64,000 nt of DNA from Polytrichum commune (taxonomy: Eukaryota; Streptophyta; Polytrichopsida; Polytrichales; Polytrichaceae). Made by a program: the position numbers and the translations under genes. The DNA is taken from the NCBI GenBank assembly GCA_950295325.1, contig OX485804.1, positions 23,870,001 through 23,934,000 of the forward strand, read 5' to 3'. Under the pieces are notes generated by a model. It worked only from the letters and a program-made list of their open reading frames with translations. It had not been told where the DNA came from and searched no databases. This document shows, one piece after another, positions 1 to 64,000 of the stretch. The stretch's first letter is position 1. Each line of letters begins with the position of its first letter.

Positions 1-840
1 AATTGTTACTCACTCATAAATTTTAAGTAATTTAGTACCCAATTCGTATTTTGCATTTAAACATCAAATATCATCTAATTATAGCACCAATACAAAAATC
101 TAATATTATAATATTTGTGCTATTCAACTTAATTCCATGTAGTTTCCATTCTCTCGGACTTTTGAAGCCTCGTAATATGCATAGAAATGTATATGTAGCT
201 TGCAAATGATTGTTACAAGCTAATTTGACACTAAAACCGGAATCTCAAATCTCAAGAAGGTAGTTTAATGAGACACAATTAGGAGAAAGTAAATAATTTT
301 TTTCTTTTTTCTTTTTTTATGGGGTGAGTGTGAGCCCAAATCCCCCTCACCCTTCAATTGCGTCCTAGTCCGGGTGAGGGTTCTTGAGCCACATTCGAGT
401 TAGCAAGTCACAAGTGCAAACAAGGGAGAGAGATTGGAACACTATATTCGGTAATTGGAGACTTTTTGTTGATTATGAGACTATATAAGGATGCGCATTT
501 CAAAATTGGACCAGTATTGACGACTAAAAATCCCATATGTATAATGGTATGCTACTATTATTATACATAAAGGCATGGAAGTGAACAAAAATGTGAGGCA
601 TACATGAAAATAATTGCGTATGAAATGACAACTCGTTATGAATGGAAGGGAAGGTGCGAAGAATGAATGGAAGTTGAATGAATTAATTGGGATTGAAATA
701 CAATTATAATGGAAATACCATCAATGTCTTGAGTAACTTGGAATAGCATACTAGAAAGTAAGCACTTAAATATGTTCTACACCTAAGCATTTAGGGAGTC
801 CGTCCCACTAGTACGCTTCTAGTCACACTAGTCCGACCCA
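1..840. other. AT-rich intergenic sequence, no gene seen
   Basis: No convincing open frame is visible. The stretch about 320-375 (a 'cacccttcaattgcgtcctag'-like phrase, here given only by position) resembles sequence near 44630-44660 in the non-autonomous hAT, so a decayed copy of that family may lie here. Nothing else is recognised. Confidence 0.5.
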
Positions 841-857
841 CTATTTTTTTTTTGCGG

Positions 858-1860
858 CTAAGTCTTTTTTTTTGGCGGCCTCCATGGCTCTAAAAATCTC
901 AGGCCCACGACTGTATCCTTGTGTGTTGCCTGGACAGGAATATGTGTCGTTCTTGCATGTTTCAGGACGCGCTCCCGAATTGTACGAGGTGGTATTATAA
1001 GTAGAATACGAGGGTGTTTGCGAAAGGGAACGTCTTGCGCTTCTCCGGAGGGCCAGACAACGATCGGACTTGGAAGATGCGGCCTTGAGGGCGTGCCTAT
1101 CCAAGGAGGACGTGGAGGAGGGCCGGGCACCAAGCGAGCGGGTAGCCACCTGCGAAACAACGTCATAGGAAGATAAGAATAGGAATGGAGTGGGAAAAAT
1201 AATGAGGGCGGTTTGGGATGGGCGCTCGTAAAGAGAACGGCACGCACACGGAAGACAAGCAAAACAAAAGCGGCAAAGGGGTTTAGGGTTGAGGAGGGCA
1301 CCTTGGCTGTGGGGACGTCCATGCGGGGAACGGTAGGAACGAGGGGGGCGTCGACGGGAGCATCCGGAGCCGATGGAACTATTGCACTGTTGGATGGCGG
1401 GGGGGAGTCGAGGCGTGGAGGAACGGAGTCGGCGGGGGAGGTGTGGCAACGGGGGCCTTCCATGCGGAGACGCCAGCTCGGCCCACGACGAGCGACGGTG
1501 TCGTCCCTCGAGGGTGAGAGGTGTCCCAAACGAACGAGCGTCCGTTTCTCCTTGGAGAGGGGGGAGGGCGACGGGGCGTACGCGCGGGGGACAAGTGCTG
1601 GGGGCGGGCTGTTGACGACGCCGTCGTCGATGCCGACGTCGCGGGAGTAATCCACGGCCGAGGCCGCGTCGACCGCTGAGAAGTGGTAGAGGGATGGCAT
1701 TTGGAAGTCCGTGACGTCGCGGGAAGGGGATGCCGGGGGCGAGAGGTGACGGGAAGGGCCATCGACTACAGGGGCGTCGCATATGGGGGCAGATTATGGG
1801 CAAGAACAAGAACAACAAAAAACAAAAACAGACATCCAAAAACAGAGCAAGCAAACACAT
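858..1860 (-). other. GC-rich segment with overlapping open frames, coding status unclear
   Basis: This kilobase is strongly GC-rich compared with its flanks, and long frames are open on both strands. The best candidate is a minus-strand Ser/Pro/Arg-rich frame running 1700 to 858. GC-rich DNA opens frames by chance, and no domain is recognised in any frame. It lies just downstream, on the minus strand, of the phosphatase exon that ends at 1870. It could be the 3' untranslated region of that gene, an extra exon, or the first part of a separate gene. The two best minus frames each look plausible for only part of their length, which would fit an intron or a frameshift. No function is proposed. 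Confidence 0.25.
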
Positions 1861-1869
1861 GGAGGCATT

Positions 1870-2637
1870 TCAAATCAATTTATTGAGTTTGGCGAGCCTC
1901 ATGATGCTCTTATATACATTATCGTGAGGGCTTAGCGCCGCATTGCCGAAGGGGTTGGACCTAACAAAAAATGGGATGCTACCGGCGTGGAGCACGAGCC
2001 TTCTAAGGTAGGGGGCTAGCCTATCGACCAAAAATGTGTCTTGCCTATCGCCGGTCCAAGTGTCCGGGAAGATGACGTTGCCCGGGGGGTTCAAGACGCT
2101 TTTGGTGGGGCTGTCGTCGATGAGGAGGGTGTTCTCAGGAGTCGGCCACCACCCGTGGGGCGTCCCATGCAGACGGGGGACGCCTTGCCAGAGTCTTGAA
2201 CGGAGGACCTTGAGGAACTGTTGTCCTCCGCCTCGACCGCCAAACTTGGGCACCGGTCGGCCTTTCTCGTCGAGCAGCTCGTCGCAGTCCTCTTGGCCGA
2301 GGACGAGGCAAGGGCTCGGGAGATCACGGAATAAGAAGTGGACGATGGGCTCCGTGTTGTCCATGACCATGGAGCTCCACACAACGACGTGGGCGAACTC
2401 GACCACCTCGCGAAGGAAGTCCCGCAGGCCGGGACGGGCGCGGACAGCCTTGCGGTTAATGAGGGTGTCGAGCTCGCCGTCGTAGTCCCTTTCGTCGGGG
2501 TGACGGAAGGGACGCGTGGGGACCCTGGGGATGTGTTGGGTGTGACACAACACCCCGTTGAGGTCAAAAACGAGGAACGGTTTGTTCCGGGTTCGAGGTC
2601 CACTGGTCGAGGGGTTGCGACCTATCTCCGGGGGGTC
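1870..2637 (-). CDS. exon 4 of split gene: FCP1/HAD-like phosphatase domain
   Basis: About 255 codons ending in TGA. The HAD superfamily motifs are visible: motif I as FLVFDLNGVL near the start (the first Asp is the expected nucleophile; the second acidic position is Asn, as in some plant FCP1-like proteins), motif II as VVVWSS, and the late acidic motif as LLIDDSPTKS. This is the CTD-phosphatase/NLI-interacting-factor fold. The exon opens after a clear acceptor (ttcatcacag, minus strand), and an in-frame TAG lies a few codons upstream in the intron, so it is not a first exon. The nearest matching donor is at 3260, at the end of the exon that the hAT element interrupts. All the introns are phase 0, so this domain is probably the C-terminus of the ParB-like protein encoded at 19.6-24.0 kb. 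Alternatively it is a separate phosphatase gene with an unseen first exon. The phosphatase assignment is firm, the fusion is inferred. Confidence 0.75.
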   Translation of the reverse strand, partial: DPPEIGRNPSTSGPRTRNKPFLVFDLNGVLCHTQHIPRVPTRPFRHPDERDYDGELDTLINRKAVRARPGLRDFLREVVEFAHVVVWSSMVMDNTEPIVHFLFRDLPSPCLVLGQEDCDELLDEKGRPVPKFGGRGGGQQFLKVLRSRLWQGVPRLHGTPHGWWPTPENTLLIDDSPTKSVLNPPGNVIFPDTWTGDRQDTFLVDRLAPYLRRLVLHAGSIPFFVRSNPFGNAALSPHDNVYKSIMRLAKLNKLI

Positions 2638-2773
2638 CTGTGATGAACAACGCGACTAGTTTAATTCTATGATCCAATAAAAAAATTGTTGCGTTGAAAA
2701 TAAAGACGATGCATTATGGGAAAAGAGGAGGAAGTGAGGAGGGTGCAAGGAAAATGTTCAGAGGGGCACAATT

Positions 2774-3229
2774 GCGAACGACCGTTCGTGAATGAAGGCT
2801 GCGGGGCGGTGCGCATCATTTACGAACGCTCGTTCGTGAGCGCGGATGCATACATATACGAACGCTCGTTCGCGAAGGATGTCAAGATGGGGTCGCACAG
2901 TTTTACGAACGAGCGTTCGTGAGTGAGGTGTGCATGCAAAGAATGCAAGGACGCGCAAGAGCACAAACAACACAAGACGCGAGAATATGCAATAAGTTGA
3001 GGGGATGCGAGCAGAGATCGTCTGCTCATATATTAATTCGGTGAATATGTACATTTGTCTCGCGTGATAATCTATCACGATTTCCTAAGGAAAAAATGCA
3101 GTGTCCTACAAAATTGATCGGCCCAAGCGATCACGTAGAAAAATGCTCGCGCGGGCAACGTGATGTCGATGGAGTTGAAGCGCCAAGAACACAACGCGGG
3201 GGTTAGTGATATTACGAACGCGCATTCGT
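2774..3229. repeat. palindrome cluster A (5 copies) in intron 3
   Basis: Five copies of the core ACGAACGNNCGTTCGT or close variants start at 2774, 2822, 2858, 2905 and 3214. All fall inside the inferred third intron (3260 down to 2638, minus strand) of the split gene. Spacing is irregular (36 to 309 bp), and the sequence between copies is not repeated. The family continues in clusters B, C and D. Confidence 0.9.
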
Positions 3230-3265
3230 AAAACATTTGGCATTCTCAGAGATGAGTTACCTCTT

Positions 3266-3273
3266 TGATTAAC
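3266..3273. repeat. target-site duplication, left copy (TGATTAAC)
   Basis: The 8 bp TGATTAAC immediately left of the terminal CAGGGTTGT is repeated exactly at 19639-19646, right of the matching inverted terminus. Eight base pairs is the usual hAT duplication length. Confidence 0.95.
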
Positions 3274-3363
3274 CAGGGTTGTCTATCGCAACGTCATGAC
3301 GGTGTCGTGCCGTCATGTCAGGTCGTGTCATGACGGACCCCTCCGTCACGACACAATAGGGTC
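3274..3363 (+). repeat. left terminal and subterminal repeat of the 16.4-kb hAT
   Basis: The first 9 bp, CAGGGTTGT, match the right end exactly in inverse. The next 80 bp contain several direct and inverted copies of a GTCATGACGG or CCGTCACGAC motif. The same motif in GTCGTGACGG form fills 19562-19626. The arms match as families of short motifs and do not align as one long repeat. Confidence 0.85.
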
Positions 3364-3548
3364 CACGTAGGGTCAACATAGGGGGAATGGACTAGGGTGG
3401 GTAAAATACTTACCTTCTTGCCAAGGTGGCGTCCTATGTGGCAGAAAACGCCGACGTGGATGTGCATATTTCCCTTGCCAAGTAAACCATTTTGCCATTG
3501 TGTTTAGGGTTCTGTTAAAATCAAAGTAGAAAAATATGACTAAGGAGG

Positions 3549-4468
3549 GTGTGGGGCGGCCGGGGGCGGACGGTGGGGCGGACGGGAGAGGGGGGTGGAG
3601 CGGACGGGGGAGGGGGGTGGAGCGGACGGGGGAGGGGGTGGAGCGGACGGGGGTGGGGCGGACGGAGGGGGGTGGAGCGGACGGGGGAGGGGGTGGAGCG
3701 GACGGGGGTGGGGCGGACGGAGGGGGGTGGAGCGGACGGGGGAGGGGGGTGGAGCGGACGGGGGAGGGGGTGGAGCGGACGGGGGTGGGGCGGACGGAGG
3801 GGGGTGGGGCGGACGGGGGAGGGGGTGGAGCGGACGGGGGTGGGGGTGGAGCGGACGGGGGTGGGGGTTGAGCGGACGGGGGTGGGGCGGAAGGGGGTTG
3901 GGAACGGGGGGGAGAACGCTGGAGCGGACGGGGGAACGTGGGGGTGGACGGGGGGAACGCGGAGGGCTCCGTCCGCCCCAAGTTCCCTCACGTCCGCCCC
4001 ACGTTCCCCCGCCGTGCGTTCACGTTCCCACACGTTTCCTAACGTCCGCACCCGTTCCCTACTGCGTTCCCCCCAGTCCGCACCCGTTCCCTCCCGTCCG
4101 CGCCCGTTCCCCCCCAGTCCGCACCCGTTCCCTTCCCGTCCGCCCCGCGTTCCCTTCCCGTCCGCCCCGCGTTCCCTTCCCGTCCGCCCACGTTCCCTCC
4201 CGTCCGCCCACGTTCCCTTCCGTCCGCCCCACGTTCCCTCCCGTCCGCCCCAGGTTCCCTCCCGTCCGCCCCAGGTTCCCTCCCGTCCGCGCTACGTTCC
4301 CCTCCCGTCCGCCCGCGTTCCCCTCCAGTCCGCCCCACGTTCCCCTCCCGTCCGCCCCATGTTCCCGTACGTTCCCTCCCGTCCGCGCTCCGTTCCCTTC
4401 CGTCCGCCCGAGTTCCCCTACGTCCGCCCCCTCGTTCCCTCCGTCCGCCCCCGCGTTCCCACGTTCCC
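3549..4468. repeat. GC-rich GCGGACGGGG array, two opposed halves
   Basis: The first half (about 3549-3971) repeats units such as GCGGACGGGGGAGGGG. The second half (about 3972-4468) is the same theme on the other strand, with units like CGTTCCCTCCCGTCCGCCC. Together they make a near-1-kb imperfect inverted repeat centred near 3970. Units vary from 12 to 20 bp, and the low-complexity open frames on both strands are products of the repeat. A TATA box and the kinase-like gene follow. Possible roles are subterminal binding sites for the transposase or an upstream promoter region. Confidence 0.9.
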
Positions 4469-4536
4469 CATACGTCATTTTCGTGCCCCATGTCAAATCC
4501 GACCGGGATCCCATAATGATTGTGCTCCCCTTTGCC

Positions 4537-4544
4537 TATATAAA
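4537..4544 (+). promoter_or_regulatory. TATA box of the kinase-like gene
   Basis: TATATAAA lies about 70 bp beyond the GC-rich array and 226 bp before the chosen ATG at 4770. The leader between them is pyrimidine-rich, with short 'attcactcactc' repeats. Confidence 0.7.
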
Positions 4545-4769
4545 GCTGTGGGGTTTTAATTCCCCTCACTTTCCTCTCCTCCCACCACAAAGGGACCCGA
4601 GACCTTGTTGCCGTCCCAAGGACAGCGGCACCGCGCGGGTCTCAGGGGGTTTGGGAGGGCAGGGCAAATTGTGGGGGAACCCTCGCAATTTTTTTTCCAG
4701 ATTCACGCACTCATTTCTACATTCACTCACTCCTTTTTACATTCACTCACTCACGCGGTTTTTTTCACG

Positions 4770-6686
4770 ATGGAGGGGGAGGACATTGCTCCTTACCAAG
4801 ACGAGGATACGAGGCTGCACCGTGCTTGGCTCCAAAGCACTGCACTTGCGCATACTGGAGAGGGTACGGGAAGCGAGGCCGGAAGTGGAAGCACTGCAGC
4901 ACGTCCCCCACGTCCAGATCCTTTTCGGTTTGACGAAGAGTTCTTTGCAGTTGGCCATTCAGGAGACAACCAAACACGTGGAAGCCGTGGAACACGTGGG
5001 AGTCGGGGAAACAGTGGACATAGAGGGAGAACAGGAAGGGGACCAAGCTCAGGCAGTTCCACCGATATAAATGCAGCCACTCATGGAGAGTCCGTGCCAC
5101 CACGATCTCCGACACGGCGGACATCAAGACCGGAGAGCCCTGCACGTGATGTACCTCAGGGTTCGGAGCATGGTGAAAGACGGGGACAAAAACGCCCAGC
5201 AATTTCGGAAGGGACGGAGGAGGGGTCCGGGGTTTCAGGTTCGCAATCGAGGAAAATGAGAAATAGAGGCAAACGCGACCCGCGGATCGATGAGGCTCGA
5301 AACCATTGTAGGGTCGTGCTGTTGGAGTGGTTTAGAAATAACAGCATGGTTTATTTGGAAAAAAAATACCTCAATGATGGTACAAAGGGGTTGGATTTGG
5401 TGAGGAACGATTTGATTCTTATTCTCACGGAAGCCACGACTGGAGCGGAGTTTGAAGATGCTAGGGGCATGAGCGATTGGGGCACCTGGATTGAACAACA
5501 AGCCGTGGAAGCAATCTACAATCCAACAATGGCATATGATGCTGTGCATCCTAGCGAGGGAAGTAGTAGTGGCAGGAAGTCCGAGTTGTACATGAAGCTA
5601 GAGAATTGGAAAAGAGGCGTAATAGCAGCAAAAGGAACATCCGCCCGCAACCTTCCCATTTTTATTGACAGGCAGATGGCAGACAACATTGCCACCCAGG
5701 GCCGGCAGGGTGTCATATGGTTGCCTAGGAATGCGGAGATCAAAGCCTTGGATAAGGAAATCTTCCAAGGGACCTTCGGAGTGGTGCGGAGAGTCGCAAT
5801 TCATGGAGCATCATTCATCCCTAGCTAGATAGAGTGGGCTGGGAAGACCATGAAGGCCATGAATAGTTTGGAGAATCGAAAGGAACGTTCAGTTGAAGCA
5901 TTGGCGTGTCCAGTAGATCATCCTGGGGTAATCAAGCTACAATACTTCAATATGAAAACATACGAATCCTATTCGATGTGGTGGAATGGAGGCTCCTTGA
6001 AAAACATGAGGATCTATGACTTCAGCGTTCCGGAAACCCACGAGCGCACAATCCTTCACATGCCTGGGGCAGACTTTGAAGCACGGAAACGGTTGGTTGT
6101 ATATCGAAGGCATCGAGCTTATTTGGCATGGGCTCTAATGTGCATTGTGGATGTAGTGCACAAGCATGACGTGTTGCACAATGACCTTAATCCCAACAAT
6201 GTCATGCTGCATTTCCCACAAGACCGTGAAAACATGGTTTACATTGGTGTGTGTGATTGGGGCATGGCATCCTGGGGAGGTGAAGACGCACCCTCCAACT
6301 ATGGAAAAGATTCAGTGGATGAGATGAACAAGCACAAAGCAAAATACAACTGTGCTGGTCCAGAATTATTCCATGTACGAGGGCAGCGTGGAACATCCAC
6401 CTCTCCGGTGAGGATGGCTCGGAAACATAGGCACACGTTTCTATCGGAGTCCTTCTCAGTGGGTGCTTTGGCAAAGAAGATTTATGCCAGGGATGCGACT
6501 TCCCCCTTGTTTCAGCTAAACAGTGATCCAAATGGCTTGAATATGCGGTTTGAGTTAGCATTGGATTCATTGACGAAGACCAATCCAGCGGAAAGGTCAA
6601 CCATCACACACGTAGTGAACATTTTGAAGTCCCCTCCATACAACATGGTTAACCCGACAATGTGCTTCCGTGACACTGCAAAATAG
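4770..6686 (+). pseudogene. degenerate protein kinase, hAT cargo, in-frame TAG
   Basis: One frame runs from ATG 4770 to TAG 6684-6686, about 638 codons, broken only by a TAG at 5826-5828 (codon 353). The first 170 residues are low-complexity, rich in Arg, Gly and Ser. The kinase domain follows: glycine loop GTFGVVRRV (about 337-345), a lysine in EWAGKTMK a few codons after the TAG, catalytic loop VLHNDLNPNNV (about residue 470) and CDWGMAS in place of DFG. Having HND for HRD and DWG for DFG makes it an atypical kinase or pseudokinase. The stop falls between the glycine loop and the lysine, so a truncated product would have no catalytic site. AATAAA follows at 6750-6755. A TATA box and the GC-rich array lie upstream. 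Its role in the transposon is unknown. The TAG may be a C-to-T change in CAG, or may be read through. Confidence 0.75.
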
Positions 6687-8982
6687 ATTTTTTTTGTTTT
6701 TTTTGCAACAATTTTGAATCATACCAATTTTGTAACCGTTGGAGATGTAAATAAAGCCATCATTTTTTCATACAAAACTTGTATATTGTATGAGGTTTAT
6801 GGATCTTAGTGCAATGTTCATACTACTCCATGAGGCCTTTGCTCCATAATCGAGAAGAAGTCTATGGGAGGCTAACCAAGGTTCTCGCCTCTCGTGAGGC
6901 CACATCCTTCTTTCACATCGTTGTTATCACATCCATGTGCTAAGTTCAAGTTAACTATAGTTATTTGTGATATGTCTTGAAAAAATGCAGTTACTTATAT
7001 TTATTCTAATTTTGGTATGCCACAAAATGTAGTCAACTATAGTTATATCTAGTTAACTAAAGTTGAGCACAATATTGCAATAGTTATATCGGTTGTACAC
7101 GTGATCCAAAACATCTCTAAATGTTATCTTTCTTCTACTCCCCACATATTGCACACTATAAATGTTAAACGTGTTAACAGTTAACAAAATGGTACTCCTT
7201 TCTTTGTAAATCTGACTCTATAAACGTTAACAGATGAAATACAACCATAATATGGATGATAAAAACTACACATCCAGTTACATTGATTCATATTCACTCG
7301 TGATTTGTAAACTTGATATTGAATAAAGTTTTGATTGGGTGTGCAATTTTATGAATGGTATTCTCTCACAATGAATCTTTACAATTGCTTATATTTATAT
7401 AATTCACAATCACTTTTTTTTGGAAGTTTGGACATATTCTTGGCCGTCCACGTTGAGAGGCCGTGCGATTGAGTGGCCCAACTTTGTTGATAGTCCAAAG
7501 AAATGAACTGAAAATAGCCAAGAAAATATAGTAAGGGTAGCCTTAGTTGGGCATAGTGTGAAGCCTCCAAAGGCCAATCCCAAAGTCCAAACTCAAAGGA
7601 GCATGCCACTTTATTCCTTGCTCAAAATAACCCCTCCAATCTAACGGCCAAGATCTTGTCAATGATTGATTATTTTAATGAAAAAAAAGTTCGGCCTCTC
7701 GACGGAAGTTTGGGTTGAGCATTTTGCTATACCCAATCTTTGCTCGAGAGGCCGAACTCTTGGCGCCATAACTTCCTAAAAGTGTTGCCACCTAGGCTCT
7801 TTTAGAGGCCACGTCCTTTGGACTTCGGCCTCTAGTGTGAAGGCCGAGAGGACGGACTTTGGGCATTTCAGCATTTTCATTGGTCCAAATGTTGAACCTC
7901 TCAAAGTTTGGCCATATTGTGAACCGGCCCTTATATTTGCAATACATGTCTTATTCTTTTTTGGCACAAATTGAAAATTCAAATTGAAAATACAACCAAC
8001 CCAGCCGAAACAGCGCAGCCTAAGTGGAAATCTAGAAATAATGCTCATTTGAGGCCTATCCTTCCAAGTAGGGACTAAGTTGCTACGGGTCACAGTAAGA
8101 CCTTTGACCCCCCAAATCAAATCAAATTTGTTAAGAATGTCATGGTAGGCCACGTCCGGGGCTTTTTCCAAGTCCCTAAGCATCTGTTTCCATTCAATCC
8201 TCCCATACTCTGATTTGTAATACATGTCATAAAAGCTAATGCAATTATTGTTTTGAAGTCTACCATCAAATGATATGTAAGATCGTATGTTCACTTGTGG
8301 TTGGTTCTTTTTATGTACCAGTTTAAGCCAATACTAAAATAAAATAAACCTTATTCTATAAAATCTAGTGACACTACCATACAAGTTAGTAGAGATGTTG
8401 TATATTTTTTTAAATTATTCTATATATTTACATAACTACAACTTATAATTTTGTGAAGAATAATACATAATACAACAAAGTTCAAATCAATACCTCTTTT
8501 GTGCACTCACATATACTCATACGGATTTAGTATAGTGCACCCCCCCCCAAATGATCACTAATGTGGGCCACATTAAATTTAAGCCCACACCAAATCCCTA
8601 GTTTAATATCAATGTGGACCATATTAATTTGCTTTTCTAGAATGTTCTAATTTGTGTAAGGTGTTGGTAAGATATCTTTATGAAGCCTATAGGAATTCGG
8701 GGGATGCACTCTACATTATGTTTGAGAATCACGTGCGTTCATGACCCCTTCTAAAAATCCCAATGTATACCATAAGTTATATGTCTAAGTAGAGATTGTG
8801 CCAACTTGAAGTAGTCCTCGTGATTTGCGAACGTTTAACTTTCGTTGTAGGCATCGTAAAAAAAAGCGGGTGGGTTCGTTGGAAAGCTGGGAACCTAAAC
8901 CCTCAAACCATGTATGGAAACACTTCTACATGAGTGAGAGAACAAAACAACGGCACATATGTGGTAGCAATTTGGAATGACG
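6687..8982. other. AT-rich non-coding interior of the hAT
   Basis: After the kinase-like gene there is 2.3 kb without a recognised gene. A minus-strand open frame at 7776-8294 (172 codons) has no recognisable domain and no promoter signal. The stretch 7430-7940 contains several inverted copies of a 'gaggccg' phrase and may be a decayed inverted-repeat element. Confidence 0.45.
7688..7758. repeat. hairpin with 15-bp perfect arms
   Basis: AGTTCGGCCTCTCGA at 7688-7702 is matched by its exact reverse complement at 7744-7758. A second, inner pairing is formed by TTTGGGT and ACCCAAT-type sequence. The 71-bp fold is compact. It could be a small MITE remnant or the source of a small RNA. No target duplication was found. 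Confidence 0.65.
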
Positions 8983-9019
8983 TAGGGTTTAGGGTTTAGG
9001 GGTTTAGGGTTTAGGGTTT
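8983..9019. repeat. interstitial telomere-type TTTAGGG tract
   Basis: About five units of TTTAGGG with one extra G, which is the plant telomere repeat. It is immediately followed by an 82-bp tandem array. It lies inside the 16.4-kb hAT. Confidence 0.85.
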
Positions 9020-9315
9020 ATGAACCACAAAGGTTGAAGCACAAATATGTGAATTGTCGAATGAAAGGGCAAGGGGATGCGTGTGGGTTGTGAAACCATA
9101 CGAACCACTAAGGTTGAAGCTCAAATATGTGAATTGTTGAATGAAGATGGCATTCGGATGCCTAATATGCGTTGTGAACCATATGGACCACAAAGGTTGA
9201 AGCACAAATATGTACTTTGTTGAATTAATATAACATTCGAATGCGTGTGGGTTGTGAAACTATACGAACCACTAAGGTTGAAGCTCAAATATGTGAATTG
9301 TTGAATGAAAGGACA
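9018..9315. repeat. tandem array, about 82-bp unit, nearly four copies
   Basis: The phrases 'accacaaaggttgaag' or 'accactaaggttgaag', then 'aaatatgtgaattgttgaatg', recur about every 82 bp. Alternate copies resemble each other more (CACAAAGG versus CACTAAGG), so a dimer was probably duplicated. It directly abuts the telomere-type tract. Confidence 0.85.
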
Positions 9316-9516
9316 ACCCATCAAATATAGAAGCTTCAAAGAGGTTTCCAATGCGGGTGTCGGGGGACTTTTTCAAAAAGTGCAACTAACTTTTTGACTT
9401 CACCAACTTTCTTTTTATTCCTATTGTGTTGTCTTTATCCTACCAACGAGAATTGGATCCTCTACATCTTGGATTACATCAAATATTGTATATTTCATAA
9501 AGTCCTTTGAGCTCAA

Positions 9517-9524
9517 TATATAAG
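9517..9524 (+). promoter_or_regulatory. TATA box upstream of the acidic-protein gene
   Basis: TATATAAG lies 42 bp before the ATG at 9566, so the leader would be very short. Unlike the other two plus-strand units of this element, no GC-rich array precedes it. Confidence 0.5.
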
Positions 9525-9565
9525 TAGAGCATTTAGACTCATACATATAACGAGGGTAGAGTATC

Positions 9566-10126
9566 ATGGATAGGATGGGAGAGAAGAGAGACATGTTTGA
9601 GGGTCTAGGATGTGATGAGGAGATAGAAAATTTAGGTGAACCCGATATTCCATTCAATCCATCAACCGAGCGTGAGAGAGATGAGAAATGTGTTAGGGAT
9701 CGATTTCATGATGAGTATGTCATGACTCCCTTCTCACAATCTACACAAGCTTGGAGGATGAGGGCGGAGGAGGACCAACGACGATATGCGGACAACTTTG
9801 AGATCGATGCGGTGGAGAATGACAACACACAATACGTGGGTGGAGATCTAAATGATCTGATTGATTTGTGTGCGGATATTTTAGAGAAGCCCGGGGATGT
9901 GGATGTGGAGGAGACTTCAATCGACATTGAAGATGTCAAGGTAGCGGGAGAATCTTCAAGGACTTTGCCTTTTCGTAAGAAGAGGAGAGGATTATCGCCT
10001 CATCGGCTACCATTGAAGGAACGGATGAAAGACCGAACGATTAGCTATGTTGATTTACTTCGACCGAATCCTCTCCCAAAAATGGACCTTCGACGGAAGC
10101 CACAAGCATCTACGAGGTTGCCATGA
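9566..10126 (+). CDS. small acidic protein of unknown function, hAT cargo
   Basis: An intact frame of 186 codons, ATG to TGA. The protein is hydrophilic. The first two thirds are acidic (many Glu and Asp, including a GDLNDLIDLCADILEK helix-like stretch). The last third is basic, with FRKKRRGLSPHRLP as a possible nuclear localisation signal. No domain is recognised, and no signal peptide or membrane segment is seen. A TATA box lies just upstream and AATAAA at 10223-10228 downstream. It is the only cargo unit with no stop codon or frameshift. It might be an accessory protein of transposition, but nothing in the sequence proves that. Confidence 0.55.
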   Translation: MDRMGEKRDMFEGLGCDEEIENLGEPDIPFNPSTERERDEKCVRDRFHDEYVMTPFSQSTQAWRMRAEEDQRRYADNFEIDAVENDNTQYVGGDLNDLIDLCADILEKPGDVDVEETSIDIEDVKVAGESSRTLPFRKKRRGLSPHRLPLKERMKDRTISYVDLLRPNPLPKMDLRRKPQASTRLP

Positions 10127-10417
10127 CGGAAGTCAAGTTGACGGAATGAAGTGGAATATTAAATCGTGCATGGTTTGTTCATGTATGTGATTTATAAAGG
10201 GCATTTGTACCGTCGTCGCAATAATAAAGTCATTACTTGTACATCTTTGTCTCCATAGGGGTGATAATTTGTTGGTCATCATACTACATTGGTTACTTTG
10301 TTGCTTGAGGGATGCTTCATTAGTTTTGTGTGGATAAGTACACTGGTAATGATATTTAGTGTCACATATATTATTTGCAAAGGGCCTAAGTTAGATGGGG
10401 TACGGATTGGGGGACGC
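10127..10417. other. 3' flank of the acidic-protein gene
   Basis: AT-rich, with the likely poly(A) signal at 10223-10228. A 'tgatatttagtgtcac' phrase at about 10348 belongs to a short motif family also seen at 26.1, 27.3, 41.8 and 44.3 kb. Confidence 0.5.
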
Positions 10418-10582
10418 GGGAATGTGCAGTAGAAATATTATTGCATATTTATGTAGAGGACTTCATTACCTATCCATGGATACCAAGAACTCATTTTTTG
10501 GACTTCATATGAATTTTTGAGAGCCAAAAAACCGAAACTATGTCCAAACTTCCAAACTTGAAAAGTGCAGATTCAAAGGAAC
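10418..10582 (-). repeat. single inverted copy of the 192-bp repeat of 44.8-45.2 kb
   Basis: Read on the minus strand, this segment matches the tandem units at 44798-45240: a phrase beginning GGAAGTTTGGACATAG, then a homopolymer-flanked 'gtttttt', then a 'gtatccatggata' phrase. It directly abuts the start of the internal GC-rich array. Confidence 0.85.
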
Positions 10583-11282
10583 TCGGGAGCGGACGTATGG
10601 GAACGCTAGAGCGGACGCAGGGGAACTCTAAAGCAGACGTAGGGGAACATGGGGCGGACTTATAGGAACGTTGGAGCGGACGTAAGGGAACATGGAGCGG
10701 ACGGGGGGGAGCGGAAGGGGGGGGGGGCGGGGGGGAGTGGACGGGGGGAACGCGGGAGCGGACTGAGGGGAGCGGACGTAGGGAACGAGGGGGCGGATGT
10801 AGGGAACGAGAGGGCGGACGTTTGGGAACGGGTGCGGACGGGGGTGGGAACGGGTGCGGATTGGGGGGGAACGGGCGCGGAAGGGAGGGAACGGGTGCGG
10901 ACGGGGGTGGGAACGGGCGCGGAAGGGGGTGGGAACGGGCGCGGAAGGGAGGGAACGGGTGCGGACTGGGGGGAACGCGGGGGGCGGACGTTTGGGAACG
11001 GGTGCGGACGGGGGCGGGAACGGGTGCGGACTGGGGGGGAACGGGCGCGGACGGGAGGGAACAGGTGCGGACTGGGGGGGAACGCGGGCGCGGACGGAGG
11101 GGAACGAGTGCGGACGGGAGGGAACAGGTGCGGACTGGGGGGGAACGCGGGCGCGGACGTAGGGGAACGAGTGCGGACGGGGGCGGGAACGGGTGCGGAC
11201 TGGGAGGGGAATGGGCGCGGACTGGGAGGGGAACGGGCGCGGACGGGTGCGAACAGGGTGGGAACGGGGAGCGGATGGAGGG
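10583..11282. repeat. internal GC-rich GCGGACGGGGGAAC array
   Basis: About 700 bp of 14-20-bp units built on GCGGACGGGGGGAAC or GCGGACTGGGGGGAAC, all in one orientation. It ends 2 bp before a TATA box. Long open frames on both strands here are products of the repeat. Confidence 0.9.
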
Positions 11283-11283
11283 G

Positions 11284-11291
11284 TATATAAG
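11284..11291 (+). promoter_or_regulatory. TATA box of the coiled-coil/RING-like gene
   Basis: TATATAAG directly adjoins the internal GC-rich array. The first in-frame ATG is at 11757, about 470 bp on, so the leader probably contains an intron. A 'gatttccag' acceptor-like site lies just before that ATG. Confidence 0.65.
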
Positions 11292-11756
11292 TGGAGGGGA
11301 CCACTTACATATCCCACTCCACTCCTTGTGGGCGCCCGGACGACCCTCCTCTACTACAGAGTGCGGGGTTTAGCGGGGTGCTCGGAGGAGTTAAGGATCC
11401 TTTTTTTGGGATCCTTTTATATTTTTTTAATGACCTGTTTGTGGGTGTGATCCACATGGACCCGTTCCCTTGTAACGTGGCATATTGCCTTTTTGGCATA
11501 TTCCTTGTGACGCGCCCAGTCAACTGGCCTCTGCGTGAGCGCTGGTAGCGGGGTGCTCGAAGGGTGTGCTGAATTTTTGTACTTTAATTTTTAACGACAT
11601 TTTTGAACTAATTCCACAGCAACACTATTTTGAAGTGTATGCTTGGATGTTTTGTAGCACTATTATGAAGTGCAATTAATAATTTAAAAATTAGAGTTTA
11701 GATTAGAATTAGAAACTACAATTTGGGTGGATCCGGCAAGTGAAGGATTTCCAGAC

Positions 11757-14029
11757 ATGGCAAGTGGAGGATCTGGAGACATGGCAAGTGGGGGATCAGG
11801 TTGTCACAGATCACATGTACGCAAGGCCGCTGGGTTGGAGTGGGATGTTTATGATGACAACACCCAAAAAGCCAGGGCAGGTTGGGAGAATGTACCACAA
11901 CCGTGGTCAGTGAAGACTACAATGCAGTACGTGGGCTTCCCTCACTTTGATCGGTTGTGGCCAAGACCTTGTCACGAGCGACATTGCAAGGCCATCAGTG
12001 CGAGTTATATGCAGCTTGATGACGTGGAGGCAAAATGGAGATTCCTAACGATATTTAGAAGTATCTCCAATTTGGATAGATGGCCCAAGAGTGCAATTCC
12101 AAAGTCGGTGGCGTGTATGATGTATGCGGAGCACGTGTTGCGAGTTAGGGTGGATTGGTCAAGTTTGGCTACCCTGCATGGTCAAAAATTTGGGGATATT
12201 GGAATTGCATTCACTAAATGCACAGTTCCAGATATTCCATACACTCCCGTTCCGGAGTGGTTCAGGAGGAATCCTCGACTAGTGGACGAGCCTGGGGCCC
12301 CAATCCAGAGGGTTGGGAACCAAAAAAGCCACGTAATCGTAAACAACCAGCCAATGACGTGGAGATGGCCATCGAGGAGGCGTTTGAGCATATGGATGAG
12401 GGCATGGAGGCAAATGTCGAGGTTAACAACCTGATCAACGACGTGGTTAACGAGGTCCTAGACGAGGTAAACCTTGGTGAACATGGAGCGGACCCGACGG
12501 AGAGCAGAATGGAGGAATTGCGTAAACAACATGCGTTGGAAATTCGTGAGTATAAAACGATGATTTTCGAGTTGGAAAATCGAGTTGCAACACTTACGAT
12601 GGGGGAGGCTAGCAGTTCAAGTAGTACACCAATTAACCTTCAGTCTTTAGAAGCAGAGAGGGACGCAGCTTTACAGGAGGCCAAGATTGCAAAGTCACAA
12701 GCTCTGGAGGTATGTATGAGGAATGAAGTAATGCGAGGAAAGATGGAGGCTTTGCAAAAGGAGGTGGTGGACATGCAACAACAACTTCAAGTGGTCAATG
12801 AAGTGGTTGTTGATCACGAAGCCAAGATTGGCGGACTGGAGGAGCAGAATGCAAGGTTGAAGAAATTTCTGTTGGATGCGATTGTGGAGCGCAAAAATAT
12901 GAGGACAAGCACATTGGTTGCTATGGCCAAGGCTCATCAATTTGAAGCTGAGTTCGAGAGCATCCAGAAACAATGGAACCGCAATCAGAGAATGCGGAAT
13001 ATGATGCTCACGTCATGGCCAGAAGATGAGCAGATGTACCCTAGTAGGTGGGATATGGATAATGAGTGGACAATGCCAAACGGGAGCATCGATTGGCGTC
13101 AAGTGACCGACCCAGATCACCATTGGAATGTGACCCAAGTGCATGAATATCCATTCCGCATGAAGGGTGAGTTGTTATGGCCAAATCCACATACAATGGT
13201 CTTCGACGGAACCGCATGTGCGATTTGCCAATGTCCATTTGGCCCAGAGGGATGCTATCAAGTTGGATCATGTGGGGCCCAATTCCATCCACAATGTCTT
13301 ATAGGGAATATGATCAAGAAATGCCAATGTCCTCATTGCAGATCACCCTTCCACCCTCGTTTGTACCTCCAATTTGGCCTTCGGGATTACATGCCTAACG
13401 TCTGGGTATTAAAGCCATGGGACTTTCCCTTCGATCTTCAAGAGTTTGATGGGGAGAATGTTGACTAGAGTTGGTTATACAATTGTGCCAAGGTTGAGCT
13501 ATGGCACGAGAACAGAGATGGCGACTGGACACGGAATGCACGTCAAATTTTGTATGTTGCAGACGAGTTGTATCCCAACAAGCCCCCCGATCATGGCTTG
13601 AAAAGATTTTTGTACCAAACTCTTGAATGGCATTGGGATTCAACCAGCAGACAATTAAAGAGAGGCATTCATCCTCCTTGGTACAATGCAGCAGGTCTCG
13701 AATCAGTATCGGAGCATGATTTGGAAGAAGATGCAGATGACATGCCTACGGAACGGGATCCGAGATATGAATTGCAGTTAGAGGTGGGGTACCACAAGAA
13801 CAGGCTGCAGTTGGTTGCAATTGATGCACTCTTGCATAGAATTGCGGATGATGCGGTATTGAGATGGCTAAATGGTGGGCCTAGACCACGTAATGCCGTT
13901 CCATTGTCTCCTGGTAGTCGTCCATACTTCACCCGTGGAACAATGCGAAGTATGGAAGCGGGGGAATCATCACGAGCACGACGAGGATCTACTTCAGCTA
14001 GAATAGACCTCGATTCAGATTCGGATTAG
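11757..14029 (+). pseudogene. coiled-coil/RING-like protein, hAT cargo, frameshift and TAG
   Basis: One coding region can be followed over three pieces. From ATG 11757, frame 1 is sensible to about 12300. It continues one base out of frame from about 12300 to TAG 13466-13468, which fits a 1-base deletion near a 'ggggcccc' run. That frame is open again to TAG 14027-14029. The N-terminal quarter has no known domain. The middle (about 12500-13000) is a long coiled coil rich in Glu, Lys and Gln. Then comes a C3HC4-like zinc cluster with CAIC, a Cys, FHPQC and CPHC (about 13215-13345), resembling RING/E3 ligases. The C-terminus is charged and ends in a Ser/Asp-rich tail. A product of this kind might bind or ubiquitinate host proteins, but that is inference. 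The first piece ends soon after the shift and lacks the coiled coil and RING. Confidence 0.65.
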
Positions 14030-14728
14030 GCATTTTTGTACCATGTTTAGGAAGTTGTATAGGAACGGATGAAGACTTTGGACACAATGAACATATTTCA
14101 TGTTCAAAGTATATGTAATATAAAGAGGATTTACCGACAAGTTGTCATTTCTAAGATCGTGTAAAAGATAACATATGGATGCCACATGTTTTAATGTTAT
14201 TCGAAACTTTTAAAAACTTACTTGAATATTAGTAATTCATATGATAGTCTAACCAAAAGTACTATTGACTACATAGTCAATATTGAATACCACATAAAGA
14301 TATAATTATATAAAACGGATAGAAAGGTCCTCAAAAAGAGGATGTCACCAACGAAGCATGTACAATCGAGCAATAGGGGATTGCAATATTTATAAAAGCA
14401 TATTCTTTAAGAAGCTCAATAAATAAACATAAAACTCCATTCACAGTAAGAATTATACAAAATAGTAATTAATAAAGGCATAACATGTTATTGGAGATTA
14501 ATTGCAATGCTAAGTTGACAACCATATTGTATTTTAAATTTTTTTAAAAACATGCAATAAATAATTTTATTACTATAATAAAATGTTACAACTTCGAAAG
14601 TAACGTTCGCTTTGTGGTCTAAATGTCTTACCGAAGGCCCTAAGGTTGTAACTTGTATCAATTTTGACGTAAGTAATAAATTATGGGAGTACGTGGGAGC
14701 ACTGAAATACCACATTTGTGCAAAACCA
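14030..14728. other. AT-rich spacer between convergent genes of the hAT
   Basis: About 700 bp of AT-rich sequence between the 3' ends of the coiled-coil/RING-like gene (plus) and the transposase gene (minus). No gene is seen. It probably contains both polyadenylation regions. Confidence 0.6.
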
Positions 14729-17700
14729 TTACGTTCGAATCCGTACTGTGGGATCATTTGCTTCGACACATCTTGGGTCCTCTTCAGACTCGTCTGTGCT
14801 GCAATCATCATCCGTTTGGGGAGTCGCGCTCCGAAGATGCAACTCTCGGTCACGTTGTGAGAAAATTATCTTCTTGGTCGGCCGGGAGCCCTCTGCATCC
14901 TGTATGCCATTTTCATCTAGATGTGGTCTACCCTCATCTTCATTGTAGTCTTCAGCAGTAAACGGAAGCGATCTTCCCTGATACCTCTTCCTAGTTCGTT
15001 TGACACCTCTCGTAGTTCTCTGACGCCATCCACCCGTACCACGACTTGAGTGCACTTCATCTCTACTTCCATCTATAAAAACATCCCCCGTTGTACTTCC
15101 GCCTCCAACTCCAAGGCCACCTGTTCCATTGGATTGACTGTGTGGAAGTGAAACTGATGCGAATGGAATTGCAATTGGTATGTTCTCAACAACATGTCGA
15201 CGAACAGATTGACGACGTGGCGACTCTGTAGTAACATTTCTTGAAACATTGTGTATAGCAACCAAAGTAGCACCCACCACAGTTGTACGTGAAACACCCA
15301 ATCTAGAAGTATGGGCAATACTTCGAGTGAGAGGACGACGTTGACCTTGTGCATGCACTTGCACCGTAGAGGTTGATGCAGTTCTTTGAAGAGCACGGAA
15401 TCGAGTTGTAGGTATTTCAAGAACATTGGGCGTTTGATCTTCTATACGATGGTTGGATATGAGGGAGGCGTCCATGGATTCAGAATGTACTCGGGCTGGA
15501 AGTGGATCCTGTTGAACGTGCGTTGGCTCATTTGCGGATAGTACATTGTCACCTTCACCAAAAGAAAGAGAATCGCTCCGAGGTTGCAAGGAATCTACTT
15601 CAATTCCTACATTCTCACTTGCCCCCATAGCAACATTATGGGCAGGGCGAAACCCTTGTCCAGTGTGGAGAGTTTCAAAAGGCGGTCCTCCAATAGACCC
15701 CTCATGATCGTCATGCATTCCGTCGTTATGTTGGGGGACATCCGGTTCATCAAAATCAAACACCCCAAGGTTTCCATCACTACCATTGCCATCCTCATCT
15801 TCTGAATCATGATTCTCGGAATCGAGGTCATCCAAATCAAAGTCGATGTCATCAACATTGTTGTCATCATCATTTCCGGCCCTATCATTTGGATCCACGT
15901 TATCTTCGTTGTCATCTTCTTCGTCAAGGTCATCGTCAGAATGGACCTCATTCAATTCGTACCATTGCGTAGGTCTTGTGTCGCAACCCTTGCTAGCCCC
16001 CTTAACAACCTTGCCAATTTGCAATTCTAGCAAAGGCTACGAGTCGCTAACCCTTCGCATTCCGCCATGCTAATGGATAGCTCCTCTTACCCCGGACCAA
16101 TAGTTCATAGGAGGGAACCAACCCTCCTACTTTGCTTTCGGGACTCACCCCTTAATCGGTAACCCATTTCCCCAATGTGGACTTCCATCCATGGAAGTCC
16201 AATCCTATGTTGATCATCGCGTTGCCGGAGCAACACTACAACAACCCGAAGCATACTAGGCAACTATGGCCTCACAATAGGCCAAAGCCCATGGAGGCCT
16301 TGCCGTTCGGCCTCGGGTGGGTGAGGCCACACCACCTCACCCATATAAGCCTCTAGGACTTCACGCGGGGCCCCTACCCCACCGTCAACCAACCTCTTGT
16401 CTCTCTACCAAGAGTTGGGGCCAAGTGGACATTTTCCCTTAGCTGCTGGGCCTAGAACCCACCCTGCAGCTTCAGACCATCATAACTTCCTTGTATGATG
16501 TCTGATCATAACCACCAACCACTCCATCTTCATCTACGTTTCACGTAGATGCCGATGGACTCCTCACTTGCCCCATTCGGGCAAGTGGTGACGAAGTTAT
16601 GCCTGTTTGAACCTTGGCAGTCCCGGGAATCACTCCCAGGCACTGCTGTACCAGGGCGCTGTCCCGGGACAGCACCCCACTCAAATGGCCATAACTCCTA
16701 GCTCACACCTCCGATTGAGGTGATCTTGAGCATTCTAGAATCACCACGCCATGAGCTACGCATAGCTCATGGCCTTACCCTTGTGCCTCCTAGTCTTCGT
16801 GGATGGGAGGCGTTCCCAACGCCCGGGGACCTCACCCACACTAGGATCACTTGGGCCCTCTCACCAACGGCGCCACAAGTCCCGGGTGTCACTCCGGGGT
16901 CCCCCTTGTGCCCATGGTGTTTCGGGCACTCCTCATGGAGAGGTGCGCGACATCTTGGGCCCCTCCAATGTCGAATGAGCCTACTATTGGTATATATGTA
17001 GACGAGGTCCTCGGCACGACTATGCTTCAAGCGATTGCGACTCTTGTTGTGAACATATGAGTACATGCGGATGCGGAACATACTTGTGCAAGGATACGTC
17101 TTGCTATTGTTTGGAGGGCTTTAGCTCCACCTCCCATTGCATCCCACCATTCATGGAGAGGTGCGGCATGCACGCTCGAGTCAGTAGAATCAGCAAAAGG
17201 CCCTCGATTTTCAAGGAAATCTTGGTACTGGTGGAGGATTTGGACATAAGTGTCCTCATCTTGAGCAAGCCTGCGAAGAACTCGATTTAGGATTGTCCTC
17301 GAATTATCATCCTCATGGAGTGGGGCCCAACCACGTAGAAGCGGATTTAACATCGCTCCAGCCCAATGTAGATCATTCAACATCAACCTCCATCTATTTT
17401 GAAACGTTAGCATAGCATTTGCAGCAAGCTCAGGGCTTAAGCGAAATGGAGGTTTACTGAATCCACGAATATGGGTTTGTAAATCATGCATGACCCTCCA
17501 AGCCATTCCCATTGCAGGCGCCTTGCCATCAAATACACGAAGAGCTTTAACAACCGGGATCACCATATACAAGAAATTTTCGCACGTGTTCCAGAATCCA
17601 TCAGAACGTATAAAGCTTCGCACAGCAGAGCCCTTCATGTAAGAGGTGCGAGATCTCTTCCTCATATCACGCTAAACCACCATTCTTTCCAAAGCATTGC

Positions 17701-18865
17701 GTACTTGAAGAAGACGATCTATCATGATGAAGTTCGTTGCAAAACGGGTCTCTACAGGTAGGAGGAGTGAGAGATTTGGTGACAACCTCCGGAATATAGC
17801 TTGAGAAGCATGATGGTTTTTGATAAAAACACAAATATGGCGCGCCTTTTTTACCAACTTTTTCACCCATTCCTCCTTCCCCCAATCTTCTAAGAGGAGA
17901 TCTAGGCAATGCGCAGCACATCCTTGAAAATATAGATCGGGATTTGCTTGAATCAAGTCGCGAGCAGCGGAGGCCATAACTGGGGCATTGTCGGTGCAAA
18001 TCTGGACCACATTATGTCGACCAACATTTTCCACAAATGGTTGAATTTGAGCAGCAACGTATACATGATCCTTGTGATTTCCCGTGGTATCAATGGTACC
18101 CAAGAAAACATCTCCCTTTGTGCCGCATTGGAGAACGTTTAGGAGAGGTCGGTTTTGCACGTTGTCCCATCCATCACAACATATTGTAACACCGTATTTT
18201 TCAACGGAATTCCCCATCTTCTCCTTCACTTGCCTATCTAGGTCAACCTTTTTATCAGTTAACAACTTCGTACGGATGGCATTGTACGATGGTGGTGTGT
18301 AGGCTGGCATTCGATGACGGGCAGTTTCACGCACAACATGAACAAATGCAGGATGTCTCACAATGTTGAAAGGAATGTTAGCTTCATAAAAAGCCGTTGC
18401 CCATGCTCTATCAAGGAGTTGTTTTGTTGACACATTGAACCCCTCCGTTATGTTGAGTTGACGTAGTTCACGAGGAGGTGTGCCATATATCACAACATCA
18501 GAATGTTGAGTGGATTGGGACATAAGCAAAGGCTCTGTTTCACTAATTACGGAGTCCGCTATAATAGGCTCCAGAGGTACAATATCTGGCACCGGAGAGT
18601 CCTCATTTACAATGCCTACATGTAAGGGCACAATGCCTCCGCAATGTTCAAACAAGACCCTAATATGCGGGGGTACCATCCTACATGTGGAAACATCACA
18701 AGCACCCCCTACAGGAGGTCTATAACCAAGGTGGGCCAACATTCTATTTCCTCGGTAAGATATGACGAACGGGCAAAACCTACATTTAACCTGCCTTTGT
18801 GATTTACCGGGAACCATCCCCTTATCCTCGTACCAATGATCCCATGCATCATTTCGGCGTGGCAT
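14729..18865 (-). pseudogene. hAT transposase (BED, DUF659, hAT-C), triply broken
   Basis: The start is taken at ATG 18865, just after an acceptor-like ttgtatttgcag. The N-terminus has a BED-type zinc finger (WYEDKG, then CRFC, HL and a later Cys). The DUF659/RNase-H-like core shows CCDGWDN and ICTDNAP, which contain the expected catalytic aspartates, then CAAHCLDLLLEDW. The C-terminal dimerisation region shows HEWWDAMGG and CSASAC, followed in another frame by YSYVHNKSRNRL. A long acidic tail ends at TAA 14729. Three lesions are present: in-frame TAG at 17672-17674, a frameshift near 17075, and a solo LTR at 15979-16952. Removing the LTR with one 5-bp duplication restores the frame exactly. 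This is the transposase of the element whose ends are at 3274 and 19638. It cannot make an intact product as it stands. Confidence 0.88.
15979..16952. mobile_element. solo LTR, copy 1 (TSD TCTTG)
   Basis: This 974-bp unit starts TGTCGCAACCC and ends GTGCGCGACA (TG...CA, with a short TGTCGC/GCGACA inverted end). It is flanked by the direct 5-bp duplication TCTTG (15974-15978 and 16953-16957). It is nearly identical, in inverse orientation, to 26305-27277. No coding region or primer-binding site adjoins it, so it is a solo LTR. It interrupts the acidic C-terminal part of the hAT transposase. Short open frames inside are without meaning. Confidence 0.93.
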
Positions 18866-19094
18866 GACTTCAACAAAACCTGCAAATACAAACAAGTTAG
18901 AGCAAGTAACTTTGATCGCATACTAGGTCATGTTCAAGAGTGCCACAAGGGCAACCCTAATTCACAGTCACTAGATTGGACAAAGTATCCTCTGCATTCG
19001 GGTCTCACGCATTCAATCCTCACTCCTCAAAGGAGAATCAAAAGACTTGAGACACACTATGTCAGTGGAGGCAAAAATGGCACCTTGAACCCTC

Positions 19095-19102
19095 AATTTA
19101 TA
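19095..19102 (-). promoter_or_regulatory. TATA box of the hAT transposase gene
   Basis: TATAAATT on the minus strand lies 10 bp inside the edge of the right-hand GC-rich array and about 230 bp before the transposase ATG. This repeats the array, TATA, gene order seen twice on the plus strand. Confidence 0.65.
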
Positions 19103-19112
19103 GTATTCGAAT

Positions 19113-19411
19113 CGGACGGGGGAGCGGACGGAAGGGGGGGGGGGGACCGGACGGAGGGGGGGGGGGGACCGGACGGGGGGGCGGACGGGGGAGCGGACGG
19201 GGGAGCGGAAAGGGGAGCGGACGGGGGAGCGGAAGGGGGAGCGGACGGACGGGGAAGCGGACGGACGGGGAAGCGGACGGAGGGGGGGGGGCAGACGGGA
19301 GAGGGGGGGAGCGGACGGGGTTGGGAACGGGAGCGGACGGGGATTGTGAACGGGAACGGGGGCGAACGGGGGTTGGGAACGGAGGCGGACGGGGGGGCGG
19401 ACGGGCTCTAG
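19113..19411. repeat. right-hand GC-rich GCGGACGGGG array
   Basis: About 300 bp of 10-18-bp units such as GCGGACGGGGGA and GCGGACGGACGGGGAA. It lies subterminally in the hAT, some 230 bp from the right end, mirroring the array about 275 bp from the left end. It is upstream of the transposase gene. Confidence 0.9.
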
Positions 19412-19549
19412 TAAATTTTTCCCCACTTTACCTTTACTTTGCTGACATGTCATCACACGTGGACATTGTAAATCCTACGTGTCAGAAATGGATTAATGTA
19501 ATTACACAAAAAAATCGGTAAAATTCAAGTCCGTCAGGATAAAGACAGC

Positions 19550-19638
19550 ATCCGGCATAATGTCGTGACGGATACGTGTCGTGACGGCACGACATTATGT
19601 CGGGATTACCCTCCGTCACGACACAATAAACAACCCTG
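19550..19638 (-). repeat. right terminal and subterminal repeat of the 16.4-kb hAT
   Basis: It ends ACAACCCTG, the inverse of the left end, and carries GTCGTGACGG and CCGTCACGAC motifs in both orientations, including CCGTCACGACACAAT at 19612-19626, shared with the left end. Confidence 0.85.
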
Positions 19639-19646
19639 TGATTAAC
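19639..19646. repeat. target-site duplication, right copy (TGATTAAC)
   Basis: Exact repeat of 3266-3273. Its last two bases are the first two of the palindrome core at 19645-19660, so the transposon inserted at the edge of a palindrome. Confidence 0.95.
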
Positions 19647-21022
19647 GAACGCGCGTTCGTAATATCCATTGGGGAAGCAGCCTCTGGATCCATGACCTCC
19701 ACTGGACGCTCCTCCTGAGACGACTGGGTCTGTTGGATGAGCTCCACGTCGTCGTCCCCGCCCAGGTTGAGTCTCTCCATGTGCGCGGACGGATGTCCTT
19801 CCTAGTCAGGGCTCTCCACGACCATCCCACGCGGACCTGCCGAGTCATTGGGGCTCCCCTGCGTTTCCTCCACAATGACCATGTCAGTGTGTTGCGCAGT
19901 GTCATCGCCCCGCCTATCTAGAACCCTTGGGACGACGGTGAAAGAGGCCGTGTCGGTGTCTGTGGGCAGTCCTACCCTTGAAGGGGGAGGGGTGAGGACT
20001 GCTGGACCTGAAGATTCACGAACGCGCGTTCGTAAATCTTCGTCCTCCCTTAGCGCCGCCGTGATTGCATCGTGGGAGGTTGAGGCGGCCGCCGTCACTT
20101 CCGGGGGCAATGGACTTCCCGCCGGCGTTGGGTGTGGCGCTGTTTGGTGGGAAGGCCCTCCTTGGTACATGACTGGAGGTGGGGGCTGTGAGGGGTATCC
20201 TCCAGGGGGGAAGGGGTAAGGTTGCTGGACCGGCGCAGAGAGGCTCTGCATGTTTCTGAGCATCTCGAAGATGGCGTCGGTTTTGGCCGCTGAATCCCTC
20301 AGCTGCTCTTGTAGCCTGGCCAGATGCTTCGCGCTCTCCTCCTGTGCTGCAGCCATCTCCTCCTTCATCTTCGCCTCCAGCTTGGCGTTGAGCTCAGCGA
20401 CGGTGAGTGCCTCCTCCTTCACCCGCTTGTTCTTGTCGTAGTCCACGCCAAGCTCGGCCATGATGTCCATGTCCCCCTCGTCCTCGTCCGAGACCTCGAT
20501 GATTGCTCCCGGCGGCAACTCCATGTATGGAGTCTTCTTCATCCTCCTCCTCGTGTTGCGGAAGAGGTCCAAAGATGGCCGCGAGCGTTGGTCGAGGATG
20601 TCCAGGGTTTCCATCTTCGGAACCACGGCGGGCCTTGGAGACTGTGACGTCGAGCATCTGCCTGGCGTTCCGAAAGGCTCTGCAAGAGATGTTCTCGCGG
20701 GGAGGACGTCCAGGGTTGTCCCCGCGGACGACCCGGTATAACCACCCGGCGTCCCTTGAGGGTCGGGAAAATCCGTCGTTGGCGGCAAGATCCGAAGTGG
20801 GGGTACGTCGAAGGACTGCAAAATGGCGTCCACGTTGGCGGAGGGGGTGGGCTCGTCGTCCTCAGAATCGTGGAATGGTATGCCCTCATCGGTGGGCATA
20901 CTGAAGTCCATCCTGGGGACAGAGATGTCCTTAAGGTCCATCGTCGACGCCTTCGCACGGTGGATCTTGAAGTCTTCTTCGTCGATAGCGTCAACGAATG
21001 TGTTGACTACGAGACCCATCAT
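19639..21022 (-). CDS. exon 3 of split gene: coiled-coil and Pro-rich region, cut by the hAT
   Basis: The exon opens after the acceptor cttctcacag (21023) in phase 0. Its first residues (MGLVVNTFVDAIDEEDF) complete the methyltransferase-like motif begun in exon 2. A Pro-rich acidic stretch, a coiled coil (about residues 1076-1136 of the joined protein) and a Pro/Gly/Gln-rich stretch follow. A TAG at 19802-19804 ends the apparent frame, but beyond it the same frame reads on as sensible acidic coding sequence to the hAT junction. Across the excised hAT it continues for five bases (3265-3261) to a donor, AAAGAG|GTAACT. The restored exon is 1,389 nt, a multiple of three. Two palindromes (19645 and 20018) lie within coding sequence. 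The TAG may be a C-to-T change in CAG, or the natural end of a shorter gene. Confidence 0.65.
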
Positions 21023-22679
21023 CTGTGAGAAGAGAGCAATAAGGTCAGAAAATACGAACGCACGTTCGTAAACATCAAAAGCGTAGCGTGCAACGAGTTT
21101 CAAGCATTACATTACGAAGGGATTATGTTTACGAATGAGCGTTCATAAACATGAATGCGTCACGTGCAGCGACTGTGAAACAATACATTGAGAAATTGGT
21201 TAACTTTACGAACGAGCGTTCGTAAATGGAGTCTGGACAACTTACCATAGCCGCATACATGAATTTGGAGCCTCCACATACGTTGTATACCATCTCTCCA
21301 CTTATAACCAGACTCTGCAATACAGAGACATAGAACTCCATCCTGAGTTCCATGGCGGGGAAGACGGTGTAGAGGGTCTCTTGCAGCAGATCCTTGGGAG
21401 GGGGATGCGGGATGCTGTAGATTTTCTTGAACGTGTTGTTTGCCTTGATAGGCGGTCGCCCATCCCTTAGCTCATTGTACGTCAAGAAAATCAGGCTGAC
21501 CGCTCCCACCTGCTTGTTGCCCCTGGCCTCGTTGATGGCCACGATCCCCTCCATCTTCGCTGGCACATACGTGCTGTGGAAGATGCTGTACTCGAATTTG
21601 ATCTTCTGCTCGTACAGCTCTGTGACCACAGACAGCTTCTCTTGTTCGACTATCCACAGCCAAATGTGTGGCTCCCTCATGGCCGGCGATTTGAACTCCA
21701 TGAACTTGGCCATGAAAGGGTTGTAGAAGGGAATGTCCTTCCCCCCCTGCCTTGACGCACCCGGGATCCCCCTGAAATCGATGAGGGCAAAAGGGCAACC
21801 CCGTCGATCCTTCCTCACCTCGGCCCTGCTGATGGTACCGTCCCACTTGGAAAATGTGACCCTCTCCACGCCGGAGGTGATCACGCAAAACCTTGCCACT
21901 CCTTCGAATGTGGCGTTCCTCTTCCTCTCCAAAAATTTTAAGTACAGCATAACCTCATGGGGATCCGTGTCGGTTTTCTTAGTCCTTTTGTTCCCCTTCA
22001 ACTTCAAAACCGAGGCGTGCTCCTTGACCAGACTGCGCATGGAGGCTCCGTTGATGTTGTAGTCGACCTTTAACATTTGCCATTGCGGCCAGATGATGTC
22101 GCCGTCGACTTCAAAGATTCTGTACTCTGGTACGAGTACGCTCAACTCTCTCATGGCTGCAGTCTTCAGCTTCCGGTGGTCACACCACTCCTTGATAGAG
22201 TACGTGCCGGGCTTGTGCTTTGGCCTCTTCAAAAAGATCTTGGGATAGGGAAGGGTTCTTCCCACGGTGTTCCCAAGAACATGAATCGCACACCTCTTCA
22301 GCTCTGACTCCGTCAATCCCTGGAGGTGTCTAAAGAACTCCCTCAGTAGTGGGGGCGCTTCACCGGTTTTTTCCGTGCTGTACTTCTCCTCCGTGTCGGG
22401 GTTGACCAAATCGCCCGAGCTGTGTGCATCAAAAAATTGGGTCCACAAATCCCATGTGTCCCTGTTGCAGCAGATCAGTCTGAGCTCACCCTTCAGCTCA
22501 AGCACAGACTTGGTGGTGGTGGATTTCATATCGATGGAAGAGAACTTGTCTACTATCGCGTCGCAAAATGCCTGCACAAAACAAGATGTCAGTGTTGCAC
22601 ATAATATGAACGCACGTTCGTAAATTGAGTACGTAATTGAAGTTTTCGTGAATCCAACACTTTACGAATAAACGTTCAT
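19645..22679. repeat. palindrome cluster B (7 copies) in exon 3 and introns 1-2
   Basis: Cores start at 19645, 20018, 21054, 21131, 21208, 22606 and 22664. Those at 21054, 21131 and 21208 fall in intron 2 (21245-21023). Those at 22606 and 22664 fall in intron 1 (22687-22572). 19645 and 20018 are in exon 3. The copies at 21131, 22606 and 22664 have one or two changed bases in the arms. Confidence 0.9.
21246..22571 (-). CDS. exon 2 of split gene: methyltransferase-like region
   Basis: This 442-codon exon begins after the acceptor gttttgtgcag and ends at the donor ATG|GTAAGT, phase 0 on both sides. Its end together with exon 3 reads GEMVYNVCGGSKFMYAAM then MMGLVVNTFVDAIDEEDF. That resembles the region around the AdoMet-binding FxGxG motif of N4/N6 DNA methyltransferases, which is usually followed by a GR.xxGIEid-type strand. 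Here the glycine-rich motif is degenerate (CGGSK), and no clear DPPY catalytic motif is seen, so activity is doubtful. ParB-methyltransferase fusions are known from phages and mobile elements, and this could be a distant derivative. The link to methyltransferases is inferred from the motif pattern. The rest of the exon is unrecognised. Confidence 0.7.
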
Positions 22680-22687
22680 AAACTTAC

Positions 22688-23980
22688 CTTCCATTGAGGA
22701 GACTGGTTCTTGGCGTTCTCCCTCTCCTTTGGTGGGCATCCGTGTGCCACCCAGACGTCTCTCGCAGCCACTATGTTAGCCGCCCACGAAGCCTCGAACG
22801 CCTTGATTTTGTTCCCCGAGTTCAGGAAGGTTGAAATCTTGCGCAGCTTGTCCCAATCGTCCGACCAGACCAAGAACGCCTTCCAGTACCGCAGGTCAGC
22901 CTTCAGCTCGTGCTGGAAGTTGTCGTCCTTGAGGATCTGTTGCGACGCCTCCAAGCTATGCTGACCATCTATAATCCAGAATTCTCCATTCTGGATTCGC
23001 GGCCAATCCATCTCTGTCGGTCGGGATGTCAGCCCCTTGGGCATGACGCAGACGGTCTGCCTATCCCACTTGACGTTGTTCATGAGGTTGTTGATATGCC
23101 ACTTCACCCCACCGCTCTCGCGAGACCTTACCACCCACTTGTTGGGGGACTTTTCGCACTTGAAGCAGTCCACGTTGAACGTGAAGTGGCGCCCCATGGG
23201 CCAGCAATCCTTTGAGTAATTATTGAAATCTCGTAGGATCTTTGTTGCCTTCACTGCATCTAGATTCTCACCCTTCTTTAAAGGGGTTGGCATCAGGGGA
23301 GGAGAGCTCACCTCAGCGCCCTCTGATACCCCAGACCTCTCCATTTCGTCCCGGGACCTCTTCGATGGCGTGGAATGTCGGCTGGGACCCTCCGTCACCC
23401 TGCTCGCGGAAGGCACCGGCCTGGGTGCACTTCTCGATCCTCCTGCCCCAGATGCTGATGGTTTTCGTGGGCTCTTCTTCTTCTTGTTGGCTTCGGCGAC
23501 CGCGCTATTGTACTTGGAGATATTCAAGGAAAGCGCGGCCAACTTCCTTGCTGTCCAGTACGAGCTCAGGGCGTACTTCGTGAACAGGTCCTTGAGGAAG
23601 TGTTTGGCATCAGCCACTACGTTATTTTCTGCGTATGTGTAGGAGAAACTATGTCTCCTGTACTCTAACAGGAGGTTAATGTGATCCTTCTTATTTTTCA
23701 TGTCTAAAATCACATAATCTCCTTGTGCCTCAATTGATTCTACTTCCCAAGTCTTCATCTGCACCCATTGCTCTGGCTGGTCCGGCGTTGTTTCCAGCTC
23801 GTAGGTGAAGCGAAGACAGAAAAGACCGTCTGATGTCTTCTCTGGCAGTGCCGTCCATTCCCCAATGAAGTCCTCCTTCGGGACATAATTATCGTTTCCG
23901 TTGGGGTCGGACACTGACTCTGGTAGCTGATCTATCTGCACTACGAACATCTCAATGGCGCTCCTGCTCGGTCTAGCCAT
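22688..23980 (-). CDS. exon 1 of split gene: ParB/DGQHR-like domain
   Basis: The exon starts at ATG 23980 (MARPSRSAIEM) and ends at the donor AAG|GTAAGT, 431 codons, phase 0. Residues about 333-347 read IIDGQHSLEASQQIL, the core of the ParB/sulfiredoxin-fold family, whose usual form is (I/V)DGxHRxxA; DGQHR is the DndB-type variant. Arg is replaced by Ser. A Lys/Ser/Pro-rich linker at about 165-230 includes KKKKSPRK, a possible nuclear signal. Upstream of the ATG there are eight palindromes within 560 bp. No helix-turn-helix is recognised. It is the first exon of a gene oriented away from the DUF7869-type gene at 30.5 kb. Confidence 0.75.
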
Positions 23981-24013
23981 CTGCAGAGCACATAAACATT
24001 TAGTATTGTGTTT

Positions 24014-24535
24014 ACGAACGAGCGTTTGTAATTGACAAGCAAATCATATATACTAATCAATGAACGCTGGCTATGGGTACCCGTGAGGAGTTTTAATTAT
24101 GTCTTCGCTGATTTCATTTACGAACGATCGCTAAGGTGTATTTGACACAAGTTTACGAACGTGCGTTCGTATTGTTTGTAAACAAGTCCACGAGTTGTCC
24201 AGTGTTATCTAATTTCCATGAGCATCTTCTAAATAGGTGAATTAATACTTTAGTTCTTAATTACGAACGTGCGTTCGTAAATTATGCTATTTGGGAATGC
24301 AGACAATTACCATTAAGGGTTTGGGATATTATTATAGTTTGTGATTACAAACGTTCGTTCGTATTTTTGTGTGTTTCATTTGGATTTGAGGATTTGAGGA
24401 TGTACAGGGTAAAGACGAATATACGAACGTGCGTTCGTAAAAATGGAGGGTGAGGTGCGTATTTACGAACGCACGTTCGTATATGTTTGTGGGGTAAGGC
24501 ATGTATTCACGCCACATTTACGAACGAACGTTCAT
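24014..24535. repeat. palindrome cluster C (8 copies) upstream of the ParB-like gene
   Basis: Cores start at 24014, 24120 (right arm decayed), 24155, 24263, 24347, 24423, 24465 and 24520. Spacings range from 35 to 108 bp. The first is 34 bp upstream of the ATG at 23980. The dense group occupies the position of a promoter or 5' leader. Confidence 0.92.
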
Positions 24536-26299
24536 AAATGTGGTCATCTGGGATTAGGAAATGGTATATTTATTTATATACATATATCCGTACATATACG
24601 TATATGTACATATACGTATATATGTTGTTATGAATGTTGCAATCTGGCATTGTTCATGATCCTGCAACTCGTGATCAGATTGATGAAACACAAGTGAAAA
24701 ATGGAATCAGAACAAAATTGCGAGTCAGTGATTGATAGTTCAGAATGAAGAGGAAAGTGTTATTTCATACAAAGCATGCCATACCTCATAATGCAGAAAA
24801 CAAATCACAAGGAATTCATCAAACAACAATTTCAGATTGTGAAGGACTGATTTGTAAAGGAAACCTGTACTCACATTGAATTGTTGCACAGAAAACCTCC
24901 TGCTTCCTACTGAGAAATCCAGAAACCCTCACAAATGCACACCAAATTGTCTTTCAAAAGCGTTGAATTCGCTTTCAATTGTAATTTCACTTTGTCACAC
25001 TCTCAAGCCTTCACAACTTATATGCAAATCCTACACAAACCCTGATGTACACAACTCACAATCTTTAGAAATCTCAAGCTTTCTGAAACTCTCAAGCTCT
25101 CAAGCTTTCCAAAACTCTCAAGCTCTCAAGCTTTCTGAAACTCTCAAGCTCTCAACCTTTCTAAAACTCTCCACTTCTCAATCTTTCTAAAACTCAAGCT
25201 CTCAAGCTTTCTGTAACTCTCAACCTCTCAACCTTTCCTACTCTCAAGCTTTCCTATTCTCAAGGTTCTGACAACACAACAAAACAACATTCACAATGAG
25301 GCTCTAAAATTGGCAAGGGCTTCGCCGCACCTAAGAGCTCCTCTCCCCCTCTGCTCCAAATGACAAATGAGGAGGAGAGAGAGGGGCGCGGGGAGGTAGT
25401 CGGCGCCGCTAGGGTTTCCAAGCGGCAGCCACGTGGCTAGTGGCCACTGGCTAGGGCTGGGATGCGGGAGGGGGATGGGGAGGGGGATGGGGATGGAGGG
25501 AATGGGGAGGGAATGGGGAGGGGATGGGATGGGATGGGATGGGGAGGGGGATGGGGATGGAGGGAATGGGGAGGGAATGGGGAGGGGAGGGGATGGGATG
25601 GGATGGGGAGGGGAGGGGGAGGGGATGGGATGGGATGAGGATGGGATGGGAGAGGGGGAGGGGGAGGGGATGGGGATGAGGGGATACCATGGGGACATGG
25701 AGGGATGAGGGTTCAGGAAAAATGAAATAGGAGATGGGAGGAGCTTAGTTTAGGGACATAAATTTAACTTTCCGTATCCCCTTAGTACCTCGACATATGG
25801 ATTCCTTGTAAACATATTTTAGAAAAGTATGTTAAGATAATTTGTATTTAACAATTCATGTCATTTAGTAGGTTTTCGATGAAGAATCCACCCCCAAGAT
25901 GCAAATGTCGTTTTCATGAACGAGACATCTTTAAAGTTCTTCAATGGTTCCTCAAATACATATTACATATATAAATGACTCAATTTGAATTGTGGAGAGG
26001 GGCTATCTGATTCTCCACAAGAGGTGGATGAAAATTCAATTTTCAATACGATGTCATTAATTTAATGAGGTGTTAGCTTGAACCACCCTTAATATGATAT
26101 TTAGTGTTAGATACTCTAAATACAAACGCATAGTACACTAAATATCAGTAACCCTATGAAAGTAACTACTATTCATTGTGAACTCAAACACTTAATTTCA
26201 ACTATAATGGTAATATGTGGATGTCGCATGCACAAATTTTGTGTAAGGAAATTAATATGAAAAAAACAATTAACAATGATAAAAGCATAAAGGACATGG
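24536..26299. other. simple-sequence-rich spacer, no gene
   Basis: Contents are a TATATACATATACG-type microsatellite (about 24567-24625), a run of 'ctctcaagctttc' units of about 12-24 bp (about 25068-25262), and a GGGATGGGATGGGG minisatellite (about 25460-25690). Open frames over the last array are products of the repeat. A 'gatatttagtg' motif at about 26096 belongs to the short family noted at 10.3 kb. Confidence 0.7.
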
Positions 26300-26304
26300 T
26301 AGTA

Positions 26305-27277
26305 TGTCGCGCACCTCTCCATGAGGAGTGCCCGAAACACCATGGGCACAAGGGGGACCCCGGAGTGACACCCGGGACTTGTGGCGCCGTTGGTGAGAGG
26401 GCCCAAGTGATCCTAGTGTGGGTGAGGGCCCCGGGCGTTGGGAACGCCTCCCATCCACTGAGACTAGGAGGCACAAGGGTAAGGCCATGAGCTATGCGTA
26501 GCTCATGGCGTGGTGATTCTAGAAAGCTCAAGAACACCTCAATCGGAGGTGTGAGCTAGGAGTTATGGCCATTTGAGTGGGGCGCTGTCCCGGGACAGCG
26601 CCCTGGTACAGCAGTGCCTGGGAGTGATTCCCGGGACTGCCAAGGTTCAAACAGGCATAACTTCCTCAAGACTTGCCCGAATGGGGCAAGTGAGGTGTCC
26701 ATCGGCATCTACGTGAAGCGTAGATGAAGATGAAGTGGTTGGTTGCTGGAATCAGACATCATAAAAGGAAGTTATGATGGTCTGAAGCTGCAGGGGGGGT
26801 TCTAGGCCCAGCAGCTAAGGGAAAATGTCCACTTGGCCCCAACTCTTGGTAGAGAGACAAGAGGTTGGTTGACGGTGGGGTAGGGGCCCCGCGTAGAGTC
26901 CTAGAGGCTTATATGGGTGAGGTGGTGAGGCCTCACCCACCCGAGGCCGAACGGCAAGGCCTCCATGGGCTTTGGCCTATTGTGAGGCCATAGTTGCCTA
27001 GTATGGTTCGGGTTGTTGTAGTGTTGCTCCGGCAACGCGATGATCAACATAGGATTGGACTTCCATGGATGGAAGTCCACATTGGGGAAATGGGTTACCG
27101 ATTAAGGGGTGAATCCCGAAAGCAAAGTAGGAGGGTTGGTTCCCTCCTATGAACTATTGGTCCGGGGTAAGAGGAGCTATCCATTAGCATGGCGGAATGC
27201 GAATGGTTAGCGCTCGTAACCTTTGCTAGAAACGAAAATTGGCAAGATTGTTAAGGGACCTAGCAAGGGTTGCGACA
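26305..27277. mobile_element. solo LTR, copy 2 (TSD TAGTA)
   Basis: This 973-bp unit starts TGTCGCGCACC and ends GGGTTGCGACA, with direct duplications TAGTA at 26300-26304 and 27278-27282. It is the same family as 15979-16952 but in the opposite orientation, and its different target duplication shows an independent insertion. It has no coding capacity. Confidence 0.94.
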
Positions 27278-27317
27278 TAGTAGGAAATGTGGTGGCCCAT
27301 TTAATATGTCCAACACT

Positions 27318-27583
27318 AATTATCAAAGAATTGAAATTTAGTGTTGACCATGATAGTGTAACAACACAGTGACTATATTATACAATCAAACACTAAATAT
27401 CATATTTAGTGTAGTGTATTTTAGCCATGTGGTCGCATGTTTTGCTAGTAGTATCAAAGAATTGAAATTTAGTGTTGACCATGATAGTGTAACAACACTA
27501 TATTATACAATCAAACACTAAATATCATATTTAGTGTAGTGTATTTTAGCCATGTGGTCGCATGTTTTGCTAGTAGTATCAAT
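27318..27583. repeat. tandem duplication of about 130 bp
   Basis: A unit starting 'tatcaaagaattgaaattt' and ending 'gcatgttttgctagtag' occurs twice in a row; the second copy lacks about 8 bp present in the first ('cagtgact'). Each contains an inverted 'cactaaatatcatatttagtg' motif. Confidence 0.88.
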
Positions 27584-28960
27584 AATTGATAGTATGAGCT
27601 TCCCATAAATTAAGTTAGTGCGATATGGATTATTTAGGAGTCGATATTGTTTGTGTATATAATGCATTGAAGTAACGATCTAAACCCTAAGCCCGCAAAC
27701 CACATAGACAACTTTCACAAACTCTATACCCTAACCCCAAACCCTAAACCCTAAACCCTACATTTTTTTACCTTACCAACCTTTCTTATATATGGCCATG
27801 TTGTGGTCTATGGGCATCATGTCAAAATGGTCTACAAATGTTGGTTCGATTGGAACTTGCCTTATTTGGGTCATAGCAACTATAATAATCTAGACTCATG
27901 CCAATAATTGTCATTTTGATATAAAACATTGGTTTAGGGGGTGAAGAATGAATTTTGAAATGCTAGCCCTTTCACCTTAATAGTTTTGAGTGCAATTTGA
28001 TCACAAAATACACACTTAGTCTTATTATAACATGAATGGTTTAAGACTTCAACTTAAATCAACAGTTTAAGCTATGGTCATGCACATACTTCTTGTTACA
28101 AATAATACAAATATATAATTGTAAGTGCATACTATTGTATGCACCATTCTAAATTAGTTATCCATTTTCACACTATGGTGGACCTAAAGTGAATTTCCAA
28201 TAGGACGTCAAGTCATTTAATTAGGTGCCAACTTGAACTAATGATCGAATACTAGTGCATTAAACTTTAATTTTCACCAATGATGAATTGCAACAATGAG
28301 TCATATTAATATAGGGCGATGTTTGGTGAGCCTCCAGTTCCAAATGTCCTCAATCTACCTAGCACAAGCCACTATGGATTAAGCGACTTTTTATTGGTAT
28401 TCATGCACTTGGTGACCATATTACAAGCATTTTTTTATGTGAATCATATGATACCTACAATTTTAGGGGATTCCACAATATGTTCTTAGCCACTTTTACC
28501 TCATTGTGTGTGTGAATATATATATCACTTAGACCTTCATCAATTCACTTGGACTTCACACCTTAGTCGCAAATAATTTAATACTCAATGTTAACCCATC
28601 AACCCATATATATAAAATATAATAACCCATATATAAAATAGTAAAATAGTAAAATAGTAAAATATACACATATATATATATGTCTATATATATATATATA
28701 AATATAGACATATAGACATATAGACATATTTTCGTGCGACCTTGGTAACAACTAAGGTGTGCGACGGATTTATAGATTTACAATATGTTGCGTGCATGCA
28801 ATACATGTTCCATACATAATGCTATTTATATATTGCGCATGGATGGAATGACATATTGTTAGGTCAAAATAGGCGGCGGGAATCCGCTTTTTAAATAGCA
28901 TCCAAGGGATTTTGAACCATCGGGGGAAAGATACTTAAAGCTCTTCCCCCCACAGAAGAG
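27584..28960. other. AT-rich spacer with a second telomere-type tract
   Basis: CCCTAAA units (about 27722-27755), opposite in strand to those at 8983, are the only repeat of note besides a TATATA and ATAGACATATAGAC microsatellite (about 28600-28735). No gene is seen. The region becomes more GC-rich at about 28875, just before palindrome cluster D. Confidence 0.65.
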
Positions 28961-29106
28961 CTATTTTCTGTGACACATCCAAGTGTGCGCTCCACAGACC
29001 TGACTGGAACGCGCTCAAACCATTTTCTTGTGCGCCAACCCCACACCTCCCAGGTCCACTACAGACTATACATACCCGTATATACCGCTGCAAATACCGG
29101 ACGTTT

Positions 29107-30409
29107 ACGAACGCACGTTCGTAAACGTGAGTTGGTAGCACATGCACAAGAGGTACATAGAGATGATATGAATTGTTTACGAACGTGCGTTCGTAAGTTG
29201 TTCACAACCGTACTCGACATTGAGTTACTTATAGATAGAACTAGGCACGAAAATTGTGTCGATTATATACGAACGTACGTTCGTATATCTGCCTTCAAGA
29301 CCCAGACGCGCATGAGTTCCCGTGTAACCGTTTTCTCCAACGGAACATTTGATGATGGGATATTTACGAACGTGCGTTCGTAAATATCACCTGGGATTAT
29401 TTTTCAAGAATCCATAAACAATCCTTAATTTACACACTTCCGTGCATTGGCCACGTTAACAATATGGAAGTTAAATACGAACGTTCGTTCGTATTTCTCA
29501 CTACCATTTATGTCCACAGAGAATTATGTTTTCCAATTTTACGAACGCACGTTCGTAAATACCACCTGTCCACCGTCCACACATCCACCAACAGACCTGT
29601 TAACGCAAGCATGTGTGGAGGACTACACCATGTTTAGGATAGATACGAACGCTCGTTCGTATTTGGCACTACCATTTATGTCCACGGATAATTATGTTTT
29701 TCAATTTTACGAACGCACGTTCGTAAATACCACCTGTCCACCGTCCACGCATCCACCAACAGACCTGTTGACGCAAGCATGTGTAGAGGACTACACTGTG
29801 TTAATGATAGATACGAACGCTCGTTCGTATCTGTTCAATCACGATTTTAGTGATAGATGTCGATTGTCATTTTCCATTGGATATTGAATTTCATGTATCC
29901 CTGTAACGTGGCTATAGATATCTCTATTCGGACGTGTCCAATCATTTTTGCCTAACATTGTCACGGCTGTAACATACATATGATCGGTCGTATGCATCCG
30001 CCCCTATGTTTCGGCTGGAACTTACGAACGATCGTTCGTGTACATAAGCCCTCCATTTCGGCTGTAGCTAATGAACGATCGTTCATAAACACTCGCCCAT
30101 CAAATACACGCCCCTCAAATATGATGCTTACTGCATGTGAATAAAGTGGCAAGTATATTTTTGGTGCTCTTATAATATGTCCCATTTAGATTTTGTTGTA
30201 TATTGGGTTGATGTTTTCGTCCTCGCGTACGTGAATATATGTCCTTGTGTTGTCCCTTGGTGGTGGAAAACCCTTCCAATGTTTTATTTGCGACTCCACC
30301 AAAGCCCTTCATGGGTAATATATATCGGAATGGGGTTCCGTTGTGCAGGGACGTCAGAGTCCCGTGTAGGATTTGTATGTCATGGGGATGTTGTCGAACG
30401 CACGTTCGT
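29107..30409. repeat. palindrome cluster D (12 copies) upstream of the DUF7869-type gene
   Basis: Cores start at 29107, 29179, 29269, 29366, 29477, 29541, 29645, 29709, 29813, 30024, 30071 and 30394. Several have longer perfect arms, for instance 13 bp at 29107 and 14 bp at 29366. The outer bases differ between copies (TTTACG with CGTAAA, ATACG with CGTAT, GATACG with CGTATC) but stay complementary. Confidence 0.93.
29495..29830. repeat. tandem duplication of 168 bp carrying two palindromes per unit
   Basis: Units 29495-29662 and 29663-29830 share the phrase 'actaccatttatgtccac' and a CACC-rich stretch, and each has one CA-centred and one CT-centred palindrome. This shows how palindromes can multiply by local duplication. 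Other copies in the cluster share no flanking sequence. Confidence 0.88.
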
Positions 30410-30552
30410 CTTCATATGTGAGGTCCCTCAACGGTGTGTCGAGTGTTGGTTGTGATTTTTCAGCCATATATGTAGGCATATCTCATATCCGCTTTTGTAT
30501 GCATTGCGGTTGTTGGTGTGTTGGTCATTTATTGGTGGTTTGTTTAGGTTGG

Positions 30553-33500
30553 ATGGCGATGCACGTTGGATATAGTTCATTGGAGTTGTCCACAAAAGCT
30601 TCCTCTTCCGATGGTGACTGTGAACTATCTTCGGCATCGGCGGGTAGTCATGGCATGGCAAATGCCATGGGTGGGTTTGTGGATGCATCCTTCCACGAAT
30701 CATTTGAAGCGCACGAACAATCTATACGTTCCGGGGATGACAATCATGGCATTCCGTTATGTGCCGGTTTCGGTAGGGAGCAATGGGTGGGCCTTGATGT
30801 TGTTCTTTTCAACGATGTTGGTGTCCCGGTGGCAGATGGCATATGTAGAAACTCCGATCCCCGTGATTGTGTGGATGCCAACCCCCTTGGTCCCGATGAT
30901 GTGGGTGTGTGCATCTTGAATTCTTTTCTTCCGCTTGACGTCCCGGTGACATGGAGATTTTCCTTGCGTCGATGGCCTCTTTGTCGGGTTCTCCATGACG
31001 GAATAAGCTTGTTGGACCATGAGCAGCGCCATAAGCAAACGCAATTAGCTTTGTTGGCCAAAATACGTCCTCGCAAAGGCCTACGCAGATATGATTCTAA
31101 CCGTGTGCCTCGTGGAGATAAAGAACGTCGACGGGATCGCATATTGGGAGACGAATCTATCTGTCTTGTGTCCGCCAAGGACTGTTGCGAGAGGAAATGT
31201 TGCCAATTTTTCCCACGGGAGAAAATTAAGTCCCTACATCAAGAGATGTGGCTTGCGGATTTCCGTATGAGATCGGCAAAGAAACTCGAGGTCCACAGAA
31301 ATGTCCACATTGACACCCATGGGCATAAGGTGGTCACACTTGAGAATGTGGAAGTGTGTTGTACTGCGTGGTATACTATCCACGCCGTGTCAAAGTCTGA
31401 CTTTTATAGGTTTCAAAAGTATTCATCGTTGGGTCGCCACTCTCGATTTCATGGCAATTCGGGCACAAAGAAACCTAGGGAGGCTACACTCCAAGCCTCC
31501 GCGACACTCTCCACCATCATAGTCCCATTGGCCGATGCAATGCCCCACAAGACGAGGACATTGTCGTCAGGGGAGAAAGTTGTACAAATGGTGTTGCCCA
31601 CGGGTACAAAATGGAAGAACATATTAACGGACATCAATGAAGTGGGTTGCATAGCGGGATGTGGGCCCATTTCTTTGTCCAAGTTGAGTGTGATTAAAAA
31701 CCAACAGTTTACCGAATACATTTTGAAGAGACCTGGGGACAAGTTCGCTAGGTGTACGACGTGTGAAAAATACAAAGGTCTTCGAGACGCCCACCCCATA
31801 GGCACCGAATCCCACACTAGACACCAAGCAAAATATATTGAACATGTCAACAACCAAGAGGCTCACCGTCGAGATTACTACAAGAACCGTGCTCTATCCA
31901 TAATGAGGCCTACAGAGGTTCTAACAATCATCCATGATAAAATGGACCACGCCAAGACCGCATGCCCTTGTTATGCACGCAAAATAAAGGCCACGGATGG
32001 TCTCTTCAAGTTGCCCGTATCTGTCACAGGTTTGTATTGAATCACAAATAATCTGTATTCAAATTCTCTCAAATTTTACTGGGTGTGTTTGCCAAATGTC
32101 CAATTTCATACCTCCGTTTGGAGTTGTCGTTGTTATTGTTGTTGTTCAAGCATCGTTTGTTTTTTTCCGCAGGGATGATTGCCCACGGCCATGGAGACGT
32201 AAAGTATGCCCATTATGGGTTGGATTTTTACCCTGGCGATGCTAACCACACAGTGGGTTCATTTGCAAAACTCTTGCGCGATTTGGAGAAGCCGCCGTTA
32301 CATTCATCACGTGCATTTTTTGATGGTTGTGGAACGACACCCCTTTACGAAGCAGTGCTTGCGGGGAAGGAGGTTTGTATGTCGTCATTGCCAGAACCAC
32401 CGGGAGAACCTATTTGTGCAAAACCATTGCCTCCAACTCTTCACGTTCAACTTGATAATTGCGCAAAAGACAACAAATGTCGATATGTATTTTGTTATTG
32501 GTCATTGCTCGTGGCGAAAGGAATCTTTAAGGAGGTGTTTGTGTCGTTTTTGATGGTGGGACATACACACGACGACATTGATGCATCATTCGGACGGTGG
32601 AGTATGAAGTTGCATGAAGAAGATTTTCCAACCATACTTCTTCTTATGAAATCGTATATGGATTTGGACCATATGCCAGTAATTCCGCACATGATTGAGG
32701 AAGTACCAAATTTCAAGGCCTTCATCAAGTCATACATGTTGAAGGGAGAGGACCGTTTGGTGGGGCATACCAAAGCACAACAATTCCGATTCTATATAAG
32801 GGATGATGGTCTCCCAGCCATGCAATTCAAGCTTTTGTGCACATCTCCTAATTGGGGCCCGGATGATGGTATACTTGTATGGCGTCAAGACAATGATGGC
32901 AAATGTTTGCTCCCGGATGGGGATCCAAAGCCTTGCAAACCCGACCCCATGAGGAATGGGCCGGAAATCATCAAAGGCATATCCGGATTCATTGAATATT
33001 GGAAAGAGTTGTGTGAGGAAGACATTACTAGACGTGTTAGCGATACTCATGAACCTTTGATTGCGTATTGGGATCGCATTCGTTCCGCCCTAATGACACT
33101 TGGTGGTGACACCCGTACAACTTTAACACAAGGATTTTGGCCACAAAGTCGTTTGACGTTTGTCGAGTCCGACACCATGGTTTTTAGCAATGGAGACGTT
33201 CGTGAAGAGTTCGCAATGGACGAGCATTACGTTGGCCCTGCCCGCAATCGACCGGCACCGTCGTTTCGTGTAGGTGTTGATTGCCATGAAGGTTATTTGG
33301 TCCTTGTACGAGCAGGGGATGAGGAACATCCCAAGCCAATTTGGTTGGTGAAAGCATTGTCTTCACCCAATTTTGTTCGAACTAGCCCCAACTTTCGTCA
33401 GATTGAGGTGGAATATTGTCGTCCAAGTACTAAAGACCAAAACGTGCTACGCACTTATTTAGGTTGGGACACCAAAAAGAATTTTAAGTGGACAGTGGAC

Positions 33501-33692
33501 TCAGCGTACACACCGGTTTGGATAAACACGGATACTATACTTTGTGCTTGGAAGCCGCGCAAAGGGTCCAAAACAGAAACAATGACCATCCCCCAAAAAC
33601 ATATAGATTTTGCCAAAGACAACTTGGCACGTATTGCAGCGGCAGAAAATGACGCCGAGAATGGATATGAAGCGGAAGATGGAGATGTGTAA
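30553..33692 (+). CDS. DUF7869-type protein, possible transposase
   Basis: Two exons, 30553-32029 and 32173-33692, are joined by a short intron with donor ACAG|GTTTGT and acceptor ttccgcag, and the frame is continuous across it. The start is uncertain; ATG 30553 follows an acceptor-like 'ttgtttag'. The N-terminal half has a Cys cluster (CCERKCCQFF) and VCCTAWYTIHAVSKSDFYR, typical of the N-terminal part of this family. Exon 2 holds the core, with LHVQLDNCAKDNKCRYVF and FLMVGHTHDDIDASFG, where the conserved acidic residues resemble an RNase-H-like (DDE) centre. Proteins of this type occur in many copies in bryophytes, algae and animals and are probably transposon-encoded. It appears intact. 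It is divergent from the ParB-like gene and shares its palindromes. Function is inferred from family features only. Confidence 0.75.
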
Positions 33693-36374
33693 ACATAACA
33701 TAGGTGGGAGTTAATGGCGAAAAACATGGGCGATTAATAGATTTGGTTTTTAATAGACTTAGTGGACTTGTCACACTCCATTGTGGTATATGTTTGGGAT
33801 GTGCCATCCAAATTCATAAGAGCCTTACTTATGGGATGCGCACCCCAAACTCTATAATGACATAAACCATTTGTTTTTTTTGGAGTGGATTGTTATTTTC
33901 CACATGGAGCTCACTTTTCATTTTAATTGAAATTCTCTATTTTTAGTAATAAGAATATCCTTTACGTACGAATTTTTAAATCGTCATGTTCTTGATATTT
34001 CCAATATTCCGTATGCCCACAATATTGGCATCCCAAACTATGGGCATATTTTATTTTGAGACTTTCAAAAGTCTCCAATTAACGAATATAGTGTTTTGGG
34101 AGAAGTGGTGTATATAACACCTTTCTTTTCTTTGTGTATTAATTCATGTGAGCACTTACAAATGCTCGGTCTTGATACAATTCAATTGAGGACATGCTAG
34201 GTCACTACAGCTCTAGGCTCAACGGCCTTCCCCGAACATTACCCTTGCACCCAATTCTATTACCTACCAATCCTTACTCCTCTACCTAACTCTTGTCCTT
34301 GTCCTTGTGCGCGGCAGGCACCACCTGTCATTCCTCACCTTGCCCCCTCATCCTTCTCAGTGACGGAATGCAAGGCGACATGTAATCAGTGAGGTTGTAA
34401 GACGTCCTCTGTCCTCAACCCGGTATCGCGGCAGCCACTGAAATCTTCCCGCACCTCCTCCGAAGTAAATTCCAGGCCGATCCTATCAAGCTATGCCTTA
34501 GCAGCCCCTGCAGTCTAAGGAACCCAGCTCGGTAGCCCTTACATGCACAATGATGGCAGCTCTTCCGGTTACCTCCTGCCCCTTCACCAACGCGGAGATC
34601 GCTCTCGACTCCTACAGCAGTATCCTCCTTACCGAAACCACCCTTCCAGGCTGATTCCAGATGCGCACCAATCTCGTCCTGCAATCAATTCCACCAAAGA
34701 AACAACCCACAGATTGCGAACCAGAATAACCCACTCAGGCGTGACGAATTACCGTGAGGTGCACCATCCCACCCGGGGGTATGAACCGTCTCACTTAGCC
34801 TCTGTCTCGCCCGTCGATGGTTCCCCGCTACACTATGGACTCCTTCTCTGTTCGGACTTACGGGACAGATTCGAGCTTCAACCGGCATTCGCCAACATCC
34901 TACCCTTCCCAGCACAAGCTGAGCATCTTCCAGCAGACTCGTCTTACCTTTGAACTCGTTAAGTCCCGAGTTGTGCGGCGGTTGTAGCTGGTGAATTCAC
35001 CGCTACTACCGGACTTACCTTGAACGCCTTGAGTCGGCCCACTGGAGTGCCCAATCCGTCACCCCGAGAATTGCGATCCGTTCGTCAACCCCTCATGATC
35101 TTCCCTATCCAATGCACTGTTCCCCCTAGTGGCAGCCGTTAAAATTGAATTTTTCTCTGTCCTTCATTGTCATACATGATCTCCTCCCGGTCAAGATTCC
35201 CCCCAACAACACAACAACACACGCTCAACCAATGAACTCACTCCCCCCTGCAGCCTCATGTTCTATCTGAACCACTCCACTCATGTAGTAGGTACCCACC
35301 CGTCACTTCTTGCGGTGGCTGCATCAAGCTGGGCGGCACCAACAGACTTTTCTTCTTAAACTCTACCTCTCCCTGCTTACGCTACACGACACCGAGCTGC
35401 GTTTCTAACTACGGCGATCAGGTGGATTCTTGCTGCAATGGTTGTTGCAACTTCTCGCCCGCTTAAGGCGAGAACTCTAAACTAAGAGATGAATCGTTGG
35501 GTGCGCTACCGTGTAAAACTAGTGGGGTAGTCGTTGGCGTCAAGAATATGCTAAGCTTCAGAGTAATCGGTTAAGGTTTTTACTCCCTCATGTGGATCCT
35601 TCTCCCCACATGCAAAGGGGCCACACCTTCTGAGGCTTTACTTTTACCTCCACCAACTCCCGTCCCTATCTTGCTACATCAGTACCTTTACCAACCCATC
35701 CACACACACTCAAGCACCTGGATAGAAAAGAAATACGAAAAGGACCGACGACAGCAAACCAGAAGCAAGCGACTGTGCCCGAGCCTCGTCGGGTGGCTGG
35801 TGATCGGTTAGCCTCGCCCCAGCCAACCTCCTCCATCTGTAAGCAGCGATCCGCTCCCATCTCCGGTCTCCATGCCCGATGTGCACCGGTCCTCCCTTTC
35901 AGTTAGCAACTTCCGAGGCCGTCCCCCCCAACCACACTTCCGACTACAACCTCCTCTTTTCCTTCCTTCCTTACTCCTAACCCTTGCGTCACTCTCCAAC
36001 GGAGCAGGGCTTCACCCTCTCTCCCTTGTCTCTCCTCCCCTACCTCTCTAAGCATGCATAATGAGCTCTCTACCTCCTACCTCCCGAGACCCCTCCAACC
36101 TTTCCTTTTTTTCCGGGTTGCCCGGCATCTCTTTCGGGCCGCCCGAGAGAAAAAACGGGTCAAGACCTTTTCTTTTGGCCTCTCCCCCTTCCAAACCCAC
36201 TTTCCCTTTTCTTTCATTGACTTCTTCTCCCCCTAGCCTCATAGATAAATAAAACTCATAGATAGATAGATAGATAAATAATTAGATGAGATAAAAGTAA
36301 CCCACCATAGTTGTTACCAAGTAATCATGCTCGCGTTGTGGTATAAGTTGTGAGTCGTTATGGTTGTGGTCACC
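33693..36374. other. non-coding, with an unusual pyrimidine-rich 2-kb block
   Basis: AT-rich to about 34180, with 'gtgtatataacacc' at about 34110. From 34200 to 36240 the plus strand is rich in C and T and higher in GC, without a long meaningful frame. Composition and sharp edges suggest a foreign block, perhaps a long LTR or an old retrotransposon end, but no TG/CA ends with a matching duplication were found. An ATAG microsatellite lies at about 36240-36290. Confidence 0.5.
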
Positions 36375-36381
36375 AAGTCAT

Positions 36382-36452
36382 GTTTCCTCGGTTGGTTGAG
36401 GGAGGGAATTTGTACGACACTTAAACGGTCCGGGTTCGACTCCCGTCGAGTT
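36382..36452 (+). repeat. tRNA-like promoter boxes, possible SINE head
   Basis: GGTTGGTTGAGGG resembles a pol III A box. About 45 bp on, GGGTTCGACTCCC forms a T-arm-like hairpin with a 4-bp stem and a B box. No complete cloverleaf or acceptor stem can be drawn, so this is not a working tRNA gene. A tRNA-derived SINE is the likeliest reading. Confidence 0.3.
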
Positions 36453-36559
36453 CGTGTGATCGTTTCATGTGTTACACATGACTTGGCGATGCTAGTGATT
36501 TCTAGGCAGGAAATTAGTATCCAACCAACCGGCTCTTACCCATCCTCCTGAGCTATCCG

Positions 36560-38205
36560 TGTAAATATCATTCAATAAATAACGGTCATCGTCATGACCC
36601 CTCCTTTTATTCTATTGGTTTTTCTTGGTCCTTTTAAGTATGCTTTTACTAGACTCTCCATGAAACGCTTATGCCTTATTCCCCTTTAGTCCCCTAAGGT
36701 TAATTTCTCTCCAAGTTCCTAATCATTTTTTATTTTTATTTAGCCTAATTCCACCGAGATATTTAACACCTTACCTCTCCCATCACCTGCTAGTTCTATC
36801 AAGCATGAAATCGACGTGTTAGCCATGTTTTTTGCGATTAATGATTAATGTGAGTACGATTTCGGGCTCACAGTGAGCATTTGACAAATGAGTGTAGAGG
36901 AGTCGATAGATTTTAAAGACGTAGTTCAATATTCTTTAAACATATGGCTTTACGGTGTTTGTTCTTAAGTCCACACCTAATCAATAAAATTTGCAAGTGT
37001 ACAATCCAAAAAAAAGTGTTCAATTACACCCACACATCTATCTACATGCCATTTATCCACATCATAACAAGTTGACTAGGAAATAGAAAATTCAATCCTT
37101 CAATGCAATATAAGCACCATATGAGATTTCATTGAATAGTTTGAGACTTAGTACATGCCACCTTCCAAATGAGAATTTAGTGTAAAATATCTCACCTAGC
37201 TGCAATGCGCCTGAAAATGATCTCAGCAATGATATGGTCCCTCCAGATTAATTGCGGTTGCCAGCTTGAGCGTACAGTAGTGCCTGAAACTCAACATCAA
37301 AGGGAATCAACTTCATGTTTTCTCTTGACTTCCACGACTCTCGAGTGCACATGACTTGCAATCACAATTCGCCACACCATCTTCATGAAAATTACTTTGC
37401 ATTCAAAGATTGTCAAGCTAAGGTAGACATGTGTTAATCCGACATAGCAATAACCTTTTAACACCTATATTTGAGTGGTATGTAGTTAGGCGTGGATCTA
37501 AAAATGGACACCAAAATGGCATATGTCTTAAAGAGATGAATGTCTTCATTAAAATGACATATGTGCTCAAAATATGTTAACCATTTTGGGACCATTCTAG
37601 GGTCCAACATTTGAACATGATTGCGGATACTTATATATGTGTGACCACTTGATGAGCATGAGATCTTCACTTTGATGATGAGTCAATCAATTTCATACGA
37701 GTTCCCAAAATTATGAGGCAAATGACTACATGCACAATTTGGATTCGATAATCATCTCGCAGTCATAGAGTGTTTCATATCCTATGAGAAGTGAGTGCAA
37801 AGAAGAAAATATCCAAATGACACACATCTCTCTTACCTAGTTTGAGAACATATGCCTACTGTAAGAAACTATTGGGGTTGTGAGGTGGTGCTCTAGGATT
37901 GGACGAGAGGATGACTTATGCTAGGATATAATCGTCACCCTCCTCTACCCTCAATCTAGGTTGTATATCTCCATGATCATAGGGCCTCAAAGAGATGGCG
38001 ACCGAATGGCTATGTCTAGTAACCCCCTCAGGCCTCCCGGCCATGGGGCATTGAGGTATGTGGATGTTATTCAGTCACTCTTTTTAATTGGACCCCTATA
38101 TTTGATGGGTGTGTGGTTCGGTGAGGATCAAAGGGAAAACACCATAAAAACACATATTCAAAAGAGATCGGATGTGCAAGAAGAGAAGAATTGGGGATTT
38201 CTATA
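36560..38205. other. AT-rich intergenic sequence, no gene seen
   Basis: No long frame, domain or strong repeat is recognised. The phrase 'cctatatttga' followed by 'gtggt' at 37465 and 38094 hints at a diverged duplicate. Confidence 0.5.
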
Positions 38206-38488
38206 CTTGACCAGACTTCAATGAAACATGATCTACTTGAAGGGGAGATTAATTTAGTGCAAGAAAAGAAGAGATCAGAGGATTTAAACGCTTGACCAGA
38301 CTTCAATGTACATGATCTACTTGAAGGGGAGATTAATGCAGTGCAGGAAGAGAAGAGATCAGAGGATTTCTATGCTTGACCAGACTTCAATGAAACATGA
38401 TCTACTTGAAGGGGAGATTAATTTAGTGCAAGAAAAGAAGAGGTCAGAGGATTTAAACGCTTGACCAGACTTCAATGTACATGATCTA

Positions 38489-40120
38489 CAGTCTAACCTT
38501 GATAATGTCACCCTTGTTAATGGGACACCTTGATACTGTCACCTAAAAGTTTGAAACCGATTTTCTTAGTGTAAAACTCCCTCGTTATTATCCCTATCAC
38601 CCTTGTTAATGTCACTATTTTTTTCCAAAATCCGTAGTGTAAATGTGATAATATCAAATATGGATGGATTGTATGTGATGGTTGGATGGACATATTGTAG
38701 TAGCCAAAAGGGTCATGAGCCACCCCTGTGATAAATGCAATGTTATTCAAAGGGTCATGAGCTGCCTCTGTGCACCAACCCTGAACGGTGTTGTCTATAC
38801 ACGGCACTCAAAGGTGTTGTCTTTGACGGCGCTGCCAAGACTTCTTGGCCTCTATGCACCCCACCTTCCGTCACATGTGTTCACCTATGTGTCTTTGAGG
38901 GTTTCAGCTTGTGTGAAGTAATTTAGGATGTTAAGTTCTACGGTTTAGCTGAGCTGGTACAGAGTAGTGTCGACTTAAGCTAAATTAGTTCAATTGGTTT
39001 GCAATGTAGAAATCTCAAGATATGTGGCACGGTCTTCACTGTTTCTATAGTCAATAGTCGCATAGGAGAATCTAGTAAGATCATAAGTGTTAGCCGCTCA
39101 TCCTAAGTGGGCATTCAATTAGGAACAATCTTCTAGATTAGTTAGTCAAGCTCATAAGTAGAAACAATCTTCTAGGTAGGTTAGTCAAGCTCATAAGTAG
39201 AAACAGTCTTCTAGGTAGGTTAGTCAAGCTCATAAGTAGAAACAGTCTCCTAGGTAGGTTAGTCAAGCTCATGGTCGAGCTCACTTGTATATAATGAACC
39301 ATTGTTCATTTGGAATTTAAATGCACACTTTCTATCATAGGCTTGTGTTTCTTCATGCAGTGCAGGTGTTCTTCGTTGTGTTGTTGTTTTTGTTGTTGTT
39401 GCTACATTGGAAGCTAGTGATTGGCTGGTTTTTTGCTCTTGTAAGCCTTCGTTGGCATTGTTGCATAGCTTTGTGAATTCGGTAGCGTATGAATTATTAA
39501 GGACAAGGTGCGAGATGTATGTCAAGTGGAATATTCTATTGAGGTGGAATATTCTATTGAGGAGCTTGTGCAATTAGTGCAAGATGGCGAACATGTACTT
39601 GATTCCATGGAAGAAGACCCATTGATTGTTGATAGCAATGATGATGAGTCTAAAGTAGTGAAGCTAAGCGATGCACAAAAATATGCTAAAGATGTTTTGA
39701 ATTTTATGGCTAGCCAAGGTTCTCAGATTTTCAACACTCATGAGTTGTTAGGAATGGAAAACATCCATGACAAACTCATTAGAATTGGTGTTGGACATTT
39801 AACATCACTAAAACAATGTGACATTAGAAGCTTCTTTGTCTCTAGTGAGAGGTCTTTACTTGATCTCAATGACACATTGTGATGTGCTCATGTTGTTATT
39901 CACAATTTTGAATTATATTTTACATTCAAAAACATTGAAGTCTTGTGTTTGTTTGTTTTTTTTTACATTGTAATTTCATTTTGATTTTCTACCTATTTTT
40001 TTTTGATAATATCACATTATGCACAAATCTTCAAAATGTGACATTATCAAATATGTCACACCTTGTTTATATCACACTTTATGGTGAAACGGATGGTGTG
40101 ATATTATCAAGGTTAGACTG
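38489..40120. mobile_element. pogo/Tc1-mariner deletion derivative (TA duplication)
   Basis: Ends are CAGTCTAACCTTGATAAT and its reverse complement (one mismatch soon after), flanked by TA at 38487-38488 and 40121-40122. Removing the element and one TA restores the 85-bp repeat unit exactly. At 1,632 bp it keeps only the 3' part of a transposase frame (39508-39882). Confidence 0.92.
39508..39882 (+). pseudogene. C-terminal remnant of a pogo-type transposase
   Basis: About 124 codons with an acidic stretch and LSDAQKYAKDVLNFMASQ, similar in character to the tail that follows the DDE domain in Tigger/pogo/CENP-B-like proteins. The CENP-B-type DNA-binding domain and the DDE catalytic domain are missing. 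It lies wholly within the element at 38489-40120, so it cannot encode an active enzyme. Confidence 0.6.
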
Positions 40121-40250
40121 TACTTGAAGGGGAGATTAATGCAGTGCAGGAAGAGAAGAGATCAGAGGATTTCTATGCTTGACCAGACTTCAATGAAACA
40201 TGATCTACTTGAAGGGGAGATGAATTTAGTCACGCAAGAAGAGTAGAGAC

Positions 40251-43200
40251 AACTTGAAGGGTATTTCTGAGCCCTCTCTGTGCAACAAGCGAGACCGCGT
40301 GAAGAAGATGCAGCACCTTGGGGCTAGGCAAGACGAGATACATGAGATTTGCTCAAAGTGGAAGGAAATGGGGAGGTGGGAGCTTGGAATGGACTGCAGT
40401 GGAGTGGGAAGTATTAAAAATGAAGGATTTAACTTGGAGGATGGCCTGCCTCATCACCGAGTAAACCTTTGTGCTCCACTCATCTTACTTATTTGTTTGC
40501 ATGATTTGGTGAAGAAACAGGGACAGGCGACTATGACCCATGTACGTTTCTTCAACAATTTCAAGAGGTACGCAACAAACAAAGGACTCTAGTGTAACTT
40601 GGTAGGTTAGAATGCTTTAAAGGTCGGCTAGCAACAATTGCCAAGTGGTCACAATCCCCCCCCCCACGGCCGCCGGGGTTCATCTGGCATGTGACTGAGA
40701 GTGTCGTTTTTTTTATTATATTAGTGAAAGAATAGATGTCTCTCGTTAGCGATTGAAAGTGGATTCCAATACATCAAAGTTTGGCTTATTTGAATTCCGT
40801 GTGCAAAAGCTATGAGGGTACAAAGTTTTAGTAACTTAACCCATGATTGAAATCAACGAGAGAGCCTAATCTGATGTTTAATCCCAAAATGTATTTGGAC
40901 ATCTTAAGGTGAAAGTGGGCAAATTCAGTAACCTAAGTTTGGAATAGTCTGAAGGAGATCCATAGAGGTTCAGTGAGAAAGGTAACCATATGAATGTGAG
41001 GTATTTGTTGTTTATTAAGACCACATTTGTTTGTGGTCGTTCACATGTAACATCTAGGTAGAGTATAATAGTTTATGCGAAGTGGTATGAAATTGTCAAC
41101 TTTGGTGAAAAAAAATTGGGAGTGAGAAATATGATAATTTCCCCAACACATTATTGTTTTCGACAATGAGCTCAATACTTCACTAAATGGATGGACACTT
41201 ACAAATTTAGAAATTCTTACCGGTGAATGCTCTTGAAATGCGTATTTATTTCACCATACAAAAATTTAAGCTCGATCGGTCAAGTTTGAATATTATCTAT
41301 AGTCAATTTTTGAGGACAAGTGAAACTTCCAAAAACATGCTTCGTCCAAGTTTGCCATTGGTTTGGTGAGGTGTTGTCGCATGATTCATGTGGGCCACAT
41401 TAATTTTCAAACCACGCTAAACTTCTAGTAGAAATTTATGCATGGGGCACAATAATTATTTTATAAAAAATAGCGTGGGCGACAATAATAATTAATATTA
41501 TACAAAATAGAGTGGGAGACAATAATTTTATGATAAAAAATCAATGTGGGTGGTTATTTGTTTCTATGCTACTATTGATCTAAGGCATGGTTCACAACCG
41601 TGGGTATCTTTTCTTAATGACATGGTTATTCATAACTATATGCACACTTGGTGGATTGTTATCTTACCTCATACATTAAGTTACCATCATTGGGTTAAGT
41701 TACTTCATAGCTCTAACCTACCAACATGATTAGCGTCTAACTTGGGTGGTATCTTATTACATGCGTACGAGAATGGTTAGCTAAATTTAAAGACAATGGT
41801 AGTGACTAGTGAATTACTACACTAAATATGAAATTTAGTATCACTTACTGTTTCAAATTATGCAATGCTATATCATACTACTATTGATGTCATTTCTTAC
41901 CAAGTAAAGATGTCAATGTTCTATAATGTCCAAACAACCAATTTGAGATTTGTTGGTAGAATATGAAACATAAAGTAAATAGTTATAGCATTGAGTAATT
42001 CCAAATAGTATAGTGAAACTAAATAGCATATTCATTATAGTCATCACATGACATGTTGGCAAACATGGTGAGTTTAGTGATGACCATGTGTGAATGGAAG
42101 TAGTAACCCTCTCTAGATAGGCGACATCTTTGGTAAAGTTGCCTATAAGTGTGAATGACATTTAGGTTAACTTAAAGTTAGGTTATTTTATCATTAAGAT
42201 TGCTAAATTTAGCAATCACAATTAGGACTTACCCATAAGTGTGAACAACCCCTGAGGTGACTTTTACTTTATGTAAGGTCTTGACCCCATGGTAATGTCA
42301 CCTTCAATAGAAAATCAATGTGGCCCACACTGAATTTCCACCCACACTAGTAGGACTAATAAATCTAATGACAATCATGTCATATGGAAAGTCAATTTGG
42401 GCAAACATGAGAATAAACCCATCGTCCAAATTGACTTTGCATATGAGAGCATCATCCTTGAGGATATCGGGGCGATCACGCCCCCTTACGTTTCATAACC
42501 ACGTGCTACCCTATATTAAATGCCATAGAGAATTTTAATTTTTTTGATCTTTTCACATACATATACTCAATCATTGATAATATCTTTTGTATATTTTCTT
42601 GAATTTTCTAGTCATCTCCATTTTGTAGTGATTGTTTTAGTTCAATTGTGTGTCATTCTAGTTAGAAACGGTATGCTTTATTTAGAAAAACAAATCATCA
42701 AATTTGGTTACCATTTTTAAAACTATGTAATAGATACTGTGTATATCTAGTCATGAAAAAAGGTTGATAAAATTTGGACCCATTTTGGTGATGCTTTATG
42801 TAAAAAATAAATTTTATTTTCAATCGCACGTGGTGTTAAACTTGACAATGCAGTGACACTAAGTGTGGCACATGATAAAGATGACTTCAACACTTGAACT
42901 CTTTGGTGCTCAAAAAAGTTTATGCACTTCACATTACTATCAACCAAGAGTGCACTTTAGGACAAAAATAGGCATGTGAATGACATTATTTATGGTATTT
43001 GATGTCACTTACTATTTGGAGTTTGTTGTGCTATAACTTTTTATTATGTATCTCACGACACCATGTATGGCATTTAGTCACTTACATTTTGTAGTTACAT
43101 TGTGCTATAAGTTTTTACTATAGATCTCATGTTTTACCAACAAGGGCCAAATTGGTTGTTTGGACACTATCAACCATTAACAATTTTACTTGGTAAAAGT

Positions 43201-44440
43201 TTACATTAATAATAAAATTTCATAGCAATGTGTAACTTTGGGTAGTAAGTGACACTAAATGCCATAAATGGTGTAATGATGGCCCGCGCTAAACACCAAC
43301 TTGGTGACTACATCATTCCACAACTATATTTTATTTTATTTTTTAATATATAAATATATAAATATATAAACAAGAAATACAATAATTTTTTATATTCAAC
43401 ACTAATGATTGAATTTGAATCTTTGAGTCTCTTGAGCATAAAGCTCCTATGAAGAAAATTCTACAAGCACTCTAATCTCATTATTCTCAACCAGTTTAAA
43501 CATCCTAATATGTTTTGTGAAACTGAGATATTTCTAAAGGTATATGTACAACATACAACCTACACATCATAAGTTGAATGGTACATTGTTTATGATATAG
43601 AGTGCAATTATTTGGAAATTCGCAAGGCCATAACTCCTAATTATGGATTTTATGTTTTACCAAAAAAGATTAAATAGGTTGCATGGACTTTCCTTCATGA
43701 AAGCTTACATTCTTAGTGAAAGTTAGAGCATTCCATAAACCCATGTAGTAAGTCACACTACATACCATAAAGCTAAACTCAAAAAATCAAATAAGTTGAA
43801 GTTGGGCCCAAGCATTTGGTGTGGTTGGTTCAACCCCTAACTTCCCACACCCGATTTCCCTCAAACCTGCCCATAAAATGCGACCTCAATTTCAACAACC
43901 GTAGGTGAAAATCTAAAGTTTTTTTTTTTGACAAATCCAACTGTTAAAACGTTTGTAAGTTAGAGGTGATATTTAATGTCACCGATTTTGATTGTCTTGC
44001 TCAACACTAATTGTAAACCGCGGTTTAGTGTCACCCACACTAAATGTTAACCCAACATCATTTGTCATTCCTTGTAAAAAAAATTGTAATTTTTTTGTAA
44101 TTTTTTCTTCTTGGCGGGGGGAGCGGGGTGTTATAGATTTACGGTGTTGCAATTACTATCACTTACCAAGTGATTTTTCATCCAAATTCCAATCATCCAC
44201 GACAACATCTCATCACAAGTTGCTGACAAGAGGAGGCAAGATTTTGGCCGATGGACGAACTCATCCATGATAGGATCGGTAAACTAATTCGTAAGAAGTG
44301 TCATCCAAAACGTTACCATAGTGACATGAAACGCCATCTGACACTAAATAGCCTATTTAGTGTAGTTGCCCAAAGAAGGCCTAAACCGACCAGGAAGCCG
44401 CAAGTTCTCTAGATGTCTTCCAAAGGTTCGAGAAACCTCA
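40251..44440. other. AT-rich intergenic sequence with small repeats
   Basis: No gene is recognised. Between about 41430 and 41560 a phrase like 'gggcgacaataat' recurs three times at about 50-bp intervals. Motifs of the 'tttagtgtcac' family appear at about 41830, 43255, 44020 and 44340. Confidence 0.5.
42984..43276. repeat. MITE-like inverted-repeat element
   Basis: Ends of about 31-34 bp are inverted and similar: ATTTATGG(T/C)ATTT, then TGTCACTTACTA, at 42984-43014 and in reverse at 43243-43276. The length is about 293 bp and there is no coding capacity. The target duplication is not clear, so the superfamily is not assigned. Confidence 0.6.
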
Positions 44441-44448
44441 ATACAGAC

Positions 44449-46023
44449 CAGGGCATAAATTTGAAGGGTTGCTTGTATTTCATAGGGAAGGGTAACTCAA
44501 AATTTTCCCTTTCAAAATGAAGGGTTACCTCAAAAATTGCCCTTCATGTATGTATTGAAGTTTTTGTTGAAAGTGCACATTATCATGTTTATCATTATTA
44601 GGGAAGGGTTACTGTCACCAAAAAGCCTCCACCCTTCAATTTCGTCCTAGCCCGAATGGAGAAGTTTATAATGACATGTAGAGATTTCTCTCTTTGTAAC
44701 ACAATGTATGATTCCAATCTATCGTTGGAATATACGCAACTTAGCCAAGTCTATACTATGTCTTCTTACACTCCTTAATCTCGAAGTTTAGAAGTTTGGA
44801 AGTTTGGACATAGTCTCGGTTTTTTGGCTCTCAAAAATTCATATGAAGTCCAAAAAATGAATTCTTGGTATCCATGGATACGTAATGAAGTCCTCTACAT
44901 GAATATGCAATAATATTTCTACTGCTACAAAGTATATGGTCGCAATTCTACGCTGTTCCCTTTGAACCTACACTTTTTCACTAGTTTTTGGAAGTTTGGA
45001 CATAGTCTCGGTTTTTTGGCTCTCAAAAATTCATATGAAGTCCAAAAAATGAATTCTTGGTATCCATGGATAGGTAATGAAGTCCTCTACATGAATATGC
45101 AATAATATTTGTACTGCCACAAAGTATATGGTCGCAATTGTACGCTGTTCCCTTTGAATCTACATTTTTTCACTAGTTTTTGGAAGTTTGGACATAGTCT
45201 CGGTTTTTTTGGCTCTCAAAAATTCATATGAAGTCCAACAAAACTAAATGCTCCAATAAGAGACTTTGCACATCCGCATAAGTATAAGGCTAATCAATGT
45301 AAATCCAAGTATTCAAACAAAGCCATAAATTGAACTTTAAATCATTCACGCCCAACTATTACTAACAAGAGGTCAAACCCTCTTCAAGGCCAACTAGCCT
45401 TGGCTCCTAACCTTACACCCATGCACACACACGTGCTCCTATCTTGCTTCCTACGCACCCACACTTATAACACGTGGAGTGTTAAGGAGCACGAAGAAAA
45501 GAGAGGATGAGTGAGGGAAGAATGAGGGATTATATAGTGAGTTTGAGGGGGTGAGCACCCTCAAGGCTCACGATAAGCCCTCGAGATTTCCTCCTACTTT
45601 GTAGGCTCTTATCATATCTCCTAAGCCTTCCTCCCTCAAATGATCAACAAGGATCCTAATTCAAACATTTAACTAACTTTGGCTTTCTACCTACCACACT
45701 TTACCAAGGTTTGTCTTTCTCCTACTTAAATCCACTCCACAAAAGCCTAATAATTCAAACTAAGCTTTCTTCAAGCTTCATTTTTTTTATATTTTTGTGA
45801 ATAATCATAAATCACCAAAACACCACTTGTAATGTTTTACAAGTGTTAACAACCAATGTGGGCATCAATTTTGGGCTCACAGTTATTTTTTTTTTTGCCG
45901 TTCATTTTGAAGGGTTTATAGAAAATTAACCCTTCCTTTTTGAAGGGTTGCAAAATATTTTGAAGGGAAAGTGAAGGGCTGGACCCCAAAATAAGGGTAA
46001 TAGCCCTTCAAATTTACTCCTTG
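44449..46023. mobile_element. non-autonomous hAT, 1.6 kb (TSD ATACAGAC)
   Basis: An exact 8-bp duplication ATACAGAC lies at 44441-44448 and 46024-46031. Ends are CAGGGCA and CAAGGAG, each followed by TAAATTTGAAGGG in inverted orientation. The interior has many AAGGGT motifs near both ends and a 192-bp tandem array. No transposase is present. The termini beyond the first bases differ from those of the 16.4-kb hAT, so it belongs to another subfamily. Confidence 0.93.
44798..45240. repeat. 192-bp tandem repeat, two copies plus a part
   Basis: Units start GGAAGTTTGGACATAG at 44798, 44990 and 45182, the third being truncated. A single inverted copy occurs at 10418-10582 inside the 16.4-kb hAT. 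Confidence 0.92.
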
Positions 46024-46215
46024 ATACAGACGCTCTGGCTTGTCTGCCAGGAAAGCTGTAGGGAGGGAAACTCAAGAATGGGTCACAGTCCAAGTCCAAG
46101 TGTTGCTCATTCCCCAACGCACCCTTGGAATCCGCAAGGCATGAAACATTATCCTATTTATTCAAATATCCCAGGCTTCTGACTGTGCGTCTCTTGAACC
46201 CCAGACGATAATCCA

Positions 46216-46300
46216 AGCAGCGGGAATCTCGAGTGAGTACAGACACTTTGGCCAGCGTGGACCCTGTGGGAGACGTACAATTGGTGACCCAAGATGGCGG
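46216..46300. repeat. dispersed repeat, about 80 bp, copy 1
   Basis: A phrase from TCGAGTGAGTACAGACAC to ACCCAAGATGG recurs at 49253-49323 with few differences. A 'ggggattcgtggcactc' phrase adjoins this copy and occurs inverted beside the other. Origin unknown. Confidence 0.75.
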
Positions 46301-47613
46301 CTGGGGATTCGTGGCACTCATGTATTTTCATTAGTGAGAGTTTATTCATCTTTGCGGATGAGATGAACCACTTTAGACACTACCTCATGTCGTCAGCTCC
46401 TTGTTTCAAGGGTTTCAAAAATACCAAGTTTTAGTAGTTCTAAATAATCATAGTCTAATCTAATACTTAAGGCAATAATATAAAGGGGGTTAGATAAAAT
46501 AAAAATGCCTCATACAGAAACAAGTGGGTGCATCATGCGTTGCTAACCTATTATTACTAGTCCGATTATTTTTAAGAAATTAATATGGGCGGACATTAAA
46601 TACCCCCTCACGAATTTTTGGGGGTGTCAAATATGGGCTAGGGCAACCCTCTATAGAAAATTTTGAACCCGATCGAAAATTGTTGCCCATCCCGCCCAAC
46701 TTCGGGAAAAAACTTTGCCCTTGCATTCTTGAAGGCCACTTGACTACAAATCCCATATTGAGTGCACTTCACCTTCAAGGTCTAAAATCCAATATATATG
46801 TGCACTTTCAATTAGTAAATAAGCAATTCATTGGGATTTCATTCCGGAAGTGAAACCATCAATGAAGCACGTAATTAACTTGGAGGTCAAAAACATTACA
46901 AAATCCTCATTAACATTGAGGTTATAATTTTTTGACTTGCCATCGTGCTTGCCATTTAAAATTATCTTTGTCATCCTAATGATAGATTAGTGCAAGTGTT
47001 CATAAAATGACCAAAATGAAACAATGAATGTAGAATATAAAACATACAACAATTTTTTTTATAAAAATCAATTTTATTTTTAGGTAATATAATATGAGGT
47101 ATAAATAAATGGTATGTTATTTGGAATTAGACTTGTGGGACAACATTATGGATGGGGTATACTCAGAAAATCATAAGTTTCTGACTATAGCCTATCTAAA
47201 ATATTGTAATATTTTATCCTCATCATATATTCTATTATCTTTAAAATCACATGGTGTATATTAATTCTTTTCAAATAAATTATATTATATGTTTATAATT
47301 ATAATTATAATATTCAATTCATTTTTTTAGTTCACTAATTTATCATAAGGTGATATATATTATTTTGACATATTACAAATGTTTGAGCAATCACACCCGT
47401 GTAAAATAAATAAATTATGAACAAAAAAATGTCTATAACAACACATCATAATTATATGTTGCACACGTTGATATCTTGTGATATTTATCAAAATAATCAT
47501 GTGGAAGTCAAAGCCACATCATGGCCTTGAAAACAACTCATGGGAGGTTAGAAAATAGGCTTAGAGCATCCAAGGCGCATCACTGCCCCTTGCCAAGTAA
47601 TTGATATTTACAA
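46301..47613. other. AT-rich intergenic sequence, no gene seen
   Basis: No frame, domain or clear mobile element is recognised in this 1.3 kb. Confidence 0.5.
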
Positions 47614-47621
47614 TATAACTA

Positions 47622-49095
47622 GGGAATTGTTAAAACCACCACGCCTTTTGTTAACGCCACCACGCTCGTGATTTGCAGTCACGTCATTTGGAATTTTACG
47701 CGCGATGTCGGAGTATCTTAAATTAAACTAATCTCTTGGCGGACCGGACGAGGGCCGCTATATGAACCATTTATGGCGGGGGAAGATCTTTACTATACGA
47801 GGGCCGGTTCTAGGGGGGCGGACATTGGTGGGGCTCACTTATGCCGTCGGCCTCATGTCTTATTTCGGGGAGCCCACCTTTAGGCTCTTGTTGGGCTAGG
47901 CGGGCTCGGTGGCTCGGTGGCTACGTGGCTAGGCAGATTAGGCAACGAAGTATAATTCCTTTCTAGGCCTAGTTAGGGGCGGTTTACACTATGGACCATG
48001 AAGTCGTCCCACGTAAGAGGCCTATTTTGCGTGGAACGACTTCATGGGACGACTTCCATGGTCCGAGTTACTAAAATATTAGTTTTCATGGTTCATGGGC
48101 CCTTCACTAGGTGTAAACCGAATGTGGACCAAGAGGAATGACCACACACCAAAAAGTGAAGGTGCTGATTTTTTTAATACATGCCCAAAAAAAATTGGCA
48201 AAAAAAGTATTAAAAAAAAATTCGGCCAATGGCTGATTTTCAGCCTTACGGCTCCCTTGATTTCCGTTGAGTCGAGCATTTTGCCTCGCCTCAACGGAAA
48301 ACCCGTTGGACCATGGCAGATTTTAGTAGTGTTTGGGGACCTCAAAGTTAGTGGTCATTCTCCTTTTTTCAAGGTAGTGTAAAGCCAAATGGGACCAAGA
48401 GCACTTTACTCTCCAATCACAGATTTTAGAATTTCATGGTCATGGCTCTTGGTCCATAGTGCAAACCGCCCCTTACTACTAAATAACTAGTTGCTTAGGC
48501 CTACTTACTACTAATTAACTAGTTGTTTAGGCCTACTTACTACTTAATAACTAGTTGGTTAGGCCTACTTACTACTAAGGCCCATCCAAGGGCCGTTGAT
48601 CCACCAAGGCCCATCCAAGGGCCATAGTGGTCCTAGGTGGCGGGGGGGGGGGGGCACTAAGCAAGTAAGACTAAGCAACTAGTTATTAAGTAGTAAGTAG
48701 GCCTAAGCAACTAGTTATTTAGTAGTAAGTAGGCCTAGAAAGGAATTATACTTAGTTGCCTAATCCGCCTAGCCACGTAGCCACGTAGCCACGTAGCCAC
48801 CGAGACACCGAGCCCGCCTAGCCCAACAAGAGCCTAAAGGTGGGCTCCCCGAAATAAGACATGAGGCCAACGGCATAAGTGAGCCCCACCAATGTCCGCC
48901 CCCCTAGAACCGGCCCGCGTATAGTAAAGATCTTCCTCCGCCATAAATGGTTTATATAGCGGCCCTCGTCCGGCCCGCCAAGAGATTAGTTTAATTTAAG
49001 ATACTCCGACATCGCGCGTAAAATCCCAAATGACGTGACTGCAAATCACGAGCGTGGTGGCATTAACAAAAGGCGTGGTGGTTTTAACAATTCCC
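47622..49095. mobile_element. foldback element with long inverted arms (TSD TATAACTA)
   Basis: The arms, about 350 bp each (47622 to about 47972, and about 48728 to 49095), are inverted and nearly identical, starting GGGAATTGTTAAAACCACC. The exact 8-bp duplication TATAACTA flanks the element (47614-47621 and 49096-49103). There is no transposase. The interior holds a nested MITE (47976-48472) and about 34-bp tandem units with ACTAGTT and TAGGCCTACTTACTA (48473-48727), some inverted. It could be a MULE-like or hAT-like non-autonomous element. Confidence 0.9.
47976..48472. mobile_element. PIF/Harbinger-like MITE (TSD TTA) nested in the foldback element
   Basis: Termini are GGGGCGGTTTACACTATGG and its near-perfect reverse complement, with a TTA duplication at 47973-47975 and 48473-48475. 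The length is 497 bp, with no transposase. It inserted after the foldback element formed. Confidence 0.88.
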
Positions 49096-49103
49096 TATAA
49101 CTA

Positions 49104-52100
49104 ATAGTTCACAATAGCTATGAGGGAGAAAATAGGTCTTACATGCCAACTCGGAGGCGTTTCACTAAAGTAAGCTCCATCCGAGCTTCTTGATGGACTC
49201 ATCCGATTTTTGTTACCGGATGACTTTACTTGAGTGCCACGAATCCCCGGCCTCTCGAGTGAGTACAGACACTTTAGCCAGCGTGGGTCATGTGGGAGAC
49301 GTACAATCGGTAACCCAAGATGGCCGCCCAAGTCCGGGTCTCCCTAGCCACCCATTAACGTATGGACACGGACTTGGGCAACCACGATCCTTTCCACGAA
49401 ACCGTGTTCTTCACCTCCACCCCCACCCCCGCCATAGCCAACTTTGTGTCCTCATGCTGGCCCTTGTTCACCACCTTGGCTCTCACGATCAACCGACTCC
49501 CATAACTTAACTTCCTTGTGTCTCTTGCTGATGGTGGCTCGTGGCTCGCAACGGCCGTGATGTTTTGATGACGCTTGGGTAACTCCCGTCCCTTTCGCTC
49601 GGAAGCCACTCCACAACGACGAACAACAAGTATGCAACCGTCTGAAATATCGTTTGGCTCGATCATTTTGTGTGCAACTCGTGGTTCTATCAATAGTCCA
49701 CATTTTGTTTGTTTGTTTGTTTTGTTTCTTCCACATATCAAGAGCTTGCTATTGAGGTGGGCATTTGTCATTCAAATAGGAGCGTAGAGAGGAGCTAATC
49801 TGCTTCACATGTAGGTTGCTTCCTATTTACTCGCGCTCCTCTTTGTGGATCACATGTATTGGTGGTTGTTAAATGAAGAAACTAGGTTCCCTTGTTGTTT
49901 AGTTGAGTAGTGGTTGTTCCTAGGGAGCTTGTGCACCCAACAATTCAAGGAGCAATCAAGACCATAGATATTGAGCGTGGGATCAAAATTGGCGGTCCAT
50001 GTTGATCAAAGTGGTCTTCATGATTTGTCATGTAGCACCAAGTGTTGTACGACACCCTGTCTATTTGCCACTCAGTTACTACAAGACATATGCATTTGGT
50101 CGATGACAAACGGTATGGGCCACGCTAATTTAAGCATTTTGTGTGATGTTGCAAAGTAGGGACTTACATGACTTGCTTCATAGAATGGCTCATGAAGATT
50201 GGGAAGTTGACTTCAAAGGTGATATGACCACAACACTACCATCATTGGTATGTCCTCTCCCTTCACATAGGTGCATGTCTTCCTTTATTTCAACACAATC
50301 ACGTGCTTGCACGTTTCATGTAGGAATCCCTAATCACCTTTTTGTTCGGTCAAAATTATAATTGTCCCAATTGAGAATTATTGAATGACTTGCAAGTATA
50401 GTGCTACGCGATACATGATAACGTTACAGAGTGGCATGTGCAATCGCCAAATATTGTGAGTGTTTAGGAGCAAATCAATTGCTAGAGGAGACTGTGAGGA
50501 TGTTTTCCACCTCGTCATCGAGAGCGAGGTCGTAATGTAGTGTGAATTTGTCAACCCAAGCGTGTGGAGTGCAACCTTGCTTATGTGCAAATATTATGCT
50601 CATCTAACTCAGTACTAGGATCTAAGTGACTGTCAAAACAATCTATACAAAAATAATTATGCATATGAGAGTATTGTTTGTGTCAAACGTTAATACATGC
50701 ACATTACAAAACAAACAAACTTGGGGAAAAAAACTATCAACATATGATGGAATTCATAATTTACGTACATTCTGAAGAAGAAAAAATGTGTGCTCAAAGT
50801 ACCACTCTAGATGTGTTATTTTCATCAAATAACATGCAACATTAAATGCGTGTATAACAATAAATGTAGTCCCAATTAAATCCTCGTTTTTCCCATTTCT
50901 ACTTGAGGACCCATTGATAGGGCTACACGTACATATGTGTATTGTGTCCAATATTCATGCATCAACATAGATTTGCTTCGTATCTAATTTTTTTGTCGAG
51001 ATATGTTCTAGGATGGAAGTCTACAATATTACATGTCTTAGTAACCATTGGTAAACTTCACCTCAATAGTTCAAATTTGTAGTATCTTGCACAATATGTG
51101 GAGATGGACAAACTGAATGTTACATCAGGGTTCAATCGTTGTTTGGAGGATGTTATGTTTTTACAAATTTGGGTAAACGATGTATATTTGTTGCGATCCC
51201 ACCCAACTATGCAATAAACAAAGGTCTTGATTCCCAAGTCCAGTCTTGAGGGATTATGGAAGTTGATTGACATGATTGATCATGTGAGAAGTCACTAACA
51301 TTTAAGTAGCGAAAGAGTCCCGTCTTGTCAGTCAAAGACTAGGGAGAAGTAAATGATCATCACCGTCTCTAGTTGAGTTCGCTCTCCGACCAACACATGC
51401 ATTGTCTATGATCACCTAGAAAAAAAGTGTGCCAAAATGCTCAATTTACACATTGGATAAACTTGTTGTCATGATGTGTTCACATTGCATGAAAATTGGA
51501 GGATGGAAGCAAAATAGATTCTCACCAATAAAGCCTAGCACTCGTGATGCAACCTCACTGACGAGGATCCTAAGAAGTGTGTGTTAAATTTCTTGTCTTA
51601 TAGAGTTGATGTGTGGTTCACAGTTGCAAGCACATGATCCTTCGCAATCTAGGCTATCTCATCATCAATTCTCCTTCTCCACTAATTTAAGAGAAGGCAA
51701 GTTGTAGATGTCTCGTAGTGGTCATGCCAAGATATTTTGATAGCGTGTTTATTCCTTATTCGATACGAGGATGCACAACATCACCCATAATCGATGATTA
51801 ATTTGTCCTGTAATGGACACGTGTTGCGGTGCAATCAACTGTAGTAGGCACATAATGTCTACCATGTCATTATTGGAGCTCCGTAGGTTGGATGGATGCC
51901 TACTACATGTTGTGACATGGCTTCTCGCATCCATTACCTAGTTCATGAGGTTGCCATGGGTTTTTGGTAGGTTTAGCAACCTCATTCATGCTTGATAAAC
52001 GTTTTTCAGGGTGGTAGTGTCAAACCAAGAGGGGAATGCCTTGGAGTGTCTCTAGATACATGTTTTGCTAATTTGGTACATATCGTTGTGGTAATTGGGA

Positions 52101-53137
52101 AGTTGGCACAATTCTTTGAGGAAATTCTACAAAAGATGTACAATTGGCTTTCAAGATCCAAAAGCATGATTGACAATAGATGTGTTATTTTTATCTAACT
52201 TACCCTATTTCATCCAAATGATGTGTGTTTAAGGGTCATGTTATTATGGGTAATATCCTATGGATAAAAAATGATCAAGGACTAAATGTCATTGGAAAGT
52301 AAAAGTGGATTATACATGTAATAAAAGGTCTATTTATTTCATGGTTTTTATTTTGTGTATTTATTGGAGGTTCTTATCACATTAAATTGAAAAGCTTAAT
52401 ATAAATACATGAGCCACTTTCTAGGGTATTGTTAGTATATGTACATTATTTGTTTTCTATAATTTTCTTGTATGTAGGATATTTTTGTTTTCTTAGTCAC
52501 ATGTGCACATCGTTAAGGTTTCCAACAAAGGGTCCCCGCCTCGGAGTTCTCGCACATTTGTGATTCATTTCTCTTTGGATTTCGGTGTTAGTTGTCCAAC
52601 TCGGACCTAGATACCAAGTTCTTGTCCCATATCTTAGTGTAAACTCCGAGACCGGGGGGGGGGGGGAGTTTGGTTCTAAGTAAAACAAATACTTGTATAA
52701 TATCATTCTATAAGTTTGAAAATAATTGTACTATATAGAGGACAATGCTCTTTCTATATTGTATGAATGGCTTACGAAAGTTGCTTTGGACCTTAATATT
52801 TTCTACATATGGAAAATAATCTAGGTTGCCCAATATCATTTAATATCCTACATAATGTTACAAACATGTTCATTACATGAAGTGATTGAGTTGTGTATGC
52901 TCCCCGGTAAACTATAGAGCGTTGGAATTTTTCAAGAGGACTTTATAGAATGCATAATTGTATTCTCAAATTCAAGATTTGATTTTGACAATGTTGCATA
53001 TAGTAAGTCGATACAAGTGTGTTGTACATGAAGGTGCATTGTTATTCTTGACTTTTGGCTTCGATGTGCAGATGATTATAGGATCCTTCAAACTTCCTTC
53101 CCAATACAAATTCCTTTCGAATTAAGATTGCGTAATG
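49104..53137. other. intergenic sequence, no gene seen
   Basis: A second copy of the 80-bp dispersed repeat lies at 49253-49323. The open frames present are short and show no domain. Poly-G runs occur at 52654-52668. Upstream signals of the resistance-like gene may lie in the last kilobase, but no clear TATA box was found. Confidence 0.5.
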
Positions 53138-53143
53138 TAGATT

Positions 53144-53518
53144 GTGTTGGGGGTTTGCGGCAACTATTGCATCATGGACAACTCCTTGCTTTTGATGGGG
53201 TGTTCAAGAAAATTGAAGCAATTGGAACAAGTGAAAATTTTATTGAATGCAAAACAATGTTTGCATTTAAAAAAGAAATCTCATCTTGTTCTAGAATGTT
53301 TCAAGACTTTGGTCCAACAAGTTCATGACAAAATGGAGTTTGGACCAAGTATGAAGGATTTATACCGAGTTGTGTGTAAAATCGAGGCATTAATCCAAGA
53401 TTGCGCTAGGGACGATTGGATCCATGCATCATTGTGGCAGATGAATAATGAAGAAGAGTTTCGTGAGTTGCTTGAAGAGCTCAATTACATTTTCAATACA
53501 TTGTGTGAGCAATTCTAA
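53144..53518 (+). pseudogene. N-terminal helical region of the kinase-NB-ARC-LRR gene
   Basis: The frame contains Leu-rich amphipathic stretches and ends CEQF, TAA (53516-53518). It is in the same frame as the kinase that starts 12 bp later. Its sequence, with INxxxxFRELLxEL-like text (here MNNEEEFRELLEELN), resembles the helical N-terminus found before the kinase in related plant proteins. The frame is also closed upstream at 53138, and a better start may lie in another frame or exon. So either this segment is a 5' exon with unseen splicing, or the N-terminus is lost to the TAA. The kinase ORF has its own ATG at 53531. Confidence 0.5.
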
Positions 53519-53530
53519 ATATCGGGGATA

Positions 53531-56500
53531 ATGACCATGGACCTTCAAAAGCCCATAGAGTTCAATCCAATGAATATGACAGAAGTGGAGAAAGACCAAA
53601 AGGCATTGGTCCAACAATTGTTGGAATATCTTGATGCAACAAAATCCTTCAAGGATCACGAAGTTGCAAAGTATGCTTACGACCGGTTGGTTTGTCGAAT
53701 GGACGGAGAAGGCGTTGAGTTGAATGGTGGAACATTTCCAACATACAATGGGATTCCTCAACGATTAACTCCCTTGGGAGATGGTGCTTCTGGACAAATA
53801 TACGAAACAAATTGCTTTGGCTTGGAATTGGCTTTGAAGGTTTTTAAAGCGGTTGACATTGATTACGAGCATTTAGCGGATGCAAACTTCAAGAAAGAGG
53901 TGGGCATCTTAGCAGGGTTGAGTCATCCAAACATCGTTAAGTTCATATGTTGTGGTGAAGGACATGCTTATGATAGCAAATGGCGATATATAGTGATGGA
54001 AAAGATGGAGAGAAGTCTTGGAGTTGCAGACATGAAGGACGTTGATTTCCAACGATCAAACCTTGTTGTCCTTGATATCATGTTCCAAATTGCAAGCGGA
54101 ATGCTCTATCTCCATGACATGAATGTTGCACACCGTGACTTAAAGCCCGAAAATATCCTTGTGAACTCCTTGAATGATCCCATATTGGATCCCATGGGCT
54201 ACGTGAAAGTTAAATTGGTGGACTTTGGGGTTTCTAAAATCGAAGCAAAAGATGCTTACCAAGAGCCAACAGGACATAATCTAGGTACCACTGGGTTTAG
54301 GGCACCAGAGACATTTGTAAGATACGATGACACATTGAAACATTTTGTGAATGCTTTCAAAAGTGATGTATTTAGCTTTGCCATGGTGTGTTCTTACATT
54401 CTCACGAGGGAGATTCCATTCTCACAATGTAGTAGACTTGAGATAAAGGACAAGATGCAAGTTGGAGAGAGGCCAAGGTTGCCATGCGATTGCCCCGAGT
54501 CATTGATATCTTTGATCAAAGAGTGTTGGTCTTTTGAACCATCAGAAAGGCCAACCTTTCAAGATATTTGTTCGAGGCTTTGTCAAATTAGGCATGAATT
54601 TCATTTAAATTCTTTAAACATCATGAACAATGGTGTGAAGATGGACAAGTCCAACATCCCTCAAACTCAAGAAACAAGTGAGAACAATCTACCAACAATA
54701 GATACAATGGATCACAAGGGGGATACAAGTGCAAAGAAGGGAGGAAACGAGCTTGTCGGTATGCAAGAAAGAATCCCAATGGTTATGAGGGCATTGGAGA
54801 AACACTCCATAGTGGCCATTATAGGGGTGGGTGGAATGGGCAAAAGTACTTTGGCAGAAGCTGTGATGGAACGCATGCGTGGTCATTTTGAAGCATTTTG
54901 CTTTACTTTCATGAAAAACAAAAATTGTGGCACTATCGAGATTTTCAAAGAAATTTTGAACAACTTAGGGGCCAAGGTTGATGATTTGGAAGACATTGTA
55001 CAAGCAAAAACCCGTCTTTGCGAAACAATAAAAAACAAAAGTGCTCTCATTGTTCTTGACGACATTGGCAATAGTACACAAATTCATGAATTGATGGATG
55101 TTGAGATCTTTGAAGCCAAGCGTACCAACAAGATGATCATCACAACTCGTGATTGGCACCTTGTGGAAAACCTTGGAGATGTTGGTCGTGTACATTTGGA
55201 TGAACTCATGAAAGGCGAAGCTATGAAATTATTCTCTAGGCATGCTTTCGGTGATCAAGGATATGAAACACCATCTCATATGGTGGACATTGTCGAGAAC
55301 ATTGTGGATGCATGTAGAGGGTTGCCTTTGAGCTTGAAGGTTGTGGGTGGAACCTTATATGGGTTCAAGAGAGTACGCATTTGGGTGCGAGCTTTGCAAA
55401 GACTACAAAGGGCAAGATCCTTGGGATTGACAAATAACAATGAGGTTTGGCATTGCCTACGGATAAGCTTTGATGACCTTACCGAAGAAGACAAAAAATT
55501 GTTTTTGGACCTATGTTGTTATTTTAGCAAAGATTTGGTCCCAATGGATACATTAAAAGTTGTGACCTCATCACGTTTATGGAGAGAAGTCAACAAAAAT
55601 CCTAAAGAGTCATTGAAACGTCTGGAAGATAAATGTTTGCTTAAGATTCACGAAGATGGAGTCTATGAAGTCCATGAACAATTATGGGATATGGGACGTA
55701 TGATTGCGGAAACAAACCCCATGTATACTGGCACTCGATGGTGGAAAATACAAGAAGCAACATGGAGTGGGAAAACACAAGGAGTTATGGAGCGTATCGA
55801 ATGTCTTTCTTTTAGTGAACCAACAAAGAAGTTCAAAACACACTTTGACATTACAAAACCTTCGTCTTCGCTTCGATTTTTTGGTTTTCAAGGTTTTGAG
55901 GGTCCAATCTCATTGGATAAATTTTTGAATCAATCCAAAAATCTCCAATGTTTGATGGTGATTTGCCAAGGAAAACAAAATTTTGCAACAACCTCAAATC
56001 CATTTTTGTTCAATTGGGACAATCACATACATTTGCAAATTTTGGTGATTGAAGGCGTATCTACTCTATATGAAATTAGTGATAGTATTGGACAATTGAA
56101 ATTCTTATACAAAATGAGAATAAGAGATTGCCAAAATTTACAAACCCTACCAAGCACCATAGGCAACTTAAACATCTTGACTTATTTTGACTTAAATGGG
56201 TGTGGAGGATTGAAGGAGATACCCATGGCCTTGGGTAAAATGACCTCCTTGACTCACCTCAACTTACGTGGGTGTCGAGGCTTGAATGAGATACCGGAGG
56301 CGTTGGATAACTTGACCTCCTTGACCTCCCTTGACTTAAGTTGGTGTCGAGGCTTGAAGGAGATACCGGAGGCATTGGGTAACTTGACCTCCTTGACCTC
56401 CCTTGACTTAAGTTGGTGTCGAGGCTTGAAGGAGATACCGGAGGCATTGGGTAACTTGACCTCCTTGAGCTCCCTTAAGTTAAGTGTGTGTCGAGGCTTG

Positions 56501-58830
56501 AAGGAGATACCGGAGGCGTTGGGTAACTTGACCTCCTTGACCTCCCTTGACTTAAGTTGGTGTCGAGGCTTGAAGGAGATACCGGAGGCCTTGGGTAACT
56601 TGACCTCCTTGACCTCCCTTGACTTAAATTGGTGTGAAGGCGTGAAGGAGATACCGGAGGCGTTGGGTAACTTGAGCTCCTTGACCTCCATGGGCTTAAG
56701 TGGGTGTCGAGGCTTGAAGGAGATACTGGAGGCGTTGGGTAACTTGACCTCCTTGACCTCCCTTGACTTAAGTGGGTGTCGAGGCTTGAAGGAGATACCG
56801 GAGGCGTTGGGTAACTTGACCTCCTTGACCTCCCTCTACTTAACTGAGTGTGAAGGCTTGAAGGAGATACCGGAGGCGTTGGGTAACTTGACCTCCTTGA
56901 CCTCCCTCTACTTAACTGAGTGTGAAGGCTTGAAGGAGATACCGGAGGCGTTGGGTAACTTGACCTCCTTGACCTCCCTCTACTTAACTGAGTGTGAAGG
57001 CTTGAAGGAGATACCGGAGGCGTTGGGTAACTTGACCTCTTTGACCACCCTCTACTTAAGTGGGTGTCGAGGCTTGAAGGAGATACCGGAAGCGTTGGGT
57101 AACTTGATCTCCTTGACCTCCCTTCACTTAAGTGGGTGTCAAGGCTTGAAGGAGATACCGGAGGCGTTGGGTAACCTGACCTCCTTGACCAACCTTGACT
57201 TAAGTTGGTGTCGAGGGTGTAAGAAAATACCCGAGTCGTTGGGTAACTGACCTCCTTGACCTCCCTTAAGTTAAATGAGTGTGAAGGCTTGAAGGAGATA
57301 CCGGAGGCGTTGGGTAACTTGACCTCCTTGACCTCCCTTGACTTAAATCGGTGTGAAGGCTTGAAGGAGATACCGAAGGTGTTGGGTAACTTGACCTCCT
57401 TGACCTCCCTCTACTTAAATGGGTGTGAAGGCTTGAAGGAGATACCGGAGGCGTTGGGTAACTTGACCTCCTTGACTTCCCTTAAGTTAAGTGGGTGTCG
57501 AGGCTTGAAGGAGATACCGGAGGGGTTCGGTAACTTGAGCTCCTTGAGCTCCCTTGACTTAAGTGGGTGTCGAGGCTTGAAGGAGATACCGGAGGCTTTG
57601 GGTAACTTGACCTCCTTGACCTCGCTCTACTTAAATGGGTGTGAAGGCTTGAAGGAGATACCAAAGAGGTTGGGTAACTTGACCTCCTTGACCTCCCTTG
57701 ACTTAAGAGGGTGTCGAGGCTTGAAGGAGATACCGGAGGCGTTGGGTAACTTGACCTCCCTTGAGTTAAGTGGGTGTCGAGGCTTGAAGGAGATACCGGA
57801 GGCGTTGGGTAACTTGACCTCCTTGACCTCCCTTGACTTAAGTGTGTGTCGAGGCTTGAAGAAAATACCCGAGTCGTTGGGTAACTTGACCTCCTTGACC
57901 TCCCTTAAGTTAAATGAGTGTGAAGGCTTGAAGGAGATACCGGAGGCATTGGGTAACTTGACCTCCCTGACCTTCGTCAACTTAAATGAGTGTGAAAGCT
58001 TGAAAGAGATACCGGAGGCGTTGGGTAACTTGACCTCCTTGACCTCCCTTGACTTAAGTCAGTGTCGAGGCTTGAAGGAGATACCGGAGGCATTGGGTAA
58101 CTTGACCTCCTTGACTTCCCTTAAGTTAAGTGGGTGTACAGGCTTGAAGAAAATACCCGAGTCGTTGGGTAACTTGACCTCCTTGACTTCCCTCTACTTA
58201 AATGGGTGTGAAAGCTTGAAGGAGATACCAAAGGCGTTGGGTAACTTGACCTCCTTGACTTCCGTTAAGTTAAGTGGGTGTCGAGGCTTGAAGGAGATAG
58301 GGGAGGCGTTGGGTAACTTGACCTTGTTGACCTCCCTCGACTTATATGGGTGTCGAGGCTTGAAGGAGATACCGGAGGCGTTGGGTAACTTGACCTCCTT
58401 GACTTCCCTTAATTTAAGTGGGTGTCGAGGCTTGAAGGAGATACCGGAGGCGTTGGGTAACTTGACCTCCTTGACTTCCCTTAACTTAAGTGGGTGTAGA
58501 GGCTTGAAGAAAATACCCGAGTCGTTGGGTAACTTGACATTCTTGACCTCCTTCAATTTAAGTCGTTGTAGAGGGTTGGAGCAGATACCGGAGACACTGG
58601 GTAACTTGACCGCCTTGACGTCCCTCAACTTGAATGGATGTCGAGCCTTGAAGGAGATACCTGAGGCTTTGGGTAACTTGACCTCTTTGACCTTCCTCAA
58701 CTTAAATGAATGTAGAGGTTTGAAGGAGATACCGGAGACGTTGGGTATCTTCACATCTATGACGTCTCTCCATTTAAATAAAAGGAAACGCTTGACTCGA
58801 TATTGGAGAAATTTGGTTACTTGGCTTTAG
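53531..58830 (+). pseudogene. kinase-NB-ARC-LRR resistance-like gene with a 1-bp frameshift
   Basis: From ATG 53531: a protein kinase (residues about 80-355) with GDGASGQIYE, ALKVFK, HRDLKPEN, DFG and RAPE, all intact. The NB-ARC domain (about 405-720) has P-loop GVGGMGKST (about 432-440), kinase-2 IVLDD, IITTRD, GLPL and an MHD-like VHE. About 35 LRRs on the theme GLKEIPEALGNLTSL follow. The domain order matches the protein kinase-NBS-LRR class described in mosses, presumed intracellular immune receptors. One T is missing near 57246 (GGTAAC-TGACC where every other unit has GGTAACTTGACC), giving a TGA at 57248-57250. The LRR frame resumes and stays open to TAG 58828-58830. A product ending at 57250 would still have kinase, NB-ARC and about 14 LRRs and might work. 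A sequencing error is possible. Confidence 0.85.
56196..58760 (+). repeat. 72-bp coding minisatellite, about 35 LRR units
   Basis: Each unit encodes one 24-residue LRR and differs from its neighbours by few bases. Variation is concentrated in the LxLSGCRG segment (Ser-Trp, Ser-Gly, Asn-Glu and other pairs), while the KEIPEALGNLTSL part is nearly fixed. One unit near 57760 lacks 9-12 bp in frame. Such uniformity points to recent unequal exchange. Long antisense frames here are shadows. Confidence 0.93.
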
Positions 58831-59370
58831 TGCCCTCAATCAAAATGAATGGTTGTGTAGGCTTGAAAAGTTGAAGTGTTGGGTAATAGTTGGAAAGAAA
58901 TATTAGAGGTTGTGAGCAACATGATCTTTTGGACTAGGCTCAATTTATGTAGATGTCAAGGCTTAAAAAACATACATGAGGCATTGGGATAACTTAACCT
59001 CCTTGACTCCATTATATTAAAATGAGTGTAAAGGCTCAAATGAGATTCAAGGGGACATTGTGAAACTCAACTTCCTTGACTTTGTTGGTTTCAATTGGGT
59101 TGAAAGGCCTAAAGTAGATACTAGAGGCCTTTGGTATCTTGATCTTTTTGACATGTTGCACTTGAATAGGTCGAATGGCCTACATGAGATACCAGATGCA
59201 TGGATTAATTTGACATCCTACAACTTACATGAGTAATTAGTTGTAATACGTGGAGGGAGATATTGGAGGTTGGATAACTTGACCTTCTTGTCACCCCCCA
59301 CCTTCTAGATATATTGGTATATAGGCTTGTAAGAGATATCATAGGCCTTTGGTAGGTTGATGCATCATGT
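58831..59370 (+). pseudogene. decayed LRR remnants downstream of the resistance-like gene
   Basis: Phrases such as 'gtaggcttgaaaa', 'ggcttaaaaaacatacatgaggcattggg' and 'gagataccagatgc' match the 72-bp LRR unit but carry stops and shifts. The array was once longer, and its 3' end has decayed. No open frame remains. Confidence 0.7.
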
Positions 59371-60343
59371 ATGTCCACTATTGTTGGATCCGGAATCCAG
59401 TCAATGTAAGGATATTGTGGGGGTAGATCATTATTTATCACTACTCCATCGCTCTCTATGAGCCAAATTTTTTGTTACGGGTTCTTCAGTTTCATTTGTC
59501 CCTACAAGTGGGATTAATTTGTGAGTACTAAGTGTATGTGTGGGAATCAACCACAACACAAGTATGGATACACATGATCTTTGAGCTTTTAGAGACTTTC
59601 ATCTTTATAAGCAACTACTCTAATATCAACATGCCGAAGAATATTGTCTTGAAAGTTTGGCTAAAAGTTGACCACCAAAACTACACAACTTCATTTTATC
59701 ATTGCCACAATAGACAGTGAGAAATCTAAACAAGGAAAGCAGTCTGGTTTTTGTTCAATCTTCAAAAATCATTGAGTTGGTGTCACTTTGATTGCTCAAC
59801 CTCCAGGTATATCTAACCTAAACCTTCTGAATGTCATAAACTTTGAAGGGGTGTTATACCAATTTGGGCTCCTCATACACTCCATGTACAATCTCATCTC
59901 CCTCGGTCCCAGTTTCAACAAGAGAATGAATGCACTATGGTTTTTTATAACTTGTAGGTCAATATTTGGGAAGTGCATCCATTTGGGAAGGACTTGCTGT
60001 GAAGCAAATAGGACAAACACAAATAAAAGACAAAAAAGTGAGTCGTATTGCATGCTCTCTCAACATGACAATACTGATTTCAAAGAATGATAGTCAACAA
60101 CATAATAAAAAGGGTTGACTATTTTCCATGAAAACAACCAACTAGACCATCCCTGGTTTATTTGCAGTATGTGCTTATCAACGTGATGACCTTCAAGGAC
60201 CTAGATCTGAGGGTTTCAAAACCTAATGAAAGATACCTAGACAGTTTATCTAATCACCACACTGCAATACATCTAAAACTCTACAAATAATAAGCACACA
60301 AATATATGGTAAATAAGGATAATATCAACAGTTTTATCTATCC
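59371..60343. other. intergenic sequence, no gene seen
   Basis: Two short frames on opposite strands at 59788-60090 overlap and show no domain. Nothing else is recognised. Confidence 0.5.
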
Positions 60344-62092
60344 TTATGACCTCCCCCATCTCATGATTCGCTTCAGCCCACTTTCTTTTGGAGGGGGTGG
60401 TGGTGGCACTTGAGGAGTCTCAATGACAGGCAACTCTGAGCTCAACCTGTTCAGGTACCTTGGGTCCTTTAAGTAACCACCCTCTCCAAACAAGCTTCCC
60501 GTTGAACTCCCTACTGCCTTGGTAAGAACCTCTGCAATCCGAATGCCTCCTCGTTCTTTCATAATACCTTCAAGCGCCTCCTTGTGTGTTGGGTCCAAGG
60601 CCTCCACGTCTTTCAGGAGATTTTGTATTGTTGGCAATAGAAGGTTGTTGACGCTTGTTGGGGACAGGTATGAACCACCATACAAAATCTCCATATTATG
60701 GACCATTTATATAGGTACAGAGATTGCAAATTTAGAACCTCGTATTAATCGAGATGCTTCGAACCCCCAAGATAATTTTGTGTGGTTGTGGCATCTTTGA
60801 AGTGGAAGTTACAGTTGCAAAAACACTACTGGTTGAGATCAAACACACTTAATTGGTGAAAAATCCTTATTACATTGAACTCTATGCATAGGATACATGT
60901 TACATCAAAATATTTGAAGTTACAACTGCTGGAGGAGAACATCAGAACAATCGAAGGATGAGGTCATACCAGTTACATCAAGTGCTCGAAGCGCCTCACA
61001 AATGACATCAGCTCTCTCCCGATGTCGTGCTAACTTGGCATTTGGCATAGGTGTCCCCGAAAGTACAACCAGCTTGATCAACAGATGTGCGTCTAGTTAA
61101 GTCCAACATACGTTAGTCTAGAATGTTTTCAACAAAAACAAAACATCATATGATTATTTCCTACACATACCCCATGCTGACATATTTGATGCACCCCTGA
61201 CAGCCTGGAAGATAGTTCTTGAAAGTTGCAAAAAGGATATAATCTCGCAAGTTGGATGTTGTAAGTGGGATTGCCACAGAGAAGGCACGGATTACTGCGA
61301 TGGTGGCTTCATGCGATCCATCCTCCAAAAATGAATCCATTTGCATTTTGACTTTGTCTACCACCTGATTACACAAGCAAATGGTGACCACTGAGATACA
61401 TGATAGAATTCCATATAGAGCGTTAATCTCTATTGAGAACATCATCAGAGCACTTTCTAAACATCCTCTTTGCCTAAAATACAAGGTCACGCTACACAAA
61501 GCTCTGTGTACAAAATTGCTAATCATTTAAAGACCTCCAAGATCTTGTAATGGCTATTTCTGATGACTCCAAAGCTAGCCATCTTCTACACTAACATTAT
61601 ACTGATATGTCTGGCATAGTAAATATTCACTGAAGAGTTTCACATATTTATCACTTCTAGTTTTGCCTCTTCTTGCCAACTTGAGGATGAGCTTCATTCC
61701 GGCTGACCAGAGACTGTATAATTCTTTGGGTACGCCCAAACCAATCGATGACTTGAGGCAATTGTTGACTATGAGCCCAAAGATAGTTGAAACACATGGT
61801 CAAATCTCTCAACATCTCTTATTTTAAAAGAGAAGAAATCTTGTACAACTTCACTCATCTAATTTAAGACTATTCCAAATATCGTACTAATGCTATATGG
61901 GATAAGTTTATGGCAAATCTTAAGAAGTGAAATGAATTTGAGTGAGTATATCTCTTCATCCTTGAAATGTTGAGCTACTGCCCCAAAAGCATCAATAATT
62001 GCGTACTTGACATCCATATTTGGATCTGAACCAAGTGTCACCAAAGCTGGAATAACTTGTTGTGTTGCAGATTTCAACTCCACATTTCCGAT
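60344..62092 (-). CDS. 3' exons of a RELCH/KIAA1468-like HEAT-repeat protein
   Basis: Four minus-strand exons give the conserved C-terminus of the LisH/HEAT-repeat family (RELCH in animals, with a single plant relative). About 62092-61952 encodes VIPALVTLGSDPNMDVKYA and DAFGAVAQHF. 61364-61171 encodes VDKVKMQMDSFLEDG. 61092-60970 encodes RADVICEALRALDVT. About 60682-60344 encodes NNLLLPTIQNLLKDVEALD and ends in TAA. Acceptors tatgacacag, gtgtaatcag and taactag are visible; the first donor is not canonical. In animals RELCH links recycling endosomes with the Golgi for cholesterol transport; the plant role is less clear. Upstream sequence (62100-62210) has related but stop-containing frames, so the 5' part may have unseen introns or be decayed. 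An unexplained coding-like patch sits at about 61570-61790 in the first intron. Confidence 0.7.
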
Positions 62093-62128
62093 CTGTGTCA
62101 TAAAGGTGAGGTCAAATGTCTCCAGCAA

Positions 62129-63320
62129 TTAAGGAGGAAGGAGATTCACACACAGCAGGCACATGCAACAATCCAAGTTCAAGCAAGTGCATCAACATCC
62201 TGTAAATCCAAAACAAACACAAAGATGTGATTACCAGTGCTTTTGAGAGTACAGCTGCACTGACTTTCACATCGGCATTGGAGTTCACAACAAGCTCTCA
62301 TAAAACGCCAAGGATAATTGTATGTTGCTGCTCAAATGTGTTGCTCATGAAACCCAGTCAAATGTTGAGTTCCTCATTCTTAAATCACCAAATCTTCATT
62401 CACTAAGACATTCACTAACTTCAGAAAATGTCACAGAAACTGGGACAATAAATATATTGCCAGGGTAGAAAATAGTAAGTGTTATTTTAAAAAGACAATA
62501 GAGCATGCAATGACTTCAGTACTCTAACCAATTCACACACCATCTCAACCTCAAATGAAACTTCTATTTCGGGTGATACTTAACACCATAAGTATTCAAC
62601 ATCCTGCCAACTTCAAGTTTTATGACATAAAATCATGATGCTGACAAATGGGCAAAACTTCCAATTCCCAAAAGCTTCAGAAGGAGGACTATTTTAGCCT
62701 GAGAAGCCAACAACTATAAAATTAACTTTGTTGCCAAAGAGAGCATACCAAAGGAAATGAACAACATCTATGAGTTCCGGGATGACCAAAATTCCTGCAG
62801 ACAATGGCGTCGGAATGAGTAAAAATACTTTACTACAAGCCAAAGTAGGAATCAGTGTCTATGGTACGGTGATTTGCCACCATTGGAGCATCACCAAGGG
62901 ACATCTACCATAAGGCACTTCCTAGTCCATCTTCTTATGATGCCAAAGTGTTATGATTTCCACGTGGGATTCAGGTGGGTGTGAAGCAATGTAAGATTGC
63001 CATGTGGTATATATTAAAAAAAGATGATAATATACATTATTAGAAGTAGAAGCACAAATCACTGTCAATGGTACTATACATTAGTATGCATGAAAATGGT
63101 CTGCCACCATTGCCAAGGGACATCTATTAGAAGGTGCTTCGCAATTCATCTTCTCGTGGTAATTATGTGTTACCATTTTTTTGGATGGGAAGTATAGATT
63201 TTAGTTTTGAAGAGTAGATGAATGAGAAATTACATTCAGAACTCTTAAAATAGTAAAGAAATATGTAATTAGTCACTTAGGAAAGGAAGTGAGTCTGTGA
63301 GATATGAATTACTATGCCTA
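62129..63320. other. non-coding, with a diverged direct repeat
   Basis: Two related segments (about 62840-62960 and 63045-63180) share phrases such as 'ggacatcta', 'gtgcttc' or 'gcacttc', and 'catcttct'. Earlier parts may contain degenerate exons of the HEAT-repeat gene. Nothing is certain. Confidence 0.45.
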
Positions 63321-64000
63321 ACCGTAGTATGGGAGATCTCACAAGTCATGAAATTGACATGTGAGTATTAGATGAGGCTTTTTAGTATTAGAGCTATGGT
63401 CAGACACGACTTTTGAGGGGAAGAAGGATAAGAAGGAGGAGAAAGAAAACAGAAAAAAAAAGAACACCAATTTTTACCTTTCTCTCGTGAAGAGAATAGA
63501 TTTTCCAAACTTGTTTGTCATCTCCTCCGATTCTCGGAAGTAATTGGGTGTGAAACCCTTAGTTTCATTGTAAATCATATTTTGAAATATATCAAGTTAC
63601 ATTTCCGTCATCTCACTCTTGCCCAGTGTGTTCTTGTGTGTTGGAATGTCGAGCTTTGTTATCTAATCTAAAATCAATTTGGGAGTGTGACACTCTCGAA
63701 TGAAAGAATGTAGGATTTGTGTCTGTATCAAAGACAGTTTGAGTGAAGAATCTCTTGGACAGTATCTTAAAGTTGTAATTTCAGGAGAGGAAGTTTGTGA
63801 TGTGTGGAGTGTCTGGGTGTGAAGCCCTTGAATCCAATTGTGTATTCTATTATGGACACACGTTTGACCACCATCCGGTAAACGGTTATTTTCTTACTCG
63901 AGTCTGGATTCTTGGAAGTAAGTCCCTGGAGAGAGTGAGAGAATGGTGATGTATCATGTGTGTATTGTTTGTGCTCCGGTGTTGTACAAGTCCCACTCAT
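63321..64000. other. possible retrotransposon end running off the window
   Basis: TATTAGAGCTATGGT at about 63389 resembles the phrase that follows a tRNA-iMet primer-binding site in plant LTR elements. Two stretches with 'gggtgtgaa(a/g)ccctt' (63546 and 63810) resemble each other and look LTR-like. The right boundary is outside the window, so the call is weak. Confidence 0.3.

Follow-up and report, generated by a model that had tools for sequence, protein, structure and literature searches.

Palindromes that differ between DNA transposon families of Polytrichum commune are probably address tags for a transposon-encoded DNA-binding protein

Results of our analysis indicate that the window, i.e., the whole stretch of 64,000 nucleotides of Polytrichum commune DNA that was analysed, contains a large DNA transposon with short palindromes concentrated in its non-coding parts, and that its paralogous families, which share its genes, have palindromes of other sequences. 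These element-borne palindromes, differing per family, are probably an address tag for a transposon-encoded DNA-binding protein. We infer, with a probability of about 0.6 and in the absence of binding data, that they are family-specific binding sites of the product of gene A, a protein with a predicted ParB-like fold.

The transposon and its palindromic sites

The element is delimited by terminal inverted repeats (TIRs) and target site duplications (TSDs) and encodes a CTD-phosphatase-like protein (gene C), a ParB-like protein (gene A), and a DUF7869 protein (gene B), with B divergent from A. Its features, in positions of the window, are as follows:

434..437, left TSD TTGG, 4 bp
438..34095, no strand, entire DNA transposon, 17.3 kb when the nested hAT is subtracted, TIRs AACACTATATTCG
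438..466, plus strand, left TIR
1870..2655, minus strand, gene C, NLI-interacting-factor-like (CTD-phosphatase-type), PF03031, E 5e-16
2774..3229, no strand, array 1, upstream of gene C, 5 sites (four in 2774-2920 and a fifth at 3214)
3274..19638, no strand, nested hAT-type element with a DUF659 open reading frame and an 8-bp TSD, TGATTAAC
19645..19660, no strand, single palindrome 3' of gene A, exactly at the hAT insertion point
19802..21022, minus strand, A exon 3, with one palindrome within the CDS (20018-20033)
21023..21245, minus strand, A intron 2, GT-AG borders, palindromes at 21054, 21131, and 21208
21246..22571, minus strand, A exon 2; the homologous part in the ACGG family faintly resembles DNA N6-adenine/N4-cytosine methyltransferases
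22572..22687, minus strand, A intron 1, palindromes at 22606 and 22664
22688..23980, minus strand, A exon 1, ParB-like domain with an IIDGQHS motif (fold from the ACGG-family homologue)
24014..24535, no strand, array 3, 7 sites, upstream/5' region of gene A
29107..30409, no strand, array 4, 12 sites, upstream of gene B
30370..32029, plus strand, B exon 1, open frame, exact start undetermined
32173..33692, plus strand, B exon 2, DUF7869, PF25273, E 1.2e-37
34067..34095, minus strand, right TIR
34096..34099, right TSD TTGG, 4 bp

Copies Y (contig C5) and V (contig C6) match the window element at both ends and in colinear blocks, and all three two-ended copies are flanked by 4-bp TSDs (TTGG in the window, TTTA/TTTA in Y, TTAT/TTAT in V). 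The elements of the CACTA (En/Spm) type have TSDs of 2-3 bp and CACTA at their extreme ends, and this rule is not met here, where the ends read AACACTA and the TSD is of 4 bp in all three copies. The 4-bp TSD is the rule of the Sola superfamily (PMC10741241, as far as the available part of that text goes), and the window element, Y, and V all satisfy it. Sola elements have a DDD transposase of their own type; the presumed transposase here is the DUF7869 protein B, whose structure model is of low confidence (pLDDT 38) and gave no usable structural match. No paper on DUF7869 was found in the open-licence literature, to which the search was limited.

A scan of the window at up to three mismatches gave 36 matches to the palindrome, while 100 dinucleotide shuffles gave a mean of 1.10 and a maximum of 4. 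Four matches (at 1534, 2909, 29473, and 30020) are out-of-register overlaps, which leaves 32 distinct sites where about one is expected; 20 copies are exact. The preliminary description had counted about 32 copies, and its figures of 5, 7, and 12 for the clusters at 2774-3229, 19645-22679, and 29107-30409 are reproduced. At 24014-24535, however, we find 7 sites rather than 8, as the eighth, near 24119, has four mismatches by eye and exceeds our threshold, and a site at 1530, with one mismatch, was missing from the earlier list. That the palindrome does not occur in the nested transposon or to the right of 30409 was likewise borne out at up to three mismatches: no site was detected in the hAT (scan of 3277-19638; TSD copies at 3266-3273 and 19639-19646), after 30409 in the whole-window scan, or in a scan of 34101-64000. 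The hAT sits inside the larger, TIR- and TSD-delimited element. Of the options raised at first, the best supported is that of binding sites for a dimeric protein, in a larger element that predates the hAT, although binding as such has not been demonstrated. Conservation extends beyond the 16 bp originally described, the site reading TTTACGAACGNNCGTTCGTAAA (130 distinct sites at up to one mismatch, six loci), with a 2-nt central spacer of unconstrained sequence. The window had no match in Rfam.

The placement of the sites is largely non-coding. In the window element, each of the three genes has sites upstream of it, gene A has further sites in its two introns, and 30 of 31 sites at up to two mismatches are outside the CDS intervals (P 2.7e-7) if B is assumed to start at 30430; the last site of array 4, at 30394, is within the open frame of B exon 1. 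At four loci of other families, none of 77 sites falls within tblastn-defined coding segments, and sites are present in predicted introns of A at all four and of B at three. By the initial coding intervals of copy Y, two of its 30 sites (4376 and 5400) were coding, but the latter is read as intronic because it is upstream of the exon 3 acceptor. One site of copy Q (3305) is inside a 501-aa open frame of unknown status.

In CACTA/En-Spm elements, subterminal repeats are bound by TnpA. The elements described here resemble them in having many copies of a short motif and, by inference, an element-encoded reader, but differ in that the sites are internal and the TSD is of 4 bp. A subterminal-repeat model was rejected, as the 1 kb next to each TIR is free of sites at up to one mismatch in the complete copies W, Y, and V. 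A precedent combining repeated motifs with CACTA was not found in the open-licence literature.

Family-specific palindromes in the genome

The genome-wide scan that had been proposed as a check revealed 5602 exact copies of the window motif and 4 of its reversed control, so that the described confinement to one locus holds within the window but not in the genome. The first 100 genomic places listed for this motif are clustered. In paralogous families that possess these genes too, the palindromes are different ones, ACGGACGNNCGTCCGT, TGGGTCGNNCGACCCA, and CACGGGTGNNCACCCGTG, with the same 2-nt spacer and likewise in promoters and introns. The exact copies of the four family motifs number 5602, 10055, 1394, and 953 (reversed controls 4, 1, 1, and 0), and their cross-occurrence is almost nil, the table of families and motifs being near-diagonal. 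An even spread at the frequency expected from composition, or membership of a known satellite, would have spoken against the original interpretation; neither holds, the motifs being far above their reversed controls, and a satellite is rejected because the copies lie in dispersed elements. The approximately four CpG sites reported per copy are a property of the window family. By sequence, fixed CpGs number four in the ACGG motif, two in the TGGG and CACG motifs, and none in the GTGA motif; because the other motifs, except ACGG, hold two or none, CpG as an essential property is disfavoured.

The association of motif clusters with genes was analysed on contig C1 in 26 clusters, which represent four family motifs and were taken from the first places listed. 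In stretches fetched directly, homologues of A, B, or C were found at 18 clusters, i.e., at 14 of the 15 spanning more than 5 kb and at 4 of the 11 short ones, while the remaining eight had no A, B, or C protein match in the short stretch examined. Co-localisation by gene lists alone is 7/26, since the gene searches scored only the best 95-150 places. The expectation that copies cluster only at loci with ParB-like or DUF7869-type genes is thus supported for long clusters and not shown for short ones. Homologues of C adjoin A in the ACGG and CACG families and, by tblastn, in the TGGG family. Two DUF7869 loci (L018 and L019) have none of these palindromes and, except for AT runs, no repeated palindrome with a 2-nt spacer. 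Locus L025 has a variant with CCACGGGC arms in only 3-4 copies; loci L016 and L017 are weaker cases because their GTGA-type sites are almost all at one mismatch; the 7-2-7 palindrome with the most copies in Z is an AT run.

The dN/dS values of gene A between subfamilies, 0.06 and 0.12, indicate purifying selection. Two observations count against A as the reader of the motif. Between the window and Y copies, A has diverged to a dS of 0.7-1.2, yet the motif is unchanged, and comparisons of young copies do not clearly show stronger conservation of the motif core than of the remaining non-coding DNA (W-Z 0.049 vs. 0.033; Y-V 0.024 vs. 0.031; Y-X 0.023 vs. 0.027; V-X 0.018 vs. 0.031).

The predicted ParB-like protein and the proposed reading of the palindromes

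The fold of protein A was predicted not from the window's own A but from an AlphaFold2 model of its ACGG-family homologue (L028), with intron 1 retained. The mean pLDDT is 47, with values of 58-85 at residues 251-390. Foldseek ranks three ParB chains highest for this model, with E of 2e-3 to 1e-2 and no match attaining 1e-3 or less. In VIA, the first 13 matches are ParB, Noc, KorB, or PadC, the best being Myxococcus ParB (Z 11.8, rmsd 2.6, 95 residues), and five of them reach past the ParB domain into a second domain of ParB, up to model residues 609-618, but with an rmsd of 7-12; in ParB proteins, parS is bound by a central HTH domain. They are followed, over the same stretch, by free serine kinase, sulfiredoxin, and SbnI, which are not parS binders (Z up to 8.7). 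A ParB N-terminal domain fold in A is thus predicted by the model. The arginine patch with which ParB binds CTP, GERRxRA (PMC7022226, available text), is absent from A, the position reading DGQHSxxA/HGQHTxxA in the ACGA, ACGG, TGGG, and CACG families. The VIA matches ranked 32-50 are all N6A/N4C DNA methyltransferases (model residues ~700-927), but with Z of only 5.1-5.5, and the methyltransferase motifs look degenerate, with DFRxIPG where DPPY is expected. Searches by sequence gave a best E of 0.015 in Pfam (YEATS, one of 11 matches) and a single match, of E 0.89, for the A profile against PDB.

The motif and gene A differ together between families, from which we infer that each family recognises only itself. 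In A, a helical stretch and a region of faint methyltransferase likeness come after the ParB-like domain. A dimer of A would read a palindrome of ~22 bp with a 2-nt spacer, and the arrays in introns and in the promoters of C, A, and B would let A occupy the non-coding DNA of the element. The bound protein would most likely keep the element expressible, through anti-silencing or a local chromatin or DNA modification similar to that by VANC; alternatively, it may regulate its own transcription in the manner of KorB, a relative of ParB, on plasmid RK2. The number of sites may grow through tandem duplication. In its most specific form, which we propose tentatively and at slightly less than even odds, this reading amounts to a parS-like distinction of self from non-self in a eukaryote. 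In such a superfamily of plant DNA transposons, the family-private palindromes, arrayed in promoters and introns, would be read by a ParB-like protein whose methyltransferase region is degenerate, together with a CTD-phosphatase-like partner. Protection or control by a family would then be limited to copies of that family, and motif and reader would have diverged to form at least four code pairs in one genome.

As B also varies with the motif, it is not excluded as the binder, serving transposition or its regulation. B is present in every palindrome-bearing family examined, and the motif differs with B identity as well (77-85%, 56-70%, and 33-52%). We nevertheless consider this unlikely, as the site-free 1 kb next to the TIRs of three complete copies, the location of sites in introns and in the promoters of C and A, and the right-end TIR core common to the ACGA, ACGG, and TGGG families, which differ in palindromes and in A, all argue against it; moreover, the B proteins of the ACGG and TGGG families are nearer to that of the window than their A proteins are.

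The arrays upstream of C, A, and B could also be promoter or enhancer sites of a host transcription factor that were captured by the element. A single factor predicts a shared motif, whereas the motifs are private to each family with little sharing, and intronic and 3' sites exist beside the promoter ones, which leaves this model with little credit. Equally little can be given to RNA hairpins acting as splicing, stability, small-RNA, or dsRNA signals: intronic sites exist and two single sites form hairpins that surpass most or all shuffles (z of -2.7 and of -5.5), but intron 1, which holds two sites, has no advantage in folding over shuffles (z of -0.98), arrays are also found upstream of genes, probably in promoter DNA, and the free 2-nt spacer is as in dimer half-sites. 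The poorest account is a functionless mobile or self-copying palindrome or tandem-repeat drift, which would explain the clear tandem duplications in some arrays (168-bp unit, 29475-29830) and the spacings of 34 bp in copy K and of 59-62 bp in the GTGA family, but neither one symmetric design with different letters per family, intronic in each, nor the near exclusion from CDS, the near absence of each motif outside its own family, and the difference of 24% in the motif core between W and Y vs. 45% at other aligned non-coding positions, even if that alignment may favour motif columns.

Comparison with known systems

VANDALs are Mutator-type elements, and their VANC proteins, which counteract silencing, are, to our knowledge, not ParB-like. 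According to the available parts of two papers on Arabidopsis (PMC5735166, PMC10398659), VANDAL motifs are short, family-specific, and dense in non-coding regions, and the element encodes their reader. The elements studied here also meet the criterion of a family-specific, mainly non-coding motif; as in VANDALs, the motifs are in introns and upstream regions, grow in tandem, and differ between related families. The differences concern the motif, a nine-base YAGTATTAY there and 22-bp two-fold palindromes here, and the proteins, which here are ParB-like, CTD-phosphatase-like, and DUF7869 proteins for which no binding has been shown.

The giant Ectocarpus transposon Sola1-1_Ec32 carries a gene for a ParB and DNA-methyltransferase protein opposite its transposase, and the authors of that study propose that the sequence of the element itself is bound and modified (PMC12477816, available text). 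Like Sola1-1_Ec32, the moss element is a large DNA transposon in which a ParB-like protein exceeding 1000 aa is encoded opposite the transposase (presumed here), and a methyltransferase-like region is perhaps present in A too. The phosphatase-like third gene distinguishes the moss element, as far as the available text allows the comparison. In ParB-parS, Noc, and KorB-OB systems, several short palindromes are located on the replicon that encodes the reader, and KorB acts on promoters distally (PMC7022226, PMC11790492, parts available). The predicted ParB N-domain fold and the multiple palindromic sites on the encoding unit are similar, while here the unit is a eukaryotic transposon, GERRxRA is not conserved, and a DNA-binding domain is not firmly identified. 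In the open-licence literature, nothing was found on NLI interacting factor together with ParB in transposons; among the matches listed, nothing relevant concerned palindromes of ParB transposons, and those for algal transposon ParB-methyltransferase and 6mA included no ParB.

While ParB-methyltransferase proteins of algal transposons are already in print, no target sites are named in the available text, and candidate family-specific targets are visible here. Four families share the same two-fold design in different letters, in hundreds to thousands of copies each, and these visible candidate targets make reader/site co-evolution directly testable. If true, our reading would mean a second, apparently independent, origin of VANC-style family-specific self-recognition of transposons.

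The palindrome-bearing element

The central result of this analysis is that the letters of the palindrome differ between related element families, and that the design of two arms around a 2-nt spacer and the placement in non-coding DNA stay the same. In the window, ACGAACGNNCGTTCGT with up to three mismatches was matched 36 times, whereas 100 shuffles averaged 1.10 matches and never gave more than 4; after removal of four of these as out-of-register overlaps, 32 distinct sites remain, 20 of them exact. No site was found in the nested hAT transposon (scanned from 3277) or in 34101-64000. Alignment of 130 distinct sites (up to one mismatch) from six loci gave the longer motif TTTACGAACGNNCGTTCGTAAA, the 2-nt centre of which is nearly free. 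In the whole 408-Mb assembly (64 contigs, seven of them, C1-C7, of 42-78 Mb), the exact window motif occurs 5602 times vs. four times for its reversed control. Some of the copies are accounted for by tandem duplication. TTTAGGG-type repeats are also present in the window; a plant source, perhaps a moss, is no more than a guess.

Features of the window element
1530 (1 site), 2774-3229 (5), 19645-22679 (7), 24014-24535 (7), 29107-30409 (12): palindrome sites
1870-2655, minus strand: gene C, NLI-interacting-factor-like (PF03031, 5e-16)
3274-19638: nested hAT, inside the element, target-site duplication (TSD) TGATTAAC
ATG 23980, stop 19802, introns 22572-22687 and 21023-21245, minus strand: gene A, predicted ParB-like domain, 1279 aa
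Exon 1 open from 30370, intron 32030-32172, stop 33692, plus strand: gene B, DUF7869 (1.2e-37), presumed transposase

Comparison of fetched copies showed that a single DNA transposon, at 438-34095 of the window, makes up the palindrome locus. A 16.2-kb copy on C5 (Y) has both ends and colinear blocks in common with it, and Y and a 16.1-kb copy on C6 (V) match end to end; for copies X and Z, the match to the window starts only at about 20.4 kb and continues to the right, within the parts fetched. The termini are inverted repeats (TIRs), AACACTATATTCG(G/T)TA..T(T/C)GGAGACTTT. Three copies have both ends, and their TSDs are TTGG, TTTA, and TTAT. The terminus pattern has 414 + 433 matches genome-wide and none in the control. 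Exon 1 of gene A has at least 97 genomic copies, a lower bound because scoring covered the top 97 of 1083 candidates.

The exon borders of A and B were read from the sequence, without a transcript, and A matched nothing in Pfam better than E 0.015. Low dN/dS values in the comparison of the window with Y (A exon 1, 0.06; A exon 2, 0.12; B exon 2, 0.14; C, 0.17) indicate that all three predicted genes are under constraint. In the same comparison, dS was 0.14 in C, 0.22 in B, and 0.72-1.18 in A; the A-B intergenic DNA, like A, is far less similar between the two copies than B and C. Since dS of A is well above that of B and C without a change of the motif, the A block has a separate history. The pattern is that of a mosaic, as if this block had been exchanged between element lineages.

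The nested hAT (16.4 kb) holds a DUF659 ORF and further ORFs whose kinase and RING matches are weak and fall under Pfam's cut-off. A repeat of about 975 bp occurs in it (15979-16953) and between A and B (26304-27277) in opposite orientation, with 97% identity. Terminal repeats about 250 bp apart and in opposite orientation (C1:35049227-35049478, 55075624-55075875, 56295364-56295610) are short, MITE-like element derivatives. A related element at locus L009 (C1:640001-647000) is about 9.5 kb long, with terminal patterns at 639072 and 648558; it contains 39 palindromes (up to one mismatch) in 7 kb, many spaced 34 bp, and an 81-aa match to gene C. At 56187-58751 of the window, a 72-bp unit is repeated in tandem about 36 times; it is putatively LRR-coding, by look only.

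Placement of the sites and the other families

In the window element, palindromes lie upstream of C, A, and B and within both A introns. Only one of 31 sites (up to two mismatches) is inside coding sequence (20018, A exon 3), which makes up 45% of the element (binomial P 2.7e-7); Y has its counterpart at 4376. For these intervals the B start was set at 30430, with site 30394 in the open frame ahead of it, and site 1530 lies in an ORF not assigned to any gene. A subterminal-repeat layout is ruled out by the distances in the three complete copies, where the leftmost site is 1.09-1.13 kb from the left end and the last 3.7-3.9 kb short of the right end (up to one mismatch).

DUF7869 genes form a large group in this genome (best 150 of 1491 candidates scored), and palindromes in members of other groups were counted without presetting their letters. 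In loci P and Q, whose B is 33-51% identical depending on the segment, the window motif has no copy; both contain CACGGGTGNNCACCCGTG, as do L020 and L021; ACGGACGNNCGTCCGT is found in L023 and L024 (B 77-85%), TGGGTCGNNCGACCCA in L022 (B 56-70%), and GTGAGGCANNTGCCTCAC-like sites, in tandem arrays, in L015-L017 (DUF7869 part about 36%). In these last, more distant loci, GTGAGGCATATGCCTCAC-like sites were seen, with 59-62-bp spacing across much of L015, and the core GGCATATGCC is commoner than the full site.

The own-motif counts of five groups (up to one mismatch) were 177, 36, 23, 40, and 47, and the off-diagonal counts were 0 apart from cross-talk between the window's family, ACGA, and the related ACGG family (3 and 7). 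The most repeated 7-2-7 arm has 4-33 copies in the window element, Y, V, X, K, P, Q, L015, and L020-L024, and no arm exceeded one copy in shuffles (30 per locus). It has 1, 1, and 2 copies in L016, L017, and L025, and is an AT run in copy Z, L018, and L019. L025, of the CACG group by its B, has a variant instead of the standard motif (0 copies). Exact genome-wide copies number 10055 for TGGG (control 1), 1394 for ACGG (1), and 953 for CACG (0).

Genes C, A, and B are present in the ACGG, TGGG, and CACG families too. None of 77 sites in L022, L023, L024, and Q falls within tblastn-defined coding segments; predicted A introns hold sites in all four loci and the predicted B intron in three. Site 3305 of Q is inside a 501-aa open frame of unknown status, without a tblastn match.

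Among 26 clusters of four motifs, built from the first places listed on C1, seven have an A or DUF7869 match within 15 kb (among the matches listed), and A, B, or C homologues were found at 11 of the other 19, of which 1.4-2.4 kb each was examined. Element genes thus accompany 18 of 26 clusters: 14 of the 15 that span more than 5 kb, and 4 of the 11 short ones. Eight clusters have none within the stretch examined, and the short gene-less clusters may be non-autonomous derivatives. In three short clusters (C1:2256636, 28021449, 29501590), CACG sites are 394-395 bp apart and no element gene was found in the 1.8-2 kb examined; perhaps these form a non-autonomous family of derivatives in which the tag is retained.

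Candidate reader of the palindromes

The right-end TIR core is identical across the ACGA, ACGG, and TGGG families, in which A exons 1 and 2 fall to 40-49% and 34-37% identity (tblastn) and the palindrome is also changed. Because the core is constant while A and the palindrome diverge, A rather than B would be favoured as the reader. This sequence comparison points to A and is not proof; no binding data exist. B co-varies with the motif as well, and the A dS of 0.7-1.2 between the window and Y is accompanied by an unchanged motif. Further points against are DUF7869 loci L018 and L019, with none of the five motifs in the 7 kb examined (up to one mismatch), and the eight clusters without an element gene. 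In young copies, motif cores show no clear extra conservation over the remaining non-coding bases, with three pairs slightly better and one worse. In the comparison of the window with Y the cores are better conserved (divergence 0.236 vs. 0.447), but the alignment may favour motif columns.

An AlphaFold2 model of an ACGG-family A had a mean pLDDT of 47, with residues 251-390 at 58-85. Its top three Foldseek matches are ParB chains (E between 2e-3 and 1e-2, all above 1e-3), and the first 13 VIA rows are ParB, Noc, KorB, and PadC (best Z 11.8, rmsd 2.6, 95 residues), followed by serine kinase and sulfiredoxin of related fold (Z up to 8.7). By predicted fold, A resembles a ParB-type palindrome reader. 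The ParB CTP patch GERRxRA is replaced in A by GQHS or GQHT. VIA rows 32-50 are all N6-adenine/N4-cytosine DNA methyltransferases (residues ~700-927), with Z of only 5.1-5.5, insufficient alone; N-V-F-G-G-T and D-F-R-x-I-P-G of A are weak echoes of methyltransferase motifs, and the canonical DPPY is absent from this stretch. Neither CTP use nor methylation by A can be claimed.

Precedents

YAGTATTAY is bound by VANC21 and lies mainly in non-coding VANDAL21 parts, including VANC21 and VANB21 introns and upstream of VANA21 (PMC5735166); other motifs are described on VANC6 targets (PMC5735166; PMC10398659). Sola elements have 4-bp TSDs and are present in a moss (PMC10741241). The giant Sola1-1_Ec32 transposon of the alga Ectocarpus encodes, opposite its transposase, a protein with ParB and DNA-methyltransferase domains, for which binding and modification of the element's own sequence has been suggested (PMC12477816); the available text on the algal proteins gives no target palindrome. 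KorB, a ParB relative, is described as repressing promoters from distal OB sites (PMC11790492). The present element unites features of these precedents.
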